A stretch of DNA of 64,000 nt from Amycolatopsis jejuensis (GTDB lineage: Bacteria; Actinomycetota; Actinomycetes; Mycobacteriales; Pseudonocardiaceae). Within the stretch, counting starts at the first letter, position 1; every line of letters begins with the position of its first letter. The stretch is from assembly GCF_000717335.1 (NCBI RefSeq), contig NZ_JNYZ01000003.1, forward strand, positions 62,001 through 126,000, given 5' to 3'. Made by a program: the position numbers and the translations under genes. Below, piece by piece: positions 1-64,000 of this stretch. The notes under the pieces were generated by a model, which searched no databases, was not told the DNA's origin, and saw only the letters and a program-made list of their open reading frames with translations.

Positions 1-348
1 CAGCAGGAGCGGCCCGACCGAGTCGAACGCGGCCTGACCCCACTGACCGGCGAACACCGGATCAGCGACGTTCAACAGCAGAGTGACCACACTCGCCGCT
101 AACAGCAGACGTCGCGCCGACCGAAGCGCCGCTTCGCTGGCCCCGGACAGCGCCAGGTGCCGCGTACCGACGTGTCCCAGCACCGTCAGATCAACGGCCG
201 GTGCCACCAGCGGCGCCACGAACACCGGCACCTGCAACTTCAACGCCAAGTTCAACACGTTGCCAAACCCAAAAAGGAACGTGAGCCCGATGACCAGCCC
301 CATCGTCACCGAGACAAACCGAGCAACCGTCCTCGAGTTGGCGCTCAT
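1..348 (-). CDS. DUF2637 membrane protein, C-terminus cut by window edge
   Basis: The first 116 codons of a membrane protein run off the left edge of the window. Hydrophobic stretches lie at about residues 10-35 (FLFGFGNVLNL), 42-57 (VFVAPLVAPAVDLTVL) and 78-96, followed by a VADPVFAGQWGQAAFDSVGP segment. That pattern is what I recognise from DUF2637 proteins, which are common on actinobacterial integrative elements and plasmids, often near replication or transfer genes. The ATG start (348) is the only sensible one. It is transcribed in the same direction as the adjacent tRNA and lies on that tRNA's 3' side, as expected for an element inserted at a tRNA 3' end. Its biochemical role is unknown. 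Confidence 0.72.
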   Translation of the reverse strand, partial: MSANSRTVARFVSVTMGLVIGLTFLFGFGNVLNLALKLQVPVFVAPLVAPAVDLTVLGHVGTRHLALSGASEAALRSARRLLLAASVVTLLLNVADPVFAGQWGQAAFDSVGPLLL

Positions 349-598
349 GACCGGCCCCGATCCGACCCCAGAAACGCGAAACTCGCCTCGACCACCAACT
401 TGCCAGCAAAAACGCCCCGGTCAGCCCCGTTCCCATCCTTATGTAATCCTGCCAAAGGGACAGACCTGCGCCAAACCGCGGCGCTCGCCGCAATCCCCGT
501 CATCGGGCAACCCCGCCCTGGCGTCGACGTCGTGCAATCCGGACGGTCGCGGAAAGGCGCAGGTCAAGCGGACTTCGGGTCCGTGCGGATGCTGTACG

Positions 599-672
599 TG
601 CCCCCGACGGGATTTGAACCCGCACTGAATCGATTTTAAGTCGACTGCCTCTGCCGGTTGGGCTACGGGGGC
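599..672 (-). tRNA. tRNA with UAA anticodon (Leu-type codon), short variable loop
   Basis: A full cloverleaf can be folded: acceptor GCCCCCG/CGGGGGC with discriminator A, D-arm with the conserved GG, anticodon stem GTCGA/TCGAT around the loop CTTAAAA, a 5-nt variable loop (TCAGT) and T-arm GCGGG-TTCAAAT-CCCGT. CCA is not encoded. The anticodon UAA reads UUA (Leu), but bacterial tRNA-Leu normally carries a long variable arm, which is absent here. The 5' end is 2 nt after the stop codon of the metallo-hydrolase gene, so it may be co-transcribed with that operon. About 250 bp without a recognisable gene follow on its 3' side before the DUF2637 gene. A decayed or repurposed tRNA used as an integration site is possible. 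Confidence 0.85.
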
Positions 673-674
673 CA

Positions 675-1460
675 TTACACCCTAGCGGCTTCCCCGGCCG
701 GGGTCGACGTGGCGGTTTCGAAGAGGGCGCTTTCCGCGATGCGGTGGTCGTGGCTCGGGATCACCTCGCACTGCAGGTCGGACACGAATTCGAACGTTTC
801 GTAGCACTCGATGAGGCTCGTGTGGATCGTCGGGGCGATGCTTTCGCGCCAGTTGGGTGCGTGCCAGTTTTCGTACACACCGATGGCGTCGCCGGCGAGC
901 AGGTAGCGGGCGGATTCCGTGGCCAGCAGGACGCCTTGCGAGCCTGGCGTGTGGCCAGGCAAGGGGACGATCGTGACACCCGGGCAGATCGCCTGCTGTC
1001 CGGTGATCGCCTCCGTCCGGTCCCACGCCGACATCCACGGGGCCTGCAGGCCGGGCAGCTTTTCGTACGCGCGGGCATGGACCGGGAGCGGGGCGATCGC
1101 GTATTCGAGTTCCCGGCGGCTTACGAGGATTCGTGCGTTGCGGAACAGGAAGTTGTTCGAGCAATGATCCCAATGCAAATGCGTGTTGACCACGTAGTCG
1201 ACGTCGTCCGGTTCAATTCCGGCCGAACGCAGGGCGGATTCCGGGGTTTCGCTGGAAGTGCGGACGAAATCGTAGGCGTGATGCTGTCGGACGTATTCCG
1301 CCGAGAGGGTACCCGTGTCGACGACGATTCGGGTTCCGGCTGTTTCGATGACGAACATGAACATGTGGATATCGATCGTTTCGTCGCTTGCCGAACCGTA
1401 GACGGCGGCGGAGAGCGGGACGTTTTTCGACCGTCCCGCCCGTAGTGCGGTCACCTTCAC
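675..1460 (-). CDS. MBL-fold metallohydrolase (N-acyl-homoserine lactonase-like)
   Basis: This 261-residue protein carries the metallo-beta-lactamase zinc motif HLHWDH at residues 94-99, a later PLPGHTPGSQG histidine, an LAGD aspartate and a C-terminal IPSHDHR histidine, the ligand set of dinuclear-zinc hydrolases. Overall length and spacing resemble AHL-lactonase-type enzymes, so ring-opening of a lactone or hydrolysis of a thioester or ester is plausible; the substrate is not known. It starts with GTG and overlaps the upstream Ldh gene by 4 bp, making it the last protein gene of the catabolic operon. No signal peptide is visible, so it should act in the cytoplasm. Confidence 0.88.
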   Translation of the reverse strand: MKVTALRAGRSKNVPLSAAVYGSASDETIDIHMFMFVIETAGTRIVVDTGTLSAEYVRQHHAYDFVRTSSETPESALRSAGIEPDDVDYVVNTHLHWDHCSNNFLFRNARILVSRRELEYAIAPLPVHARAYEKLPGLQAPWMSAWDRTEAITGQQAICPGVTIVPLPGHTPGSQGVLLATESARYLLAGDAIGVYENWHAPNWRESIAPTIHTSLIECYETFEFVSDLQCEVIPSHDHRIAESALFETATSTPAGEAARV

Positions 1461-2500
1461 GCCAGCACCTCCACGCCCAGTTCCTCGCCGACCCGGCGCA
1501 GATCGGCGACGGTGCGTTCCGGCAGCAGTACGCCGTCACGCAGGTTGCGTTCCTCGGCCAGGTCCTCGAGTTCGCCCGGGTATCGCACCGGGTCGGCGCC
1601 CTCGCGAGAACCGGACTTCAGCTCGGCTACCAGCGCATTCATCCGGTCCTCGAACTCCGCGACCGGGCTGAACGCGGCGATGTCCAAAGCCAGGTACAAA
1701 TGCCCGGACCGGCCGGGCCGTTCCGCCTGGTACGGCCCGCTCACCCCCGAGCCGAAACCGCTGCCACCGAGGACGCCGGACAGTACGTCGACCATCACCG
1801 AAATCCCGTACCCCTTGTGCCCGGCCATCGGCAGCACGGTGCCGAGCAGCGCGGTGGCCGGGTCGCGCGTCGGGGTGCCATCCGACGCAACCGCCCAGCC
1901 GTCCGGGATTTCGCTTCCTTGGTTGCGGGCGAGGTAAATCTTGCCGCGTGCGACTGCGGTATTGGCGATGTCCAGCACCATCTGCTTACCGCCGCCGATG
2001 GGTGCGGCAATCGACCACGGATTGCTGCCGACCAGTTTCCCGCGTCCACCCCATGGGGCCATCGCGGGGCTGGAATTCGTGGTCAGAATGGCAATACAAC
2101 CGCGTGGTGGGGCCATTCTGGTGAAATAAGCCGCCGTGCCGAAATGGTTGGAGTTTCGAACGGAGACAACTCCGACACCGTGTTGCGCAGCCCGGTCAAG
2201 AGCCTCCTCGGCGGCACGTGCGGTGACGACCTGACCGATGCCGTCGTGGCCATCGATCGTCGCCACCGCACCGAGGCCCGCAACGACCTCGGTCTTCGTC
2301 GAACTCTGCATGACGCCCGCTCGCAGCCGGTCGGCGTACCAGCCCACGCGGAGGACCCCGTGTGACTGGTGCCCCCACAAATCCGCCTGTACCAAGCTGT
2401 CCGCGACCAGCCGAGCGTCCTCTTCGGACACTCCACAAGCGACAAAGATGCCGGTCGCCGCGGTACGGAGCGAAGCGGCCGAAACCCGGACGTCCGCCAT
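1457..2500 (-). CDS. Ldh family (malate/L-lactate dehydrogenase type) oxidoreductase
   Basis: The 347-residue protein matches the malate/L-sulfolactate/ureidoglycolate dehydrogenase family, a NAD(P)-dependent fold unrelated to classical Rossmann lactate dehydrogenases. Diagnostic segments are WGHQSHGVLR near the N-terminus, the NSNHFGTAAYF motif and the GSNPWSIAAP segment in the middle. The family oxidises 2-hydroxy acids or reduces 2-oxo acids. The gene overlaps the ALDH stop (TAATG) upstream and the MBL hydrolase downstream by 4 bp, so the three are translationally coupled. In this operon it probably handles a hydroxy-acid intermediate released after side-chain cleavage; that role is inference. 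Confidence 0.88.
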   Translation of the reverse strand: MADVRVSAASLRTAATGIFVACGVSEEDARLVADSLVQADLWGHQSHGVLRVGWYADRLRAGVMQSSTKTEVVAGLGAVATIDGHDGIGQVVTARAAEEALDRAAQHGVGVVSVRNSNHFGTAAYFTRMAPPRGCIAILTTNSSPAMAPWGGRGKLVGSNPWSIAAPIGGGKQMVLDIANTAVARGKIYLARNQGSEIPDGWAVASDGTPTRDPATALLGTVLPMAGHKGYGISVMVDVLSGVLGGSGFGSGVSGPYQAERPGRSGHLYLALDIAAFSPVAEFEDRMNALVAELKSGSREGADPVRYPGELEDLAEERNLRDGVLLPERTVADLRRVGEELGVEVLA

Positions 2501-3936
2501 TACCTGTCTCCGGCCGGTTCGAGCAGCACAAGCCGCTCCTCGGTCATCTCGCGGACTGCGTAACGCGGACCTTCAACGCCGTAGCCGCTGTCTTTCACGC
2601 CGCCGTACGGCATGAGGTCCGCCCGGGTGCTTGAGGTCGAGTTGATCACAACGCCACCGACGCGAATACGCTGCGCAGCCGCCAACGCGCTGTCGATGTC
2701 ATGGGTGAAAATGCCTGCCTGCAAACCGAACGGAGTGTCGTTCACGGCGTCGATGGCCGCGTCGAAGTCCTCGAACGGCACCACCGAAACGACCGGTGCG
2801 AACGCTTCCTCGCACAGCAACCGCGTTCCGGACGGGACCTCGACGAGAATGGTCGGCGACATCACCGGTCCCGAACGCTTCCCGCCCGCAACAATGCGAG
2901 CGCCCTGGTCCACCGCGGCATTCACCCATTCCTCGGCCCGCTTCGCGGCTGCCTCGCTGATCATCGGGCCGATGTCGGTGGCCGGGTCTTCCGGATCGCC
3001 CACCACAAGTTTGGCCGCAGAAGCCGCCAACTCCTCCAAGAACTCGTCCAGCACGTCCGAATGCACGTAAAGCCGCTGCACCGAGGTACACACCTGACCC
3101 GATTTGCGGAATGCCCCGCGCGCACATTGCTGTGCGGCCGAGATGACATTCGCGTCGCGGCACACAATGGTCGCGGACACGTTGCCGCATTCCATTGTCG
3201 CGCGACGCAGGCCGAGCCGGGAGGAAATGCTCTTGCCGGTCGCGGTGCTGCCGGTGAACGTGACGAAGTCGACCCGCTCGTCGTCGACCAGCGCGGTACC
3301 CACCGGGTCGCCCGGCCCGAGCAGCAGGCCGATCAACCCGGCCGGCAACCCGGCGTCCAGCAGCATCCGGCACAGTGCGGCAGCCGCGATCGGCGTGAAC
3401 GGCGACGGCTTCACGATCGCCGCGTTACCTGCGGCCAGAGCTGGTCCGACCTTGTGTGCGACAGTGTTCAACGGCGAGTTGAACGGCGTGATCGCACCGA
3501 CCACCCCGACCGGGTGGCGGGTGGTGAACGCCAGCCGGTGCGCGAACCCTGGAGCGGCCTGGATCGGCACCACGGCGCCATCGATCCGCTTCGCCTCCTC
3601 GGCCGACGTCAGCATCGTCTGCACCGCGCGGCTCGTGTCACCGAGACAATCCTTGACGCTGAACCCCGATTCCCGCGCGACGCTCAACGCGAGCTCATCC
3701 CGGTTCTTCGCGATTTCGTCAGCGACCGCGCGCAGGATTTCGTAACGCTCCAATGGGTTCAGTGGCGTCAGACTTGCTTCGTGCGCCACGGTCACCGCAT
3801 TGGCCACCATTTCGGCCGTCGCGTCATAAGCGACCGCAATTGCTTCGCCGGTGAACTTGTGGTGCACCGTGCGTTCATGGTCGCTCGTGAGCCATTCACC
3901 GTTGATCAAATTCGCCACTACGGGTAGCGCCGTCAT
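2500..3936 (-). CDS. NAD(P)+-dependent aldehyde dehydrogenase
   Basis: A 478-residue ALDH superfamily enzyme. Visible motifs include the substrate/cofactor segment GAITPFNSPLN, FTGSTATGKSI, the general-base glutamate in MECGNVS (E249) and the nucleophilic cysteine in GQVCTSVQR (C283). The open frame extends further upstream, but that extension is low-quality sequence overlapping the amidase gene. The ATG at 3936 gives the family's normal N-terminus (VANLINGEWL) and an ATGA overlap with the amidase stop, so I chose it. It should oxidise an aldehyde to an acid or acyl product, possibly the aldehyde released by one of the retro-aldolase-like thiolase/DUF35 pairs in the same operon; this link is inferred. 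Confidence 0.92.
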   Translation of the reverse strand: MTALPVVANLINGEWLTSDHERTVHHKFTGEAIAVAYDATAEMVANAVTVAHEASLTPLNPLERYEILRAVADEIAKNRDELALSVARESGFSVKDCLGDTSRAVQTMLTSAEEAKRIDGAVVPIQAAPGFAHRLAFTTRHPVGVVGAITPFNSPLNTVAHKVGPALAAGNAAIVKPSPFTPIAAAALCRMLLDAGLPAGLIGLLLGPGDPVGTALVDDERVDFVTFTGSTATGKSISSRLGLRRATMECGNVSATIVCRDANVISAAQQCARGAFRKSGQVCTSVQRLYVHSDVLDEFLEELAASAAKLVVGDPEDPATDIGPMISEAAAKRAEEWVNAAVDQGARIVAGGKRSGPVMSPTILVEVPSGTRLLCEEAFAPVVSVVPFEDFDAAIDAVNDTPFGLQAGIFTHDIDSALAAAQRIRVGGVVINSTSSTRADLMPYGGVKDSGYGVEGPRYAVREMTEERLVLLEPAGDR

Positions 3937-5360
3937 CCCAGCTGTCCTCTCGTCGTTTCCCGCGTGCGCGCGGCCTCGGTGACCGGCGACCACCCGGTGT
4001 GCTTTTCGTAGGCGCGTCCCACCCGGAGTACGCGGTCGTCGTCGTTGCGGGCGCCCACAATCTGAATTCCTGCCGGAAGCCCGGCAGGCGTGACGCCGCA
4101 CGGCACGCTCAGCGCCGGTTGCCTGGTCATGTTGAACGGATAGGTATAAGGCGTCCACGACGCCCACACGGTTTCAGCCGGGTCCGGCGCATTCTGCCCC
4201 GCCGGAAACGCGACAATCGGCACCGACGGCGTGATCAGCACGTCGTATTTCTCGTGGAACTGCGCAGTCCGCAGCGCGAGATCAGCGCAGACCGCCATGG
4301 CTTCCAGATACTCGACAGCGGTGGTATCGCGGCCGCGTTCGCCGAACCCCAGTAGTGCTGGGTCTGCCCGTTCCAGTTCTTCGGATCGGAATCCCTTGAG
4401 TGACTTGGCAATCCCGGCGCACCAGAGGGTCTGAAATGCCGCGAGAGGATCGTCGAAAAACGGCTCCACCACAGTCACCTGGGCACCGAGTTCCGCGAGC
4501 ACCGCGACCGCCGCCGCCACCAGCGATTCGACCTCCGGGTCATTGCGGCCGTACCCGAGATCCGGCGAGTAACCGATCCGGAGACCGGCCACCCCCTCCT
4601 CGATCCCGTCGGTGAACGAGCCTTCCCGGCCCGGCAGTGCAGTCCAATCGCGACAGTCCGGCTGCGACAGGACGTCCAGCAGCAGCGCCGCATCCAGTAC
4701 CGACAACGTGATCGGCCCGCGATGTGAGAGATGTCCGTTGCTGCCCAATGGATACATCGGGATCAGCCCACCAGTCGGTTTGAGGCCCACCGTACCGGTG
4801 AACGCCGCCGGCACCCGCACCGAACCGCCGCCGTCCGTGCCGACCGACCAGGTGCCCATCCCCGCCGCGACCGCCGCGGACGAACCACCGCTCGACCCAC
4901 CGGGGGTCAACGCCGGATTCCACGGATTCCGAGTGATCCCGAATCGCGGTGAATCGGTGACCCCTTTCCACCCGAATTCCGGCGTCGTGGTTTTGCCGAT
5001 CACTACCGCACCCGCTTCGCGCAACCGCGCCACACTCGGCGAATCCTCGTGCCACGGCCCGTCGTCGCCGACCAGCCAGCTGCCCCGCAAGGTCGGCCAC
5101 CCGCGGGTCCGCTCGAGATCCTTGACCGACGTGGGAATTCCGTCCGCCGGACCACGCTGGGTACCGCTCGCCCACCGCTTTTCGGATTCGGCCGCCGCAA
5201 GCAACGCACCGTCGGGGTCCACCATCACGAACGCATTCAGTTCCGCGTCGTGTGCTTCGACGGCGGTAAGCGCTGCCCGGGTCGCTTCCACCGGCGACAC
5301 TTCGCGCCGCCCGTACGCCCCGGCCAGTTCCGCCGCGCTCATCCCAGCGAGATCCGCCAC
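3933..5360 (-). CDS. Amidase (amidase signature family)
   Basis: The 475-residue protein has the full amidase signature: catalytic lysine in SVKDLE (K80), the cis-serine in TPGGSSGGSS (S156) and the nucleophilic serine in GTDGGGSVR (S180). These form the Ser-cisSer-Lys triad of GatA/fatty-acid-amide-hydrolase-type enzymes. It is a stand-alone amidase rather than GatA, since no gatB or gatC is nearby. The start is GTG, it overlaps the ALDH start by 4 bp, and it lies 8 bp after the two-domain CoA-transferase. Its presence among CoA-dependent catabolic genes suggests that the imported compound contains an amide bond that must be hydrolysed. Confidence 0.92.
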   Translation of the reverse strand: MADLAGMSAAELAGAYGRREVSPVEATRAALTAVEAHDAELNAFVMVDPDGALLAAAESEKRWASGTQRGPADGIPTSVKDLERTRGWPTLRGSWLVGDDGPWHEDSPSVARLREAGAVVIGKTTTPEFGWKGVTDSPRFGITRNPWNPALTPGGSSGGSSAAVAAGMGTWSVGTDGGGSVRVPAAFTGTVGLKPTGGLIPMYPLGSNGHLSHRGPITLSVLDAALLLDVLSQPDCRDWTALPGREGSFTDGIEEGVAGLRIGYSPDLGYGRNDPEVESLVAAAVAVLAELGAQVTVVEPFFDDPLAAFQTLWCAGIAKSLKGFRSEELERADPALLGFGERGRDTTAVEYLEAMAVCADLALRTAQFHEKYDVLITPSVPIVAFPAGQNAPDPAETVWASWTPYTYPFNMTRQPALSVPCGVTPAGLPAGIQIVGARNDDDRVLRVGRAYEKHTGWSPVTEAARTRETTRGQLG

Positions 5361-5368
5361 GACGTCCT

Positions 5369-6754
5369 CTACTCGCCGAATTCGCCGAGATCGAGTTCCA
5401 GCTCGGTCAGCTCGGCAATTTCCGCTGCGGTGAAGCCCGGGGCAATGGATTCGAGCCGGAAGACGTCACCGGCCCGCCGCAGCACACACAGATCCGTGAC
5501 GACGAGGTCCACGCAGTTCCGTCCGGTCAGCGGGTATTCGCAGTTCTTGACCAGTTTCGGCCGCCCACCGGAATCGCAATGCGTCATGAGCACCATGACG
5601 TTGACCTCCCCGGCGACGAGGTCCATCGCACCGCCGATGCCGCCGCCGACCATGCTCGGCGTGCTCCAGTTCGCGAGGTTCGCCGCGCCATCGACCTCGA
5701 ACGCGCCCAGCGCAACGAAGTCGACCTTCCCACCCCGCACCATTTCGAACGACGTCACGCTCTCGAAGAACGAAGCGCCCGGCTGCAGATGTACGTACTG
5801 ACCACCTGCGTTGTAGACCTCGGGGTTGTAATCCTCCCGCGAGGCAATGGTTCCGTATCCCAGCACCCCGTTTTCGGAATGCAGGGTGATATCGCGGCCC
5901 TCGATGTAGTTCGAGATCAGCGTGGGAATCCCGAGACCGAGGTTCACATAACTGCCGTTCGGCAGGAGACCAGCGGCCGTCTCCGCCATTTGCCGACGCG
6001 TCAACGCCTGCTTCCCATGATAGGTACGAGCGCTGTCGGCACCACGGCCTTCGCGGGGCGCCGGGAAATCGTGCGGGACTTCGACGGTCTTGCGGACCAC
6101 CCGGCTCACGAAGATCCCCGGCAACCCGATCGACTCGGGGTTCAGCTCACCATCGATGATCTCGTCGACCTCGGCGATGGCAATCCGCGCCCCTTTGGCG
6201 AAAGCAGGCATGAAATTGCGTCCGACGCCTTCGAATTCGAGGTTGCCGAACCGGTCCGCGCGGGTGGCGCGAATCAGTGCGTAGTCCACCTTCAGCGCCG
6301 TTTCCAGCACGTGCTCGACGCCGTCGATCACGCGGGTTTCCTTGCCCTCCGAAACGGTGGTGCCCACCGCAGTGCGGGTGAAGAACGCCCCGATTCCGGC
6401 GCCACCGGCCCGCAGCCGCTCGACCAACGTGCCCTGCGGCACCAGTTCGACCTCGATCTCCCCGGCCAGGATTTGCTTCTCCGCCGCCGAAGTCGCTTCC
6501 CCGGCCCGCGCCGAGAACGACACGATCAGCCGGTTCACCTGACCGTTCTCGATGAGCGTGTTCGACCGGTAATCTCCGGTACCCAGCGAGTTGGCGACAA
6601 TGCACAACTGCCGCGCACCCTGTTCCCGAAGCGCGACGGTGAGACTCGTCGGGAAACTGTGTGTCATGCCGAATCCCGCGATCGAAACGCTCGCGCCGTC
6701 CGGCACGTCCGCGACGGCTGCCTGCGGTGACTCGTACACCTTGTCGATGGTCAT
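5369..6754 (-). CDS. CoA-transferase, fused alpha and beta subunits
   Basis: At 461 residues this encodes both halves of a family I CoA-transferase in one chain. The N-terminal half resembles AtoD/ScoA/GctA-type subunits (DGASVSIAGFG near residue 20), and the C-terminal half resembles AtoB/ScoB-type subunits (LLPNGSYVNLGLGIPTLISN, then the catalytic glutamate in HSENGVLGYG). It transfers CoA between acyl-CoA and a free acid, activating the substrate or an oxoacid intermediate. The longer open frame upstream lacks similarity; the chosen ATG gives the expected MTIDKVY start. It lies 16 bp downstream of a DUF35 gene and 8 bp upstream of the amidase. Confidence 0.9.
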   Translation of the reverse strand: MTIDKVYESPQAAVADVPDGASVSIAGFGMTHSFPTSLTVALREQGARQLCIVANSLGTGDYRSNTLIENGQVNRLIVSFSARAGEATSAAEKQILAGEIEVELVPQGTLVERLRAGGAGIGAFFTRTAVGTTVSEGKETRVIDGVEHVLETALKVDYALIRATRADRFGNLEFEGVGRNFMPAFAKGARIAIAEVDEIIDGELNPESIGLPGIFVSRVVRKTVEVPHDFPAPREGRGADSARTYHGKQALTRRQMAETAAGLLPNGSYVNLGLGIPTLISNYIEGRDITLHSENGVLGYGTIASREDYNPEVYNAGGQYVHLQPGASFFESVTSFEMVRGGKVDFVALGAFEVDGAANLANWSTPSMVGGGIGGAMDLVAGEVNVMVLMTHCDSGGRPKLVKNCEYPLTGRNCVDLVVTDLCVLRRAGDVFRLESIAPGFTAAEIAELTELELDLGEFGE

Positions 6755-6770
6755 GCCCCATCCACCTTTC

Positions 6771-7205
6771 TCAGTGCGGGCGATTCGCAGGACGGAAACG
6801 CGGCAGCGCGGCACCGTTTCCGGTGTCGTCGAACACCACCTCGACCGCGTCCCCGATGCCGACTTCTTCCACAGCGCAGTCGACGATGTTCGTCATCACG
6901 CGGGGTCCTTCTTCCAATTCCACATACGCGAGCACGTACGGGACCACGTTCTTCCATTCCCCGCCCGCCCGGCGCACGATGCTGTAGGAATAGACGACCC
7001 CGCGGCCGCTGAATTCCTCCCAGCGCGTGTTCGTGCTGTGGCAGAACGGGCAGATCGGCCGGGGGTACCAGATCGCCGACCCGCAGTCGCCGCAGCGCCG
7101 GCCCAGGAACCGGCCTTCCGCCGCGGCTTTCCAGAACTCCTCGGTGTCCGGATTGGACACCGGATGCGCGGTCGGCAGGGTCGGGACAGTCCGTACTTCG
7201 CTCAC
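6771..7205 (-). CDS. DUF35/OB-fold zinc-ribbon acyl-CoA-binding protein, copy A
   Basis: A 144-residue protein with a rubredoxin-like zinc ribbon (C38, C41, C52, C55 in RRCGDCG...CPFC) followed by an OB-fold of the DUF35 type (GRGVVYSYSIVRR, VPYVLAYVELEEGPRVMTN). In steroid catabolism the DUF35 domain of ChsH2 binds and activates the thiolase-like aldolase Ltp2. The gene starts with GTG overlapping the stop of the thiolase-like gene upstream (GTGA), so the two proteins are probably made as a complex. The ORF continues upstream in the same frame, but only this segment has protein character. Confidence 0.9.
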   Translation of the reverse strand: MSEVRTVPTLPTAHPVSNPDTEEFWKAAAEGRFLGRRCGDCGSAIWYPRPICPFCHSTNTRWEEFSGRGVVYSYSIVRRAGGEWKNVVPYVLAYVELEEGPRVMTNIVDCAVEEVGIGDAVEVVFDDTGNGAALPRFRPANRPH

Positions 7206-8377
7206 GCGTCTTCCCTCCCGAGGATCATCGTGGCGCTGCGCATCCGGGTACCCAGATCTCCGCCGTTGCCGTGGACCAAAGCGACCTCGCAGTCCGGCAC
7301 CTGTACGCCCGGGTTCGCTTCGCCGCGCAACTGCCGCACCGCCTCGATGATTTTCGTTACCCCGCCACGATGTCCGGGATGGTTGTTGCTCAGGCCACCG
7401 CCGTCGGTGTTGAACGGCAGCCGCCCATGCGGGGCGACGAGCGCGTCGTCCAGGACGAACTTGCCGCCCTGACCCTTCTCGCAGAACCCGAGGTCTTCCA
7501 GGATCATCAAGACAGTGATGGTGAAACTGTCGTAAATGGACACATAGTCGATGTCCCGCACCGTCAGCCCGGCCTGCTCGAACGCAGCCGGTCCGGATTG
7601 GACAGCGCTGGTGTACGTGAGATCCAGCTGGCCGCCGTTGGTCAGTTTTGCTGCCTCTCCCTGGCCGAGAATCTTCACCGCACGGCGGTCGAGAGTGCGC
7701 GCTACTTCCTTGCTGACCACCACGATCGCGCCGCCGCCGTCGGTCACCAGACAGCAATCGGCGCGGTGCAGCGGATCCGCTACCAGCGGTGAGTTCACGA
7801 CCTCCTCGACCGTCATCACCTTGCGCAGGAAAGCGTGCGGGTTGTGCGCAGCGTGCTTCGTAGCTGCCACCTTGATTTCGGCGAGCTGTTCGCTCGTGGT
7901 GCCGAACTCGTACATGTGCCGCTGCGCCGCGAGCGCGTACGAGCTGACCAGCCCGGTGACGCCGAAAATTGCGCCCTCGAAACTGTCCTCCGGACGAACC
8001 GGCCCACCGCCACCCGGCTGAATTCCGGTGCGTGGCTTGCCCGCGAGGGTGATCAGCGCGACCGAGCATTTGCCCGCCGCAATTGCCGCAACCGCATGCG
8101 ACACATGGTAAATCGGCGAAGCCCCGCCGCTTTCCGTGGAGTCCATATAGGTCAGATTGCGCAGACCGAGGTACTCGGCCATCGAAACCCAGCCACCGCC
8201 GTACCCAGGCGCGTCATGGCCGCAGAAGAAGCCGTCGACGTCGCCGAGGGTCAGCCCGGCGTCGGCGAGCGCGCCGAGTGCGACCTCGGCGTGGATCTGC
8301 GCCAGCGATTTGTCCGGCAGCTCGCGGCCCGGATGTTCGTACGCTCCCACGATGACGGCGGCATCGTTGGCCTTCAT
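7202..8377 (-). CDS. Thiolase-like (SCP-x/Ltp2-type) protein, copy A
   Basis: This 391-residue protein belongs to the lipid-transfer/thiolase-fold family. At the place where true thiolases carry the nucleophilic cysteine (NxxCSSG) it has DSTESGGAS (residues 79-87), so no reactive cysteine is present. The C-terminal loop is NTDGGGLSNNHPG rather than GHPxGxSG. That pattern fits Ltp2-like retro-aldolases better than condensing thiolases. It is translationally coupled to DUF35 copy A downstream and overlaps the CaiB gene upstream (ATGA). The ATG at 8377 gives the family's usual MKANDAAVIVGA beginning; the in-frame upstream extension is not protein-like. Confidence 0.88.
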   Translation of the reverse strand: MKANDAAVIVGAYEHPGRELPDKSLAQIHAEVALGALADAGLTLGDVDGFFCGHDAPGYGGGWVSMAEYLGLRNLTYMDSTESGGASPIYHVSHAVAAIAAGKCSVALITLAGKPRTGIQPGGGGPVRPEDSFEGAIFGVTGLVSSYALAAQRHMYEFGTTSEQLAEIKVAATKHAAHNPHAFLRKVMTVEEVVNSPLVADPLHRADCCLVTDGGGAIVVVSKEVARTLDRRAVKILGQGEAAKLTNGGQLDLTYTSAVQSGPAAFEQAGLTVRDIDYVSIYDSFTITVLMILEDLGFCEKGQGGKFVLDDALVAPHGRLPFNTDGGGLSNNHPGHRGGVTKIIEAVRQLRGEANPGVQVPDCEVALVHGNGGDLGTRMRSATMILGREDA

Positions 8378-10572
8378 GACGTTCCTCCAGGGGATGGGGA
8401 CAGCACTCCGGCGGGCGGCCACTGCCCGGTGCGGAGATCGGCGTCGTGCTGCCCGATTCGGGGGGCAGGCTGCGGCTGCGGCGGCTCGTAACCGTGCAGC
8501 CGAAACGGAAAACCCTTCTGCCGACGGGGTTCGTCGAGGAATACCCGGCGGCGGCGAAAATGCGGATCCTCGGCACGTTCCCGTGCCGTCCGGACCGGCG
8601 CGACCGGAATCGCCCCTTGAGTCAGTTCCCGCAGACATTCCTCGACTGACTGCGACCGCGTCCACCCCGCAATGATGCCGTCGACCTCTTCGTGGTGCTC
8701 TTCCCACCACTCCGGCGGGCGATCTGCCAGCTCGACGGAACCCACCAACGCGGCCAACGCAGCCCGCTGCGCATCCGTGCGGCACACGATGGCGACCCAC
8801 TGGTCAGGCCCAGCACAGGGATAGACCTCGTGCGGGGTACTGCCCGGCCGCCGGTTTCCGGTCGGCTCCGGAATGGTTCCGGCATCGACGTACTCGGCAA
8901 TCCGGTCAGCCAACGTCCAGCTCACCAGTTCCCGTTGCGACACATCGAGATACGTACCGCGCAGCTCCTGCGTCACACAGTAGGCGACCACAGCCGCCCC
9001 GAACAGCGACACCACTTGGTCGGGATAGTTGATGTCCGCGGAAGACCACATCGGACGGTCGCCCGGATACCCGGTGACCGAAGCCAGCCCGGACATCAAG
9101 TCCAAAGTGGACCCGTACGACCGGGTACCTGATTCCGGACCGGATTGCCCCTGGCTGGACAGCGAAAGGTAAATCAACCGGGGATTGATCTCCGCCAAGG
9201 TCGGGTAATCGATCCCGAGCCGCTGGGTGACCCCCACGGTGAAGTTTTCGATCAGTACATCCGACCGGGCCACGAGGCGACGCAGTTCCGCCTTCCCCGC
9301 CTCGGTCTTGAGGTCCAAAGTGATCCCGAGCTTCCCGCTGTTGTTCGATTCGAACAGCGGTGACTCCTCCATTGCCTCGGCGTCGCCCGCATTCGGCACC
9401 GGCCAGACCCGGAATGCGTCCGGACGCGTCATGGATTCGATCTTGATGACCGTGGCGCCGTAATCCGCAAGCAGCCGTCCGGTCGCGGCACCGGCCGTGA
9501 TGGTCCCGAGGTCCAGCACGACGACCCCGGACAACGGCGCACTTCCGTCCGGCGCCGGCCGGTGTTGCCGGGGCGCGGGAACCACCTCGGCCGTCGGCTC
9601 GGAATTCCACGGCAGCCCGGCGACCGGTGCCAAATGGTCCGCAACGAATCCCCGCGCCCGGTACTGCGGGTCGGTCACGAGATCGGAAATGTCCGCGCTG
9701 TACCCGAATGGCAGCCCGAGTTCCTGCGCCCGCCGATAGATCTCGCGTTTACCGTTCCGCGCCGCCCACCGCTCGACCGCGGGCCACCAGGTGTCCACCA
9801 GCTGGGAACGCGCCTGATCAGTGCTCAGCCGTGGGTCCGCGAGCACCGGGTCGCCGACCAGCTGCACCACGGCGTCCCATTGCTCCGGCTGGTAAATGAA
9901 CCCGACCCAGCCGTCCGCCGCCCGGACCAGCCGCCAGCGTCCGCTGTTAGTCCCGATCCGCGCGGAAATCTGCCCGGTCTCGGCGTAGAACACATCGCTC
10001 TTCCAGTCAATATATGCTGCGACATCACACAACGCGACATCCACGACGTCACCACCCGGTCGACGCAAGGCCAGCATCGCGCCATAGAAGGCAGCGAATG
10101 CGGCGGCATGCGCGGTTTGCTCGCCACCGAGGCTCAACGGCGGCCGGGTGGGCTCTCCCACCATGACCGCCAACCCGCCGTGACATTCAGCAAGCAAACT
10201 GTCACCATAAGTATCGGAACGCGAATCGTCGGCGCCATACGGCGTAATCGACACCACGACCAGATGCGGAAACCGATCCAGCGACAGTCCACTTTCGACA
10301 GCGCGAGCGGGCCCGAAGTCGGTGATCAGCACATCGGCGCAGGCCAGCAGGTCATCCAGCCGGTCGACAGGTTCGCCGTGCTTTCCCGCATTCAAAGTGG
10401 CAAAGGTGTAGCTCACCCCGGTGGCGTCCACAGGTCTCTGAGTCCGAAGTGGATCACCACCCGGCGGTTCGCACCGGGTGACGTGGTGCCCGAACCCGGC
10501 GAACAACCGGCCGCAGACCCGGCCGGCAATCCCGTCGGCGAGTTCGACCACCCGCAGGAGACGGCCGCTCAT
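8374..10572 (-). CDS. Tandem two-domain CaiB/BaiF (family III) CoA-transferase
   Basis: At 732 residues this is about twice the usual size. An N-terminal CaiB-like unit (about 1-375, SGRLLRVVELADGIAGRVCG) is joined to a second complete unit (about 385-732, LSGVVVLDLGTITAGAATGR). The second unit has the aspartate expected for the acyl anhydride intermediate in YGSTLDLMSGLASVTG. The equivalent place in the first unit (YGDSLLAECHGGLAV) lacks a clear aspartate, so half may be structural. Family III enzymes transfer CoA between carboxylic acids and normally work as interlocked dimers; the fusion would make an intramolecular pair. ATGA overlaps link it to the enoyl-CoA hydratase and thiolase A. Confidence 0.88.
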   Translation of the reverse strand: MSGRLLRVVELADGIAGRVCGRLFAGFGHHVTRCEPPGGDPLRTQRPVDATGVSYTFATLNAGKHGEPVDRLDDLLACADVLITDFGPARAVESGLSLDRFPHLVVVSITPYGADDSRSDTYGDSLLAECHGGLAVMVGEPTRPPLSLGGEQTAHAAAFAAFYGAMLALRRPGGDVVDVALCDVAAYIDWKSDVFYAETGQISARIGTNSGRWRLVRAADGWVGFIYQPEQWDAVVQLVGDPVLADPRLSTDQARSQLVDTWWPAVERWAARNGKREIYRRAQELGLPFGYSADISDLVTDPQYRARGFVADHLAPVAGLPWNSEPTAEVVPAPRQHRPAPDGSAPLSGVVVLDLGTITAGAATGRLLADYGATVIKIESMTRPDAFRVWPVPNAGDAEAMEESPLFESNNSGKLGITLDLKTEAGKAELRRLVARSDVLIENFTVGVTQRLGIDYPTLAEINPRLIYLSLSSQGQSGPESGTRSYGSTLDLMSGLASVTGYPGDRPMWSSADINYPDQVVSLFGAAVVAYCVTQELRGTYLDVSQRELVSWTLADRIAEYVDAGTIPEPTGNRRPGSTPHEVYPCAGPDQWVAIVCRTDAQRAALAALVGSVELADRPPEWWEEHHEEVDGIIAGWTRSQSVEECLRELTQGAIPVAPVRTARERAEDPHFRRRRVFLDEPRRQKGFPFRLHGYEPPQPQPAPRIGQHDADLRTGQWPPAGVLSPSPGGTS

Positions 10573-11369
10573 CGGGAACCTTCGCGGCCGACCGCCATCC
10601 GATGCGTCGCATGTGGATCGTCGAGCACGTCGGTGCGCGCGGTGATCTGCGACCGGACGTCTTCCCCGTACTCCAAGGCTTTCGTCCAGTCCGAAATGTA
10701 CATCGGGATCTCGTGCAGGGCCCGTTTCGCCCACGACAGCGTCACCGCGTTGTGCCGCGCCACGCGGCGGGCCAGTTCGAGTGCGGCCGATTCCAGCTCA
10801 CCGGCCGGGACCGCGAAATTCACCAGGCCCCATTCCGCCGCCGTCGCACCGGTGATCCGGTCGGCAGTGAGCACCATCCACGCCGACCGTTTCGCCCCGA
10901 GCCGCAACTGCGTCGACGGACCGGCCAGCCCCGGGTACAACCCGAAACCGACCTCCGGCATCCCGATCGGTGCGTCCTCGGCCGCGACGGCGAGGTCACT
11001 GGAATTGATCAGCGTCAGCCCGCCGCCGAGTGCGAAACCGTTGACCGCCGCAATGACAATGGCCGAATGCTGGCGAATGCGTTCCTGCACGGCCAGCCAG
11101 CTCGTGCGACGGCCGGCCCCGCGGCGGTCGGCGTCGATGTCCTCCTCCGCCGATTCCTTGAGGTCGACTCCCGCACAGAACGCCGGTCCGGCGCCGGTGA
11201 GCACGATGCCCTTCACGCGGCCGTCGCACCGGTCCAGGATGTCCAGCAGCTGCGTGCGCGCGGACCGGCTCATCGCATTGCGTTTTTCCGGCCGGTTCAA
11301 CGTGATGCGCGCAACGTCGCCGGACAGATCCTCGTACCGGACGAGGTCGTGATCAGCGATCGGATCCAT
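10569..11369 (-). CDS. Enoyl-CoA hydratase/isomerase family protein
   Basis: A crotonase-fold protein of 266 residues with the oxyanion-hole segments ARITLNRPEKRNAMS and GPAFCAGVDLKES, and a second segment NGFALGGGLTLIN. Crotonase enzymes hydrate, isomerise or hydrolyse acyl-CoA thioesters; the exact reaction cannot be read here. I chose the ATG at 11369, which has GAGGGTGGA at the right distance, over an in-frame GTG at 11387 with no ribosome site. The gene overlaps the tandem CaiB gene by 4 bp and lies 30 bp after DUF35 copy B. It likely performs the hydration step that creates the hydroxyacyl-CoA for retro-aldol cleavage. Confidence 0.9.
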   Translation of the reverse strand: MDPIADHDLVRYEDLSGDVARITLNRPEKRNAMSRSARTQLLDILDRCDGRVKGIVLTGAGPAFCAGVDLKESAEEDIDADRRGAGRRTSWLAVQERIRQHSAIVIAAVNGFALGGGLTLINSSDLAVAAEDAPIGMPEVGFGLYPGLAGPSTQLRLGAKRSAWMVLTADRITGATAAEWGLVNFAVPAGELESAALELARRVARHNAVTLSWAKRALHEIPMYISDWTKALEYGEDVRSQITARTDVLDDPHATHRMAVGREGSR

Positions 11370-11399
11370 GAATTCCACCCTCACCACTCGCGGGAGCGC

Positions 11400-11819
11400 T
11401 CAGTGCGCTGTCTCGGTGCTGAACTGCAGAACGGCCCGCCCGGCCGCGCCCGTCCGGAAGACCGCGCGGACCGGCTGGTCGAGCTCCACGTCTTCCGGTG
11501 CGTCGGCCAGCACGCTGATCACCAGCGGACCTTCGGCCAGCCGCACGTAGACGAGCCGGTACGGGACCTCGTCGGCGAACGCGGCGAAGTACTTCTGGTG
11601 CATCGTGCACCACGACCAGATCGTTCCGTTTCCGCTCATGGCCTGCCACGAGGCCGAGGCGGAAAGACATTGTGGACAGACCGGCGCATCCGGAAACCGG
11701 ACGTGCCCGCAGTCACTGCACTGCTGAAGCCGTAGTTCGCCGGCCGCACAACCGTCCCAGAACGGCTTGTTCCGGGCGGTGATGTCCGGCAGCAATTTCG
11801 TATAGGCCGCGACGTCCAT
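11400..11819 (-). CDS. DUF35/OB-fold zinc-ribbon acyl-CoA-binding protein, copy B
   Basis: The second DUF35 protein of the operon has 139 residues, with zinc-ribbon cysteines C34, C37, C48 and C51 (QQCSDCG...CPQC) and an OB-fold body (GNGTIWSWCTMHQKY, VPYRLVYVRLAEGPLVIS). It is 12 bp downstream of thiolase-like copy B, mirroring the arrangement of copy A. The pairing suggests two independent thiolase/DUF35 complexes acting on different intermediates of the same pathway. The proteins are clearly diverged from each other outside the ribbon, so this is not a recent duplication. Confidence 0.9.
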   Translation of the reverse strand: MDVAAYTKLLPDITARNKPFWDGCAAGELRLQQCSDCGHVRFPDAPVCPQCLSASASWQAMSGNGTIWSWCTMHQKYFAAFADEVPYRLVYVRLAEGPLVISVLADAPEDVELDQPVRAVFRTGAAGRAVLQFSTETAH

Positions 11820-11831
11820 CGCCCCGCCTTC

Positions 11832-12962
11832 CTAGTCTGCGGTGAAAATATGCGAGGTCACGATCGGCGAAATGCAGATGTACTGCACCGTCCGGCAGTT
11901 TTCGACCTGCCGTTCGCCGCCCTCGCCACGCAGCTGCCGCACCGCTTCCACGTGCAGCGCGAAGCCCTGCATGTAACTCTCGCTGGTGTGCCCGCCCGAG
12001 GTGTTCAACGGACGTTCGCCACCGAGCTCGATCCGGCCGTCCCGCACCCATTCCCACGATTCGCCGCGGGGTGCGTGCCCGAAACCCTCCAGCGAGAAGA
12101 GAATCGTCGGCAGGAAGTTGTCGTACACCTGCAAGCAGTCGATCTGCTCGGGGCCGATACCGGATCTCTGGTACAGCTCCCCGGCGACCGCCGCACTCGT
12201 CGAGTAGTAGAAATCGGGGCTGATGTAACTGCGGCTCAGCTCCGCCCGTCCCGCTGTGCCGGCCACTCGCACCGGTTTCTTGCGCATCCCACGGGCCCGG
12301 TCCAGCGATGTCACGATGAACGCGACCGCACCGTCGTTGATGATGCAGTAATCGAGTTTCCGCAACGGCTCGGCGATGTACCGCGACGCCAGGTACTCGT
12401 TCTCGTCGATTTCCTTGCCGAACACCGCAATCGGATTGCGCGCGCCATTGGCCCGGTTGTTGATCGCCAACGGTGCCAGCGCATTCTCCGGCGCGCCGTA
12501 CCTCGTGCGATACCGCTGGTACATCATGGATACATACGCGCCGGTGGACGTCATCCCGTACATGGCGTCGTACGCTCCGGCCGGATCAGCGTCCCCGCCA
12601 CCGTATTTCACCCCGGCGGAGCGGCCATTTGTCGCGTACACACAGGCAACCGTGTTCGCGACGCCCGACTGCACCAGCGCAATCGCTTCCTGCAACGCGA
12701 TCCCGCTCATCCGGCCGGTACCTTCGAGGTCGTGCACAAATCCGGGACCGGTAAGCCCGGCCACCTCGCCGAACCGGCCGTACTTCAGGTTGATGCACAG
12801 CAATCCGTCGATGTCCTGCTGTGTTGCTCCGCAATCTTCGAGCGCATCGCGAAATGCATCCACGGCGAGCTCGTATAAATCGTTGGGGTTGTCTTTGTCG
12901 GCATACAATCGCCGGAAATCCGACGATCCGACGCCGACGATTGCCACCTCTTTGTTGGCCAC
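11832..12962 (-). CDS. Thiolase-like (SCP-x/Ltp2-type) protein, copy B
   Basis: A 376-residue thiolase-fold protein starting at GTG 12962, preceded by GAGGGTGAG. The loop that would hold the catalytic cysteine reads DLEGTGRMSGIAL (residues 79-91), with no cysteine, and the C-terminal loop is NTSGGHTSESYMQG. As with copy A, a Claisen thiolase reaction is unlikely, and a retro-aldolase or substrate-binding role with the neighbouring DUF35 protein is more plausible. It is the first enzyme gene of the catabolic operon, 46 bp after the GntR regulator. The frame stays open upstream but only through the end of gntR. Confidence 0.87.
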   Translation of the reverse strand: MANKEVAIVGVGSSDFRRLYADKDNPNDLYELAVDAFRDALEDCGATQQDIDGLLCINLKYGRFGEVAGLTGPGFVHDLEGTGRMSGIALQEAIALVQSGVANTVACVYATNGRSAGVKYGGGDADPAGAYDAMYGMTSTGAYVSMMYQRYRTRYGAPENALAPLAINNRANGARNPIAVFGKEIDENEYLASRYIAEPLRKLDYCIINDGAVAFIVTSLDRARGMRKKPVRVAGTAGRAELSRSYISPDFYYSTSAAVAGELYQRSGIGPEQIDCLQVYDNFLPTILFSLEGFGHAPRGESWEWVRDGRIELGGERPLNTSGGHTSESYMQGFALHVEAVRQLRGEGGERQVENCRTVQYICISPIVTSHIFTAD

Positions 12963-13008
12963 CGTGATCTCACCCTCGTATTCGTGCCGGCGTCCTGCGC
13001 CGGCGTCT

Positions 13009-13683
13009 TCACGGGTGTTTCTTCTCCAGGATTTCCACGGCCTCCAGCGCTGCCTTGGCCGCAGCGCGGACGTGCCGGTGTGCTGCCTCGGCGGCCCGCT
13101 CGGGCGAGCGTTCCCGGATTGCCTCGGCAAGTTGCAGGTATTCCTGCACGGACGATTCGAGCCGGCCCGGAATGGTCACCGAAAGGCTTCGCAACGCGTG
13201 GATGCGCGTGTGCAACGGCCCGAGCATCGATTTCAGCAGCGCATTGCGAGCACCATCGACGAGCAGCTCGTCGAATTCGTATATCGCCCGCAGCCGCTCT
13301 TCACCGGTCGCCTTCGGCTGCACCTTTTCCACCAGCTCGGCGACTTCGGCATCCGTCGCCCGCCGCACGAACAGTTCCGCCGCGGCCGGCTCGAGCGCGT
13401 CACGCACTTCGTAGATTTCGCGTACCTCAGTGCTGCCGAGCGTGGCGACCTGCACGCCGCGGCTCGGCGACGGCTCCACGAGACCCAGGGTCTGCAGGTG
13501 CCGCATCGCTTCCCGCACGGAGGTGCGGCTGACGCCGGTGAGTTCGACGAGCTCGCGCTCGGTGAGCTTGCGTCCCGGAGGGAGGAGCCCCGTGGCGATC
13601 GCGTCGCGGATCCGCCGGACCACCATCTCCGGCACGGATTCGGTCGGTCGGTCGATCAACAGGTCCAGCTTCGACTCGGTCAC
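13009..13683 (-). CDS. GntR-family transcriptional regulator (FadR/FCD subfamily)
   Basis: The 224-residue protein has an N-terminal winged helix (residues 15-80: LTERELVELTGVSRTSVREA and LQTLGLVEPSPSRGVQV) and an all-helical FCD ligand domain (about 90-215) with the metal-binding-type residues in EIYEVRDALE and later histidines (HTRIHAL, AAHRHVRAA). FCD regulators usually repress until an organic acid or acyl-CoA binds. It starts with GTG after a GAGGA ribosome site. It lies between the importer genes and the catabolic genes on the same strand, so it most likely controls both. A dyad sits just upstream of it. Confidence 0.92.
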   Translation of the reverse strand: MTESKLDLLIDRPTESVPEMVVRRIRDAIATGLLPPGRKLTERELVELTGVSRTSVREAMRHLQTLGLVEPSPSRGVQVATLGSTEVREIYEVRDALEPAAAELFVRRATDAEVAELVEKVQPKATGEERLRAIYEFDELLVDGARNALLKSMLGPLHTRIHALRSLSVTIPGRLESSVQEYLQLAEAIRERSPERAAEAAHRHVRAAAKAALEAVEILEKKHP

Positions 13684-13698
13684 GGTAGTTCCTCACTT

Positions 13699-13731
13699 TT
13701 GTCTGACGTACTACATCGTACGTGCGTCAGA
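13699..13731. promoter_or_regulatory. Candidate GntR operator upstream of gntR
   Basis: A 7-bp inverted repeat TCTGACG/CGTCAGA (13702-13708 and 13725-13731, 16-bp spacer) sits 18-48 bp upstream of the gntR start. Its left half is embedded in TTTTGTCTGACGT, close to the TNGTNNNACNA-type core recognised by FadR-subfamily regulators. A related TTTGTCTGATG sequence occurs upstream of the importer's binding-protein gene. Autoregulation is the inferred role. Confidence 0.5.
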
Positions 13732-13755
13732 TGATCGGGGTCAAGGTGCTACAGG

Positions 13756-14799
13756 TCATACCTCACCAGGCAAAACGTGCCCTGGAGCGGCACTCACAGT
13801 CTGCAGATGACACGCGACCTCCCCACCACCCGGTACCTCAGTGTGCTCGGGCATGCGCTGACGGCACACGTCCATGACAAACCGGCACCGCGTCTGGAAC
13901 GGACACCCCACCGGCGGGTTCGCCGGATCCGGCAAATCGCCCTCGAGCACGATCCGCTCCGTTTTCCGCCGCGGATCCGGAATCGCCGACAGCAACGCCT
14001 GCGTATACGGATGCGCGGGCGCCGAATAGACCCGCTCCACCGGTCCGGTTTCCACGATCCGGCCGAGGTACATCACCGCGACCCGATGCGAGATGTGCCG
14101 GACGATGGCCAGGTCGTGCGCAATGAACAAATACGTCAGCCCGAATTCCGCCCGCAGCCGCTCCAGCAAGTTGATCACCTGGTTCTGCGTGGACACGTCC
14201 AAAGCGGACACTGCCTCGTCACACACGATGAACCGCGGGTTCAGGGCGATGGCCCGGGCAATGGCCAGCCGCTGCCGCTGTCCGCCGGAGAATTCGTACG
14301 GATACCGATCGCCATAGCTCGTGCGGAGACCGACCAGTTCGATGAGCTCGTCGACCCGGCTGCGCGCGGCTTTCGCCGACAGTTTCTCGTGCACCATCAG
14401 CGGTTCCGCGAGGCTGGCGGCCACTGTGGACGACGGGTCGAGCGACGAATACGGGTCCTGGAACACCATCTGCATGCTCCGCCGGGCTTTGCGCAGGCCC
14501 GCCCCGCGCAGGCGGGTGACGTCGTGCCCGGCCACCGAAACCGACCCGCTCGCGGCCGGCACCAGCTTGAGCAGCGCGCGGCCGGTGGTCGACTTCCCCG
14601 ATCCGGATTCGCCGACCAGTCCGAACGTCTCACCGCGGTCGATGTGGAACGAGACGTCGCTGACCGCGCGCACCTGCCGCGCCGGCTTGAGCGGGCTCTT
14701 CTTGCGGAACACCACGCTGAGCCCGTGGACGTCGACGAGCGGCCCTGGCTCCGGCGTACCGGCCGGGAGCAGCTCGGCGCTGGACTTCGTGACACTCAT
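13756..14799 (-). CDS. Peptide/nickel ABC transporter ATPase (DppF/OppF type)
   Basis: A 347-residue ATPase with Walker [10 protein letters not shown], signature SGGQRQR, Walker B ICD-type segment (FIVCDEAVSALD) and the C-terminal oligopeptide/dipeptide extension containing the cysteine pattern CPFQTRCRFVMDVC, typical of this family and sometimes linked to a cluster-binding site. The ATG at 14799 overlaps the upstream ATPase stop (ATGA). The longer in-frame region upstream is a shadow of that neighbour. With the next four genes it forms a complete five-component importer. Confidence 0.93.
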   Translation of the reverse strand: MSVTKSSAELLPAGTPEPGPLVDVHGLSVVFRKKSPLKPARQVRAVSDVSFHIDRGETFGLVGESGSGKSTTGRALLKLVPAASGSVSVAGHDVTRLRGAGLRKARRSMQMVFQDPYSSLDPSSTVAASLAEPLMVHEKLSAKAARSRVDELIELVGLRTSYGDRYPYEFSGGQRQRLAIARAIALNPRFIVCDEAVSALDVSTQNQVINLLERLRAEFGLTYLFIAHDLAIVRHISHRVAVMYLGRIVETGPVERVYSAPAHPYTQALLSAIPDPRRKTERIVLEGDLPDPANPPVGCPFQTRCRFVMDVCRQRMPEHTEVPGGGEVACHLQTVSAAPGHVLPGEV

Positions 14800-15788
14800 G
14801 GGGACACCACCAACCGCAGCTCCTCGGTTCGGCAACAGCGGCTGCTGCGGCCGTCTTCGATGATCCGGAGGGACGGCGCGCTGGCCACGCATTTGTCGCT
14901 GGCGTACCCGCAGCGCGGCCCGAACCGGCACCCCTCCGGCATCCGCCACGGCTCCGGCGTCCGCCCGGGAATCACCGGCAGTTCCTTGCCGCGCACCCCC
15001 AGCTGCGGCATCGCATTCAGCAATCCCGCCGTGTACGGGTGTTTCGGCACGTTGTACAAATCCAGCGCCGCCGCGGTCTCGACCACCTCCCCCGCATACA
15101 TCACCACCACCCGGTCGGCGAGTTCGACGACGAGCCCGAGATCGTGCGTGATGAACAGGATTCCGCAGCCCGTTTCGTCCCGCAGCCGGGCCAGCAAGGC
15201 AACAATCTGTGCCTGCACCGTCACATCGAGTGCGGTCGCGGGTTCGTCGGCAATCAGCAACCGTGGTTCGCACGCCAGCGCCATCGCGATCATGGCCCGT
15301 TGCCGCATTCCGCCGGAGAATTCGTGCGGATAGTCCTTGACCCGGTTTCCCGCATCCGGGACCCCGACGAGGTCGAGCATTTCCGCCGCCCTGGCAAAAG
15401 CCGCCCGGCGCGAACCGCCCTTGTGCCGCCGGTAGACCTCGGCAATCTGGTCGCCGATCGTGAACGCCGGGTTCAGGCTGGTCATCGGTTCCTGGAAGAT
15501 CATCGAGATCTCGTTGCCGCGGATGTCGCGCAACTCCCGTGGCGGCAGGCCGACCAGGTCACGGCCTTGATACCAGACGTGTCCTTCCGGCGTTCGCGTG
15601 TACGACTCCGGCAGCAACCGCAGTACCGAAAGGCTGGTGACGCTCTTGCCCGAACCGGATTCCCCGACCAGGCCGACGATTTCGCCCGGCCCGACGTCGA
15701 ACGACACTCCATTCACGACAGTCGTCCAGCCGCGATCGGTCAGGAAGTCCACGTGCAGATCGTCGATCCGGAGTAGTTCCTCGGTCAT
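14796..15788 (-). CDS. Peptide/nickel ABC transporter ATPase (DppD/OppD type)
   Basis: The 330-residue partner ATPase has Walker [13 protein letters not shown], signature SGGMRQRAM, Walker B LLIADEPATALD and a C-terminal CRFGPRCGYASDKC cluster-like motif. It overlaps both the permease gene upstream and the DppF-type gene downstream by 4 bp. DppD/DppF heterodimers energise import of peptides, nickel chelates, opines or other amides, so the substrate class cannot be fixed by family alone. The nearby amidase and CoA enzymes point to a carboxylate or amide ligand. Confidence 0.93.
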   Translation of the reverse strand: MTEELLRIDDLHVDFLTDRGWTTVVNGVSFDVGPGEIVGLVGESGSGKSVTSLSVLRLLPESYTRTPEGHVWYQGRDLVGLPPRELRDIRGNEISMIFQEPMTSLNPAFTIGDQIAEVYRRHKGGSRRAAFARAAEMLDLVGVPDAGNRVKDYPHEFSGGMRQRAMIAMALACEPRLLIADEPATALDVTVQAQIVALLARLRDETGCGILFITHDLGLVVELADRVVVMYAGEVVETAAALDLYNVPKHPYTAGLLNAMPQLGVRGKELPVIPGRTPEPWRMPEGCRFGPRCGYASDKCVASAPSLRIIEDGRSSRCCRTEELRLVVSP

Positions 15789-16669
15789 GACGCCTTCCTC
15801 GTTTCGCGGCCGAATGCGTCACGCAGGCCGTCGCCCACGAGGTTGAAACACAGCGTGGCAATGGCAATCGCGATCCCGGGATACACGGCGAGCGCCGGAT
15901 TCGTGCGCATGTCCTGGAAAGCCTGCCCGAGCATGCTGCCCCAGCTTGCCGTCGGCGGAAGCGCGCCGAGACCCAGCAGGCTCACCGTGACCTCGGCCAG
16001 CAAGGCGGACGCCAGCAGGAACGACAGCTGGATCAGCACCGTCGGCAGGATGTTCGGCAGCACTCGTTTACGCAGAATGGTGAGATGCGGCGTGCCGATA
16101 CTCGTGGACGCTTCGATGTACACCTCGCGCCGGACACCCATTGCGCTGCCCCGCACCACGCGATACATCCGCGGCGCGTACACGATTCCGAGCGACACCA
16201 TTGCGGTGATGAGGCCGGGCCCGGTGGCCGCGATGATCGCAATGGTGAGCACGATCGCGGGAAAGGACATCAAGATGTCGGCCGCGCGGTCCAGTACCCA
16301 ATCCACCGCACCGCCGAAATAGCCGCCGAGCAAACCGAGCGGGAGACCGATTCCGGTCGCGATGGCAACGGCAAGAGCCGCCGCGGCAAGCGAAACCCGG
16401 CCGCCGTGCATGAGGCGGCTCAACGTGTCGCGGCCGAGCATGTCGGTGCCGAGCCAATGCTGCGGGGTGGGCCCGGAAACGCGATTGGCGATGTCGATCT
16501 GCGCGGGACCGTATGGCGCCAGCCACGGGGACGCCATTGTCACCACGAGAATCACCAGCAGCAGCACCGCGCCGATCACGGCCGATTTGTTGCCGAGGAA
16601 ACGGCGGAGCAGCGCCCGCGCACGGGGAACCGGTGGGCTGTCTTGTTCTTCCGTGACCGTTCCAGTCAT
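15785..16669 (-). CDS. Peptide/nickel ABC transporter permease (DppC type)
   Basis: A 294-residue inner-membrane permease: N-terminal cytoplasmic lead, a first membrane span (AVIGAVLLLVILVVTMASPWL), the GTDMLGRDTLSR motif typical of DppC/OppC and five further hydrophobic segments, with the EAA-like loop around EASTSIGTPHLTILRKRVLPN. I chose the ATG at 16669, which gives an ATGA overlap with the upstream permease; the preceding in-frame stretch is a shadow of dppB. It forms the translocation pore together with the DppB-type protein. Confidence 0.93.
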   Translation of the reverse strand: MTGTVTEEQDSPPVPRARALLRRFLGNKSAVIGAVLLLVILVVTMASPWLAPYGPAQIDIANRVSGPTPQHWLGTDMLGRDTLSRLMHGGRVSLAAAALAVAIATGIGLPLGLLGGYFGGAVDWVLDRAADILMSFPAIVLTIAIIAATGPGLITAMVSLGIVYAPRMYRVVRGSAMGVRREVYIEASTSIGTPHLTILRKRVLPNILPTVLIQLSFLLASALLAEVTVSLLGLGALPPTASWGSMLGQAFQDMRTNPALAVYPGIAIAIATLCFNLVGDGLRDAFGRETRKAS

Positions 16670-17610
16670 GACACTGTGACCTTCGGGTTGAAGTAGCGGT
16701 ACGACACGTCGACCGCCAGGTTGATCAACATGATCAGGACCGCGGTGATCAGCAGAATTCCTTGTACCATCGGGAAATCTCGCGAGAACACGGAGAAGTA
16801 GGCCAGTTTTCCGACGCCCGGCACCGCGAACAGCTGCTCGATCACCACGGTGGCCCCGATCAACCGGTTGGCCTCCACCCCGAATGCGGTGACCACCGGT
16901 ACCGCCGCATTCTTGAGCACGTGCTTCACCACGACTCGCCGGGGATACAGGCCTTTCGCCCAGGCAGTGCGGATGTAGTCCTCCTGCATCACCGCCGTCA
17001 CCGACGCCCGCGTCTGCCGGGCGACCACCGCCGCAGGCACGATCGCGAGCGAGATCGCCGGGAGGATCAGGTGCCACAGCCAACCGGCCGGGCTTTCGGA
17101 AAACGGCACGTAACCGACGGCGGGAAACACCCGTAGCTGAATGGCGAAAATGAGCACCAGCATCATGCCGACCCAGAAGTACGGCAGCGACATCAGCGCA
17201 CTCGCCGTGACCGTGGACAGCCGGTCGACCCAGGTACCCGGGTGCAGACCGGCGGCGAGCCCGAGGGTGAGCCCGAGCACCGCGGCGACCACGAGGGTGA
17301 GCAGCACCAGCGAAAGCGTGACCGGGAATCCCTCGACCACCGCCGACCAGACACTTTGGCCGTCCACAAAGGAATGTCCGAGGTCACCGTGCAGTGCGCC
17401 GGTGAGCCAGTTCCAGTACTGGACGAGAAACGGCTTGTCCAGTCCGAGCTCCACGCGGATGGCGTGGATTTTCTCCGGCGTCGGATTGCTTCCGGCGAGC
17501 GCGACCTCCGGGCCGCCGGGCACCAACGCGATGAGACTGTAGATCAGGAAGCTGACGATGAGCAGGAGCGGCACCATCGCCAGTAGCCGGACGCACAGCA
17601 ACCGCAGCAC
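16666..17610 (-). CDS. Peptide/nickel ABC transporter permease (DppB type)
   Basis: The 314-residue permease begins MLRLLCVRLLAMVPLLLIVS, the standard DppB N-terminus, with ALVPGGPEVA and LGLDKPFLVQYWNW following. The EAA loop is DYIRTAWAKGLYPRRVVVKHVLKN (shown here by its key residues A and G at the loop centre). The start is GTG. A strong intercistronic hairpin separates it from the upstream binding-protein gene, which would let the lipoprotein be made in excess over the membrane components. Confidence 0.92.
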   Translation of the reverse strand: MLRLLCVRLLAMVPLLLIVSFLIYSLIALVPGGPEVALAGSNPTPEKIHAIRVELGLDKPFLVQYWNWLTGALHGDLGHSFVDGQSVWSAVVEGFPVTLSLVLLTLVVAAVLGLTLGLAAGLHPGTWVDRLSTVTASALMSLPYFWVGMMLVLIFAIQLRVFPAVGYVPFSESPAGWLWHLILPAISLAIVPAAVVARQTRASVTAVMQEDYIRTAWAKGLYPRRVVVKHVLKNAAVPVVTAFGVEANRLIGATVVIEQLFAVPGVGKLAYFSVFSRDFPMVQGILLITAVLIMLINLAVDVSYRYFNPKVTVS

Positions 17611-17631
17611 GCCGAACCTCCGTTCATTCTC

Positions 17632-17663
17632 GTGCGGGAGCCTGGCTGGCCAGGCTCCCGCAC
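17632..17663 (-). promoter_or_regulatory. Intercistronic stem-loop between binding-protein and permease genes
   Basis: Perfect 14-bp arms (17632-17645 and 17650-17663, starting GTGCGGGAGCCTGG) close a 4-nt CTGG loop. No U-tract follows, so it is more likely an RNA-stability or attenuation element than a full terminator. It sits 7 bp after the binding-protein stop and 21 bp before the permease start. Confidence 0.7.
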
Positions 17664-17670
17664 TGCCGGG

Positions 17671-19251
17671 TCACTTCCTGATCGCGATACCGCGGAACTG
17701 GCGCGACCCGTCGACGTACACCTCCATGCCCATCACTTTCTTGTTCATGGCCAAGGGCGTGTTGAGGTGGCACAAGGTAATGGGCGCGGCCGCGTCGTCA
17801 TGAGCCGCACGGAAGAGCTGCTGGTAGATCTCGGCGCGGCTGTCGCGGCTTTCCGCGCCGCGCGCCTTGGCATCGAGTTCGGTGATCTTCGGATTCGAGT
17901 ACCCGCCCGGATTGCTGAATCCATCCGGCAGCAGATACGACGCGACCTGAATGCTCGGGTCGGCATCTGCCTTTTGCTGCACCATGATCGCGTCCACCGA
18001 CTTCGTGACCGAGAATCCCTCGATCAGTTTCGGCAGCTCGACCGGGCGGATGGTCATCTTGATGCCGACCTCCTGGAGGTTGGCCTGGATGAGCTCGGCA
18101 ACCCGCTGGTACGACTCGAGGTTGTCGGTCTGCAGCTCGAAGCTGAACCCGTCGGGCAGACCGGCGGCCTTGAGCAGTTCCCGCGCTTTCGCCGGGTCGT
18201 AGGGATACGCGTCGGCGGTGAGCTTCGGGTCGGCGGCGTAATAGGACGACGGGAACATCTGCACGCCCGGTTCGCAGAACCCGCTCTGCAAATCATTCAC
18301 CGCACTGCGGTTGATGGCGTAATTCAGCGCCTCCCGCACTTCCTTTTTCGCGAACGGCCCCCGCTTCACGTTCAAGGCGATCGTGAAACTCGCCAGGCTC
18401 GCTTTCTGGCACACGGCAAGCCCGGCGTCCTTGGCCGGCTGGTACATGCTCGAACGGAGGAACGTGGAATCGGACTGGCCGGTGATCGTGGCGTTGAGCC
18501 GCGCATTGTCGTTGCTGGAGATCAAGAAATCCATCTTCGCGACGTGGACCGCCTTCGGGTCCCAATAACCGGGTACCGGCGTGTATTCGACCTTGGTGTT
18601 CGGCTCGTACGCGGTGACCTTGAAGGCACCCGACCCACCGGTCGGCATCCGCGCCTGCCCGGGATCGTCGAACACCTTGGGGCTCATCATCATCCCGGCC
18701 GAACTGGCGAGAATCCCGATGAGCGGCGCGGCACCGGTCTTGGTGGTGATCCGCACGGTGGCCGGGTCGACGACGTCGATTCCGCTGATATCACTCAGCG
18801 GCTGCTGGTTGAAGCTCTTCGCGGCGCGATGCCGGTCGAGGTTCGCCTTGACCGACGCGGCGTCGAACGGCGTGCCGTCGTGGTACTTCCAGTTGTCGAT
18901 CAAGTGCAGCGTAAGGCTTTTCCCGCCGTCACCGATCTCCCACTTCTTGGCGAGCATCGCCTGCGGATCACCGGCGGCGTCGATGCGGGTGAGCGTGTCG
19001 TACACCGGGTACAGGTACATCCAGCTGTTGCTGGTGGTGATCTTGTCCGGGTCGAAACTCGTGTTGGCGACGCTGTACATCCAGGTGAACGTGGCGTTCT
19101 TGTCGATCGCCGCCTCGTCGACGGGCGCACACGCCACGTCCGCCGCCTGTTTGGCCGCGGCCGCACCGCTCGGAGCACCTCCTCCGCCACCGCACGCGGT
19201 CGTGATGGTCAGGAGAGTGGCGGCAGCCGCAACGCTGAGCTGTTTCCGCAT
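17671..19251 (-). CDS. ABC transporter substrate-binding lipoprotein (family 5, DppA/OppA type)
   Basis: The 526-residue protein begins with a lipoprotein signal (MRKQLSVAAAATLLTITTAC, lipid cysteine at 20) followed by a glycine-rich linker. The body is a family 5 solute-binding protein, with WKYHDGTPFDAASVKANLDR and the region around REALNYAINRSAV that are conserved in peptide/nickel/opine binders. The ATG at 19251 has a GGAGGA ribosome site; the frame remains open for 60 codons upstream without signal-peptide character. It captures the ligand outside the membrane for the downstream permeases and heads the whole minus-strand block. Confidence 0.93.
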   Translation of the reverse strand: MRKQLSVAAAATLLTITTACGGGGGAPSGAAAAKQAADVACAPVDEAAIDKNATFTWMYSVANTSFDPDKITTSNSWMYLYPVYDTLTRIDAAGDPQAMLAKKWEIGDGGKSLTLHLIDNWKYHDGTPFDAASVKANLDRHRAAKSFNQQPLSDISGIDVVDPATVRITTKTGAAPLIGILASSAGMMMSPKVFDDPGQARMPTGGSGAFKVTAYEPNTKVEYTPVPGYWDPKAVHVAKMDFLISSNDNARLNATITGQSDSTFLRSSMYQPAKDAGLAVCQKASLASFTIALNVKRGPFAKKEVREALNYAINRSAVNDLQSGFCEPGVQMFPSSYYAADPKLTADAYPYDPAKARELLKAAGLPDGFSFELQTDNLESYQRVAELIQANLQEVGIKMTIRPVELPKLIEGFSVTKSVDAIMVQQKADADPSIQVASYLLPDGFSNPGGYSNPKITELDAKARGAESRDSRAEIYQQLFRAAHDDAAAPITLCHLNTPLAMNKKVMGMEVYVDGSRQFRGIAIRK

Positions 19252-19402
19252 CCAGGGTCCTCCGAACAGAAAAGTGCAACGGGGAAGGGGGTGACGTGTT
19301 CCTCCGGGTGGAGCGGTGACCGGTTTCCGGAAGGGACGGGACTGAGCAGCACGCAGGAATTCGAGACCCGCGCGGCTTCCGCGGGGTGACCGTGGCAGCA
19401 AG

Positions 19403-19436
19403 TTCGTACTTTGTCTGATGAATGAGAACATACGAA
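19403..19436. promoter_or_regulatory. Candidate regulatory site upstream of the importer operon
   Basis: TTCGTA (19403-19408) and TACGAA (19431-19436) form an outer inverted repeat that brackets TTTGTCTGATG (19410-19420). The inner sequence matches the half-site upstream of gntR at 9 consecutive bases plus a YG. It lies about 150-185 bp upstream of the binding-protein start, so a long 5' leader would follow. Binding by the operon's GntR protein is inferred. Confidence 0.4.
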
Positions 19437-19817
19437 AACCTGGCCGTCAAGACACGGACAACCCGGACATCGGGTGGGCGCGGGTACTCCGACGGGGCTT
19501 GGCAGGGGTGGGAGAGGGCGGGATTGGGGATGGGTGGCGAGCGCGGTTTGCCCTGGTCGGGGCGGGTTCGCGGGGGCGCCGGGCGGGCGGCGGTGGGGTG
19601 CCGCGCATAAGGCACGGTTCGCTGGCTGCCGGGCGGGAACGAGGTGGGGTGGACTGAAGGGCTGCGCAGGCCGACGGGCGGGAGCGGGCCAGAGCGGTGC
19701 GCGGGCCGCCGAGCACAGTCCGCCAGGCACGCGCTCTTAGCGCGGTTGGCCTAACCCACGAAGCCGAGCACAAGCCGCGTACACCGGTTCACAGAAGCAC
19801 CGGCCCCAAGACACGAA
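19437..19817. other. Non-coding G-rich spacer with quadruplex-type tract
   Basis: I see no protein-like frame here. The plus strand is strongly G-rich. At 19505-19534 six runs of three or more G are separated by 1-4 nt (GGGG-T-GGG-AGA-GGG-C-GGG...), which satisfies the usual G-quadruplex pattern. The tract lies upstream of the importer operon on the template strand. Confidence 0.55.
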
Positions 19818-19853
19818 AAAGCCGGACCACCCCACCAAGGATGATCCGGCTTT
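19818..19853 (-). terminator. Rho-independent terminator after ndh
   Basis: Arms AAAGCCGGA (19818-19826) and TCCGGCTTT (19845-19853) form a 9-bp stem. Read on the minus strand, the stem is followed by a TTTTT run, a classical intrinsic terminator. It begins 13 nt after the ndh stop codon. Confidence 0.85.
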
Positions 19854-19866
19854 ACGGAAAAACGGG

Positions 19867-21195
19867 TCAGCTCTTCGTAACCCGGTTGAACTCCGCCTTC
19901 GGGTTGTTGATCTGCCCCAGCGAAATCACCTCACGGCGGAACAATCCGCCCAGCATCCAGTCGAACAGGATGCGGATGCGGCGGTTCCACGTCGGCATTG
20001 CCTTGAGGTGGTATGCGCGGTGGAAGAGCCACGCCGGGAAGCCCTTGATCTTCAGGTTCAGCGCGTCCGCGACACCCTTGTGCAGGCCCAAGCTCGCGAC
20101 CGCGCCCAGGTTCTTGTGGTAATAGTCCTTCGGCTGGCCGCCGCGGAGGACCTTGATGATGTTCTTCGACAGCAGCCGCGCCTGCCGGACCGCGTGCTGG
20201 GCGTTCGGCGGGCACGTGGCCGTGGGGTCGGACTCGGTGCGCGACAGGTCCGGGATCGCCGCGTTGTCACCCGCGGTCCAGACCTCCGGGTGGCCGACGA
20301 CCTGCATCGCCGCGGTCGCCTCGACGCGGCCGCGCTTGTCGAGCGGCAGGTCCGACCCGGCGAGCACCGGGTTGGCCTTGACGCCCGCGGTCCAGATGAT
20401 CGTGTCGGTGTCGAACTCCGTGCCGTCCGACAGCACGACGTGCCCGTTTTCGAACGATTTCGCCGCCGTCGACAGGTACACCTCGATGCCGCGCTTCTCC
20501 AGCTGCTGCACGGTGTACACGCCGAGCGTCTCGCGGACCTCGGGCAGGATCCGCCCGGCCGCCTCGACGAGCACCCAGCGGATGTCCTCGGTCGAGATGT
20601 TCGGGTAGTAGTTCTCGACCGCGAAACGGGTCATGTCCTCGAGCTCGGCGAGCGCCTCGATGCCCGCGAAGCCGCCGCCGACCACGGTGAACGTGAGCAG
20701 CCGCTTGCGCAGTTCGGGGTCGAGGGTGCTGGACGCCTCGTCGAGCTTGGTCATGATGTGGTTGCGGAGGTAGATCGCCTCGCCGATGGTCTTGAAGGCG
20801 ATGCCTTCCTCGGCCAGGCCGGGGATCGGCAGGATCCGCGCGACGGCGCCGAGCGCGACCACGAGCACGTCGTAGTTCAGCGTCTCGATGTGGCCGTCGG
20901 CCGCTTCGACCGTGACGGCCTTGCGCTCGTTCTCGATCTTCGTGACGCGCGCGGTGAGCACGTGGCACCGCTTGAGCACGCGGCGCAGCGGCACGACCAC
21001 GTGCCGCGGCTCGATCGCGCCGGCCGCCGCTTCGGGAAGGAACGGGGCGTAGGTCATGTGCGGCTGCGGGTCAACGACGGTCACGGAGGCCTCGTTGGCG
21101 CGCAGCATCTTCTGAAGGCCGTACGCCGTGTACAGGCCGACGTACCCACCACCGAGGACCAGGATCCGAGTCGGTTCCGACTTCGCTGCAGCCAT
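19867..21195 (-). CDS. ndh: Type II NADH dehydrogenase (NDH-2)
   Basis: The 442-residue flavoprotein has two dinucleotide folds: ILVLGGGYVGLYTA near the N-terminus (FAD) and FTVVGGGFAGIEALAE in the middle (NADH), plus the C-terminal FAD contact VWTAGDNAAIPDL. The quinone/membrane end (about residues 370-442) contains LGAVASLGLHKGVADALN and an amphipathic tail. NDH-2 passes electrons from NADH to menaquinone without proton pumping and sits on the inner membrane face. The ATG at 21195 follows a TATAGG-like -10 very closely, so the transcript may be leaderless or nearly so; the in-frame upstream extension is not protein-like. Confidence 0.93.
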   Translation of the reverse strand: MAAAKSEPTRILVLGGGYVGLYTAYGLQKMLRANEASVTVVDPQPHMTYAPFLPEAAAGAIEPRHVVVPLRRVLKRCHVLTARVTKIENERKAVTVEAADGHIETLNYDVLVVALGAVARILPIPGLAEEGIAFKTIGEAIYLRNHIMTKLDEASSTLDPELRKRLLTFTVVGGGFAGIEALAELEDMTRFAVENYYPNISTEDIRWVLVEAAGRILPEVRETLGVYTVQQLEKRGIEVYLSTAAKSFENGHVVLSDGTEFDTDTIIWTAGVKANPVLAGSDLPLDKRGRVEATAAMQVVGHPEVWTAGDNAAIPDLSRTESDPTATCPPNAQHAVRQARLLSKNIIKVLRGGQPKDYYHKNLGAVASLGLHKGVADALNLKIKGFPAWLFHRAYHLKAMPTWNRRIRILFDWMLGGLFRREVISLGQINNPKAEFNRVTKS

Positions 21196-21279
21196 GTACC
21201 TATAGTCGCACCTCCGAACCGGCTGCGCTCGGGTACCCCGCCCCGCTGTGACCAGCGTCGCCACGCAGGAAGACACGAT

Positions 21280-21963
21280 TCAGATGAGCCCCGCGGCGGA
21301 CGCGGCGGCAGTGAACGCGGCCACCACCATGGGGTGTGTCACACGGCCGGTCTGGACGTTGCGCGGGGATACGTGATAGCAGCCGAACACCGACAGGTCG
21401 CCCAGCCACATCCGGGTGCCGTGGGCGAACGGCGGGCGCGGTTTCGGCACCGGCCAGCCCGCCGCCGACAGCACCGGCAGCAAGGCTTGCCAACCGAACG
21501 CGCCGAGCACGACGATCGACCGCAGTGTCGGGCGAAGCAGGTCGAGCTCGTCGGCGAGCCAGTGCCGGCAGGTGTCGCGTTCGGTGGGGGTCGGCCGGTT
21601 GTCCGGCGGCGCGCAGCGGACCGGCGAGACGAGCCGGGTGCCGCGCAGGGTCAGGCCGTCGCCGATGTCCGCCGACTCCGGCTGCGACGCAAGGCCGACC
21701 TCGTGCAGTACGCGGAACAGGAAGTCACCCGACGGGTCGCCGGTGAACATCCGGCCGGTGCGGTTGGCGCCGTGCGCGGACGGCGCGAGGCCGACCACGG
21801 CGAGTGCCGCGTCCTCCGCGCCGAACCCGGGTACCGGACGCGCCCAGTACTGCTCGTGCGCGAACGCCGCTTTCGTCCCTGCGACACCCTCGCGCCAGGA
21901 CACGAGGCGGGGGCACGCGCGGCATCCGACCAGGGCTGCGTCGAGTTCCGCGAACGAGGGCAT
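21280..21963 (-). CDS. Type-5 uracil-DNA glycosylase (UdgB-like)
   Basis: The 227-residue protein carries four cysteines suited to a 4Fe-4S cluster (C14 and C17 in GCRACPR, then SPVRCAPP and RDTCRHW) and the active-site block GLAPSAHGANRTGRMFTGD. An alanine stands where other uracil-DNA glycosylase families have a catalytic Asp or Asn, which is diagnostic of family 5. The second motif is HVSPRNVQTGR. It removes uracil, and likely other deaminated bases, from DNA in this high-GC genome. The ATG at 21963 lies in the arm of a palindrome shared with the divergent S10 peptidase gene. Confidence 0.88.
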   Translation of the reverse strand: MPSFAELDAALVGCRACPRLVSWREGVAGTKAAFAHEQYWARPVPGFGAEDAALAVVGLAPSAHGANRTGRMFTGDPSGDFLFRVLHEVGLASQPESADIGDGLTLRGTRLVSPVRCAPPDNRPTPTERDTCRHWLADELDLLRPTLRSIVVLGAFGWQALLPVLSAAGWPVPKPRPPFAHGTRMWLGDLSVFGCYHVSPRNVQTGRVTHPMVVAAFTAAASAAGLI

Positions 21964-21998
21964 GTGTCCCAACCTAGCCCGCGAGCTAGGTTGGGCAC
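21964..21998. promoter_or_regulatory. Overlapping divergent leaderless promoters in a palindrome
   Basis: The 35 bp between the two start codons contain an inverted repeat CCCAACCTAGC/GCTAGGTTGGG (21968-21978 and 21985-21995, 6-bp spacer), and near-symmetry extends into both ATG codons. Each arm presents a TAGGTT -10 hexamer pointing outward: 21987-21992 on plus with ATG 6 nt later, and 21971-21976 on minus with ATG 7 nt later. Both transcripts should therefore start at or within a base of the initiation codon. The two promoters physically overlap. Confidence 0.72.
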
Positions 21999-23498
21999 AT
22001 GGCCGACACCACCGCGGAGGACTCCGCCGAAAAGACCACGGAGACAAAGACCACGGAGACGAAGGCACCCGACCCCGTCGACGACCTCGTGACCACGCAG
22101 CACACGCTCACCGTCAAGCGGCGCAAGCTCGCCTACACCGCCCAGACCGGGCGGATCGTGCTGCGCCAGGAGGTCAAGAAGGACGGCAAGGCCGAGGGGC
22201 ACCAGGCCAAGGCCGAGGTCTTCCTGACCGCCTACACGCTCGACGACGCCGACCCGGGTAGCCGGCCGGTCACGTTCGCGTTCAACGGCGGGCCCGGCTC
22301 GTCCAGCATCTGGCTGCACCTCGGCCTGCTCGGGCCGCGGCGGGTGCTGTCCGGCGACGTCGACGACCTGGTGCCGCCGCCGTACGGGCTCGAGGACAAC
22401 CCGGAAAGCCTTCTCGTGCACAGCGATCTGGTGTTCATCGACCCGGTCAGCACCGGCTATTCGCGGGTCACCGAGGGTGGCGAAATCCAGGAGTACAGCG
22501 GGTTCCAGAGCGACGTCGAATCGGTCGCGGAGATCATCCGGCTGTGGGTTTCGCGCAACGAGCGCTGGCTGTCACCGAAGTTCCTTGCCGGGGAGTCGTA
22601 CGGCACGCTGCGGGCCGCCGCGCTCGCCGGGCACCTGCAGGAACGCTATGGCTTGTATCTCAACGGGTTGATGCTCATCTCGTCCGTTTTGGACATGGGC
22701 ACGCTGCGTTTCCACGAGGGCAACGACCTGCCGTACTCGCTCTTCGTGCCCACGTACGCGGCGATCGCGCATTACCACGGCCTGCACGGCGACCGGCCGC
22801 TCGACGACGTGCTCGCCGACGCCGAGGACTTCGCCGGGAAAGACCTGCCGTGGGCGCTTTCCCGCGGTGCCCGGCTGTCCACTGAGGACCGTACCGAGGC
22901 GGTGCAGACGCTCGCTTCGCTCACCGGGCTCAGCGAGTCCTATGTGGACCGGGTGAACCTGCGGATCGAGCACGTCCGGTTCTTCACCGAACTCCTGCGC
23001 GACCGCGGGCTCACCGTCGGCCGGATGGACGGCCGCTTCACCACGTGGGAGCCCGACGGTGGCCGCGAGCAGATGAGCGACGACCCGGCGGTGTCGCGGA
23101 TCATCGGCGCCTATTCGGCCGGGTTCAACCACTACGTGCGGGCCGAACTCGGGTACGAGAACGACCTGCCGTACGAGATCATCTCCGGCGAGGTGTTCAA
23201 AGCCTGGTCGTACAAGGAGTTCGAGGGCCGTTCGGTGTCCGTTGTGGACACGCTGAGCTCGGCGATGCGGGCGAACCCGCACCTGCAGGTGCACGTCGCC
23301 TTCGGGCACTACGACGGAGCGACGGCGTATTACGCGTCGGAGCATGTGCTCGCGCAGCTGCAGATCCCCGAGGAACTGCGGGAGAACATCGACACGGCGT
23401 ACTACCCGGCCGGGCACATGATGTACGTGCACGAAGAGTCTCGGGTGCAGCAGTCGAAGGATCTGGGGAAGTTCGTGAAGGACGCGTCCAACCGCTGA
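21999..23498 (+). CDS. S10 family serine carboxypeptidase-like protein
   Basis: A 499-residue alpha/beta-hydrolase of peptidase family S10. It has the oxyanion segment FNGGPGSSS (about residues 95-103), the nucleophile in FLAGESYG (S200), and the C-terminal acid and base regions ending in YYPAGHMMYVHEES (His about 472). The first 30 residues are acidic and Lys/Thr-rich, with no signal peptide, unlike secreted eukaryotic carboxypeptidases, so it appears to be cytoplasmic in this organism. It probably trims residues from peptide C-termini, fitting the nearby subtilisin and peptide importer. The start codon lies at the edge of a palindrome containing its own -10. Confidence 0.9.
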   Translation: MADTTAEDSAEKTTETKTTETKAPDPVDDLVTTQHTLTVKRRKLAYTAQTGRIVLRQEVKKDGKAEGHQAKAEVFLTAYTLDDADPGSRPVTFAFNGGPGSSSIWLHLGLLGPRRVLSGDVDDLVPPPYGLEDNPESLLVHSDLVFIDPVSTGYSRVTEGGEIQEYSGFQSDVESVAEIIRLWVSRNERWLSPKFLAGESYGTLRAAALAGHLQERYGLYLNGLMLISSVLDMGTLRFHEGNDLPYSLFVPTYAAIAHYHGLHGDRPLDDVLADAEDFAGKDLPWALSRGARLSTEDRTEAVQTLASLTGLSESYVDRVNLRIEHVRFFTELLRDRGLTVGRMDGRFTTWEPDGGREQMSDDPAVSRIIGAYSAGFNHYVRAELGYENDLPYEIISGEVFKAWSYKEFEGRSVSVVDTLSSAMRANPHLQVHVAFGHYDGATAYYASEHVLAQLQIPEELRENIDTAYYPAGHMMYVHEESRVQQSKDLGKFVKDASNR

Positions 23499-23503
23499 CC
23501 GAT

Positions 23504-23540
23504 GGGTGTTCCGGCCGGCGGGATACCGGCCGGAACACCC
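23504..23540. terminator. Bidirectional terminator hairpin between convergent genes
   Basis: Perfect 15-bp arms (23504-23518, GGGTGTTCCGGCCGG; 23526-23540) close a 7-nt loop. It sits 5 bp after the S10 peptidase stop and 6 bp before the end of the convergent subtilisin gene. There is no U-run, as is common in high-GC actinobacteria. Confidence 0.8.
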
Positions 23541-23546
23541 GTGGCG

Positions 23547-25268
23547 TCAGCCGCGCAGGAAAGGTGCCCCACGCGTTACGGCGGCGTAGGCGTCCACCGC
23601 GCCGTGTCCGTAGAACCCGTTGAACGACGGGTCGCCCAAACAGGTTGCGGTGAAGGAATCGTCCCGGCCGACATTCTTGTACTCGACCGTTCGCGGCACC
23701 GGACAGGCAATCGGTGAAGCCGTGCCTTCGAGCACGCGTTGCACCGCATCCGGGTCCATGGAGATCGAATGCCCGGTCTTCTTGCCGTACTGGGAAACGA
23801 TCAGCGCAGACACCCCGGCGGCGTGCGGAGTGGCCATCGAAGTGCCTTGCAGCCACTGGTAATAGCCGACCCGGCCGTCACTCGCCGTCGCCTTTTGGAC
23901 GCCGGCCGCAAGACCGTCCGGAGTCACATTGCCGCTCGCGTCGATGTTTCCTTCGGCCACCCCGACATTGCGCGGATACGCCGACAGGATCTCGTTCTGC
24001 ACCGTCCGGTACCACGGAGTGCCGAAGCCGTCGCGGAAATAGCCGCCCGGCGCGGAAACGGAGATCTGCTCGGTACCGTAGTTCGAATAGTCCGCCTTCG
24101 CCTGTGACGGACCGAAAGAGCCGACACCGATCGTGTGCGGGCCTTCCACCGGCAGCGAGAAGCACGACGAGTTTTCGATCGGCCGCGGATGCGTGGCATT
24201 GCTCGGGTAGTCCGGGCTCGTGATGTCGTCGTGCGGGGCAGCCATTTCGTCGTGCTGGTTGCCGAGCGCGACCACCATGGTGACGCCCTTGCGGTGCGCG
24301 TAATTCATGGCTCGCGTGGTGGCTTCGATGATCGTGCGCTGCTCGGCCTGTTCCGCCGGGGAATCCGCCGCATTGGCGCGGCAGTTGTACAGCCACGGGT
24401 CCACGTAGAAGCTCATGTTGACCACGTCGATGCCGGCGTCGCCGGAATAGGTGAGCGCGTCGACCGTCGGCTGCAGGAAGAAGAATCCGGAATCCTGTCC
24501 GGCGCGGACGTTCACCAGCGTCACATTCGGGGCCACCCCGGATACGCCGAATCCGTTGGCCGCCGCGCCGATGGTACCCGCGACGTGCGTACCGTGGCCG
24601 TTGTCGTCGTGGTCCACCGGGTCGACACAGCCGCGGAATTCACACGGGCCGTCGACCACCGTGCCGTTGACGTCCGCGACGATGTCCTTGGTGAAGTTCC
24701 GGGAATCGGCCTTGTCGAAGTTCGGCGCGATATCCGGATGACTGCCGTCGACGCCGGTGTCGATGATGCCGACCTTCACCCGTTTGTCGCCCGGCTGCTT
24801 GGTGCGCGCGAGGTCGGACCGGGTGGATTTGAGACCCCAGAGCTGGTCGTCGAGGGGATCGGTGCCGACCGGCTTTTTCGCGGTGGTCCCGGCCTGGTTA
24901 CCACCCGCGCGGCCTTCCTTTTCGACCGCGTCCGGCTTCACTTTCTTACCGCCCCGCGGCGCGGAGCCGATCGCCTTCGCCTTGGCCGCGCCGAACACCG
25001 CCCGGTTCGCCGAAACACGTTCGGTGAACCCGGTTGCGGGTGCGGTGGCCGTGATCAGGCCGACCGCATCATTGGTCGAGACGACCGTTCCTCCGGCATC
25101 GCGTACCGCCTGTTGAGCTGCCGCGACGCTCTGTCCATCCCGGGCCAGAACGCTGAACTCCGTGACGGGTCCGGCCGGTTGGGCCGACGCCGCCGGAAGC
25201 GCGACGGCCGACACCGCACCGAACAGGGGTACCGCCAGTGCCGCGGCGAGCAGTCTTGGTCTTTTCAC
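23547..25268 (-). CDS. Secreted subtilisin-like serine protease (S8 family)
   Basis: The 573-residue preproprotein has a signal peptide (MKRPRLLAAALAVPLFGAVS, cleavage near ASA-QPA at about 29), a prodomain of roughly 115 residues and the S8 catalytic triad: Asp in VGIIDTGVDGSHPD (D170), His in DNGHGTHVAGTIG and Ser in GTSMATPHAAGVSAL. The C-terminal extension after the serine holds two cysteines (IACPVPR, ATCLGDP) and ends in VDAYAAVTRG. It should degrade extracellular protein. A GAGGAGG ribosome site precedes the GTG start. The oligopeptide importer upstream on the same strand could take up its products. Confidence 0.93.
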   Translation of the reverse strand: MKRPRLLAAALAVPLFGAVSAVALPAASAQPAGPVTEFSVLARDGQSVAAAQQAVRDAGGTVVSTNDAVGLITATAPATGFTERVSANRAVFGAAKAKAIGSAPRGGKKVKPDAVEKEGRAGGNQAGTTAKKPVGTDPLDDQLWGLKSTRSDLARTKQPGDKRVKVGIIDTGVDGSHPDIAPNFDKADSRNFTKDIVADVNGTVVDGPCEFRGCVDPVDHDDNGHGTHVAGTIGAAANGFGVSGVAPNVTLVNVRAGQDSGFFFLQPTVDALTYSGDAGIDVVNMSFYVDPWLYNCRANAADSPAEQAEQRTIIEATTRAMNYAHRKGVTMVVALGNQHDEMAAPHDDITSPDYPSNATHPRPIENSSCFSLPVEGPHTIGVGSFGPSQAKADYSNYGTEQISVSAPGGYFRDGFGTPWYRTVQNEILSAYPRNVGVAEGNIDASGNVTPDGLAAGVQKATASDGRVGYYQWLQGTSMATPHAAGVSALIVSQYGKKTGHSISMDPDAVQRVLEGTASPIACPVPRTVEYKNVGRDDSFTATCLGDPSFNGFYGHGAVDAYAAVTRGAPFLRG

Positions 25269-25354
25269 GAGTCCTCCTCACGAAAACCGACACTGCAACG
25301 TACATAGCGGGCACCCGGTGCGGCAATCCTCAATGCGGAGGAACCCGACTAAAG

Positions 25355-26353
25355 TCAGGGGACCACCGACCGGGTCTCCGCGAAGTGGCAGGCCGAGAGA
25401 TGCCCGTCGGTCCGCGGTTCGAGCGCCGGGATGTCGGTGGCGCACACGTCGGCGGCCTTCCAGCAGCGCGTACGGAACCGGCAGCCCGACGGCGGGTCGA
25501 TCGGGCTCGGCACGTCGCCCTCCAGCCGGATCACCTGCCGCTGCCCGCGCACCGCCGGGTCGGCCACCGGCACCGCGGACAGTAGCGCCTGAGTGTAGGG
25601 ATGGGACGGTCGTTCGTAGATCTCGTCCTCGGTCCCGATTTCGACGATCTTGCCGAGGTACATCACCGCGACCCGGCTGGACAGGTGCCGCACCACCGAC
25701 AGGTCGTGCGCAATGAACACATAGGACAGTCCGAACTCACCCTGCAGCTCGCCGAGCAGGTTCATCACCTGTGCCTGGATGGAAACGTCCAAAGCGGACA
25801 CCGGCTCGTCGCAGATGATCACCTTGGGCCGCAAAGCAAGCGCCCGCGCAATGCCGATACGCTGCCGCTGTCCACCGGAGAACTGATGCGGATAACGGTT
25901 GACGTGCTCGGGATTGAGCCCGACCACCTCCAGCAGTTCCTGCACCTTCTGTGCCCGCGAACCCTTGGGCGCAACATCGGTGTGGATCTCGAATGGCTCT
26001 CCGACGATGTCACCGACGGTCATTCGCGGATTCAGCGATGTGTACGGATCCTGCAGCACGATCTGGATCTCGCGGCGCATCCGCCGCAATTCCGCGCCGC
26101 GTAGCTTGAACAAATCGCGCCCCTCGAAGGTCGCGGACCCGCTGGTCGGTTCCTCCAGGCGCATCAGCACCTGCGCGAGGGTCGACTTGCCGCATCCGGA
26201 TTCGCCGACCACGCCGAGGGTTTCGCCCGGCTGCAGGTCGAACGACACCCCGTCGACGGCTTTCACCTGTCCGATCGTGCGCTTGAACAGCACGCCCTGG
26301 CGCACCGGGAAGTGCTTCACCAGGTCGTGCACACTGAGAATCGGCTCACCCAC
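25355..26353 (-). CDS. Oligopeptide ABC transporter ATPase (OppF type)
   Basis: A 332-residue ATPase with Walker A GESGCGKST, signature SGGQRQRIG, Walker B VIICDEPVSALD and a C-terminal CRFRTRCWKAADVC motif. The GTG at 26353 gives the normal N-terminus ([17 protein letters not shown]) and overlaps the OppD-type gene by 8 bp. It is the last gene of the second five-gene importer, and the subtilisin gene follows 86 bp downstream. Confidence 0.93.
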   Translation of the reverse strand: MGEPILSVHDLVKHFPVRQGVLFKRTIGQVKAVDGVSFDLQPGETLGVVGESGCGKSTLAQVLMRLEEPTSGSATFEGRDLFKLRGAELRRMRREIQIVLQDPYTSLNPRMTVGDIVGEPFEIHTDVAPKGSRAQKVQELLEVVGLNPEHVNRYPHQFSGGQRQRIGIARALALRPKVIICDEPVSALDVSIQAQVMNLLGELQGEFGLSYVFIAHDLSVVRHLSSRVAVMYLGKIVEIGTEDEIYERPSHPYTQALLSAVPVADPAVRGQRQVIRLEGDVPSPIDPPSGCRFRTRCWKAADVCATDIPALEPRTDGHLSACHFAETRSVVP

Positions 26354-27347
26354 GGCTTTCCACCACCTCCTCGGCGAAATGACACGCACTGACCCGGCCG
26401 AACCCGAGCGCGTGCAAGGACGGCCGCTCGTCACGGCACCGTTGTTCGGCCCGTTTGCACCGCGGGTGGAACGGGCAGCCTGCCGGAATGTCGAGCAGGC
26501 TCGGCGGCAGGCCCTTGATCGTTTCCAGCGTCTGTCCTTTGAGGTCCAGCCGCGGCAGGGAATCCATCAACGCCGCCGTGTACGGATGCCCGGGCGAGCT
26601 GAACAGTTCCCGCACGTCGGCCTGTTCCACGATCCGCCCGGCGTACATCACCGCGATGCGGTCGGCCACCTCGGCGACCACCCCGAGGTCGTGCGTGATG
26701 AGAATGAGCCCCATCCGCCGTTCCCGCTGGATTTCCGCGAGCAGGTCCATGATCTGCGCCTGCACGGTGACGTCCAGCGCGGTCGTGGGCTCGTCCGCGA
26801 TCAGCAGGTCCGGGTCGAGGGCGAGCGACATGGCGATCATCGCGCGCTGCCGCATCCCGCCGGAGAACTGGTGCGGATAGTCCTTGATCCGCCGCGCCGC
26901 GGCCGGAATACGGACCAGGTCGAGCAGTTCGACCGCCCTGGTCCGGGCTTCCTTTTTGGACAGTCCTTGCCGGACCCGCAACTGTTCCTCGATCTGGAAC
27001 CCGATGGTGAACACCGGGTTCAGCGCGGAAAGCGCGTCCTGGAAGATCATCGCGATTTCCGCGCCGCGGACTTCCCGGCGCCGGTCCGCACTCGCGGTGA
27101 GCAGATCCTCGCCGCGGTACCGGATCGACCCGCCGGTGATCACTCCCGGTGGCGTGTCGAGAATGCCCATGATGGTCTGCGCGGTGACGCTCTTGCCGGA
27201 GCCCGATTCGCCAAGTACCGCAAGGGTTTCCCCGGCGTGCACGGAATAGCCGACGCCGTTGAGCACGTTGGCCACGCCGTCGGAGGTACGGAACTCCACG
27301 TGCAGGTCTTCGACCTCGAGCAGCAGCTCGTCATCTACTGTGGACAC
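26346..27347 (-). CDS. Oligopeptide ABC transporter ATPase (OppD type)
   Basis: The 333-residue ATPase has Walker [10 protein letters not shown], signature SGGMRQRAM, Walker [13 protein letters not shown] and the C-terminal [14 protein letters not shown] cluster-type motif of the OppD/DppD group. The start is GTG, 3 bp after the permease stop. It pairs with the OppF-type ATPase to drive the importer. Confidence 0.93.
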
Positions 27348-27350
27348 TCG

Positions 27351-28304
27351 CTACCTCGACTTCGGGTCGAGCGCGTCGCGGATCCCGTCACCGAGCATCA
27401 CGAACGCGAGCACGGTGACGGTGACGAACGCACCGGGGAACAGGAGCATGTGCGGGTCGGCGCGGAAGTAGTCGCGGGCATCGCTGATCATGACGCCCCA
27501 CGACACCACCGGCGGCCGCACGCCGATGCCGAGGTACGCAAGCGTTGCCTCGGCGCCGATGGCCGCGCCCAGCGCGATCGTGGCGTACACGAGCACCGGC
27601 GCGAGAGTGTTGGGCAGCAGGTGCCGGAACACGATCCGCGGGGTGCTGGCGCCGAGCGCGCGGGCCGCCTTCACGTAGTCCAATTGCTTGGCCACCAAGG
27701 TCGCGGACCGCATGATGCGCATGGCCACCGGCCAGGTCAGCACCGCAATGGAACAGACCACCTGCACGATGATGGTGACCTGCCCGGGGTTGGAGCCGGG
27801 CGCGTTGAACGTCGTGAGGATGACGATCGCACCGAGCACGAACGGCAGACCGGCGAAGATGTCACCGAGCCGGGAGAGCAGGCTGTCGATCAACCGTCCA
27901 TAGTAGCCCGCGACAATCCCGACGAGTGATCCGAAAAGGACAGTCAGGATCGTCGCGAACACTCCGACCAGCAGCGAGGCCCGTGCGCCGTAGATGGTGC
28001 GGGCGTATACGTCGTAACCCTGGTTGTCGTACCCGAACCAGGCATCCGCGGACGGGCCTTCGTTGGCGTGCGTCAGATCGCTGTATCCGGCCGGGCGATG
28101 CGAAAACAGGCCTGGCGCAATGGCGATGATGACGATCAGCAGGATGATCACCGCGGAAATCATGAACGCCGGTTTACGGCGCAGCTGGCGCCACGCATCG
28201 CCCCACAGGCTCCGGGGCTTCTTGGGGGCGGTGGCCGAATCATCGATACGCGACAGTTCCGCCGCGTCGACTCCCCCGCCACCGACGAGATTCGGGTCAG
28301 TCAT
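27351..28304 (-). CDS. Oligopeptide ABC transporter permease (OppC type)
   Basis: A 317-residue permease with a roughly 50-residue cytoplasmic lead, a first span (ISAVIILLIVIIAIAPGLF), the FGYDNQGYDVYARTIYGAR motif equivalent to OppC's GTD-x-x-GRD region and further spans. The EAA loop lies around AARALGASTPRIVFRHLLPN. The ATG at 28304 overlaps the OppB gene by 8 bp; the 14 in-frame codons before it are shadow sequence. The D-x-x-GRD motif is altered (NQGYD), a mild oddity. Confidence 0.92.
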   Translation of the reverse strand: MTDPNLVGGGGVDAAELSRIDDSATAPKKPRSLWGDAWRQLRRKPAFMISAVIILLIVIIAIAPGLFSHRPAGYSDLTHANEGPSADAWFGYDNQGYDVYARTIYGARASLLVGVFATILTVLFGSLVGIVAGYYGRLIDSLLSRLGDIFAGLPFVLGAIVILTTFNAPGSNPGQVTIIVQVVCSIAVLTWPVAMRIMRSATLVAKQLDYVKAARALGASTPRIVFRHLLPNTLAPVLVYATIALGAAIGAEATLAYLGIGVRPPVVSWGVMISDARDYFRADPHMLLFPGAFVTVTVLAFVMLGDGIRDALDPKSR

Positions 28305-29223
28305 AACGGATCCTCGGGTCGAGAACGGCGTAGAGCAGGTCCACAATCAGGCTCATCAGCAGGTACACCAGCACGAGCAGCACGACGACGCCGACGACGG
28401 TCGCGCTTTCCCGGTTCTGGATGCCGCGGAAAATGAGCCCGCCGAGACCGTTGATGTTGAACACGCCCTCGGTCACGATCGCCCCGCCCATGAGCGCGCC
28501 GAGGTCGGTGCCCAGGAACGTGAGCACCGGAATCACCGAATTGCGCAGCAAATGGATGCCGATCACGCGGCTGTTCGGCTGGCCTTTCGCGATCGCGGTG
28601 CGGATGTAGTCGGCGTGCCGGTTCTCCGCAATCGACGTTCTCGTGAGCCGCGCGACGTACGCCATGGAAAGGCTGCCCAAGGCGATCCCGGGCACGATCA
28701 ATTCCCCGAACCCGGGATTGTCCGAGACGCTGGTGTCGATGATACCGAGCTCCGTACCCAGCACGATCTGCAGCACGATCGCGGTGACGAACACCGGCAG
28801 CGAGATCAGGAACGTGGTCGAGACCAGTACCAGGTTGTCGAGGAAACCCTTGCCGCGCAAGCCGGTCAGCACTCCGGCGGACAGGCCGATCACGGCCTCG
28901 ATGAGCACGGCGACGAGCGCAAGGCGCAGGGTGATCGGGTAGGAGTTGGCGATGAGCTCGCCGACCGCATTGCCGTTGAACGTTTCGCCCCAGTCGCCGG
29001 TGAAAAGGCTGCCGAGGTATTTGAAGTACTGGACGAACAGATTGTCGTTCAGGTGGAACTTCTCGGTCATCAGGTCGATGTAGGCCTGCGGACAGGCCGT
29101 CTGACCGCATTTGCCGGAGAACGGGTCCCCGGGCACGGCCCACACCAGCGCGTAGATCAGGAAAGTGGTGCCGAAGAACACCGGGATCAGCTGGAGCAGG
29201 CGGCGCAGAACGTAGCGAATCAT
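28297..29223 (-). CDS. Oligopeptide ABC transporter permease (OppB type)
   Basis: The 308-residue permease starts MIRYVLRRLLQLIPVFFGTT, the typical OppB N-terminus, followed by WAVPGDPF. An unusual periplasmic insertion with two cysteines (SGKCGQTACPQAY) lies near residue 40, which could form a disulfide in the outer loop. The EAA loop is around DYIRTAIAKGQPNSRVIGIH. A strong stem-loop precedes it, separating it from the binding-protein gene. Confidence 0.92.
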   Translation of the reverse strand: MIRYVLRRLLQLIPVFFGTTFLIYALVWAVPGDPFSGKCGQTACPQAYIDLMTEKFHLNDNLFVQYFKYLGSLFTGDWGETFNGNAVGELIANSYPITLRLALVAVLIEAVIGLSAGVLTGLRGKGFLDNLVLVSTTFLISLPVFVTAIVLQIVLGTELGIIDTSVSDNPGFGELIVPGIALGSLSMAYVARLTRTSIAENRHADYIRTAIAKGQPNSRVIGIHLLRNSVIPVLTFLGTDLGALMGGAIVTEGVFNINGLGGLIFRGIQNRESATVVGVVVLLVLVYLLMSLIVDLLYAVLDPRIRYD

Positions 29224-29248
29224 GCGTGGTTCCTCGAAGTGCGCGCCG

Positions 29249-29283
29249 GGCTCGTGAGTGGCAGGTCAGGCCACTCACGAGCC
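29249..29283 (-). promoter_or_regulatory. Intercistronic stem-loop between binding-protein and permease genes
   Basis: Perfect 14-bp arms (29249-29262, GGCTCGTGAGTGGC; 29270-29283) enclose a 7-nt loop. The position, between the binding-protein stop and the OppB start, is the same as that of the hairpin in the first importer operon. It probably protects the upstream mRNA or reduces read-through. Confidence 0.7.
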
Positions 29284-29311
29284 AGGTGGTGGGAGCGGAT
29301 GGTTCAGCGCG

Positions 29312-30937
29312 TCACTTCTTGGTGACCTCGACCGACGAGTAGTCGGCGCGCCGGCGGAAGTCGAGCACCACGGTCTTGGCGTGCTTCGACTTCGCCGCGA
29401 CCCCCTTCTCGTCCCACACCGGAATCGAGGGCAGGTCCTGCGCGATCTGGTCCTCGGCCTGCTGGTACAGCTTCATCGCGGCGTCCTTGTCGGCCGTCGC
29501 GTCGGCTTGGGCCAGCGTCTGGTCGACCTTCGGGTTCGAGTACACCGAGTCGTTCGACGACGCCCCGGTGCGGTAGATCGGGTTGAGGAAGTCCTCGATC
29601 GACGGGTAGTCCGCGGACCAGTCCGAACGGCCCATGCCGGTGAGCTTGTGCCCGGTCACGATGCTGCGCCACTGGCCGAAGTCGGTCGCGGGCACGAAAT
29701 CGCATTCGACGCCGAGCACGTTCTTGATGCTGTTGCACGCGGCGACCAGCGGTTCCTTGCGGCCGCCGTCGGCGTTCGAGGCAATGGTGAGCTTGCCCTT
29801 GAACCCGGACTTCTGGAAGAGCGCCTTCGCCTGCTCCGGGTCGAACTTGCAGAACTGGCACACGCCCGGCCGGTAACCCGGAATGCCTTGGGAGATATAG
29901 CCGTCAGCGGGCACGTACGTGTCGTTCATGACCGTTTTGGTGATCTGCGGGCGGTCGATGGCCAGCGAGATCGCCTTGCGCAGGTCGAGGTTGTTGTACC
30001 CGGGCACGTAGTACGGGATGGCGATCGTGCTGATGCCGAGCAGATGGCCGGTGACCAGGTTGTCCTTGAGGTCAGCCTTGTACTTGCCGCCGGCGAGCGC
30101 CGAGGGCGGAAGCGTCTCGATGAAGTCGAGCTTGTTGCTCAGCAGGTCCTGGTACGCGGTTTCCTGGCTGGCGTAGATCTTGACGTCCAGATCCTTGAAC
30201 TTGACCTTGTCCGGGCCCTGGTAGTCGTCGTTGCGGGTCAGCTTGATGTCGGCGTTCGGCGTGCGGCTCACGAACTTCATCGGGCCGTTGCCGATCGGGT
30301 GCTGCGCGAACGCCTTGGGGTCCTTGAAGAACGCGTCCGGCAGCGGCGCGAAGGCGGTGTACCCGATCTTGATGCCGAAGACGGAGAACGGCGCGTTGAG
30401 CGTGACCTGGAACTCGTAGTCGTTCTTCACCACGAGGCCGGACATCTTGTCCGTGGCCGGCTTGGCGTTCTCGTCGCTCGGGTGGACGTCGGAGTAGCCC
30501 TGGATGTTCTCGAAGAACGTGCTGTTGATCTGCCCGTTCGGGGTGTAGGCGCCGTAGTTCCAGGCATCCACGAAGTTCTTGGCCTTGACTTCGGTGCCGT
30601 CGTGGAACTTCCAGCCCTGCTTGATCTTGATGTCGTAGACCTTGGAGTCGGTCGTGGTGATCGAGTCGGCCATCATGTTGTACGGCTCGGCGTTCTCGCC
30701 CTTGAAAGCGATGAGCTCCGCGAACATCGGGTCGACGGCCTTGGTGCCGCCCAGTTCGTTGGTGTTCGTGGGGATCAGCGTGTTCTGCGGCTCGGTGCCG
30801 TACACCGTGAACGTCCCGTTCGGGTCGACCTCACCCGCCGAGCCGCTGCCCGTCCCGCCTCCGCCACAGCCTGCCAGGAGCAGTGACAAGGTTGTCACCA
30901 CCGCGGCCGCCCCCAAGAGCCTGGATGAACCCCGCAT
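29312..30937 (-). CDS. Oligopeptide-binding lipoprotein (family 5, OppA type)
   Basis: A 541-residue solute-binding protein with lipoprotein signal MRGSSRLLGAAAVVTTLSLL and lipobox LLAGC (lipid Cys24), then a Gly/Ser linker. The family 5 body shows IKQGWKFHDGTEVKAKNFVD and LRKAISLAIDRPQITKTV. The ATG at 30937 follows a GGAGGGG ribosome site; the in-frame sequence before it is a shadow. It heads the second importer operon. The match to OppA/DppA relatives with an N-terminal GTFTVYGTEPQNTLIPTNT segment suggests a true oligopeptide binder, though the ligand is not fixed. Confidence 0.93.
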   Translation of the reverse strand: MRGSSRLLGAAAVVTTLSLLLAGCGGGGTGSGSAGEVDPNGTFTVYGTEPQNTLIPTNTNELGGTKAVDPMFAELIAFKGENAEPYNMMADSITTTDSKVYDIKIKQGWKFHDGTEVKAKNFVDAWNYGAYTPNGQINSTFFENIQGYSDVHPSDENAKPATDKMSGLVVKNDYEFQVTLNAPFSVFGIKIGYTAFAPLPDAFFKDPKAFAQHPIGNGPMKFVSRTPNADIKLTRNDDYQGPDKVKFKDLDVKIYASQETAYQDLLSNKLDFIETLPPSALAGGKYKADLKDNLVTGHLLGISTIAIPYYVPGYNNLDLRKAISLAIDRPQITKTVMNDTYVPADGYISQGIPGYRPGVCQFCKFDPEQAKALFQKSGFKGKLTIASNADGGRKEPLVAACNSIKNVLGVECDFVPATDFGQWRSIVTGHKLTGMGRSDWSADYPSIEDFLNPIYRTGASSNDSVYSNPKVDQTLAQADATADKDAAMKLYQQAEDQIAQDLPSIPVWDEKGVAAKSKHAKTVVLDFRRRADYSSVEVTKK

Positions 30938-31108
30938 ATCCCCTCCGTTTCTCGCGTTCCGCATAGCGAGACGGAGGCTATCGTGATCGGTGCTTCGTAA
31001 CGGATTCGCCGGGTTGCAAATGAATGACGACACGAACCGTCACCCGGTCAGCCCACAACCTTCAGGTCTTGATGACTTACGGTGATCTTGGTACGGGATC
31101 TACCTTGC

Positions 31109-32062
31109 TCAGACGAGCGACAACGCGATTCCGTCGAGGATGTCGTGTTCGCTGACCACCAGCTGGTCCGGACCACCCCGCCGCGCGAACTCCTCGGCAA
31201 GCACCTGGATGATCACCGCGCCACCCCCGATCACGTCGACGCGGCCAGGATGGATCACCGGATTCGCCGCACGCGTGGCCCGGTCGGCACTGAGCAGAGT
31301 GGTGGCGAGCCGGTCGATTTCGGGGTGCGAAAGCTTCGAAAGATGCGTGCGTTCGGAGTCGTATTCAGGCAATTCCTGCGAAACCGCTGACAACGTGGTC
31401 ACCGTCCCGGCGACCCCGATCCAGGTCTGCGCCTTGGCGACGTCGACGACGTCGAACGCCTCGGCGAGAATCCCGCGCGCGAGCTCCCTGGCGGCGCTGA
31501 CCTCGGCACCGGTCGGCGGGTCCCCCTTGAGCGCCCGCTCGGTGATCCGGACACACCCGATGTCGACGGATTTCGCCGCGAGCACCTCGGCTTCCCGCCC
31601 ATTCCACGTCCCGAGCACGAGTTCGGTGGACCCCCCGCCGACGTCGACGACCACGAACGGCCCGTCCTCGGCGTCCTGCTCCCCGACGGCGCCGGTGAAG
31701 GAAAGCCTGGCTTCCTCGTCACCGCTGATGACCTCGGCCTCGGTACCGAGCGTCTCGCGGGTCATGGCGAAGAACTCGTCGCGGTTGCTGGCGTCCCGGG
31801 TGGCCGAGGTGGCGACCATGCGCACCTTCTCGACTCCCTTACGCCGCGCGGCAACCGTGTAGTCCGCCAACGCGACGCGGGTGCGCTCGAGCGCTTCGGG
31901 CGCGAGCCGCCCGGTGGCGTCCACGCCCTGCCCGAGCCGCACGATCCGCATCTCGCGGTGGAGGTCCCGGAGGTCGGCGGAACCATCGTGCCGCGGGGTC
32001 ACCTCGGCGACCAGCAGGCGGATGGAGTTGGTCCCACAGTCGATGGCAGCTACCCGAGTCAT
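31109..32062 (-). CDS. ppx: Ppx/GppA family exopolyphosphatase
   Basis: The 317-residue protein has the ASKHA phosphate-binding motifs of the exopolyphosphatase/pppGpp phosphatase family: VAAIDCGTNSIRLLVAE at the N-terminus and VVDVGGGSTELVLG in the middle, with ISGDEEARLSF between them. At this length it is the short actinobacterial form (Rv1026-like), lacking the C-terminal HD domain of E. coli Ppx. It lies downstream of eno, ftsB-like and DUF501 genes, the same order as Rv1023-Rv1026 in M. tuberculosis. A long palindrome separates it from DUF501. Confidence 0.92.
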   Translation of the reverse strand: MTRVAAIDCGTNSIRLLVAEVTPRHDGSADLRDLHREMRIVRLGQGVDATGRLAPEALERTRVALADYTVAARRKGVEKVRMVATSATRDASNRDEFFAMTRETLGTEAEVISGDEEARLSFTGAVGEQDAEDGPFVVVDVGGGSTELVLGTWNGREAEVLAAKSVDIGCVRITERALKGDPPTGAEVSAARELARGILAEAFDVVDVAKAQTWIGVAGTVTTLSAVSQELPEYDSERTHLSKLSHPEIDRLATTLLSADRATRAANPVIHPGRVDVIGGGAVIIQVLAEEFARRGGPDQLVVSEHDILDGIALSLV

Positions 32063-32079
32063 GAAGCCGACTTTACGGG

Positions 32080-32134
32080 GTCCGTGAAGGGAACCATCAG
32101 GGAATCAGATTCCGTGATGGTTCCCTTCACGGAC
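32080..32134. repeat. 55-bp near-perfect palindrome between DUF501 and ppx
   Basis: Outer arms of 20 bp (32080-32099, GTCCGTGAAGGGAACCATCA; 32115-32134) match perfectly. The intervening 15 nt hold a second perfect stem GGAATC/GATTCC (32101-32106 and 32108-32113) around a single A, with one G-G mismatch between the two stems. It lies 7 bp after the DUF501 stop and 17 bp before ppx. It may act as a terminator or be a dispersed intergenic palindromic repeat; the GTGAAGGGAACC core resembles palindromes I associate with Amycolatopsis intergenic regions. Confidence 0.8.
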
Positions 32135-32141
32135 TTCGGGG

Positions 32142-32651
32142 CTACGAGTGCCGGGCGCAGTCCCCCGTCGGCCAGCCTTGTTCACGGACCCAGGCCAGCG
32201 TCTCGTCCCCGAACGGGTTGATGCCCGGCCCCACGGCGAGCGTGTGCGCCAGGTGGACGTGCAGGCATTTGACCCGGCCCGGCATCCCGCCAGCGGTCAC
32301 CTGCGTGCCCAGCGATTCGATCGCGTCCCGTTCGGCCAGGTACGTCTCATGGGTGCGCTGGTACGTCGCGGCGAGCTCCGGGTCGGTGGTGAGCCGGTCG
32401 GTCATCTCCTTCATCACGCCGGACGCCTCGAGCGTGCCCACCATCGACGTGAGCCGCGGGCAGGTCAGGTAGTACAGCGTGGGGAACGGCGTCCCGTTCT
32501 CCAGCCGCGGACTGGTCTGGACCACCGACGGATGCCCGCCGGGGCATCGCGCGGCCACCGCCCGCAGCGCCCTCGGCGGCCGTCCGAGCTGCTGCGCGAT
32601 GACCTCCCGGTCGACGTCGGTGACGGGTTCGAAGCGGGGAGTCTCGTTCAC
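32142..32651 (-). CDS. DUF501 domain-containing protein
   Basis: A 169-residue protein matching the actinobacterial DUF501 family (Rv1025-like). It has a central block of conserved residues, RCPGGHPSVVQTSPRLENGT and PFPTLYYLTCPRL, followed by MPGRVKCLHVHLAHTLA with conserved Cys and His residues. That could suggest a metal or redox site, but no function is established. The start is GTG, 21 bp after the ftsB-like gene. Genomic position between the FtsB-like gene and ppx is highly conserved. Confidence 0.92.
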   Translation of the reverse strand: MNETPRFEPVTDVDREVIAQQLGRPPRALRAVAARCPGGHPSVVQTSPRLENGTPFPTLYYLTCPRLTSMVGTLEASGVMKEMTDRLTTDPELAATYQRTHETYLAERDAIESLGTQVTAGGMPGRVKCLHVHLAHTLAVGPGINPFGDETLAWVREQGWPTGDCARHS

Positions 32652-32672
32652 GGGGTCCAGGCTAATGAGCCC

Positions 32673-33221
32673 TCAGCCGCCGGAAACCTGCGCCCACAGG
32701 TTGTCGTACCAGGACCCCTGCGGAACCTCCTGCGGACCGGGCTGCGCCGCCGCCGCGCCGGGCTTGTCCTCCGGCAGCTGGACCATGTACGGCGCCTCGC
32801 CGGGCTTCACGTACCGCAGCCGCCGCCGGGCTTCCGCCTCGATCTGGGCCGGGTCGCTCAGCTGGTTCTTCCGGTCGCGCAGCTGGGCGACCTCCTGCTG
32901 GAGCTGGGCGCGCTGCGCTTCCTGCTCCCGCACTTCCGACCGCTGGGAGAGATAGGTGCGCAACGGCACCGCCACGGTGAACGCCAGCGCGCACACCACG
33001 ATCGCGACCACCGCGGCCCGCCGCGTGGTCGACATGCCGAGCACCTTGGCCGCACCGGAGGCACGCTTCGCCGCCAGCCCGCGGCGCAGCCGGGACCTGG
33101 TGGTTTCCGTCGTGGCCGCGCCCGTGCGGCGCCGGGCCGAAGCGGGACGGCGGGCCCTCGTGGACCCGCCCCCGTCGGCCCGGCCGCCGCGGCGGCTGCG
33201 CGCCCTCCCCCGGTCGGCCAT
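32673..33221 (-). CDS. FtsB/DivIC-like septum formation initiator
   Basis: The 182-residue protein has a basic, Arg-rich cytoplasmic N-terminus of about 65 residues, a single membrane span (AAVVAIVVCALAFTVAVPL), then a coiled coil (EVREQEAQRAQLQQEVAQLR) and the family block ARRRLRYVKPGEAPYMV. FtsB/DivIC proteins are part of the divisome bridge with FtsL/FtsQ. It sits 7 bp after eno, as in most actinobacteria (Rv1024 equivalent). The ATG at 33221 is preferred over an upstream in-frame ATG inside the eno 3' end. Confidence 0.9.
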   Translation of the reverse strand: MADRGRARSRRGGRADGGGSTRARRPASARRRTGAATTETTRSRLRRGLAAKRASGAAKVLGMSTTRRAAVVAIVVCALAFTVAVPLRTYLSQRSEVREQEAQRAQLQQEVAQLRDRKNQLSDPAQIEAEARRRLRYVKPGEAPYMVQLPEDKPGAAAAQPGPQEVPQGSWYDNLWAQVSGG

Positions 33222-33228
33222 GTGCCCG

Positions 33229-35122
<1,894 letters not shown>

Positions 35123-35193
35123 GGCGGGACAGTCCATCACGACGCTTCTGCCGGTCGTGCAACGCCCTCCGCGCCGGTATCGTGGGAGTGACC

Positions 35194-35598
35194 ATGACGG
35201 ACGCCGCAACTGCCCCCGAACCCGACGGCGAATCGCGCTTCCGCAGGTTCCGCCAAGCCGAACATCTCGTCGCGCGGCGGCGTCCCCTCGACGCGCTCAA
35301 GGAGCTCGAACCGCTGCTCGAGGACGAGCCCGACAAGCCGAGTGTGCAGCTGCTGGCCGGGCGCGCGTACTTCCACTCCGCGCAGCTGCGCCGGGCCGAA
35401 CGGGCCTTCACCCGTGTACTGGAGCTGGATCCCACCGACCACTACGCGCGGTTCGTGCTTGGCCGCACGCTCCAGCGCCTCGGCCGTCTGGCCGAGGCGC
35501 TCGCGCAACTGCGGATGGCGTCGGCGATGAACCCGGTACCGGAGTACCTCGAAGCGATCAGCGAGGTCCGTGCCCGGATCGCCCTGAACGAGCACTGA
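35194..35598 (+). CDS. Tetratricopeptide-repeat protein
   Basis: A 134-residue acidic protein containing about three TPR units: EHLVARRRPLDALKELEPLL, AGRAYFHSAQLRRAERAFTR and ARFVLGRTLQRLGRLAEALA, each with the small/large residue pattern of the repeat. It resembles a family of short TPR proteins found in actinobacteria that probably act as protein-interaction scaffolds. The ATG at 35194 has GGGAG upstream; an in-frame GTG four codons earlier is less likely. It shares a short divergent region with the VOC gene. Confidence 0.87.
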   Translation: MTDAATAPEPDGESRFRRFRQAEHLVARRRPLDALKELEPLLEDEPDKPSVQLLAGRAYFHSAQLRRAERAFTRVLELDPTDHYARFVLGRTLQRLGRLAEALAQLRMASAMNPVPEYLEAISEVRARIALNEH

Positions 35599-35805
35599 AT
35601 TCCGCCGCGTCCCGAACGTGCACGGCGGGCGGCACGCGAGGGCAACCGGGGCACCTTGGCCGGGCCCGGCACGTCTTACCCGGTGAAAGGCATCGGGGAA
35701 GCCTGGCCATCCGGCAGGTCCGTTCGGCCGGTCGGCCGATCCGGGCACACCGGGCGAAGCGCGATTCTTGATGTCATCAGGAAGAAGTGACTCGAGGAGG
35801 CCGAC

Positions 35806-36015
35806 ATGACCGCATTGACCGTGATCGGAGCCGCCGCCGGGCTCATCGTGCTGGTGCTGATGTCGCTGGCGCCGGTGATCGTCGAGCTGAACGAGCGGTA
35901 CCCGGTCCGCCCGCGCAAGCAGCCGGTGCGCCGCGCTGCCGAGGCCCTGTCGACGCCGCCCGTGCGCGTCGCGGTGCCCACCGCTGATCAGGGCGCGACA
36001 CTCGCCGCCGCATAG
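35806..36015 (+). CDS. Small single-span membrane protein
   Basis: The 69-residue product starts MTALTVIGAAAGLIVLVLMS, a single transmembrane segment, followed by a basic tail (PVRPRKQPVRRAAE). A strong GAGGAGG ribosome site lies 6 bp before the ATG, which supports a real gene. Its last 28 bp overlap the 3' end of the convergent lytic transglycosylase gene. I do not recognise the family. Confidence 0.7.
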   Translation: MTALTVIGAAAGLIVLVLMSLAPVIVELNERYPVRPRKQPVRRAAEALSTPPVRVAVPTADQGATLAAA

Positions 36016-36788
36016 GAATCCGCGGCCACGAACACGTCCTGCACGTAGTCCACGGCGGGGTGGTACCGCATCATCGCCCGCCACCAGCCGGACGGCGCAC
36101 CGAGGTCGTCGCCGTCCGAACAGAGGTACCGGGCCGCGGTGAACGCGGAGTCGTCGAGGCTGTGCGGATCGGCAGGCTTGCCGTCGCCGTTCGCCCGCTG
36201 CGCGAACTTGCTCCAGATCGACGGCGTGAACTGCAACGGCCCGATCCGGTGGTCGCCCGCGCGATCGCCGTCGAGCTTCCCCCCGTCGGTGTCCGGCCCT
36301 TCCGCGGGACCGGGTTTCACCGTGATCGTCCCCTCCGGGCTCACTTTCGCCGTCCCGAACGCGCGGTGCCCGATCGCCGCGAGCGTCGCCCACGACAGGT
36401 GACACGACGGTTTTTGCCGCTGCATCCACATTTCCGCCCGCCCGTAGGCGGCGAGGACCCGCGCGTCCAGCCCGGTCTTCGCCGCGACCCGTGCGGCCCA
36501 CGCATCCAGCTCCGCCAGGTCGGACTGCTGCGGCCGGTCCGGCGGCGCGGCCAGTCCCACCCGCGGCGCTTCGGTACCCGGCTGCGGACGCTGCTCGGGC
36601 GCGACCGAAACCGGCGGCGGGGCCGCGGCAGCCGGAGCGGGCGGCGGATTCGGGTCGCGGATCCCGATCGTCACGACGAGCACGACCCCGGTGAGCACCA
36701 GTCCCAGCGACAGCGCAATCCGGCCCGGATAACGGCGGGGCGGTCCGGTGGGGGTCGGCGCTACGGTCGGCTGAGTGGTATCGGCCAC
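35988..36788 (-). CDS. Lytic transglycosylase-like protein (MltB/LpqU type)
   Basis: A 266-residue protein with an N-terminal membrane anchor (IALSLGLVLTGVVLVVTIGI, about residues 24-43), a proline-rich linker of about 45 residues and a C-terminal goose-lysozyme/MltB-like domain: YGRAEMWM, IGHRAFGTAKVS, IGPLQFTPSIWSKFA and the segment AFTAARYLCSDGDDL. The domain cleaves or binds peptidoglycan. M. tuberculosis has the lipoprotein LpqU immediately upstream of eno, and this gene probably corresponds to it, although it is membrane-anchored rather than a lipoprotein. Confidence 0.83.
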   Translation of the reverse strand: MADTTQPTVAPTPTGPPRRYPGRIALSLGLVLTGVVLVVTIGIRDPNPPPAPAAAAPPPVSVAPEQRPQPGTEAPRVGLAAPPDRPQQSDLAELDAWAARVAAKTGLDARVLAAYGRAEMWMQRQKPSCHLSWATLAAIGHRAFGTAKVSPEGTITVKPGPAEGPDTDGGKLDGDRAGDHRIGPLQFTPSIWSKFAQRANGDGKPADPHSLDDSAFTAARYLCSDGDDLGAPSGWWRAMMRYHPAVDYVQDVFVAADSYAAASVAP

Positions 36789-36918
36789 CCGGACAGGTTA
36801 CTGATGAACCCTGCCGGGGGACGCCGGACCGGGGGATTGGCAAGCGGACGGTTAACCGCGCGGGTGAGCAGCCCAGGTCACACAATTCGTTACGCAGATC
36901 GTCGTCGAAGCCCTGACC

Positions 36919-36937
36919 TGCGGTTACCCTAACCTAA
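36919..36937 (-). promoter_or_regulatory. Iron box 1 (IdeR/DmdR1-type) upstream of efeUOB
   Basis: Read on the minus strand this is TTAGGTTAGGGTAACCGCA, matching 16 of 19 positions of the IdeR consensus TTAGGTTAGGCTAACCTAA. It lies 130 bp upstream of efeU in the region between the divergent lytic transglycosylase gene and efeU. Confidence 0.75.
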
Positions 36938-37002
36938 CCCAGACCTTACGGGTGTTTTGCCGGTTTCATCCCGTCCACCAGGCAGACTCTCCCCCTGGAC
37001 TT

Positions 37003-37021
37003 ACAGGCAAGCCTTACCTAA
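37003..37021 (+). promoter_or_regulatory. Iron box 2 (IdeR/DmdR1-type) upstream of efeUOB
   Basis: ACAGGCAAGCCTTACCTAA matches 13 of 19 positions of the IdeR consensus, with the right half nearly perfect. It lies 45 bp upstream of the efeU start, where a repressor would block the promoter or early elongation. Together with box 1 it indicates iron-dependent repression. Confidence 0.65.
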
Positions 37022-37066
37022 AACCATCTCATCGGGTTGTGCAGGTGGCCGCAGGAGGGCTGAACA

Positions 37067-37915
37067 GTGGTGTTTTCGAGCGCGCTCATCGGGCTGCGCG
37101 AAGGCCTCGAAGCCGCGCTCGTCGTGAGCATCCTGGTCGCCTTCCTCGTGAAAACCGACCGGCGGCACGCGCTGCGGTTCGTGTGGCCCGGGGTCGGGGC
37201 CGCTGTCCTGCTGTCGGTCGCGGTCGGCGCAATCCTCACCTACAGCACCGCGCAGCTGAGTTTCGAGCACCAGGAATTGCTCGGCGGAAGCCTTTCCATC
37301 GTCGCGGTCGGCTTCGTCACGGCGATGATCTTCTGGATGCGCAAGGCTTCCCGGCACATCGCGGCCGAGCTGCGCGGCAAGATGGAGAACGCGCTCAAGG
37401 TCGGTCCCGCAGCGGTATTGCTGCTGTCGTTCCTCGCAGTCGGCCGCGAAGGCCTCGAAACCGCCGTCTTCTTCTACTCCGCCGTGCAGACCGCGCAGTC
37501 CGACACCCTGCAGCCGCTGGTCGGGTTCGTGATCGGGATCGCCATCGCGATCGTGCTCGCGTACCTGCTCTACCGCGGCGCGGTCCGGTTCAACCTGGCC
37601 AAGTTCTTCACGATCACCGGTGTGCTGCTGGTGTTCGTGGCCGCCGGGGTACTCGGCTACGGCCTGCACGACCTGCAGGAAGCCGGGTTCCTGCCCGGCC
37701 TGACCACGCTCGCGTTCGACGCCTCGAGCACGCTGCCGGAGACCTCCTGGTACGGCGCGCTGCTCAAGGGGATCTTCAACTACTCGCAGCAGACCACCGT
37801 CCTGCAGGCGATCGCGTGGATCGCTTACGTGGTGATCGTGCTGCCGCTGTTCCTCAAGCCCGCCCCCAATAAAACCGAGACGGCGCCCGCCGCCCCGGCC
37901 ACCGCCAAGGAGTGA
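37067..37915 (+). CDS. efeU: Iron permease EfeU (FTR1 family)
   Basis: The 282-residue membrane protein has two copies of the REGLE iron-translocation motif (residues 11-15 and 127-131), the hallmark of FTR1/EfeU. About seven hydrophobic segments are visible. It imports iron released after EfeO/EfeB action at the cell surface. GTG start with GGAGG upstream; the stop overlaps the efeO start (GTGA). Two iron boxes upstream point to repression under iron sufficiency. Confidence 0.95.
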   Translation: MVFSSALIGLREGLEAALVVSILVAFLVKTDRRHALRFVWPGVGAAVLLSVAVGAILTYSTAQLSFEHQELLGGSLSIVAVGFVTAMIFWMRKASRHIAAELRGKMENALKVGPAAVLLLSFLAVGREGLETAVFFYSAVQTAQSDTLQPLVGFVIGIAIAIVLAYLLYRGAVRFNLAKFFTITGVLLVFVAAGVLGYGLHDLQEAGFLPGLTTLAFDASSTLPETSWYGALLKGIFNYSQQTTVLQAIAWIAYVVIVLPLFLKPAPNKTETAPAAPATAKE

Positions 37916-39069
37916 CCGTGCCCCAGTTCCGCAAGACCCCGATGGCCGTGCTCGCCGGAGTCGGTGCGCTTGTCGCGCTGACCGCCTGCGCCGGCACGAA
38001 CTCCGCGTCCGGCCCGTCCGGCGCGACGGCGGGCGGGCCGATCAAGGTCGAGGCATCCGACACGGCGTGCGCGGTGTCCGCGACCACCGCGTCGGCGGGC
38101 AACCTGACCTTCGAGATCACCAACAAGGGCAGCAAGGTCACCGAGTTCTACCTCTACGCCGAGGGCGACCGGATCATGGGCGAGGTCGAGAACATCGCGC
38201 CGGGGCTGAACCGGCGGCTGATCGTCGAGGTGCCATCGGCCGGGAAGTACCAGACCGCGTGCAAGCCCGGCATGGTCGGCAACGGCATCCGCGGCGACTT
38301 CACCGTCACCGGCGGCGCGCAGACGCAGAACGACGCCAGCGCACAGAAAGCCGCCGCCACCAAGAGCTACGCGAGCTACGTGGAGAACAACAGCGCGGCA
38401 CTGGAGACCGAGACGGCCAAGTTCGTCGACGCGGCCAAGGCGGGCAAGGTCGACGAGGCCAAGGCCGAATACGCGCGGACCCGCGTGTTCTACGAGCGGA
38501 TCGAGCCGGTCGCGGAGAAGTTCGGCGACCTCGACCCGGCAATCGACGCGCGCGAGGCCGACCTCGAGCAGGGACAGCAGTTCACCGGCTTCCACCGGCT
38601 GGAGAAGGACCTGTGGACCACCGGGCTGAAGCCGGACAGCCCGCAGATCGCGGACAAGCTGCTCGCCGACGTGAAGAGCCTGGTCGCCAAGTCGAAGACG
38701 CTGGAACTGAGCGTGCTCGACCTGGCCAACGGCGCGAAGGGCCTGCTCGACGAGGTCGCCACCGGCAAGATCACCGGCGAGGAGGAGGCCTTCTCGCACA
38801 CCGACCTGTGGGACTTCCAGTCCAACGTGGACGGTTCGAAGGGCGCGATCGCCGCCCTGCGGCCGATCCTGCAGGAGCGCAACGCGGCCCTGGTGTCCAC
38901 TTTGGACAAGGAGTTCGCGAATGTGCAGTCGCTGCTGGACAAGACCCGTTCCGGCGACGGGTTCAAGTACTACAACGAGCTGACGCAGGACCAGATCAAG
39001 GCGTTCGCCTCGGCGGTCGACGCGCTGAGCGAACCGCTGAGCAAGGTGGCGGAGGTCGTGGCGAAGTGA
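37912..39069 (+). CDS. efeO: Iron-uptake lipoprotein EfeO (cupredoxin + M75 peptidase-like)
   Basis: A 385-residue protein with lipoprotein signal (AVLAGVGALVALTACAG), an N-terminal cupredoxin-like domain (about 40-125, LTFEITNKGSKVTEFYLY) and the imelysin/M75 domain (about 140-385) with the FHRLEKDLW metal motif (HxxE). EfeO binds iron outside the membrane and delivers it to EfeU. The gene overlaps efeU and efeB by 4 bp each, so all three proteins are translationally coupled. Confidence 0.95.
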   Translation: MTVPQFRKTPMAVLAGVGALVALTACAGTNSASGPSGATAGGPIKVEASDTACAVSATTASAGNLTFEITNKGSKVTEFYLYAEGDRIMGEVENIAPGLNRRLIVEVPSAGKYQTACKPGMVGNGIRGDFTVTGGAQTQNDASAQKAAATKSYASYVENNSAALETETAKFVDAAKAGKVDEAKAEYARTRVFYERIEPVAEKFGDLDPAIDAREADLEQGQQFTGFHRLEKDLWTTGLKPDSPQIADKLLADVKSLVAKSKTLELSVLDLANGAKGLLDEVATGKITGEEEAFSHTDLWDFQSNVDGSKGAIAALRPILQERNAALVSTLDKEFANVQSLLDKTRSGDGFKYYNELTQDQIKAFASAVDALSEPLSKVAEVVAK

Positions 39070-40319
39070 CGGAGGAAGGCACCCGGGTCTCCCGGCGGAA
39101 GCTCTTCGGACTGGCCGGCGCGGGCGTCGCGCTGGCCGGAGCAGGCGCGGCGGCCGGAGTCGGCTTCGACCACCTCGGCTCGCCCGCCGAGGCTGCCGCG
39201 TCCACAGTGGACTTCCACGGCGAACACCAGGCCGGCATCGTCACGCCGACGCAGCAGAACCTGCATTTCGCCGCATTCGACGTGACCACCAAGGACGTCG
39301 GCCAGCTACGGCAGCTCCTGCGCACCTGGACGGCGGCGGCCCGGCAGATGACGGCAGGCCAGGACGTCGGCCCGGACGGCGCGCTCGGCGGGTCACCGCA
39401 GGCCCCGCCGGACGACACCGGCGAGGCGCTCGGCCTGCCCGCCTCGGACCTGACGCTCACGATCGGCTTCGGCCCTTCGCTCTTCGACGGCCGGTTCGGC
39501 CTTGCCGCGAAACGCCCGCCACAGCTGGTCGACCTGCCGTTGTTCCCGAAGGACAAGCTCGACCCGGCCCGCAGCGGCGGTGACCTGTGCATCCAGGCTT
39601 GCGCGAACGATCCGCAGGTCGCCGTGCACGCGGTACGCAATCTGGCGCGGCTCGGCTTCGGGGTCACCGAGGTGCGCTGGTCGCAGCTCGGTTTCGGGCG
39701 CAGTGCGTCGACGTCGCGGGCGCAGCAGACGCCGCGCAACCTGTTCGGGTTCAAGGACGGCACCAACAACGTCAAGGCCGAGGACACCGACATGCTGCGC
39801 GACCAGGTGTGGGCGCAGGCCGGGGACGGGCAGGCGTGGATGGCCGGCGGCACGTACCTCGTCGCACGCCGGATCCGGATGCACATCGAGACCTGGGACC
39901 GCGAGCCGCTTTCCGGGCAGGAGCAGATCGTCGGGCGCGCCAAGGGAACCGGCGCACCGCTCGGTCAGGCCGCCGAGTTCGACCAGGTAGACCTGCAGGT
40001 CGGCGGCGCCGGTGGCGCACCCATGATCGCGGACGACGCACACATCCGGCTCGCGTCGCACCAGACGCTCAAGGGCGCGCGGATCCTGCGCCGCGGGTAC
40101 AACTTCGTCGACGGTTCCGACGGCGTCGGACATCTCGAGGCGGGGCTGTTCTTCCTGGCGTTCAACCGGGACACGCGCACGCAGTACGTGCCGATGCAGC
40201 AGGCGCTGTCGTCGAAGGACGCGATGATGGAGTACGTGCAGCACACCGGTTCGGCGCATTTCGCGGTCCCACCGGGGCTGACGCCTACGTCGAATTGGGG
40301 AGACGGGCTTTTCTTGTAG
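39066..40319 (+). CDS. efeB: Deferrochelatase/dye-decolorising peroxidase EfeB
   Basis: A 417-residue haem peroxidase of the DyP family. It begins with a twin-arginine signal (SRRKLFGLAGAG, about residues 10-21) and carries the catalytic GxxDG motif in FGFKDGTNN, a distal arginine further on and the proximal haem histidine in RIRMHIETWDRE. It is exported folded by Tat and oxidises ferrous iron or extracts iron from haem for EfeO/EfeU. GTG start overlapping the efeO stop; it ends the iron operon. Confidence 0.95.
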   Translation: MTEEGTRVSRRKLFGLAGAGVALAGAGAAAGVGFDHLGSPAEAAASTVDFHGEHQAGIVTPTQQNLHFAAFDVTTKDVGQLRQLLRTWTAAARQMTAGQDVGPDGALGGSPQAPPDDTGEALGLPASDLTLTIGFGPSLFDGRFGLAAKRPPQLVDLPLFPKDKLDPARSGGDLCIQACANDPQVAVHAVRNLARLGFGVTEVRWSQLGFGRSASTSRAQQTPRNLFGFKDGTNNVKAEDTDMLRDQVWAQAGDGQAWMAGGTYLVARRIRMHIETWDREPLSGQEQIVGRAKGTGAPLGQAAEFDQVDLQVGGAGGAPMIADDAHIRLASHQTLKGARILRRGYNFVDGSDGVGHLEAGLFFLAFNRDTRTQYVPMQQALSSKDAMMEYVQHTGSAHFAVPPGLTPTSNWGDGLFL

Positions 40320-40428
40320 TCCTGGGTACAAAGCTGCGCTTTTGCGCCAGTGTGTGGGAGCAATTGCCGACGCTTCGTTTGATCCGCGACAGTACTTTAC
40401 GTCGTTTGTTGTGGCGTAAGGAGTTGCT

Positions 40429-41463
40429 GTGGTGCGATTCGGGGTGTGGGCCGTCGTTTATGGGTCGTGGGGTCCGTTCGACCACCCGGACGACCCGGTG
40501 GACGCAAGCTGGGAACGCAACCGGCGGCTGATCGTCGAGGCCGACCGGCTCGGCTTCGACTCGACGCTCATCGCACAACACGTGGTCAACCCCTTCGGCG
40601 ACGAGCTGGACCAGCTGGAGACGTGGACGTCCGCGGCCGCGCTGGCTGCACTCACCGAGCGGATCGAGATCATCGCGGCGATCAAGCCGTATCTCGTGCA
40701 TCCGGTCGTGCTGGCGAAGCAGGCGCTGCAAATCCAGCAGATCAGCGGCGGACGGTTCGGGCTGAATCTCGTGAATGCTTGGTACAAACCGGAATTGGAG
40801 CGCGCGGGTATCCCGTTCGCCGCGCATGACGCGCGTTATTCATATGGTCGCGAATGGATCAGCGTGGTCCGCGGGTTGCTTTCCGGAGAACGGGTTACCT
40901 TTGCGGGCGAGCATTTCCAGGTCGACGGCTACCAGCTACGCCCGGCCGATTCGGCGCCGACGATCTACGTCGGCGGCGAATCCGACCCGGCCCGTGCGCT
41001 GGTAGCGGACAAGGCGGACGTGTGGTTCATCAACGGCCAGCCGCGCTCCGAGGTGTCCCGCCTGATCGCGGACGTCGCAGCACGCCCCCGCTCGGGCGCC
41101 CCGGTGCGGTACGGACTCTCGGCGTTCGTGGTGGCCCGCCCAACGGACGCGGAAGCCGAAGCGGAACTGGCGTCACTGTGGGAACTGGCCGAAGCGGGCA
41201 AGGCCCGCTGGGAGGCTCTTGTCGCCGACGCCGACCCGAAGGCAGTGATGTTCCAGACCTTCGCGAAGTACCCGCACATCGGCACGAACGGCGGTACCGC
41301 GGCCGGTCTGGTGGGCAGCTACGACACGGTGGCGCAGCGGATCCGGGAGTGGGCGGACCTGGGGATCGAGACGTTCATGCTGCAGTTCCAGCCCTTCGAG
41401 AGCGAGATGCGGCGGTTCGCCGAACACGTGATCCCGCGGGTACGCGCGCTCGTCCCGGCTTGA
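40429..41463 (+). CDS. LLM-class flavin-dependent oxidoreductase (SsuD/alkanal monooxygenase-like)
   Basis: The 344-residue protein has the luciferase-like monooxygenase TIM barrel. Features resembling the alkanesulfonate/dimethylsulfone monooxygenase branch are LIVEADRLGFDSTLIAQH, TERIEIIAAIKPYLVHPVVL and ISGGRFGLNLVNAW, plus GTNGGTAAGLVGSYDTVAQR near the C-terminus. FMNH2 or F420 use cannot be decided from sequence alone, but an FMNH2 enzyme is more likely. GTG start with a TAAGGAG ribosome site. The preceding efeB gene may or may not be co-transcribed. Confidence 0.88.
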   Translation: MVRFGVWAVVYGSWGPFDHPDDPVDASWERNRRLIVEADRLGFDSTLIAQHVVNPFGDELDQLETWTSAAALAALTERIEIIAAIKPYLVHPVVLAKQALQIQQISGGRFGLNLVNAWYKPELERAGIPFAAHDARYSYGREWISVVRGLLSGERVTFAGEHFQVDGYQLRPADSAPTIYVGGESDPARALVADKADVWFINGQPRSEVSRLIADVAARPRSGAPVRYGLSAFVVARPTDAEAEAELASLWELAEAGKARWEALVADADPKAVMFQTFAKYPHIGTNGGTAAGLVGSYDTVAQRIREWADLGIETFMLQFQPFESEMRRFAEHVIPRVRALVPA

Positions 41464-41490
41464 CTTCAGGTCCACTTGAACTTGCATCGT
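41460..41490 (+). promoter_or_regulatory. MerR/SoxR-type promoter with 19-bp spacer
   Basis: A -35 TTGACT (41460-41465) and a -10 CATCGT (41485-41490) are separated by 19 bp instead of 17. The spacer contains an imperfect dyad ACTTCAGGT-CC-ACTTGAACT, close to the E. coli SoxR box (ACCTCAAGT-TA-ACTTGAGG). The predicted start falls at the ATG (41498), so the message would be leaderless. The -35 overlaps the stop codon of the upstream gene. Confidence 0.6.
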
Positions 41491-41497
41491 GGGGGAC

Positions 41498-41908
41498 ATG
41501 TTCACCGATGCAGAACTCAGCTACCTCGCCGACCAGGACCTAGGCCGCCTCGCCACCCAACAACCGGACGGAACACTGCAGGTCAGCCCGGTGTCGTTCA
41601 CCTGGAACCCGGACGCGAAAGCCATCGACGTGACCGGGTACGGGCTGACGAGGAGCCGGAAGTACCGCAATGTCGAAGCCAACGGCCGAGTCGCCTTCGT
41701 AGTGGACGACCGCCCGTCCCTCACCCCGATGCGCGTGCGCTGCCTGGAAATCCGAGGCCGCGCAGAAGCCCTGCCCACAGCTTTCCCCCCGGACGGCCAC
41801 CTGGACGGCGCAGTGATCCGCATCCACCCGGAACGCATCGTGAGCTTCGGCATCGACGACCCAGACCACGACCCGATCGAGCTGACGCCGAACAACCGCA
41901 ACGTCTGA
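41498..41908 (+). CDS. PPOX-class F420-dependent oxidoreductase-like protein
   Basis: A 136-residue split-barrel protein of the pyridoxamine-5'-phosphate oxidase superfamily. Recognisable parts are LATQQPDGTLQVSPVSFTW at the N-terminus, ITxYG-like DVTGYGLTRSRKYRN and the C-terminal HPERIVSFGIDD typical of the Rv1155-type PPOX group that uses F420 in actinobacteria. The substrate is unknown. I chose the ATG at 41498 (MFTDAELSYL) over a GTG nine bases upstream because the MerR-type promoter predicts transcription starting there. A duplicated hairpin terminates the gene. Confidence 0.87.
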   Translation: MFTDAELSYLADQDLGRLATQQPDGTLQVSPVSFTWNPDAKAIDVTGYGLTRSRKYRNVEANGRVAFVVDDRPSLTPMRVRCLEIRGRAEALPTAFPPDGHLDGAVIRIHPERIVSFGIDDPDHDPIELTPNNRNV

Positions 41909-41915
41909 CTCAGTG

Positions 41916-41943
41916 GAACCCGCCCCTGCCTGTGGGCGGGTTC
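41916..41943 (+). terminator. Terminator hairpin after the PPOX gene
   Basis: Arms GAACCCGCCC (41916-41925) and GGGCGGGTTC (41934-41943) pair perfectly around an 8-nt loop, 7 bp after the stop codon. The downstream 17 nt (TGTCTGTTGTGGACTTT) recur after a second hairpin. Confidence 0.75.
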
Positions 41944-41970
41944 TGTCTGTTGTGGACTTTGGTGACGGGG

Positions 41971-41997
41971 CCCGCCCTTACCCTCGGGAGGGGCGGG
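41971..41997 (+). terminator. Second, duplicated terminator-like hairpin
   Basis: CCCGCCC (41971-41977) and GGGCGGG (41991-41997) form a 7-bp stem whose loop contains a small CCC/GGG hairpin. The flanking TTCTGTCCGTTGTGGACTCTTT repeats the tail after the first hairpin, so the two units look like a tandem duplication. Confidence 0.6.
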
Positions 41998-42000
41998 TTC

Positions 42001-42483
42001 TGTCCGTTGTGGACTCTTTGCTTGCTGGGCTGTGGGCTTGATGGAGTGGCTTACGGCGACGAGTCGGCCGTCGCTGCCGCACCCCACCATCCCTACCCCA
42101 GTCGACCCGGGTTGGCTACCCCCGCCCGACCCCGATTGACTATCGCTGCCCCACTGGATCCCGATCGGTTATCCCCGCCTGCCCCTCCCCGGCACTGCCA
42201 TGCCCGACCCGGCGGCGACCCGCCCGGCCTCGGCGCCGCCCCGGGCCAAGCCAGTCTGGCCTGCCCTGCTCGGCCGTGCCTGCCTGCACAGCCCTCCTCG
42301 GCATCTCCCTCCCCGGCACTGCCCCGCCCGACCCGGCAGTGACCCACCCGACCTCGACACCGCCCCGGGCCAACCCAGCCAGGCCTACCCCGCTCGACCA
42401 TGTCTGCCCGCACAGCCCTCCCTGCCCTGCCCGGCCCCTGCCCGGGGCGGGGCAGGGCCGGGCACAGCCGGAAGCCAGCCACC
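42001..42483. repeat. Non-coding C-rich spacer with 124-bp imperfect direct repeat
   Basis: No protein-like frame is visible; all open frames are proline- or glycine-rich translations of a strongly C-rich strand. From 42182 a unit beginning CCCTCCCCGGCACTGCC and containing CGCCCCGGGCCAA and TGCACAGCCCTCC is followed by a second, diverged copy offset by 124 bp (from about 42306, ending near 42425). The two copies are roughly 75-80% identical by eye. The spacer separates the PPOX gene from a permease pseudogene. Confidence 0.6.
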
Positions 42484-42624
42484 TCAGCGGCAGCTGCCGA
42501 TTGCCGTGTACATAGCCGTTCCGGCGACGAACAGGACTCCTGCCATCCACCACGCTGCCGGGTTGTCCGGGGCGGTCATCGGCCATGCGGCGATGTCGGA
42601 AAAGCTCGGGTCGGCGCGCGGGAC
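42484..42624 (-). pseudogene. C-terminal fragment of an ABC-exporter permease paralogue
   Basis: The last 46 codons and stop of a membrane protein (WPMTAPDNPAAWWMAGVLFV followed by AGTAMYTAIG) are clearly homologous to the end of the intact permease at 44398-44958 (WPTLSAENPTAWLMAGALFL). DNA similarity extends to the stop codon. Upstream of 42624 the frame stays open but loses all similarity to the permease, so only the 3' end of a former gene copy remains. It probably arose by partial duplication of the ABC operon. The 227 bp between it and the GT87 gene contain nothing I recognise. Confidence 0.75.
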
Positions 42625-42851
42625 GGCCACTGGCTGCTGACCCGCCGCTCCGTCAGCGATCCCGCCGAGATCGCCGATTGCCGGTGCTTCGGCCCCGCCA
42701 CATCCACGAACTGGCACGCGTCGCCAAAGCCGCTGGGCAGCCGCCACGAAAAACGGGAATCCACACCCCGCCTGACATCTCCCACCTCCACCGAAATCCG
42801 CAGACTGCTCAACCCCGAGCACGTGCCAGCCCACCACCGACGACGCGGCCA

Positions 42852-44177
42852 TCACGAAATGTCGTTGCAGCGCTGAGGAACAGAGGGATGCTGAGCGGGT
42901 TTCCGATGCTGCCGAATCGGTTCGGGACGGTTGGCGTGGCGACGAATCAGCCGGAGAGCACTCACCACGAGCAGAGTCAGAGCAATCAGCGGGTAGGTGT
43001 TGACCGCCACATGCATCCATCCCGTCCAGGGGCCTTCGGCAGGTGTGAAAACCTGCGGGCCGACCAGGAGAAGCACAATCAACGTACCGATCGAGTAGCA
43101 GGTCAGGTTGCGTACGCGTTCCGGACGGCCCGCGCTCGCAGGCAAGGCACTCGCCGCGAACGCCACCAGCGCAGGCGCCACCCACACCCAGTGCGCAGTC
43201 CATGACAGTGGCGAAATCAGCAGCGCCGCGGCCCCGTTGGCCAGCATCGCGATCTCGGGACCGACCCGCCGCATGATCACCACCGAAGCAGCCAGGATCA
43301 GGCCCACGAGCGCGATCCAGGTCACCGTGTGCCAGTCCGGCGAGAGGCCGAGCCGATGCAGCCCGGCTGCGATGGTCTGATTTTCCCGGCTGACGATGCC
43401 GACCGGCCCGAGGAACACGCCACCGAACCAGAATCGGATCGATTCGGCAGGCAGGACGACGAACATGACCGCGGTCGCCGTCACGGCGGTGATCGCCGCG
43501 GTGAGGGCAGCCCGGAAGTCCCGGCGTACCAGGAAGAACAGAACGAAAGCAGCGGGGGTGATCTTTATCGCGACCGCGATCCCGATCAACAGTCCTCGTG
43601 GCCACCTCGGATTTTTCACCAGGCAATCGGCAGCGACCAGCGCCATCAGCCACAGATTCACCTGCCCTTGCCCGATGTTGTTGCGAACGGGTTCCAGCAC
43701 CATCAACAACGGCATGAGCGCCACGGTGATCTGCAGGCAACCGCGGGCACCACCTTGTGGCCAGACCCCACGCAAAACCGCATAGCAGGTGAATCCCAGG
43801 CAAGCGAGTGAAAGCAGCACCGACAGCGCCGCTGCCGCCGGAAACGGTAGCGCTGCGAACACCGACAGCGGAAGCAGCGCAAACGGAGGGTAGATGAATC
43901 CGGGAGTGCCACCTGCATAAGTCGCCGGCAACGACCCGTACGGGTCCAGGCCGTGCCACCAGGCCAGAACACCTTGATAGAAGCTGTGCAAATCAGTGAA
44001 ACGGCCGCGGTAACCAAGAACCAGTAATCCCAGAAGGACGAGAACGACCGCTCCGAAAACTGCTATTGTTCGTCCGGTCGACGCACCGGCAACTATCCGG
44101 ATCCAGAGTGCAAGCCGGTCAACCACTCCCCTTGTGCGGGGTACTCGTCCAGTTTTCGCATCATTCGCAGATTCCAT
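42852..44177 (-). CDS. GT87/DUF2029-like polyprenol-phosphate-mannose-type glycosyltransferase
   Basis: The 441-residue protein has roughly ten hydrophobic segments. After the first span comes RGRFTDLHSFYQGVLAWWHG, with an acidic residue after the first membrane helix as in GT-C glycosyltransferases, then DPYGS and the GFIYPPFALL segment typical of DUF2029/GT87 proteins. These use polyprenol-phosphate sugars outside the membrane, for example in mannan or arabinan assembly. The promoter region upstream is unusually AT-rich for this genome. It separates the intact ABC operon from its decayed paralogue. I am sure of the family, not the sugar. Confidence 0.85.
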   Translation of the reverse strand: MESANDAKTGRVPRTRGVVDRLALWIRIVAGASTGRTIAVFGAVVLVLLGLLVLGYRGRFTDLHSFYQGVLAWWHGLDPYGSLPATYAGGTPGFIYPPFALLPLSVFAALPFPAAAALSVLLSLACLGFTCYAVLRGVWPQGGARGCLQITVALMPLLMVLEPVRNNIGQGQVNLWLMALVAADCLVKNPRWPRGLLIGIAVAIKITPAAFVLFFLVRRDFRAALTAAITAVTATAVMFVVLPAESIRFWFGGVFLGPVGIVSRENQTIAAGLHRLGLSPDWHTVTWIALVGLILAASVVIMRRVGPEIAMLANGAAALLISPLSWTAHWVWVAPALVAFAASALPASAGRPERVRNLTCYSIGTLIVLLLVGPQVFTPAEGPWTGWMHVAVNTYPLIALTLLVVSALRLIRRHANRPEPIRQHRKPAQHPSVPQRCNDIS

Positions 44178-44397
44178 GTCCGGCTAGACGCCGGCTAAGG
44201 AATGAAAGGTTCTCCGAAAAATATAATAGTGGTCACAACATTGCCAGGGATAGCTGAGGTGACGTGAGTCGATAAGGCGTCGCAAATTCAGCGTGATGCA
44301 GGCCTGCGGACCAGCCGTCGCAGGTGTCTGTTCAGACAAGAGCGTCAGCAGGTGTGCTTGGCCGCAGACACTGCAGTGCTGATCGAACCCTGTTGTG

Positions 44398-44958
44398 TCA
44401 GCGGCGGGCGCCGACCGCGGTATACGTTGCGGTTCCGACGAGGAACAGGGCTCCGGCCATCAACCACGCCGTCGGGTTTTCGGCTGAAAGCGTCGGCCAG
44501 GCGAGCATGTCCTGCAGCCCTGGCTTGCCCGGTACGAACTGCGCCATCAGGACCCAGCCCAACGGCAGGATCCAGCAGAAATACCCGCCGAAGAAAGTGG
44601 CGGCCAGGCCGGTCAGGCCCATGAGCCCGGCGGCTTCGCGGACGATCCAAGCGGTTTCCAGTTGGACATCGCCGACGCTTTGCACTGCCAGCGCAGCCCC
44701 GACCGTTACCGCCCCCAGCAGCAGGATGTGTCCCAGCCGCCGGGGTGGCCAGCCGAATGCGGCGGTGCGGTCGAGATCGAGGTCCTGTCCACTGAGGCCG
44801 GCACCGGCCATTGCGATTGCCGAGCCGAAGACGATCGCCGCAAACCTCGGCGACCAGGCATCGCCCAGGGCCAGACAGAGCACGACGACGCAGATCACCA
44901 GTGCTGCCAAGGACACGAGCACCCGACGGGAACGCACGTACAGCGCAAGCCAGCCCAT
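44398..44958 (-). CDS. ABC-exporter membrane protein, short permease-like subunit
   Basis: A 186-residue protein with about five hydrophobic segments (LVSLAALVICVVVLCLALG, RFAAIVFGSAIAMAGAGL, LGHILLLGAVTVGAALAV, LMGLTGLAATFFGGYFCWIL, AWLMAGALFLVGTATYTAV). It has no ATPase motif and resembles small permease partners encoded with ABC-2 exporters. Start ATG overlaps the stop of the larger permease by one base (TGATG), so it is translationally coupled. A decayed copy of its 3' end lies 1.9 kb downstream. Confidence 0.78.
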   Translation of the reverse strand: MGWLALYVRSRRVLVSLAALVICVVVLCLALGDAWSPRFAAIVFGSAIAMAGAGLSGQDLDLDRTAAFGWPPRRLGHILLLGAVTVGAALAVQSVGDVQLETAWIVREAAGLMGLTGLAATFFGGYFCWILPLGWVLMAQFVPGKPGLQDMLAWPTLSAENPTAWLMAGALFLVGTATYTAVGARR

Positions 44959-46310
44959 CAGTGCCTCCCCTCGGTGAGCGCCTTCAGCGGGTCGCCCGAG
45001 CAGGTGAGCTCGAGCTGCCTGGCCGCGGCGACTCGGGCGGTCTGCTCTGCTTCCGGCAATGCCTTCAGAGTCGCCCAAGCCGGGTCCGCCAGTGCCTTCA
45101 GCGGAGGGTCGGAGACGGGCGTTGGCGGGGTGTCCGAACCGAGCAGCCATTGGCTCATCACCCAGCGTGCAGCGTCCTCGCGATCGTTCTTGTCCCCGCC
45201 ATACGATGCTCCTGCGCACCTCGGCGTCCCGGCCCCGGAGAGCAAGGCCGCCGTGAGCGCACGACCGCTTTTCCCGCGCAAGGACCACTCGTCCCGCCGA
45301 ACCAGCAGCCGGGCGGGGTCTCGGGGACCGGCCTCGGTGTTGGAGTACGGCACAATCGACTCCTCGAAGCGGGACGGATGCTGCGGCAGTTTTTCCAGCT
45401 TCTGCAGGGCTTCCTTGGCCGGACCGGACACAGTGGACAGCCAGTTCTCGTGCAGCCGGGTGACACACACCGGACCGTCGCAGACGAGGGCGCTCGCCGC
45501 TTTGTCGACGGTCACGTTGCCGGCGTGCGCAGCAGGGAAGACCGGCAGCGCGATCGCCAGTCCGGCCGCGACCGGAAGCAGCGCGAGCAACCGGGACCGC
45601 ACCGAACCGGCCAGCAGCAACAGGAAACCGGTGAGCGCGAGCCCGCACAGCCAGAACAGCTGCCCGATCTGCACCGACGACGCGGGCGGGGCGAAGGGGC
45701 TGGTCAGCGCAGCCGGCGCAATGCCCAGCAGGGCAACCGAGTTCGGGATCGGCGAAGAATCCGGGTTCGCGTTCGCCAATTGCAGGAGAAGCACGGTCAC
45801 GAACGCGAGCACGGCCGACGCCGGTGCAGTGACCGGGTATGGCAGCAGTCTGCCGAGGCCGAGCCCCAGCGTCGCCCCTGCGACCACCGACAGCACCCCG
45901 AGCACGATCGGGACCAGCCACGAAGTGGTGAACAGCCCGCCGGCCGCGACGACCTGCCCTGCTCCGGCTGCGATGATCACCAGGTATCCCGCGACCGCCA
46001 TGAGCCCAACGGCGAGCCCGAGTGTGACCGCGCGGTGCCCGGCAGGCCGGGGCGTGGACCCGAACAACTCCTCGACTCCGGAGCGTGCGTCCCGCGTGCC
46101 CTGGAGCACCGCGGCACCGACGATGATCGGCCACAGAAAAATCAGCAGGTAACGCGACCACTGCACCGCATTGAGCCACTCGCGGTTCCAGGCCACCGAA
46201 CCAAAGGTGATCGTCCCCCCTACGACGATGAACGCTGCCGCCACCACCAGCATCGCCACCGGGACCCAAAGTGCGACTGTGCGCCGCAGCTCCAGCCGAA
46301 ACACGCTCAT
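44958..46310 (-). CDS. ABC-2-type exporter permease
   Basis: The 450-residue membrane protein has an N-terminal ABC-2 permease part with about six spans (TVALWVPVAMLVVAAAFIVV, LLIFLWPIIVGAAVLQGTRD, HRAVTLGLAVGLMAVAGYLV and others), and an extracytoplasmic C-terminal half rich in charged residues. That half includes CDGPVCVTRLHENWL and GAGTPRCAGASYGGD, whose cysteines may pair. Such large-loop permeases are seen in lantibiotic-immunity-like or envelope-stress exporters. I prefer the ATG at 46310 (GGAAGGGG upstream) over a GTG two codons earlier. Confidence 0.82.
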   Translation of the reverse strand: MSVFRLELRRTVALWVPVAMLVVAAAFIVVGGTITFGSVAWNREWLNAVQWSRYLLIFLWPIIVGAAVLQGTRDARSGVEELFGSTPRPAGHRAVTLGLAVGLMAVAGYLVIIAAGAGQVVAAGGLFTTSWLVPIVLGVLSVVAGATLGLGLGRLLPYPVTAPASAVLAFVTVLLLQLANANPDSSPIPNSVALLGIAPAALTSPFAPPASSVQIGQLFWLCGLALTGFLLLLAGSVRSRLLALLPVAAGLAIALPVFPAAHAGNVTVDKAASALVCDGPVCVTRLHENWLSTVSGPAKEALQKLEKLPQHPSRFEESIVPYSNTEAGPRDPARLLVRRDEWSLRGKSGRALTAALLSGAGTPRCAGASYGGDKNDREDAARWVMSQWLLGSDTPPTPVSDPPLKALADPAWATLKALPEAEQTARVAAARQLELTCSGDPLKALTEGRH

Positions 46311-47113
46311 CACCACGACCCCTTCCCCGGCTCGTGGCCGAGCAGCGCCGAGTAGCCACGCTCGGTGGGGCTGTCACCCACGTCCGAGTCGCTGCCCGCT
46401 GCGGCAAGGTCGTCCGGGGTGCCTTGGAACACCAGCTTGCCGGCGGCGAACAGGACCACGTCCGAGCATGCCGTGGCGACATCCTCGACCAGGTGCGTGG
46501 ACACGACGATGCAGGCGTCCCGGCCGATTTCCTGCATCAGCTCCCGGAACCGCACCCGCTGCGCCGGATCGAGGCCGGCAGTGGGCTCGTCGAGCAGCAG
46601 GACGTGCGGGTCGTTGACGATCGCCTGCGCGATGCCGACCCGCCGGACCATGCCGCCGGAGAGGGTCTTCATCTTGTCGTCGGCGCGGTCGGCGAGGCCG
46701 ACGCGCTCGATCGCGCGTTGCACCGCACCGGGTACCTCCCGCTTCGGCATTTCCTTGAGCCACGCCATGTATTCGACGAACTCGCGGACGGTGAACCGCT
46801 TGTAGTACCCGAACGTCTGCGGCAGGTACCCGATCCGGCGGCGCAGGCGGCGCTGGTCGATGCGCCCCCCGACCGGCTCACCGAGCAGCTCCAGCCTGCC
46901 CTCCGTCGGCCGCAGCACCGTCGCCAGCGTGCGGATCAGCGTGGTCTTGCCAGCCCCGTTGGGGCCCAGCAGCCCGTGCACCCCCGTCCCGAGCTTGAGG
47001 TCCAGGCCGTCGACCGCCATCCGGCTGCGGCCGACCCGTACTTTCAGTTCCTGTGCCTGGATTTCCCAGGCGTAGGTCGCCGGAGCGACCTCGGCGGCTT
47101 CCACAGCACGCAT
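46310..47113 (-). CDS. ABC transporter ATPase of an ABC-2 exporter
   Basis: A 267-residue ATPase with Walker A GLLGPNGAGKTTL, Q-loop around YLPQTFGYYKRF, signature TLSGGMVRRVG, Walker B VLLLDEPTAGLDP and switch histidine in VVSTHLVED. The GYLPQTFGYYKRFTVREFVEY segment and short length are typical of drug/lantibiotic-immunity-type exporters. ATG start with GGGA upstream. It sits between the zf-HC2 protein and two permeases, so the four probably work as one unit controlled by the ECF sigma factor. Confidence 0.92.
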   Translation of the reverse strand: MRAVEAAEVAPATYAWEIQAQELKVRVGRSRMAVDGLDLKLGTGVHGLLGPNGAGKTTLIRTLATVLRPTEGRLELLGEPVGGRIDQRRLRRRIGYLPQTFGYYKRFTVREFVEYMAWLKEMPKREVPGAVQRAIERVGLADRADDKMKTLSGGMVRRVGIAQAIVNDPHVLLLDEPTAGLDPAQRVRFRELMQEIGRDACIVVSTHLVEDVATACSDVVLFAAGKLVFQGTPDDLAAAGSDSDVGDSPTERGYSALLGHEPGKGSW

Positions 47114-47134
47114 CGGTTTCCCCTCTCGTTTCCG

Positions 47135-47923
47135 TCAGTTGTGTGGCGCGAGCCGGGTGAAGGTGTTCCGGCGGAACACCACGAACGCGGCGGCGACGGC
47201 CGCCGCAGCGAGCCAGCCCGGCCACGTCGCCGGCGCCAGCAGGACCGATTCCCCGAGCGACACGGTCGGCAGCACGAGCGCGCCCAGCCACAGCCCGACC
47301 ATGATCGACGCCGCCCAGCCGACGCCGATGAACGTGCCGAGCGCGAGCGTTCCGGTGGTGAACGCGAGACTCGGCAACAGACTGAAGCCCATCTCCGCAC
47401 CGATCAGCCATCCGGCCATCAGCAGCACTGCGACCACCGGCAGCAACACCGCCGTGGTGCGCCTCAGCACCAGCTCCAGACCGGCACGCGGGGTGCCCGC
47501 GGTGAGCTCGTACGCCGGATCCAGCCCACGGGCCCACGCCGCCGCCACCCCGAGCACCGGCAACACCGGAGCGAAGATCTGCACGAACGACAGCGCCCAA
47601 AAAGACGAACGGTCGAAGAAGACCGACAGCACGCCGACCGCCAGGACCATCAGCAACCACGGCACCATCACCGGCGTCGCCCAGCAGTGCAGCAATGCCC
47701 TGACCCGGTTGCGCTTCGGCTGCGGGGGCACGGCGAGATCCGGTTCCAGCCGTGCCCACACGCCGTCCAGCAGGCCGGCCACCTCGGTGGTGGACACTCC
47801 CGCGAGCCGGGCACGGCACTGCGCACACTTCTCCAGGTGCCCCTCGACCGCCCATTCCTCATCACCCGGCAGTTCGTTCCCGGCTGCATAGGTGGTGAGC
47901 ATCCGGTCGGTTACGTGGTGCAC
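47135..47923 (-). CDS. zf-HC2 anti-sigma-like membrane protein
   Basis: A 262-residue protein with an N-terminal anti-sigma zinc finger (HxxxCxxC: H29, C33, C36 in EGHLEKCAQCRARL) followed by six hydrophobic segments (MVPWLLMVLAVGVLSVFF, VQIFAPVLPVLGVAAAWA, AVLLPVVAVLLMAGWLI and others). Classical ZAS anti-sigma factors have one span; this one carries an integral membrane domain resembling an ABC-2-like permease part. GTG start after GGGAGG. Encoded 41 bp after the ECF sigma gene, it most likely holds that sigma inactive and may sense the membrane directly. Confidence 0.85.
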   Translation of the reverse strand: MHHVTDRMLTTYAAGNELPGDEEWAVEGHLEKCAQCRARLAGVSTTEVAGLLDGVWARLEPDLAVPPQPKRNRVRALLHCWATPVMVPWLLMVLAVGVLSVFFDRSSFWALSFVQIFAPVLPVLGVAAAWARGLDPAYELTAGTPRAGLELVLRRTTAVLLPVVAVLLMAGWLIGAEMGFSLLPSLAFTTGTLALGTFIGVGWAASIMVGLWLGALVLPTVSLGESVLLAPATWPGWLAAAAVAAAFVVFRRNTFTRLAPHN

Positions 47924-47964
47924 GGCTTGACCTCCCTCAGACAGACCTGGTCGCTCGACGTCCT

Positions 47965-48528
47965 TCACGACAGCGCCTCCCGCATCACGATCCGGGCCCG
48001 CCGCGCCCGTGTCTTGACGGTGCCCTCTGGTAGCCCCAACAGGATCGCCGTCTCCCGGACCGACAATCCGTCGAGGGCCATGGCCTGCAGGACCTGGCGT
48101 AGTTCGGGCGCCAGAGTGCGCAATGCATCGCCGACTGAATCGCCGACCGTGCCGGCCAGCGCCACTTCCTCCGCGGCCGGCGCGGCCTTCGGTCCCTGTA
48201 TTTCGGGCGGCGGCTGCGCGTGGTGCGCACGGCGGCGGAACGCGTCGACGAGCCGGCGCGCCGCGATCGTCCACACCCAGCCGACCGCGGAGCCACCCGT
48301 GACCACCCCGGCGAACGAGCCCGCGGCCCGCCAGACAGCGAGGTACGTCTCCTGCATCACCTCAGCGACGATCTGCTCGTCGGCACAACGGCGGCGCAGG
48401 CGAACGGCGAGCCACGGCGAGGTGCGGCGGTACAGCTCTTCGAACGCCGCACGGTCACCGCGGGCGATGCGCCGGAGGAGGTGTTCCTCGTCCGGCTCGC
48501 TGGGTGGCTTGTGCTTCACATCCGGCAA
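47965..48528 (-). CDS. ECF sigma factor
   Basis: The 187-residue protein has sigma region 2 (about 25-95: DRAAFEELYRRTSPWLAVRL and VMQETYLAVWRAAGSF) and region 4 (about 125-185: LRQVLQAMALDGLSVRETAI followed by LLGLPEGTVKTRARRAR), with a short linker and no region 3, as in ECF sigmas. The start appears to be TTG with GAGGTGG seven bases upstream; an in-frame GTG three codons later is the alternative. It is the first gene of a five-gene unit with a zf-HC2 protein and an ABC exporter. A Crp-type dyad lies just upstream. Confidence 0.88.
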   Translation of the reverse strand: MPDVKHKPPSEPDEEHLLRRIARGDRAAFEELYRRTSPWLAVRLRRRCADEQIVAEVMQETYLAVWRAAGSFAGVVTGGSAVGWVWTIAARRLVDAFRRRAHHAQPPPEIQGPKAAPAAEEVALAGTVGDSVGDALRTLAPELRQVLQAMALDGLSVRETAILLGLPEGTVKTRARRARIVMREALS

Positions 48529-48560
48529 GACGCCACCTCGGGGCTTCTGGTTCTCGAGTT

Positions 48561-48580
48561 TGAGTGATCTGGATCACATT
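48561..48580. promoter_or_regulatory. Crp-type operator upstream of the sigma factor operon
   Basis: The core AGTGA-TCTGGA-TCACA (48563-48578) is TGTGA-N6-TCACT on the minus strand, one mismatch from the Crp consensus TGTGA-N6-TCACA; flanking AAA and CAAA also fit. Its centre is about 42 bp upstream of the sigma factor start codon. A Crp/FNR-family regulator such as the mycobacterial Rv3676 homologue is the likely ligand. Confidence 0.65.
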
Positions 48581-49207
48581 TGCCGAGTCGGAGGGGGTTG
48601 CGGCTCGGCTACCAGGAGGAATCGTGCCCGGGGAAGTGGATCAGCGGCGAAGGGTGGCGGGTGGCGTCCGTCGTGTGGGTGACACGCGAAGGTGGCCCGG
48701 GTGGGCTCGAGGGGCTCGATCAGGGGCGGGCTGGCGACGGGGAAGAGCGGCTCGGGCGCATGTCGGCGAGGCCCGATGATCGCGACAGCGGGCAACACGG
48801 GCCGAGGGGCGGCTCGATCGTCACGGCTGCGGTCACGCAAGCGGTGAACGACTCGATCGCCACTGACGCAGCCGCCCAAGCCGAGAAGCGGCTCCAGCAT
48901 CACCGGTCCAGCCACACGAGCTCGTGAACGACTCGATCGCCGCTGATCCAGCCGCCCAAGCCGGGGTCTGACTCCGAGCGCCGCTCACGTCGGGGTGAGA
49001 TTCTCAGTGCTACTCGGGCCACGCGGGCTGGAAGCGACTCAACTCACGCCCAGAACGCCCAGCACATCCAGAACTGCCACCCAGGCAATGCGCGCCCAGC
49101 GAACAGCTCAGTCGACGTCGCCCGTACGAACGTTCACGACCCAGCGACTGCCGGACGATCACTCCACGCAGCGGGGAGGCTCGCGAAGCCCCAACCAAGC
49201 AGAAACC
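48581..49207. repeat. Non-coding region with a 40-bp direct repeat
   Basis: No convincing gene is visible in these 627 bp. Two 40-bp direct repeats (48844-48883 and 48924-48963) start GTGAACGACTCGATCGCC and end CAGCCGCCCAAGCCG, differ at about four positions and have an 80-bp period. Translated frames across the area show no recognisable protein. The mazG gene ends at 49208 on the opposite side. Confidence 0.55.
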
Positions 49208-50122
49208 TCAACCAGCTGGCCAGAACTTCCGCCAGCCTTCCGCCTCCAGCGTCGCAGGCTCAACCCCCGCAGCGCGAGCCGCCGCCTCTGCGGAGCGGAT
49301 GTTCCGGGCGAACTGCTTGGCCACCGACCGCAGTTCGCCCTCTGGGTCGAGGCCTCCTCGGCGGGCCGTCGCGGCCGTGCGGAAGAGCTGGGCGGCTGCG
49401 GACGTGCCCTCCGGGAAGAGGTCCAGCGGGATGCCCGCCCGGCCGCTGCGGTGGCCCAGTTTTCCGGCCAGTGCGACCGCGGGCTGGCCCATCGCGACTC
49501 CGTCCACAATGGACTTACGGCGCTTCTCCACCTGCTTCAGCTCTTCCCACCGCAGCTCCTGATGCTCGGCCGTGGCGACCCGGGCAGCGTCGGCGAAGAC
49601 GTTCGGGTGGCGGCCGACCAGCTTGGCCACCAAACCGGCTGCCACGTCGTCGATCGTGAACGGCGCGCGGGGGTCCTCGGCGGCGACGCGGGCGTGGAAG
49701 AGGACCTGCAGGAGCACGTCACCGAGTTCTTCGCGCAGTGCCTCGTGATCGCCTTCCTCGATGGCGTCGAGGAGTTCGTACGTCTCCTCCACCAGGTACT
49801 GCCGCAGCGATTCGTGCGACTGCCGTGCGTCCCAGGGACAACCGCCCGGCGAGCGCAGGCGGTCCATCACCTCGACGGCTTCGACCAGCGGCGGTACGGG
49901 CGTCTCGATGACCTGCGCGCCCGCGGCGATCAACGCTGCCGCAGTGGGTTCGGTACGCGAGGCCGTCAGCAGGACGATGCCCTGAACCGACGGCGCTTGC
50001 GTGACGGACGGGACGCCGTACTGCGCCGCATCGAGGTCGGTACCGGCGTAAACCGTGCCGCTGCGCAAGATCGGGAGCGCTGCCGCGGGCAGCGTCGCCC
50101 CGTGGACGAGGACGACGGTCAC
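49208..50122 (-). CDS. mazG: Nucleoside triphosphate pyrophosphohydrolase MazG
   Basis: The 304-residue protein has a MazG domain at about 85-190. It holds the metal motifs EETYELLDAIEEGDHEA and REELGDVLLQVLFHARVA (ExxE...ExxD) and the DRLRSPGGCPWD entry segment. The N-terminal ~80 residues and the second MazG-like half with the NVFAD motif resemble mycobacterial MazG (Rv1021). It hydrolyses abnormal NTPs to NMP and PPi. GTG start overlapping the SurA-like gene by 4 bp. In M. tuberculosis mazG lies next to mfd and upstream of lpqU-eno. Confidence 0.94.
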   Translation of the reverse strand: MTVVLVHGATLPAAALPILRSGTVYAGTDLDAAQYGVPSVTQAPSVQGIVLLTASRTEPTAAALIAAGAQVIETPVPPLVEAVEVMDRLRSPGGCPWDARQSHESLRQYLVEETYELLDAIEEGDHEALREELGDVLLQVLFHARVAAEDPRAPFTIDDVAAGLVAKLVGRHPNVFADAARVATAEHQELRWEELKQVEKRRKSIVDGVAMGQPAVALAGKLGHRSGRAGIPLDLFPEGTSAAAQLFRTAATARRGGLDPEGELRSVAKQFARNIRSAEAAARAAGVEPATLEAEGWRKFWPAG

Positions 50123-51126
50123 TGCTGCGCCGGGGCACCGCCGTGCAGCGGCACGACCACGCCCGCAGCCTCGGCCGCGCTCGGGGCGAGGTCCATGCCG
50201 ACCGGGTCCCAGACGCCGTAGCGCGGGTTGATCTTGAAGTCCACGTCACCGACGAACGGCTGCAGCATCCGCACCCCGATCGCGCTCAGCTGCGCGGGGG
50301 TCGGCTGCTGGACCTGGTCGGTGGCGACCTTCTTGTCCGTGGTCCGCTGCCGCACGACCGCGGCCACCCACCACGTCGGCGACTGCTGCGGGTTCGGCTG
50401 GAACGCGATGGCGCTGTTGGCCGGCGCACCGAACAGTACGGTGGCGGCGTCCTGAGGCGACGACAGCGCGGGCGCCTGCTGTCCGACGTTGCCCTGCGCT
50501 CCGCCCTGTACCTCGGCGCGGATGGCGTTCGGGTTCTTCGCGTACTCCTCGGCCTTCGCGATCGCCTGGCTGCGCGCGGTCTTCGGGTCGATCGACGGCG
50601 ACTGGCTGTCTGCGGTGGGCGCGCCGATGCTGGTGTAGTCGAAGTTGACCGCAAGCGTGGGCAGGTACTTCGCGGCGAGTTTCTGCTGGAGGTACTGGTC
50701 GGTGATGGCTTCGCGGTGGTCGCGCAGCCGCCACACGAGCTGGGTGATCGCCGACGCCTGGTCGACCGTGACGGCCTCGGGCACCGGGGTGGCGAGCGGG
50801 TCCTGCAGCATGGCCTCGCCGATGGTGGCCTCGTCGGCGGTGATGCCTTCCTTCTGCGCCGCCTTCGTGACGACCTGGTGCAACAGCGCCTGCCGGACGA
50901 TCTCGCGCCCGACATGGTCGAGCTGATGCCGGGCGGCGAGCTGACGCGCGTAGGGCTGTTCCCGGATGGCGCGGTCGAGCAGACCCTGGACCTGGTCGAT
51001 GGTGGTGACCTGGCCGTCCACGACCGCCGCCGTACCCACCTGACCGGGACCGGCACCGCATCCGGCGAGGAGAAAAGCTCCGGCAACGACTGCGCCCAGC
51101 GCGCGGCGGCGCCCCATGATCCGCAT
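50119..51126 (-). CDS. SurA N-terminal-like lipoprotein (peptidyl-prolyl-isomerase chaperone fold)
   Basis: A 335-residue secreted lipoprotein with signal MRIMGRRRALGAVVAGAFLL and lipobox LLAGC. It is followed by a SurA/PrsA-type helical domain (VDGQVTTIDQVQGLLDRAIR, GREIVRQALLHQVVTKAAQK) but without a recognisable parvulin PPIase domain. The C-terminus carries DFKINPRYGVWDP, seen in actinobacterial SurA-like proteins. It probably chaperones secreted proteins. The start is uncertain between ATG 51126 and two upstream/downstream in-frame codons; a GAGAGGG site suits the region. Coupled to mazG by a 4-bp overlap. Confidence 0.83.
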   Translation of the reverse strand: MRIMGRRRALGAVVAGAFLLAGCGAGPGQVGTAAVVDGQVTTIDQVQGLLDRAIREQPYARQLAARHQLDHVGREIVRQALLHQVVTKAAQKEGITADEATIGEAMLQDPLATPVPEAVTVDQASAITQLVWRLRDHREAITDQYLQQKLAAKYLPTLAVNFDYTSIGAPTADSQSPSIDPKTARSQAIAKAEEYAKNPNAIRAEVQGGAQGNVGQQAPALSSPQDAATVLFGAPANSAIAFQPNPQQSPTWWVAAVVRQRTTDKKVATDQVQQPTPAQLSAIGVRMLQPFVGDVDFKINPRYGVWDPVGMDLAPSAAEAAGVVVPLHGGAPAQQ

Positions 51127-51415
51127 CACAAGCACTACCCTCTCACACGCCTGCCCCGGAAACGCAACAACGTCCGCCCAGCTCCTGGACCGTTATCGAG
51201 GAAGCCCGGCGACCCGGGAACGACAGGGCCTCCCCGCGCGCTCCACTCGGATGCGTTCTTGATCAAGGCAAGGGCCCAGCCGGCGCGCCGGAACTGGTTC
51301 CGTATCACGGCCCGCGCAGAGCCAGCCCCTTCATCGCAGCCAGTTGTTCGGGCGCAACACGCTCACGAGCCGGGGCAACGCACCTCATCGAGCGGGCCGC
51401 CGGAACTTTCCCTGG
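51127..51415. other. Non-coding spacer, nothing recognised
   Basis: These 289 bp upstream of the SurA-like gene and before the next promoter contain open frames only as shadows. I see no hairpin, repeat or RNA gene that I would support. Confidence 0.5.
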
Positions 51416-51444
51416 TTGGCGCAACATTCAGACCGGCATATTGT
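51416..51444 (+). promoter_or_regulatory. Leaderless promoter of the 124-residue hypothetical gene
   Basis: TTGGCG (51416-51421) and TATTGT (51439-51444) are spaced by exactly 17 bp, and the -10 ends 6 bp before the ATG, placing the predicted start at the initiation codon. No ribosome site is present, consistent with leaderless initiation. Confidence 0.6.
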
Positions 51445-51450
51445 CGATAT

Positions 51451-51825
51451 ATGGACTCTTGGCTGTCGATCGAAGTCCTCGACGGGGTGTTCGCGGCCGG
51501 CGCGTGGCAGCGAGCCCACGGGGACCGGCTCACCGAGGCTGCGCTCACCAATGGCGCCGAGCAGTGGGCCTGGCACGTGCACCACTGGGGCGTGACGCTC
51601 GAGATCGAGTTTTCCTCCGAGGACCGCCGGGATCGTTTCCGCCGTCTGCCCGCGGTGATTGCTGCGCTCGATGCCGTCCCGGATCCCGAACGCGGGCTGC
51701 TCGTGTACCCGGGGCGCGGCGGCGGTTCGGGTGCCCGCGTGCCGCGGCGTCCCCGGCCGTTGCCGATGGCCGGGGCCGGGGCGCTGCCGACCCCGCACGA
51801 GGAGGTGTCGCTGCGGCTCGGCTGA
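51451..51825 (+). CDS. Hypothetical protein
   Basis: The 124-residue product begins MDSWLSIEVLDGVFAAGAWQ and contains WAWHVHHWGVTLEIEFSSE and FRRLPAVIAALDAVPDPERG, with a Gly/Pro/Arg-rich tail. It has an ordered, Trp-rich first half and no signal peptide or membrane span. I do not recognise a family. A promoter fits immediately upstream, and the frame extends further upstream only through non-coding sequence. Confidence 0.7.
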   Translation: MDSWLSIEVLDGVFAAGAWQRAHGDRLTEAALTNGAEQWAWHVHHWGVTLEIEFSSEDRRDRFRRLPAVIAALDAVPDPERGLLVYPGRGGGSGARVPRRPRPLPMAGAGALPTPHEEVSLRLG

Positions 51826-51953
51826 CCGTCCGCAGTGGACGGAGCAGGCATCCGGCGTTGCCCAAAAGTGTCATCGTGGCCGAAAACGCCACAATCGTCC
51901 GGCGGAGCGGCTACGTTCGCGGATACCGACATTCCCGGAAGATTGGTGTCCAC

Positions 51954-52925
51954 ATGGCTGAACTGGTGAACCGGCGAACCATGATCGGGATCGGCGGGGC
52001 GGTCGCGGCCACCGCGATGCTGAATGCCACCCCCGCCACCGCGGCCGAGGATTCCCCGGACCGGCGGGTGAGGTGGGTTTACGGAAGCCAGTCGCGGCGA
52101 GCCGGTGGGACGTGGAATTCGTACCTCACCGTCGCAGGCGAAACGGCAATCGAGGACAAGGCCGACGAACTCGTCGAGGCCTACAGCGTCAACAAAGTCG
52201 CCGTCGCGACCGCCGTGCTGGACAAGGTCGACCGCGGCCTGCTCAAGCTGGACCAGCGCCTCGAGGTCACCGACGAAATCGTCATTCACGACGACGACGG
52301 CATTTTCGGGCTGGACGGCGCGTACCCGAGCTCGGTCACCATCGGACACGCGCTCGCGATGCTGCTGACCGTGTCCGACAACACCTCGGTGCGCCTGTGC
52401 GGCCTCGTCTGCCCGTCCGCCGAGATCAACGAAATCCTTGCCGCGAAAGGCTTTCCGAAGACCCAGGTGAAGCCGGTGGCCAACCCGAACCGGTTCTACC
52501 TCGGCAAGACCACCCCGCGCGAAATGCACGACCTGCTCAAGGCACTCGTGGGCGGAACCCTGCTTTCCGCAGCATCCACCGCATACCTGCTGAAGATTCT
52601 GCGTTCGCCGGTCGCTTTCACTGACGGAATCCGGCGCACGATGTCGTCAGCCGAGCGCGCCCGCGTGGCCACGAAAGCAGGCTGGTTCGCCGACGGACGC
52701 AACGAAGCCGGGATCATGTTCGACGCCGCGGGCAAGCCGGTGCTGATCTACTCGATCTTCGCGCACGGCCAGGCCGACGCCGACAACTTCGGCGCCACCC
52801 ATCCCGCCCTCGAAGCCCGCGCGGTGATGGGCCGCGCGTTCTTCGACGCGGTGCAGCGGCTGAGCCCACCGAGCACCGCGCGGGCCTTCACCACTCCGGA
52901 ATACCGCCCCTCCAACGGCGGGTGA
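51954..52925 (+). CDS. Class A beta-lactamase-fold serine hydrolase, Tat-type signal
   Basis: A 323-residue exported protein with a twin-arginine-like signal (VNRRTMIGIGGAVAATAM). Motifs: SxxK in AYSVNKVAVA, SDN in LTVSDNTSVR, TTPREM, and KAG (ATKAGWFADG) in place of KTG. The Glu166-bearing ExxLN motif of true class A enzymes is not visible; the corresponding stretch is VKPVANPNRFYLGKTT. It may therefore be a penicillin-binding or esterase-like relative rather than an antibiotic-hydrolysing enzyme. It ends one base before the convergent mfd stop. Confidence 0.87.
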   Translation: MAELVNRRTMIGIGGAVAATAMLNATPATAAEDSPDRRVRWVYGSQSRRAGGTWNSYLTVAGETAIEDKADELVEAYSVNKVAVATAVLDKVDRGLLKLDQRLEVTDEIVIHDDDGIFGLDGAYPSSVTIGHALAMLLTVSDNTSVRLCGLVCPSAEINEILAAKGFPKTQVKPVANPNRFYLGKTTPREMHDLLKALVGGTLLSAASTAYLLKILRSPVAFTDGIRRTMSSAERARVATKAGWFADGRNEAGIMFDAAGKPVLIYSIFAHGQADADNFGATHPALEARAVMGRAFFDAVQRLSPPSTARAFTTPEYRPSNGG

Positions 52926-55900
52926 TCACACCGCCGCCGGGGTTTTGGTGAGCTGCGTGAGCAGTTTCGTGCACCAGTCGAGCAGCTCCTGATCCCGCAG
53001 CACCGGTGCACCCATCCGGCCGCCCGCCGGGCCTTCGGTGGGCTTCGGCACCGACACCGTGTTGGTGACCGCCTTGTACATCGCCTTGGGGTACAAGCGT
53101 TTCAGCCGCACCATCTGCGAATCCGCCAGCGGCAGCGGAGCAAAGCGAATGGTGTTGCCCTGCACCGCGACCTCGGTGACCCCGGCCGCCCGGCAGGCGT
53201 GCCGGAAGGTCGCGACCGAAAGCAGCCGCGTGACCGGCGCCGGCGGCTGGCCGTAGCGGTCGACGAGCTCCTCGCGGACCGCGTCGAGCGACTCGGTGTC
53301 CGGCGCCGACGCGATCTTGCGGTACGCCTCCAGGCGCAGCCGCTCGCCGGGTACGTAGTCGTGCGGGATGTGCGCGTCGACCGGCAGGTCGACGCGGACC
53401 TCGGCCAGCTCTTCCTCCTCCGCCGGACCCGCTCCCGCATGCCGCCGGAACGCCTCGACCGCTTCGCCGACCAGCCGCACGTACAGGTCGAACCCGACGC
53501 CTGCGATGTGCCCGGACTGTTCCGCGCCGAGGATGTTGCCCGCCCCGCGGATTTCCAGGTCCTTCATCGCAACCGCCATCCCCGCGCCCAGTTCGGTGTT
53601 CTGCGCGATGGTGGCCAGCCGGTCGTGTGCCGTCTCGGTGAGCGGCGCTTCCGGCGGGTACAGGAAATACGCGTACCCACGTTCGCGACCCCGCCCGACG
53701 CGCCCGCGCAACTGGTGCAACTGAGCGAGGCCGAGCATGTCGCCGCGTTCGACGATCAGCGTGTTGGCGTTGGAAATGTCCAGCCCGGTTTCGACGATCG
53801 TGGTGCACACCAGTACGTCGTACTCGTTCTCCCAGAAGCCCTGGATGATCTTCTCGAGCTTGTCCTCGTTCATCTGCCCGTGCGCGGTGACGACGCGCGC
53901 CTCCGGCACCAGCTCACGGATCCGCCGCGCTGCCTTCTCGATCGACGACACGCGGTTGTGCACGTAGAACACCTGGCCGTCACGCAGCAGTTCGCGGCGG
54001 ACCGCAGCGCCGACCTGCTTGTCGTCATACCCGCCGACGTAGGTGAGGATCGGATGCCGGTCTTCCGGCGGCGTCAGGATGGTGGACATCTCGCGGATAC
54101 CGGCCAGCGACATCTCGAGCGTTCGCGGGATCGGCGTTGCCGACATCGTGAGCACGTCGACGTGCGTGCGCAACGCTTTGATGTGTTCCTTGTGCTCCAC
54201 GCCGAACCGCTGTTCCTCGTCGACGATCACAAGGCCGAGGTCTTTGTACCGGATCCCGGTCTGCAGCAGCCGATGCGTGCCGATGACGATGTCGACCTCG
54301 CCCTCGGCCAGCTGTTCCATGGTCCGGTCGGCCTCGGCCTTGTGCGTGAACCGCGACAACCCCTTGATGGTGACCGGAAACGACCGCATCCGCTCGGTGA
54401 AGGTGTTGATGTGCTGTTGCGCGAGCAGCGTGGTGGGCACGAGCACGGCCACCTGCTTGCCGTCCTGCACCGCCTTGAACGCCGCGCGCACGGCGATTTC
54501 GGTTTTGCCGTACCCGACGTCGCCGCAGATCACCCGGTCCATCGGCACGCCGCGTTCCATGTCGGCCTTGACCTCGTCGATGGCCGCCAGCTGGTCGTTG
54601 GTCTCGACGAACGGGAACGCGTCCTCCAGCTCGGACTGCCACGGGGTGTCCGCGCCGAACGCGTGCCCTGGCGCGGCCTGCCGGGCGGCGTAGAGCTGCA
54701 CCAGCTCGGCGGCGATCTCCTTGACCGCCTTTTTCGCGCGGGCCTTGGTGTTCTTCCAGTCCGACCCACCGAGCTTGTTGAGCGTGGGCAGCTCACCGCC
54801 GACGTAGCGGGACACCTCGTCGAGCTGGTCGGTGGGCACGAACAGCCGGTCTCCGGGATGGCCGCGTTTGGACGACGCGTACTCCAGCAGCAGGTACTCC
54901 CGCGTGGCACCGGCGACCGTGCGCTGCACCATCTCCACGAACCGGCCGATGCCGTGCTGGTCGTGCACCACGTAGTCGCCTGCCTTGAGCGCCAGCGGAT
55001 CGACCGCGCCCCGGCGGCGCGACGGCATCTTGGTGTTGAGGTCCTTTGTGGACGTTCCGGCCGTCGCCCCGCGGCCGGTGAGATCGGCCTCCGACAACAC
55101 GACCAGCGCGCGTTCCGGCGACACGAAGCCGTCCGAGAGACCGCCGCAGGTGACCGTGACGACCCCGGAAGGCGGCGCTTCGGGGAGTGAATCCGCCTGC
55201 TTCGCCGGGACTTCCGCGGCCAGCAGCTGCTCCACCGCACGGCTCGCGGTGCCCTGCCCGGCGACGACGAGCACGCCGGTGCCGCCCGCGGCAAGGTGCG
55301 CGCGCAGGTCGGTCATCGCCCGCTCCAGCTCGCCCCGATACGCCGGGGCGGGCTCGATGCCGACCTGGTAGACATCCGGGTCTTCGCTGGTCAGCTGTGT
55401 GAGGGTCCACCACGGACGCTTCGTGTCCTGCGCGTGCGCGGCGATCCCGGCCAGGTCTCGATACGCCGACGCGCCGAGGTCGATCGGCGCCTGCCCGCCT
55501 GCCGCGGCGGTGGTCCAGGACGCTTCGAGGAACTCCTGCCCGGTACGCACGAGATCGGCCGCCCGGGCGCGGATTTTCTCCGGATCCGCCAGCAGGACAT
55601 GGCTACCCACCGGCATCGCGTCGGTGAGCAGTTCCAGGTCGCCCTCGCACAGCACCGGGATGAGGGCTTCCATGCCTTCCACCGGAATGCCGCCGGACAG
55701 CTTGGTGAGCATTTCGGCCAGGTGCGCGTCGGCCTCGTACGTGGTGGCCAGGTCGGCCGCACGCGCCTTCACGTCGGGCGTGAGCAGCAGTTCCCGGCAC
55801 GGCGGCGCGGTGACCCGCTGGATCTCGCCCGGCAGCGACCGCTGGTCCGACACCGCGAACGCGCGGATCTCGCTGACCTCGTCGCCCCAGAACTCGACCC

Positions 55901-56501
55901 GGACCGGATGCTGTGCCGTCGGCCCGAACAGATCGAGAATCCCGCCGCGGACCGCGAACTCGCCGCGTTTCTCGACCATGTCCACGCGCGTGTACGCGAG
56001 TTCGACGAGCCGCTCGAGCAACCCGTCGAAGCTCTGCTCCTCACCCACCACGAGGTCGATCGGCGCGAGCGAACCCAGCCCGGGCGCCATGGGCTGGATC
56101 AAGCTGCGCACCGTGGCGACGACCACACGCAGCTCGTCGTCGCCGGTGTGCAGCCGGCGCAGCACCTCCAGCCGCCGCCCGACCGTGTCCGCCCGTGGTG
56201 AAAGGCGCTCGTGCGGCAGCGTCTCCCAGGACGGGAAGTCGGCGACCCGGTGGCTGCCGAGCAGCGCGGCGAGGGAAGCGGTGAGCTCGTCGGCTTCGCG
56301 CCCGGTGGCGGTGACGGCCAGCACAGAACGGCCCGCGCCGCCGCGCTCGGGGTCTTCGGCCAGCGCGGCGGCGACGAGCTGGCGCACGGTGACGGCGCCC
56401 TGCAGTTCGAGCAGCGGGGCGCCGGCGCGTTCGACTACCCCGCGCAGGGCCGGGTCGGGAAGGGTGGCTTGGAGGAGTCCGGACAGTACAGCGTCGGTCA
56501 C
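52926..56501 (-). CDS. mfd: Transcription-repair coupling factor Mfd
   Basis: The 1191-residue protein covers the whole Mfd architecture: UvrB-like N-terminal domains ([16 protein letters not shown]), the RNA polymerase-interacting domain ([16 protein letters not shown] at about 500), the SF2 translocase (Walker [14 protein letters not shown], motif [40 protein letters not shown]) and the C-terminal TRCF domain. It removes stalled RNA polymerase and recruits UvrA. GTG start. In mycobacteria mfd is followed by mazG; here a beta-lactamase-fold gene and a hypothetical gene lie in between. Confidence 0.97.
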
Positions 56502-56510
56502 CGTCCCAGC

Positions 56511-57437
56511 CTACGTCCCGGCACCGACAGTCTTGGCGATCACCTCGGCCAGCAGCGGCAACTGCCGCTCGACGGCGCCGGGTTCGATCGAGCCGACGCG
56601 CGGCAGCACGTGCTCGGCACCGGCGTACCGGCGGATTGCTTCGGCGACCTCGTCGACCGAGCCGGTCGCCGTCGCCTGGATGGTGCTGATCACCGACAGC
56701 GGACGCCGGTAGGTCGCCTTTGCGTAGGTCTCCAGGACCTGACGTCCGCGCCGCACATCGGGATCGACGTACCCGGTGAAGAACAGCGACGGCGTAATCG
56801 CGCGGTCGGTGGCAGCGCGGATGGTCGCGAGGCCGGACGCGTAGTCCGCTGGATCCGGCGGGTACGGGAGCCATCCGTCGTAGTGCGCGGCCGTGCGCCG
56901 GAGCGCGGCCGGGGTGGCGCCGCCCAGCCAGATCGGCGGGCCGCCGGGACGCGCGGGCCGGACCGCCGGGGGCAGCCAGTCGTAGTGCAGCACCTTGCCG
57001 CGGAACGAACGCGGCTCGCCGGTCCACAGCTCCCGCCAGAGCGCGACCACGTCGTCCAGATGCGAGAACCGGGTCCGGAATTCGACCCCGGCCAGGTCGA
57101 ACTCCGGTTCGCTGAACCCCGGGAACCCCGCCCCGACGCCGACCACCAGCCGCCCTTCGGACATCAGGTCGAGCGACGCGAGCGTCATCGCCACCTGCAC
57201 CGGGTTGCGGTTCGCGGGGAGCAGCACGGCGGTCCCCACCGTGACGCGTTCGGTGGCCTGCGCGACCGCGGTGAGCAGCGTGAGCGGTTCGATCCGCGGC
57301 CGCGAAAGCGAGTCACCCGCCCAGATCGACGCGAATCCGAGCCGTTCGGCTTCGCGGGCCAAGGCGACGAGCGCACGCGGGGTGCCGCCAGCTTCCAGCT
57401 GTGCCTGTCCAGCGGGAAGAAGAAGTCCGAATTCCAT
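56511..57437 (-). CDS. LLM-class oxidoreductase (probable F420-dependent)
   Basis: A 308-residue luciferase-like TIM-barrel protein (MEFGLLLPAGQAQLEAGG, TERVTVGTAVLLPANRNPVQ and EGRLVVGVGAGFPGFSEPEF), resembling the F420-dependent glucose-6-phosphate dehydrogenase/MSMEG oxidoreductase group of actinobacteria. The substrate is unknown. The ATG at 57437 is chosen because the 24 in-frame codons before it are not protein-like. It is 9 bp upstream of mfd on the same strand, so the two may be co-transcribed. Confidence 0.85.
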   Translation of the reverse strand: MEFGLLLPAGQAQLEAGGTPRALVALAREAERLGFASIWAGDSLSRPRIEPLTLLTAVAQATERVTVGTAVLLPANRNPVQVAMTLASLDLMSEGRLVVGVGAGFPGFSEPEFDLAGVEFRTRFSHLDDVVALWRELWTGEPRSFRGKVLHYDWLPPAVRPARPGGPPIWLGGATPAALRRTAAHYDGWLPYPPDPADYASGLATIRAATDRAITPSLFFTGYVDPDVRRGRQVLETYAKATYRRPLSVISTIQATATGSVDEVAEAIRRYAGAEHVLPRVGSIEPGAVERQLPLLAEVIAKTVGAGT

Positions 57438-57488
57438 GCTCCCGACGATCCAGGGTGCCCCGGCGTCCCGGCAATTCCCCTGGAGGGA

Positions 57489-57895
57489 ATGGCCGACGCA
57501 CTCAGGCACCGGCGAGAATCACGTGACTGTCCACCCCGAGGGATGGTGGTGCGCGTGGCGGAAGCGCTCGGGCTGCCGCTGCGCGAGCGCAACGCGTTGC
57601 TGCTGACCGCCGGATACGCGCCGGTCTACCCCGAAACCCTGCCCTCACGCCGGTGCTGGACTCGCTGCGTGCCCTGCTCGACGGGCATCGGCCATACCTG
57701 GCACTGGTCGTCGATCGGTACGGCGACCTGGTCGCGGTGAACGACGCGTTTGGGCTGCTCACCGAGGGTGTTGCGGCGGAGTTGCTGGAACCGGCGGTCA
57801 ATGTGCTCGGGATGGCGTCGCGGATCGGCAACTTCGCGGACTGGGCGCAGCACGTCCTCGAACGTCCTCGCCGGGCGCTGGCCGCATGGGCCTGA
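57489..57895 (+). pseudogene. Frameshifted XRE/MmyB-type transcriptional regulator remnant
   Basis: Pieces of a helix-turn-helix protein with an MmyB-like ligand domain lie in two frames: MVVRVAEALGLPLRERNALL and TAGYAPVYPETLP in frame 1, then LDSLRALLDGHRPYLALVVD and VNVLGMASRIGNFADWAQHV in another frame, from about 57641. The HTH helices expected before MVVRVAEAL are missing (LRHRRESRDCPPRG stands in their place), and the C-terminus stops early (RPRRALAAWA). So at least one frameshift and one internal deletion are present. It is no longer a functional regulator, unless sequencing error explains the shift. Confidence 0.72.
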
Positions 57896-57900
57896 CCTCC

Positions 57901-58407
57901 TCACGGCGCGACCCACCCCGTGACCTGGCCGATCGTCAGCTCCACCCCGGCCCACAGCACCGCCGCGCACAGGCTCCCGGTAAGGAAGCGGCGGTACGAC
58001 AGCCCCGCCGAGCCCGCCACGCGCGGCACGAGAGTGCGTACACCGGCAAGGCAGCGGCCGAGAACCACAGCAGGCACGCCGTACCGCGCGACGGCGGCTT
58101 CGGCCTTGTCCCACCGCTGTGCGCCGATCCGCCGCCCGACGCGGGAACGGCGTAACCGTGGTCCCAGCACCCGTCCTTCCCAGTACGCGAGCTGGTCGCC
58201 AGCCACTGCGGCCACGACGCACACCGCGAGCGTCGGCCACAGCTGTAACGTCCCGCGCTGCACGAGGAAACCCATGAGCAGCAAGGTGGACAGCGTCGGC
58301 AGCACGATGCCGGGTAACAGCGCCGTCTCCGCCATGATCACCAGTGCGCAGATGCAGTAGACAAGCGGCGCGGGAGCGTCAAGAAGCGGCTGAAGCAGGC
58401 TGTCCAT
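57901..58407 (-). CDS. DedA/VTT-domain membrane protein
   Basis: A 168-residue DedA-family protein, shorter than the usual ~200. It has the membrane-entry segment MAETALLPGIVLP with the conserved acidic residue (E27), GDQLAYWEGRVLG, and a second conserved Arg/Gly block LGRCLAGVRTLVPRVAG. DedA proteins act as undecaprenyl-phosphate or phospholipid flippases. The start ATG lies inside the 3' end of the methyltransferase gene (29-bp overlap), so translation is probably coupled. The upstream in-frame region is a shadow. Confidence 0.85.
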   Translation of the reverse strand: MDSLLQPLLDAPAPLVYCICALVIMAETALLPGIVLPTLSTLLLMGFLVQRGTLQLWPTLAVCVVAAVAGDQLAYWEGRVLGPRLRRSRVGRRIGAQRWDKAEAAVARYGVPAVVLGRCLAGVRTLVPRVAGSAGLSYRRFLTGSLCAAVLWAGVELTIGQVTGWVAP

Positions 58408-58984
58408 ACCGGTCCAGTCCCGAGCGCACGGGCAACGCTGCGCGGTACACGTACGCGGGCGGCAGGTTCTGCCACACCACACTCGTGCGCGTAACGACTG
58501 CGAAGCGGCTTCGCAGCAGCTGTGCGAAGCGGCGTGCTGGCGGTGTCCATGCGGTGTGCGCGTACGCGAAGGTCGCGAAGCGGCCTTGGGGCGAAAGCAC
58601 ACCACAGGCAGCGTCCAGTACCGCGGCTTGCCGTGCGGCAGGCATGGCTGTCCACGGCAGACCCGAGACAACCACGTCGACCGGCATGGTCACGTACGCA
58701 GCGACGTGCTCCGCGGACCCCTCGGCGACGTGCAGCCTCGGGAAGCGGTCACGTAGCTCCTGTACAAGGTGGCGGTTGATCTCGACCGCGGTGAAGTGCG
58801 CGTCGCGCCGAAGCAGGCGAAGCACTGCTTCGGTGAAGACGCCCGTACCTGGACCCAGCTCCACGACGCTGTGTGCGCTCTCGACGCCCAACCCGGCGGT
58901 CATCATGCCGGCGAGTTGCGCGGAGCTGGCCGCGATCGCGCCGGTGCGCATCGGGTGGCGGAAGAACTCCCTGGTGATCGACAT
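58379..58984 (-). CDS. PmtA-like class I SAM-dependent methyltransferase
   Basis: The 201-residue protein has SAM motif I VVELGPGTGVF and the typical N-terminal FFRHPMRTGAIAASS and DVVVSGLPW segments of PmtA-like phospholipid N-methyltransferases or rRNA-adenine-dimethylase relatives. It could methylate phosphatidylethanolamine, a small molecule or RNA. The frame is open to an ATG at 59068, and an ATG at 59014 is also possible; I prefer 58984 (MSITREFF) because homologues begin near this segment. It overlaps dedA by 29 bp. Confidence 0.8.
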   Translation of the reverse strand: MSITREFFRHPMRTGAIAASSAQLAGMMTAGLGVESAHSVVELGPGTGVFTEAVLRLLRRDAHFTAVEINRHLVQELRDRFPRLHVAEGSAEHVAAYVTMPVDVVVSGLPWTAMPAARQAAVLDAACGVLSPQGRFATFAYAHTAWTPPARRFAQLLRSRFAVVTRTSVVWQNLPPAYVYRAALPVRSGLDRYGQPASAAS

Positions 58985-59103
58985 GTTCTCGACGGTATGG
59001 AGCACTTCGATCATCGCGGATCGGCTCGATCGGCCGGAAATGTCGTCCGCTCGGAGGACGGCTGCCATCCTCCGGTACGACGCGCGCGACGACGTACACG
59101 GGT

Positions 59104-59115
59104 TAGGTTCACTTC
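59104..59115 (+). promoter_or_regulatory. Leaderless -10 of the histidine kinase gene
   Basis: TAGGTT (59104-59109) ends 6 bp before the GTG start, as in the divergent UDG/S10 promoters. No ribosome site is visible and no good -35 can be seen. Confidence 0.5.
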
Positions 59116-60249
59116 GTGCGTCGACTGGTCACATGGGCACGCGGGCGGCCCTGGGTGCTGGACCTGCCGCTGTACGCCGTCTTCGTGCTCCTCGGGCCCA
59201 ACATCATGACGAACCGGCCCTGGATCGAGCAGATGGTCCCGATGCTGTTCCTGCTCCCGCTGTTGCTGCGTCGCCGCTACCCGCGCATAGCTGCGGTGTG
59301 GATCCTCCTCGGCGTGGCAGCCGTCTACACGAACGGACTGTGGGCGTACGACCGCGGCCGTAGCGAACTCGCGATGGCAGTGGTCCTGTACACGCTCGTC
59401 AAGGCGGGCGACCGGTGGTTCATCCCCGTCATGGCCGCCATCATCGGGCTCGACATGCTGTGGGGCTTCACTTGGGGCACGCAAAGCCCCACGCTCACCG
59501 TCGTCGGCGCGCTGCCCCTGCACATCGCAGCTTGGGCGCTCGGCGCCTTCTTCCGCACGAAGGTGAAACTCGCCGCAGAAGAACAGCTACGCGACGAGCT
59601 GACAGTGTCCGAAGAACAGGCCCGCAGTCGCGCTGCGATCGCCGAAGAACGGACGCGCATCGCGCGCGAGCTTCACGACGTACTCGCACACAGCATGAGC
59701 GTGATCGTGCTCAACGCCGAAGGCGCGAAGCTCGCACGCCACCGTGATCCGGAAGCTGTCGACCGTACGCTCGACACCATCGGCGCTACCGGACGCGCCG
59801 CGCTCGCAGAGCTGCGCCGGCTGTTGGAGGTGATGCACGCAGGAGAACCCGCGCGTGCTCCCCAGCCGACGCTCGACCAGTTGCGCACGCTCGTCACCCA
59901 GTCCGGCCGCGACGTCACGCTCGAGGTGGACGGCGACATCGCCGACCTGCCCGCCGGCGTCGCCCTGCAGGCGTACCGCATTGTCCAGGAGGCGCTGACC
60001 AACATGCTCAAACACGCTCCGGCCGACGCGACCGGAACGGTCCGGGTCACCTTCGCCGGTCCGGAAGTCCACGTGGAAGTGACCAATTCCGGTGGCGGGC
60101 AACCGGTTGCGGCGGGCTTGCCGGGGTCCGGCCGCGGGCTGACCGGCATGGCCCAGCGCGTCGAGCTGTACCACGGCAAGCTCGAAACCGGCGCGCTCCC
60201 CGGCGGCGGGTACCGCGTGTCGGCGACGCTGCGGACGGACGCCGCATGA
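59116..60249 (+). CDS. Two-component sensor histidine kinase (HisKA_3 type)
   Basis: The 377-residue kinase has five or six N-terminal membrane spans without a large extracytoplasmic loop (residues about 12-145), a short coiled linker, the phospho-acceptor motif ARELHDVLAHSMS (H187) and a HATPase_c domain (IVQEALTNMLKHAPADA, SGRGLTGMAQRVELY). It pairs with the NarL-type regulator whose start overlaps its stop by 4 bp. The signal is unknown; such loop-poor kinases often sense the membrane or cell envelope. GTG start, probably leaderless. Confidence 0.92.
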   Translation: MRRLVTWARGRPWVLDLPLYAVFVLLGPNIMTNRPWIEQMVPMLFLLPLLLRRRYPRIAAVWILLGVAAVYTNGLWAYDRGRSELAMAVVLYTLVKAGDRWFIPVMAAIIGLDMLWGFTWGTQSPTLTVVGALPLHIAAWALGAFFRTKVKLAAEEQLRDELTVSEEQARSRAAIAEERTRIARELHDVLAHSMSVIVLNAEGAKLARHRDPEAVDRTLDTIGATGRAALAELRRLLEVMHAGEPARAPQPTLDQLRTLVTQSGRDVTLEVDGDIADLPAGVALQAYRIVQEALTNMLKHAPADATGTVRVTFAGPEVHVEVTNSGGGQPVAAGLPGSGRGLTGMAQRVELYHGKLETGALPGGGYRVSATLRTDAA

Positions 60250-60899
60250 CGTCGGTGCTGATCTGCGACGACCAGGAGCTGGTGCGCGTCGGGCTGCGGA
60301 TGATCGTGGACAGCCAGCCGGACCTGCAGGTGGTCGCCGAGGCCGGGGACGGTGCGCAGGCCGTCGAGCTCGCCCGGCAGCAGCGGCCGGACCTGGTGCT
60401 GATGGACGTGCGGATGCCGGTGCTCGACGGCGTCGCGGCGACCGCGCAGATCTGCGCCGAGCTGCCGGACACGTCGGTGCTGGTCATCACCACGTTCGAC
60501 CTCGACGAGTACGCGTACTCCGCGCTCCGCGCCGGCGCGAGCGGATTCCTGGTGAAGGACGCGCCGTCGGACGAGATGCTGGTGGCGATCCGCGGCGTGC
60601 TGCGCGGCGACTCGATGGTGTCGCCGTCGGTCACGAAACGCCTGCTCGACCGCTACCTCAGCGCCGACCGGACCCCGCTCGACGAGCAGAAGCTGGAGAC
60701 CCTCACCGAACGCGAGAAGGACGTGCTCGGCCTGATCGCGCGCGGACTGTCGAACACCGAGATCGCGCAGACGCTGTTCATCGGCGAAACCACGGTGAAA
60801 ACGCACGTCGGACGGCTGCTGGGCAAGCTCGGCCTGCGCGACCGGGTGCACGCGGTGGTGTTCGCGTACGAGTCCGGATTGGTTCGTCCCGGCGGCTGA
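60246..60899 (+). CDS. NarL/LuxR-family response regulator
   Basis: A 217-residue regulator with a receiver domain (acidic pocket ICDDQ at the N-terminus, phospho-acceptor D54 in LVLMDVRMPV, K in GFLVKDAPSD) and a C-terminal LuxR-type helix-turn-helix (LTEREKDVLGLIARGLSNTE and TVKTHVGRLLGKLGL). It is co-translated with the histidine kinase (ATGA). Its targets are not evident; the PQQ-type dehydrogenase gene follows 18 bp downstream and might be one. Confidence 0.94.
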   Translation: MTSVLICDDQELVRVGLRMIVDSQPDLQVVAEAGDGAQAVELARQQRPDLVLMDVRMPVLDGVAATAQICAELPDTSVLVITTFDLDEYAYSALRAGASGFLVKDAPSDEMLVAIRGVLRGDSMVSPSVTKRLLDRYLSADRTPLDEQKLETLTEREKDVLGLIARGLSNTEIAQTLFIGETTVKTHVGRLLGKLGLRDRVHAVVFAYESGLVRPGG

Positions 60900-60917
60900 A
60901 TCAGGCATGCTGGACGT

Positions 60918-62066
60918 ATGCGCCACGTCGCTCTGCTCGCGTCGGTCCTCGCCCTGGCTGTGAGTGCCTGCTCCACCCCGGCCCCGGCCGCACCGTCGCC
61001 ACACCGGTTCGTCGTGCAGGAGGTCGCGCACGGCCTCGAACACGGCTGGGATGTCGGCTTCCTGCCCGATGGTTCCCTGCTCGTACCGCAGCGCCCCGGC
61101 AAGCTCGCGCTGGTCCACAACGGCCGGGTCACCGACGTCCGCGCCGATTTCTCCGACGTGCTCGTGCAGGGCGAAGGCGGTCTGATGGGCATGGTCCTGG
61201 CCGCGGACTTCGCGTCGTCGCGCGAGTTCACCACCTGCCAGACGCATCAGGAGAACCGCCAGGCGGTGGACGTCCGGCTGGTCACCTGGCGGCTCGCGGA
61301 CGACGGGGCCGCCGCGACCAAGGTCCGTGACCTGCTCACCGGCCTTCCGGTGAACCCGAGCGGACGGCATTCCGGCTGCCGTCCGACGCTGGCTCCGGAC
61401 GGCGCGCTGCTGGTCGGCACCGGCGACACCGCGCGGGCGTCGGTGGCGCAGGACCGGCACAGCCTTGGCGGCAAGGTGCTGCGGATCAACGCGAAAACCG
61501 GGGAACCGTTGCCCGGCAACCCCTTCCTCGCGTCCGCGGACCCGAACGAGCGGCGGATTTACACCTACGGGCACCGGAATGTGCAGGGCGTCGCGATCCG
61601 GCCGGGTACCGGTCAGGTGGTCACGTCCGAGCACGGGCCGACGTTCGACGACGAGGTGAACCTGCTGCAGGCAGGCGGAAACTACGGCTGGGACCCGTCG
61701 AAGGGCGGCACCGGCACCAGCTACGACGAGAGCGTGCCGATGACCGACACGAAACGGTTCCCGGACGCGGTGAGTCCACTGTGGACTTCCGGCTCGATCA
61801 CCGAGGCGACCAGCGGTGACGCATTCCTCACCGGGAAGCAGTGGGGTCCGAACGAGGGCGCGCTGGCCGTGGTGGCGTTGAAGGGGCAGAAGCTCCTGCT
61901 GCTGCACCTCGACGCCAATGCGAAGGTCACGAATGTCACGCTGCCGACGGAATTCGACGACAAGTTCGGCCGGTTACGCGCAGTCCGAAGTGCCCCGGAC
62001 GGTTCGCTGTACGTGACGACTTCCAATGGCAGCAATGACAAGCTGCTGCGCGTCACCCCCGGCTGA
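60918..62066 (+). CDS. PQQ-dependent sugar dehydrogenase (soluble Asd/GdhB-like) lipoprotein
   Basis: A 382-residue lipoprotein (MRHVALLASVLALAVSAC, lipid Cys18) with a six-bladed beta-propeller of the sorbosone/glucose dehydrogenase family. Diagnostic segments are EHGWDVGFLPDGSLLVPQRP, HSGCRPTLAPDGALLVGTGD, YTYGHRNVQGVAIRPGTG and SEHGPTFDDEVNLLQAGGNY. The last fits the calcium/PQQ binding region. It probably oxidises a sugar outside the membrane. Its last 14 bp overlap the convergent SDR gene. Confidence 0.9.
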   Translation: MRHVALLASVLALAVSACSTPAPAAPSPHRFVVQEVAHGLEHGWDVGFLPDGSLLVPQRPGKLALVHNGRVTDVRADFSDVLVQGEGGLMGMVLAADFASSREFTTCQTHQENRQAVDVRLVTWRLADDGAAATKVRDLLTGLPVNPSGRHSGCRPTLAPDGALLVGTGDTARASVAQDRHSLGGKVLRINAKTGEPLPGNPFLASADPNERRIYTYGHRNVQGVAIRPGTGQVVTSEHGPTFDDEVNLLQAGGNYGWDPSKGGTGTSYDESVPMTDTKRFPDAVSPLWTSGSITEATSGDAFLTGKQWGPNEGALAVVALKGQKLLLLHLDANAKVTNVTLPTEFDDKFGRLRAVRSAPDGSLYVTTSNGSNDKLLRVTPG

Positions 62067-62775
62067 CATACGCACCACCGTTCACGTGGAGCACCTGACC
62101 GGTGACGTGCCCGGCCTCCGGAGACGCCAGGAACCGCACCACCTCGGCAATGTCTTCCGGACGGCCGGCGCGTTTCGTCATCGTGTTCCCGATCAACGTT
62201 TCCTGCCGTTCCGCGGTGAGCTTTCCGTGGAAGAATTCGGTGTCCACGACCAGCCCGGGCGCGACGATGTTCGCGGTGATCCCGCGCGGTCCGAATTCAC
62301 GGGCTACCTCGGCATTCCACAGTTCCAGCGCGGCCTTGGACCAGCCGTACGAACCCGCGCCGGTGCGCGCCGCAATCGACCCGATCGTGACGACCCGGCC
62401 CTGGTCAGCCAGCCGATCCCGAAGCCCGGCAGTGACCAGCGCGGCGGTGAACAAATTGGCCCGCAGGTTGGCCAGCCAAGCAGTTTCCAGCGCCTTCAGA
62501 TCCGCGCCGTCTTCCCGCTCGAAATCGGTGTTCCCACCAGCATTGTTGACCAGCACGTCGACTCGATCCGGCAACTGCGCGCAAGCCGCCTCGACCGCCT
62601 CGGGATCTCCCGCGTCGAAACTCACGGCCCGCGCGCCAAGCAACGCCGCCGCTTCGGTGAGCACGCTTTCCCGGCGCCCGGTGACGGTGACCCGATCCCC
62701 CTCGCGGACAAACGCCGCCGCAATCGCGTACCCGATTCCGGCACTACCCCCGGTCACCACGATTTCCCGGTTCAT
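62053..62775 (-). CDS. Short-chain dehydrogenase/reductase
   Basis: A 240-residue SDR with the cofactor motif TGGSAGIGYAIA, the NNAGG motif, catalytic Ser in GSIAARTGAGSYGWSK with Tyr and Lys (YGWSK), and C-terminal GGAYVSRG. NADP-type basic residues (TGRRES) follow the first beta strand. The substrate is unknown. The ATG at 62775 is preferred over two preceding GTG codons. A MarR regulator is transcribed divergently and a dyad lies between them, so the SDR is its likely target. Confidence 0.92.
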   Translation of the reverse strand: MNREIVVTGGSAGIGYAIAAAFVREGDRVTVTGRRESVLTEAAALLGARAVSFDAGDPEAVEAACAQLPDRVDVLVNNAGGNTDFEREDGADLKALETAWLANLRANLFTAALVTAGLRDRLADQGRVVTIGSIAARTGAGSYGWSKAALELWNAEVAREFGPRGITANIVAPGLVVDTEFFHGKLTAERQETLIGNTMTKRAGRPEDIAEVVRFLASPEAGHVTGQVLHVNGGAYVSRG

Positions 62776-62781
62776 CACCAC

Positions 62782-62801
62782 ATCCTTTACTGCTAAAGTA
62801 T
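62782..62801. promoter_or_regulatory. MarR operator dyad between SDR and marR
   Basis: ATCCTTTA (62782-62789) and TAAAGTAT (62794-62801) form 8-bp arms with one mismatch around CTGC. The right arm includes TAAAGT (62794-62799), which is a -10 ending 6 bp before the GTG of marR, so regulator binding would block the marR promoter as well as SDR transcription. Confidence 0.65.
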
Positions 62802-62805
62802 CCCC

Positions 62806-63339
62806 GTGGACGACGTTACCGGCGCCGGGGAAAACCCGTCAAGCGACGAGGTCGACGAAATCCAGCGGGCGTGGCAGCGGGAACGGCCGGGCACGCCGGT
62901 GTCGTCGATCGGCGTGATCACGCGGATCTGGCACATCGCGAAGCTGCTGGAAGACGACCGGCGCGCGACCATGCTGGCGCTGGGCATGGACGCGTCAACC
63001 CGCACGTTGCTGAGCACCCTGCGCCGCGCCGGGCCGCCGTACCGGCTCACCGCGGGCGAGCTCGCGAAGCGCTGCCGGGTCAGCCCCGGCGCGATTTCCC
63101 AGCAGACCGCCCGCGCCGAGCGTGACGGTCATGTGCGACGGTCGAAGTCCACTTCGGACCGTCGCACGGTGTACGTGGAGCTCACCGCCGCGGGGCACGC
63201 CTTGATCGAGCGAACCGTCGGGGATCTGCTGGAGCACGAGGAAACCCTCGTCTCCGCGCTGACGCCGGACGAGCGGGAACAACTGGCCGGGCTGTTGCGC
63301 GTGCTGCTCGCGGACCTGGACCGGCGGGCGCGGCGGTAG
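62806..63339 (+). CDS. MarR-family transcriptional regulator
   Basis: A 177-residue winged-helix protein. The N-terminal dimerisation helix begins near TRIWHIAKLLEDDRRA, the HTH at about 80-105 (LTAGELAKRCRVSPGAISQQ) is followed by the wing (RRSKSTSDRRTVYVELT). It has a 30-residue N-terminal extension rich in acidic residues. The GTG start fits a leaderless transcript. It shares a short divergent region and an operator with the SDR gene and probably represses it. Confidence 0.9.
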   Translation: MDDVTGAGENPSSDEVDEIQRAWQRERPGTPVSSIGVITRIWHIAKLLEDDRRATMLALGMDASTRTLLSTLRRAGPPYRLTAGELAKRCRVSPGAISQQTARAERDGHVRRSKSTSDRRTVYVELTAAGHALIERTVGDLLEHEETLVSALTPDEREQLAGLLRVLLADLDRRARR

Positions 63340-63340
63340 G

Positions 63341-63742
63341 GTGGCGGACGTGATCGACAAAGTCGCCTGGCTGCACGTCGTCGACGGGCGGCTCCTCGCC
63401 GCGCGCTCGGCGGGCAAGGACACGTGGTACCTGCCCGGCGGGAAGCGCGAGGAAGGCGAGACGGACGTCGATACGCTGGTCCGCGAGATCGGCGAGGAGC
63501 TGAGCGTACGGCTGGATCCGGAAACCGCGCGACCGGCGGGGGTATGGGAGGCGCAGGCGCACGGCCGCGCGGACGGTGTCGTGGTGCGGATGACGTGCTA
63601 CACCGCCGATTATGCAGGCGAACTGGCACCGAGCAGCGAAATCGCGGCGATCAGCTGGCTCACGCACGCCGACCGGGATCGAGTGTCGGCCACCGTCCGG
63701 CTGATCCTCGACGACCTGCACACCCGGGGAGACCTGACCTGA
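63341..63742 (+). CDS. NUDIX hydrolase
   Basis: A 133-residue protein with a full Nudix box (GGKREEGETDVDTLVREIGE then EL; G-x5-E-x7-REUxEE pattern) at about residues 33-55. The N-terminal strand KVAWLHVVDGRLLAARSAGK is typical of MutT/ADP-ribose-type hydrolases. The nucleotide substrate cannot be set. GTG start right after the marR stop, so it is probably read from the same transcript. Confidence 0.92.
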   Translation: MADVIDKVAWLHVVDGRLLAARSAGKDTWYLPGGKREEGETDVDTLVREIGEELSVRLDPETARPAGVWEAQAHGRADGVVVRMTCYTADYAGELAPSSEIAAISWLTHADRDRVSATVRLILDDLHTRGDLT

Positions 63743-64000
63743 TGCTGCGACTCGGATACCCGGTCGTCGGAGTCACGGACGTCGAGCGGGCAGTGCGGTT
63801 CTGGACCGAAGCGCTCGGGCTCGTCGAATCAGCGGAATGGGCGGGCGCCGAGTGGCGCACGCTCGAGTATCCCGGTGGCGGGCGCGCGCTGTGCCTGATG
63901 CCGAGCGAGTCACCCGCCGAACCACACCCGCGGCTGCAGCTTGACCTGGTGGTGGACACCGCGGACGAGCAGCGGATCGAGGCAGAGCGGCTCGTCCGGC
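63742..64000 (+). CDS. VOC family protein, C-terminus cut by window edge
   Basis: The first 86 codons of a vicinal-oxygen-chelate protein run off the right edge: MLRLGYPVVGVTDVERAVRF and WTEALGL at the start, AEWRTLEYPGGGRALCLMPSE, then LDLVVDTADEQRIEAER. That is the glyoxalase/bleomycin-resistance fold. The ATG overlaps the NUDIX stop (TGATG), so the gene is translationally coupled to it. Confidence 0.88.
   Translation, partial: MLRLGYPVVGVTDVERAVRFWTEALGLVESAEWAGAEWRTLEYPGGGRALCLMPSESPAEPHPRLQLDLVVDTADEQRIEAERLVR

Follow-up and report, generated by a model that had tools for sequence, protein, structure and literature searches.

The question raised by this locus was what a five-part importer, a regulator and eleven enzymes or enzyme partners, encoded together in Amycolatopsis jejuensis, might do, and how they came to lie there. 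The window (the whole stretch of DNA analyzed, 64,000 nucleotides) carries these 17 genes on the minus strand at 675–19251. The reading favored here, at a probability of about 0.6, is that the island is a self-contained, horizontally acquired unit for uptake and degradation of an acid-like compound, with a predicted pathway of CoA transfer, hydration and retro-aldol cleavage, a rare way of splitting carbon–carbon bonds. All 17 genes were found by ORF and Pfam/NCBIfam analyses where a preliminary description had placed them. Its statement that they are mostly joined by overlaps of 1–8 bp was borne out in part: with the start codons used for counting, nine of the 16 junctions overlap, by 1–7 nt, and the other seven are gaps of 8–72 nt. 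No published account of the 17-gene set was found in literature searches that were largely short of full-text depth. The island is bordered as follows:

598..672 (-), tRNA-Leu(UAA), marking the left edge of the insertion
19867..21276 (-), NDH-2-like host gene, right border; an orthologue occurs in 60 of the 60 genus genomes searched (own included)

A neighborhood comparison across Amycolatopsis, as proposed in the preliminary description, showed the island to be an insertion. About 19.1 kb sits between these two genes, which are neighbors in 26 of the 29 congener loci examined, and no orthologue of the fused CoA-transferase (CaiBB) was found in 79 congeners (at most 13 candidates scored per genome). 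An order-wide search (0/396) was weak, with only two candidates scored per genome. Gene order was kept in 11 Actinomadura loci, seven of which had all 17 genes and four of which lacked the hydratase only, and in two Spongiactinospora loci; each of two Pseudonocardia loci held 14 island genes. Because three other genera have the genes in the same order, chance grouping was ruled out. The 17-gene unit thus looks like an acquisition of the A. jejuensis genome within its genus, apparently moved in whole from another bacterium. Integration at the tRNA 3′ end, as in a classical island, was rejected, since it is the 5′ side of tRNA-Leu that faces the insertion, and since the family profile search gave no integrase match among the 17 proteins.

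Uptake and control would depend on the following features:

17671..19251 (-), SBP, solute-binding protein (SBP_bac_5; PF00496, E 1.4e-67); orthologues in syntenic clusters are 61–80% identical
16666..17610 (-), OppB-type permease (PF00528/PF19300; best NCBIfam model Opp2B, below cutoff)
15785..16669 (-), OppC-type permease (PF00528/PF12911)
14796..15788 (-), ABC_D, DppD/OppD-type ATPase (PF00005 + PF08352)
13756..14799 (-), ABC_F, DppF/OppF-type ATPase (PF00005 + PF08352)
13009..13683 (-), GntR-family regulator with FCD ligand domain (PF00392 + PF07729); the 11 Actinomadura loci encode versions with 85–89% identity
13698..13706 (-), putative operator TCAGACAAA, preceding the GntR and enzyme genes, beside a promoter-like TTGACC-18-TACGAT (13744–13715)
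19410..19418 (-), putative operator TCAGACAAA, preceding the importer genes, with a TATGTT box (19432–19427) 8 nt away

By Pfam, the Opp/Nik-type ABC importer set is complete (one SBP_bac_5 protein, two permeases and two ATPases with oligo_HPY), and the regulator combines a GntR HTH with an FCD domain, as in the FCD subfamily. The importer would take up a polar compound. Since TCAGACAAA is common to the promoter-like regions ahead of the importer and ahead of the regulator and enzymes, co-regulation of importer and enzyme genes is suggested; the preliminary description had staked its reading on this point. The GntR/FCD protein may control both gene groups through this one putative operator sequence at two promoters, as judged from the DNA. 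Patterns like TTGACC-18-TACGAT numbered one, against 0.8 expected, and TTTGTCNGACAAA as a full palindromic operator was not significant.

The type of carbon–carbon chemistry was assessed from two thiolase-fold proteins, each of whose genes adjoins that of its DUF35 partner:

11832..12962 (-), ThiB, thiolase-fold, predicted Ltp2-type retro-aldolase (catalytic-residue alignment, Foldseek)
11400..11819 (-), DUF35b, Zn-ribbon/OB partner of ThiB (PF12172 + PF01796; CSDC...CPQC)
7202..8377 (-), ThiA, thiolase-fold, predicted to be a retro-aldolase (YDSF motif; nucleophilic Cys absent)
6771..7205 (-), DUF35a, Zn-ribbon/OB partner of ThiA (PF12172 + PF01796; CGDC...CPFC)

The catalytic residues Tyr294/Tyr344 of Ltp2, the second residue Cys304 of Sal, and the YDxF tyrosine as the base of DUF35-partnered retro-aldolases are described in passages of PMC12329534. 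In ThiB, Y280-D-N-F283 and Y330 are invariant in 45 of 45 aligned sequences and align with Ltp2 Y294/Y344; Gly83, also invariant, aligns with the nucleophilic Cys of 7yvy. In ThiA, Y282-D-S-F285, H333 and T81 are invariant (32/32 sequences), T81 aligning with the same Cys; H333 stands at the second catalytic position (Tyr344 in Ltp2, Cys304 in Sal), and the motif residue is Ser, not Cys. ThiB therefore keeps both of the Ltp2 catalytic tyrosines and ThiA one. The thiolases BbsB and 7yvy have HDAF where ThiA and ThiB have YDxF. Foldseek gave Ltp2 (6ok1) as the best match of the ThiB model; the VIA-align ranking does not separate aldolases from thiolases. Both DUF35 partners have two CxxC motifs, and one of the four cysteines of DUF35b varies among 25 sequences.

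Activation and hydration were assigned to three further proteins:

8374..10572 (-), CaiBB, fused class III CoA-transferase (PF02515, two stretches)
10569..11369 (-), ECH, crotonase-family hydratase (PF00378; best NCBIfam model p-hydroxycinnamoyl-CoA hydratase/lyase, below cutoff)
5369..6754 (-), CoAT, fused alpha-beta class I 3-oxoacid-type CoA-transferase (pcaI + pcaJ families; SENG glutamate E294)

The “tandem CaiB” of the preliminary description does comprise two CaiB stretches, but in one fused polypeptide of 732 aa rather than two proteins. Among its solved relatives 9fn0_B, a benzylsuccinate CoA-transferase, ranks first, with 4ed9 almost level. Domain 2 scores 155.8 bits with BbsEF chain B vs. 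76.5 with chain A; domain 1 scores 45.9 bits with chain A vs. 28.0 with chain B, and three other chains score higher. D518 of the C-terminal half, invariant in 37 sequences, is the likely covalent Asp, an identity that rests on alignment with the residues we take to be covalent in 9fn0_B and 4ed9 and that is two columns off vs. YfdE. The N-terminal half has GGEQ there, which aligns near DNQ of 9fn0_A. CaiBB thus has the BbsEF-type arrangement of two unlike CaiB parts, one with a covalent Asp by alignment. ECH has one presumed catalytic Glu (E139) and Thr119 at the first-Glu position, both invariant in 29 sequences and placed by what we assume to be the glutamate positions of crotonase hydratases. 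The SENG motif of CoAT is invariant in 18 sequences, E294 being presumably the class I transferase glutamate. As the preliminary description had noted, no AMP-forming ligase occurs among the 17 proteins; the same profile searches (Pfam/NCBIfam) gave no acyl-CoA dehydrogenase, and no 3-hydroxyacyl-CoA dehydrogenase or short-chain dehydrogenase family, among them. A ligase or acyl-CoA dehydrogenase concealed inside the island was rejected on this basis.

The remaining four genes encode hydrolases and dehydrogenases:

3933..5360 (-), amidase-signature hydrolase (PF01425; NF004815 at 665.5 bits, exceeding the cutoff of 506)
2500..3936 (-), ALDH, predicted non-acylating (E249, C283; PF00171; best NCBIfam model lactaldehyde dehydrogenase, below cutoff)
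1457..2500 (-), Ldh_2-family 2-hydroxyacid dehydrogenase (PF02615, E 1.3e-116)
675..1460 (-), metallo-beta-lactamase-fold (MBL) hydrolase, lactonase-like (HLHWDH; PF00753; AiiA and 4-pyridoxolactonase models far below cutoffs)

E249 and C283 of the ALDH, the former placed by what we take to be the glutamate of non-acylating enzymes, and the HLHWDH motif of the MBL hydrolase are each invariant in 14 sequences. Because the ALDH and CoAT keep their respective glutamates, a route from aldehyde to acid and then to re-esterified acid fits. The MBL hydrolase, Ldh_2 and ALDH are absent from the 22 kb examined of both Pseudonocardia clusters and look like an accessory block; a lactone therefore need not be the entry substrate, although an amide or a lactone may be.

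We infer the reactions, their order, the binding of the regulator and the substrate class from sequence. The amidase would probably free a carboxylic acid, onto which the BbsEF-like fused CaiBB would load CoA from another thioester, so that an ATP-dependent ligase would not be needed. ECH would hydrate the alpha,beta double bond, and ThiB with DUF35b would split the beta-hydroxyacyl-CoA by retro-aldol cleavage, giving an acyl-CoA together with either an aldehyde or a ketone. The ALDH may oxidize an aldehyde to the free acid for CoAT to re-esterify, and ThiA with DUF35a could make a second retro-aldol cut. This chemistry class, which takes in the steps of the preliminary description (activation by CoA transfer, then hydration, retro-aldol cleavage and oxidation of the aldehyde), is fairly supported by YDxF, the missing nucleophilic Cys and the two Ltp2 tyrosines of ThiB. 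A bolder version is offered tentatively, as somewhat unlikely: a mobile, ligase- and dehydrogenase-free “retro-aldol beta-oxidation” of alpha-substituted unsaturated acids that would proceed by activation through CoA transfer only, hydration and two successive cuts by two dedicated thiolase-fold aldolase/DUF35 pairs, each released acyl-CoA being the next CoA donor.

Known systems resemble the island in part. In the steroid side-chain aldolases Ltp2–ChsH2 and Sal–Shy, a thiolase-fold protein with the YDxF Tyr likewise has a DUF35 partner, at about 25–32% identity to the island proteins in structural alignments; the second Tyr of Ltp2 recurs in ThiB, as does the Gly of Sal at the nucleophile position. 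Those systems have a MaoC partner hydratase, whereas the island has a crotonase, a separate DUF35 protein and activation by CoA transferases. In the ibuprofen pathway (IpfDE; Rhizorhabdus wittichii MPO218, plasmid pIBU218), IpfD, taken as the unlabelled protein adjoining OB-fold and dioxygenase genes, is 34–35% identical to ThiA and ThiB, has YDAF and a DUF35 partner, and aligns a Tyr with ThiB Y330. Parts of PMC9195938 report that IpfD disruption abolishes growth on ibuprofen and assign IpfD to the propionyl-CoA-releasing step. The substrate of that step is produced by a CoA ligase and a ring-hydroxylating dioxygenase, which the plasmid also encodes; neither is among the 17 island proteins. 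At 50938–54556 of pIBU218, CaiB, ECH, OB-fold and lipid-transfer-protein genes stand side by side, as these four types do in the island; like Ltp2, the protein encoded last carries YDHF and AYIHG, and it is 35% identical to ThiB, but the CaiB is single and no importer adjoins. “CaiB” and “enoyl-CoA” do not appear in the main text of PMC9195938. The bbs pathway of anaerobic toluene degradation (BbsEF, BbsH and BbsAB; PMC10818641, in part) shares with the island a class III transferase built from two dissimilar CaiB parts, along with a hydratase and a thiolase that has a DUF35 partner. It differs in BbsG (acyl-CoA dehydrogenase) and BbsCD, which have no equivalent among the 17 proteins, in the HDAF of BbsB, and in a heterodimeric BbsEF vs. 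the single chain of CaiBB.

Other uses of these genes were weighed. Conventional thiolytic beta-oxidation by ordinary thiolases would suit the family names (thiolase or acetyl-CoA acetyltransferase), but ThiA and ThiB were rejected as such on residues, lacking both the nucleophilic Cys and HDxF, and with neither dehydrogenase family of that route among the 17 proteins it is very improbable. That the thiolase/DUF35 pairs instead form bonds, whether by C-acylation as in PhlACB or by aldol condensation, and so serve biosynthesis or detoxification, is improbable: PhlC–PhlB is such a pair and is among the structure matches, yet Ltp2 outranks PhlC clearly in sequence and to some degree in fold, no KAS III partner occurs among the 17 proteins, and the island also encodes an importer, hydrolases and dehydrogenases. 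The amidase and the resemblance of the MBL hydrolase to AiiA-type lactonases would be expected of an island degrading gamma-butyrolactone or acyl-homoserine lactone signals; this is the most improbable case, as that hydrolase lies in the accessory part, far below lactonase cutoffs, and 17 genes with an importer exceed the needs of quenching. Degradation of vitamin B6, pantothenate or acyl-homoserine lactone was dropped because key genes are missing.

Two further proposals keep the retro-aldol chemistry and differ in substrate. Alkyl- or aryl-itaconate-like dicarboxylates, with succinyl-CoA as donor and possibly as retro-aldol product in a shortened bbs-type pathway, are possible but unlikely. 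The kinship of CaiBB with BbsEF suggests them, though it is distant; succinate–glutarate and mesaconate CoA-transferase models match as well, all below cutoff. A PrpF gene (aconitate-type isomerase family) follows closely after CaiBB in seven of the 80 loci, every one of which ranks within the 40 closest, and one core cluster is adjoined by a gene for a MatC dicarboxylate carrier; MatC occurs in only one of the 80 loci, however, and the island has neither PrpF nor a dicarboxylate carrier. We consider equally doubtful 2-methyl-2-enoic acids from omega-oxidised terpenoid tails, which would release propionyl-CoA; steroid side chains and ibuprofen offer an analogy. In Cupriavidus (2 loci), Nocardia (2) and Rhizobium (1), CaiBB homologues have members of one P450 family in their vicinity; the Cupriavidus P450 best matches CYP125/CYP124 structures, and several such loci have SDR and ALDH genes as well. 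Against this, the island has no P450, its Opp-type importer points to a polar and perhaps conjugated compound, and relatives of ThiA, CoAT and the amidase are missing from the P450 loci over the stretch examined. Since related clusters additionally carry these CYP125/124-like P450, SDR and ALDH genes, or PrpF, branched or unsaturated acids are pointed to; the plasmid relatives H48 and H19 gave no pointer to a substrate. For the CoA-transfer/retro-aldol unit, the most likely substrate is probably an alpha-substituted, alpha,beta-unsaturated mono- or dicarboxylic acid.

The thiolase-fold aldolases compared here that have a known substrate act on steroid side chains and ibuprofen. The island suggests a wider, portable use of such enzymes, on a substrate met by several soil actinomycetes, and its compact set with regulator, putative operator and binding protein offers a handle for finding that substrate. 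Some “thiolase” or “acetyl-CoA acetyltransferase” annotations beside an OB-fold gene may likewise denote aldolases.

The Actinomadura clusters fall into types I and II. For a 262-aa protein encoded in the type II clusters, neither Pfam (E 1e-5) nor NCBIfam (1e-20) gave a match. Among the eight Actinomadura genomes in which clusters of both types were covered, ECH was present in exactly one cluster in seven, in both in one and in neither in none, as if one hydratase served both.

The island, 17 minus-strand genes at the positions below, is a rare, transferable, catabolic unit. A search for its fused class III CoA-transferase (CaiBB) at E 1e-150, in which no more than 13 candidates were scored in each genome, recovered the window's own copy and no orthologue in 79 other genomes of the genus; the best similarity among relatives was 38–41%. 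The NDH-2-like gene next to the island was found in 60/60 genus genomes searched, including its own. Its neighborhood was compared in the 30 best loci, 29 of them from other genomes. In 26 of these 29, tRNA-Leu(UAA) lies ca. 85–690 bp from the 3′ end of the NDH-2-like gene (<150 bp in 15 of the 26); it was not found near the gene in the stretch covered for the other three. The corresponding spacing in the window is 19.2 kb, and this space may be a tolerant insertion site.

598–19866: space between tRNA-Leu(UAA) and the NDH-2-like gene
675–19251, minus strand: the island
19867–21276: NDH-2-like gene
21280–22068: gene of the uracil-DNA-glycosylase superfamily; matches to the family 4 and UdgX models fell below cutoff

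By-eye comparison with the flanks of ten relatives placed the island junctions near 688 and 19,804. If the former is right, the recipient's flank would have supplied the final codons and stop codon of the lactonase-like gene (MBL). The G+C content of the island is slightly lower (0.657 vs 0.683), and GC3 is 0.807 for the 17 island genes vs 0.874 for 37 predicted genes.

All 17 genes exist and are placed as the preliminary description had claimed, and Pfam matches were obtained for 17/17 proteins. The junctions had been described as mostly overlaps of 1–8 bp; overlaps of 1–7 nt occur at 9/16, and gaps of 8–72 nt at 7/16. The “tandem CaiB” does comprise two CaiB domains, but they reside in a single 732-aa protein. 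Searches of the 17 proteins with family models returned no AMP-forming ligase, as had been asserted, and no acyl-CoA dehydrogenase. The parts of the island are known families; no description of their combination was found in the literature searched. The mechanism class of the island, in which the thiolase-fold proteins ThiA and ThiB are predicted retro-aldolases, is assigned with fair confidence.

According to PMC12329534, thiolases use a catalytic cysteine pair, Ltp2 employs Tyr294 (YDHF motif) and Tyr344, and Sal employs a YDCY motif and carries Gly where thiolases have the nucleophilic Cys. In ThiB, Y280 (YDNF) and Y330 are invariant among 45 aligned sequences and, like the Ltp2 tyrosines, are separated by 50 residues; Gly83 aligns with the Cys position of 7yvy. 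ThiA features YDSF and Thr81 instead of Cys, but it differs from Ltp2 in having His at the place of Tyr344. BbsB, unlike both, has HDAF at the YDNF/YDSF position. The best Foldseek match of the ThiB model (pLDDT 84.8) was Ltp2 (TM 0.87), which was tied with an archaeal thiolase in VIA-align; that of the ThiA model (pLDDT 76.2) was the putative thiolase 4u4e, followed by Ltp2 and Sal. IpfD of ibuprofen degradation (the protein was putatively identified) is 34–35% identical to both ThiA and ThiB. The ibuprofen plasmid pIBU218 also bears a second CaiB-ECH-DUF35-aldolase quartet (50938–54556; L133:3537–7155) beside IS6100; the aldolase of this quartet shares the motifs YDHF and AYIHG with Ltp2. 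“CaiB” is absent from the main text of the pIBU218 ibuprofen paper.

The top solved relative of CaiBB is benzylsuccinate CoA-transferase (BbsEF, 9fn0), with 4ed9 nearly level. The second half of CaiBB prefers chain B and retains the likely covalent Asp (D518); the first half, which lacks the Asp, matches chain A better than chain B. CoAT is a fused class I transferase. A substrate that was already an enoic acid would account for the missing dehydrogenase. PrpF and one MatC carrier in related clusters, together with the likeness to BbsEF, point to dicarboxylic unsaturated acids; a CYP125/124-like P450 with SDR and ALDH in related clusters points to methyl-branched isoprenoid acids. An Amidohydro_2 gene is present in some further related clusters; others encode a BVMO-like flavoprotein together with an AMP-ligase and an esterase. 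A family of ca. 260-aa proteins that gave no Pfam hit at E 1e-5 is encoded 5′ of the Amidohydro_2 gene, just upstream of CaiBB, at L038:8269–9057 and in seven other Actinomadura type II loci.

A scan of genome contigs retained the best 80 of 173 relatives, and the analysis was performed mainly on the first 40 loci (L023–L062). Gene order is the same in 11 Actinomadura type I loci, seven with all 17 genes and four without the crotonase-family hydratase (ECH). The full set of 17 is also found in two Spongiactinospora loci; a third is truncated by its contig end after 10 genes. In Pseudonocardia, two loci carry 14 genes, with the importer at the other end; because ALDH, Ldh_2, and MBL are missing from the stretch covered in both, these three look like accessory genes, and the core is the importer, GntR, ThiB, DUF35b, ECH, CaiBB, ThiA, DUF35a, CoAT, and the amidase. 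A tree built from 11 concatenated proteins and rooted arbitrarily places the window between the Actinomadura and Spongiactinospora-Pseudonocardia groups. At locus L039, a gap of ca. 1.4 kb separates GntR (about 5.5 kb) from ThiB (about 7.6 kb); it is narrower in other type I clusters.

ECH absence is near-complementary across the paralogous Actinomadura clusters (L027, L028, L031, and L032, the type I loci without it, and L041, L043, and L058). Among the loci covered, eight genomes in which both cluster types were present and the ECH site was included were counted; a ninth, whose type II cluster ends at a contig end, was excluded. ECH occurs in exactly one cluster in 7/8, in both in 1/8, and in neither in 0/8. 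The pattern fits a single hydratase serving two activation routes, but it is suggestive only, as the eight genomes are related. ThiB, DUF35b, and ECH are jointly missing from the A. soli type II cluster and CaiBB is still there, which would fit a role for CaiBB as the component that sets substrate specificity.

The motif TCAGACAAA, picked after the upstream regions had been looked over, occurs twice in the 64 kb vs 0.18 times expected (two were reached in 1/100 shuffles). The sites are upstream of GntR and of the importer's SBP gene, both 8 nt downstream of a −10-like box. As a complete palindrome, the site was not significant. A longer form of the SBP-side site had no second exact match in the genome; with two mismatches, it was found at three other places, vs 2 for a reversed control. 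In 10/11 Actinomadura type I loci, there are exactly two copies of the motif within ca. 22 kb, positioned as in the window; one was seen in L031, whose contig begins 71 bp before SBP. Elsewhere, two copies were found in L057 and a single copy in each of L035, L036, and L039. Two transcription units controlled by a single regulator are predicted from this pattern.
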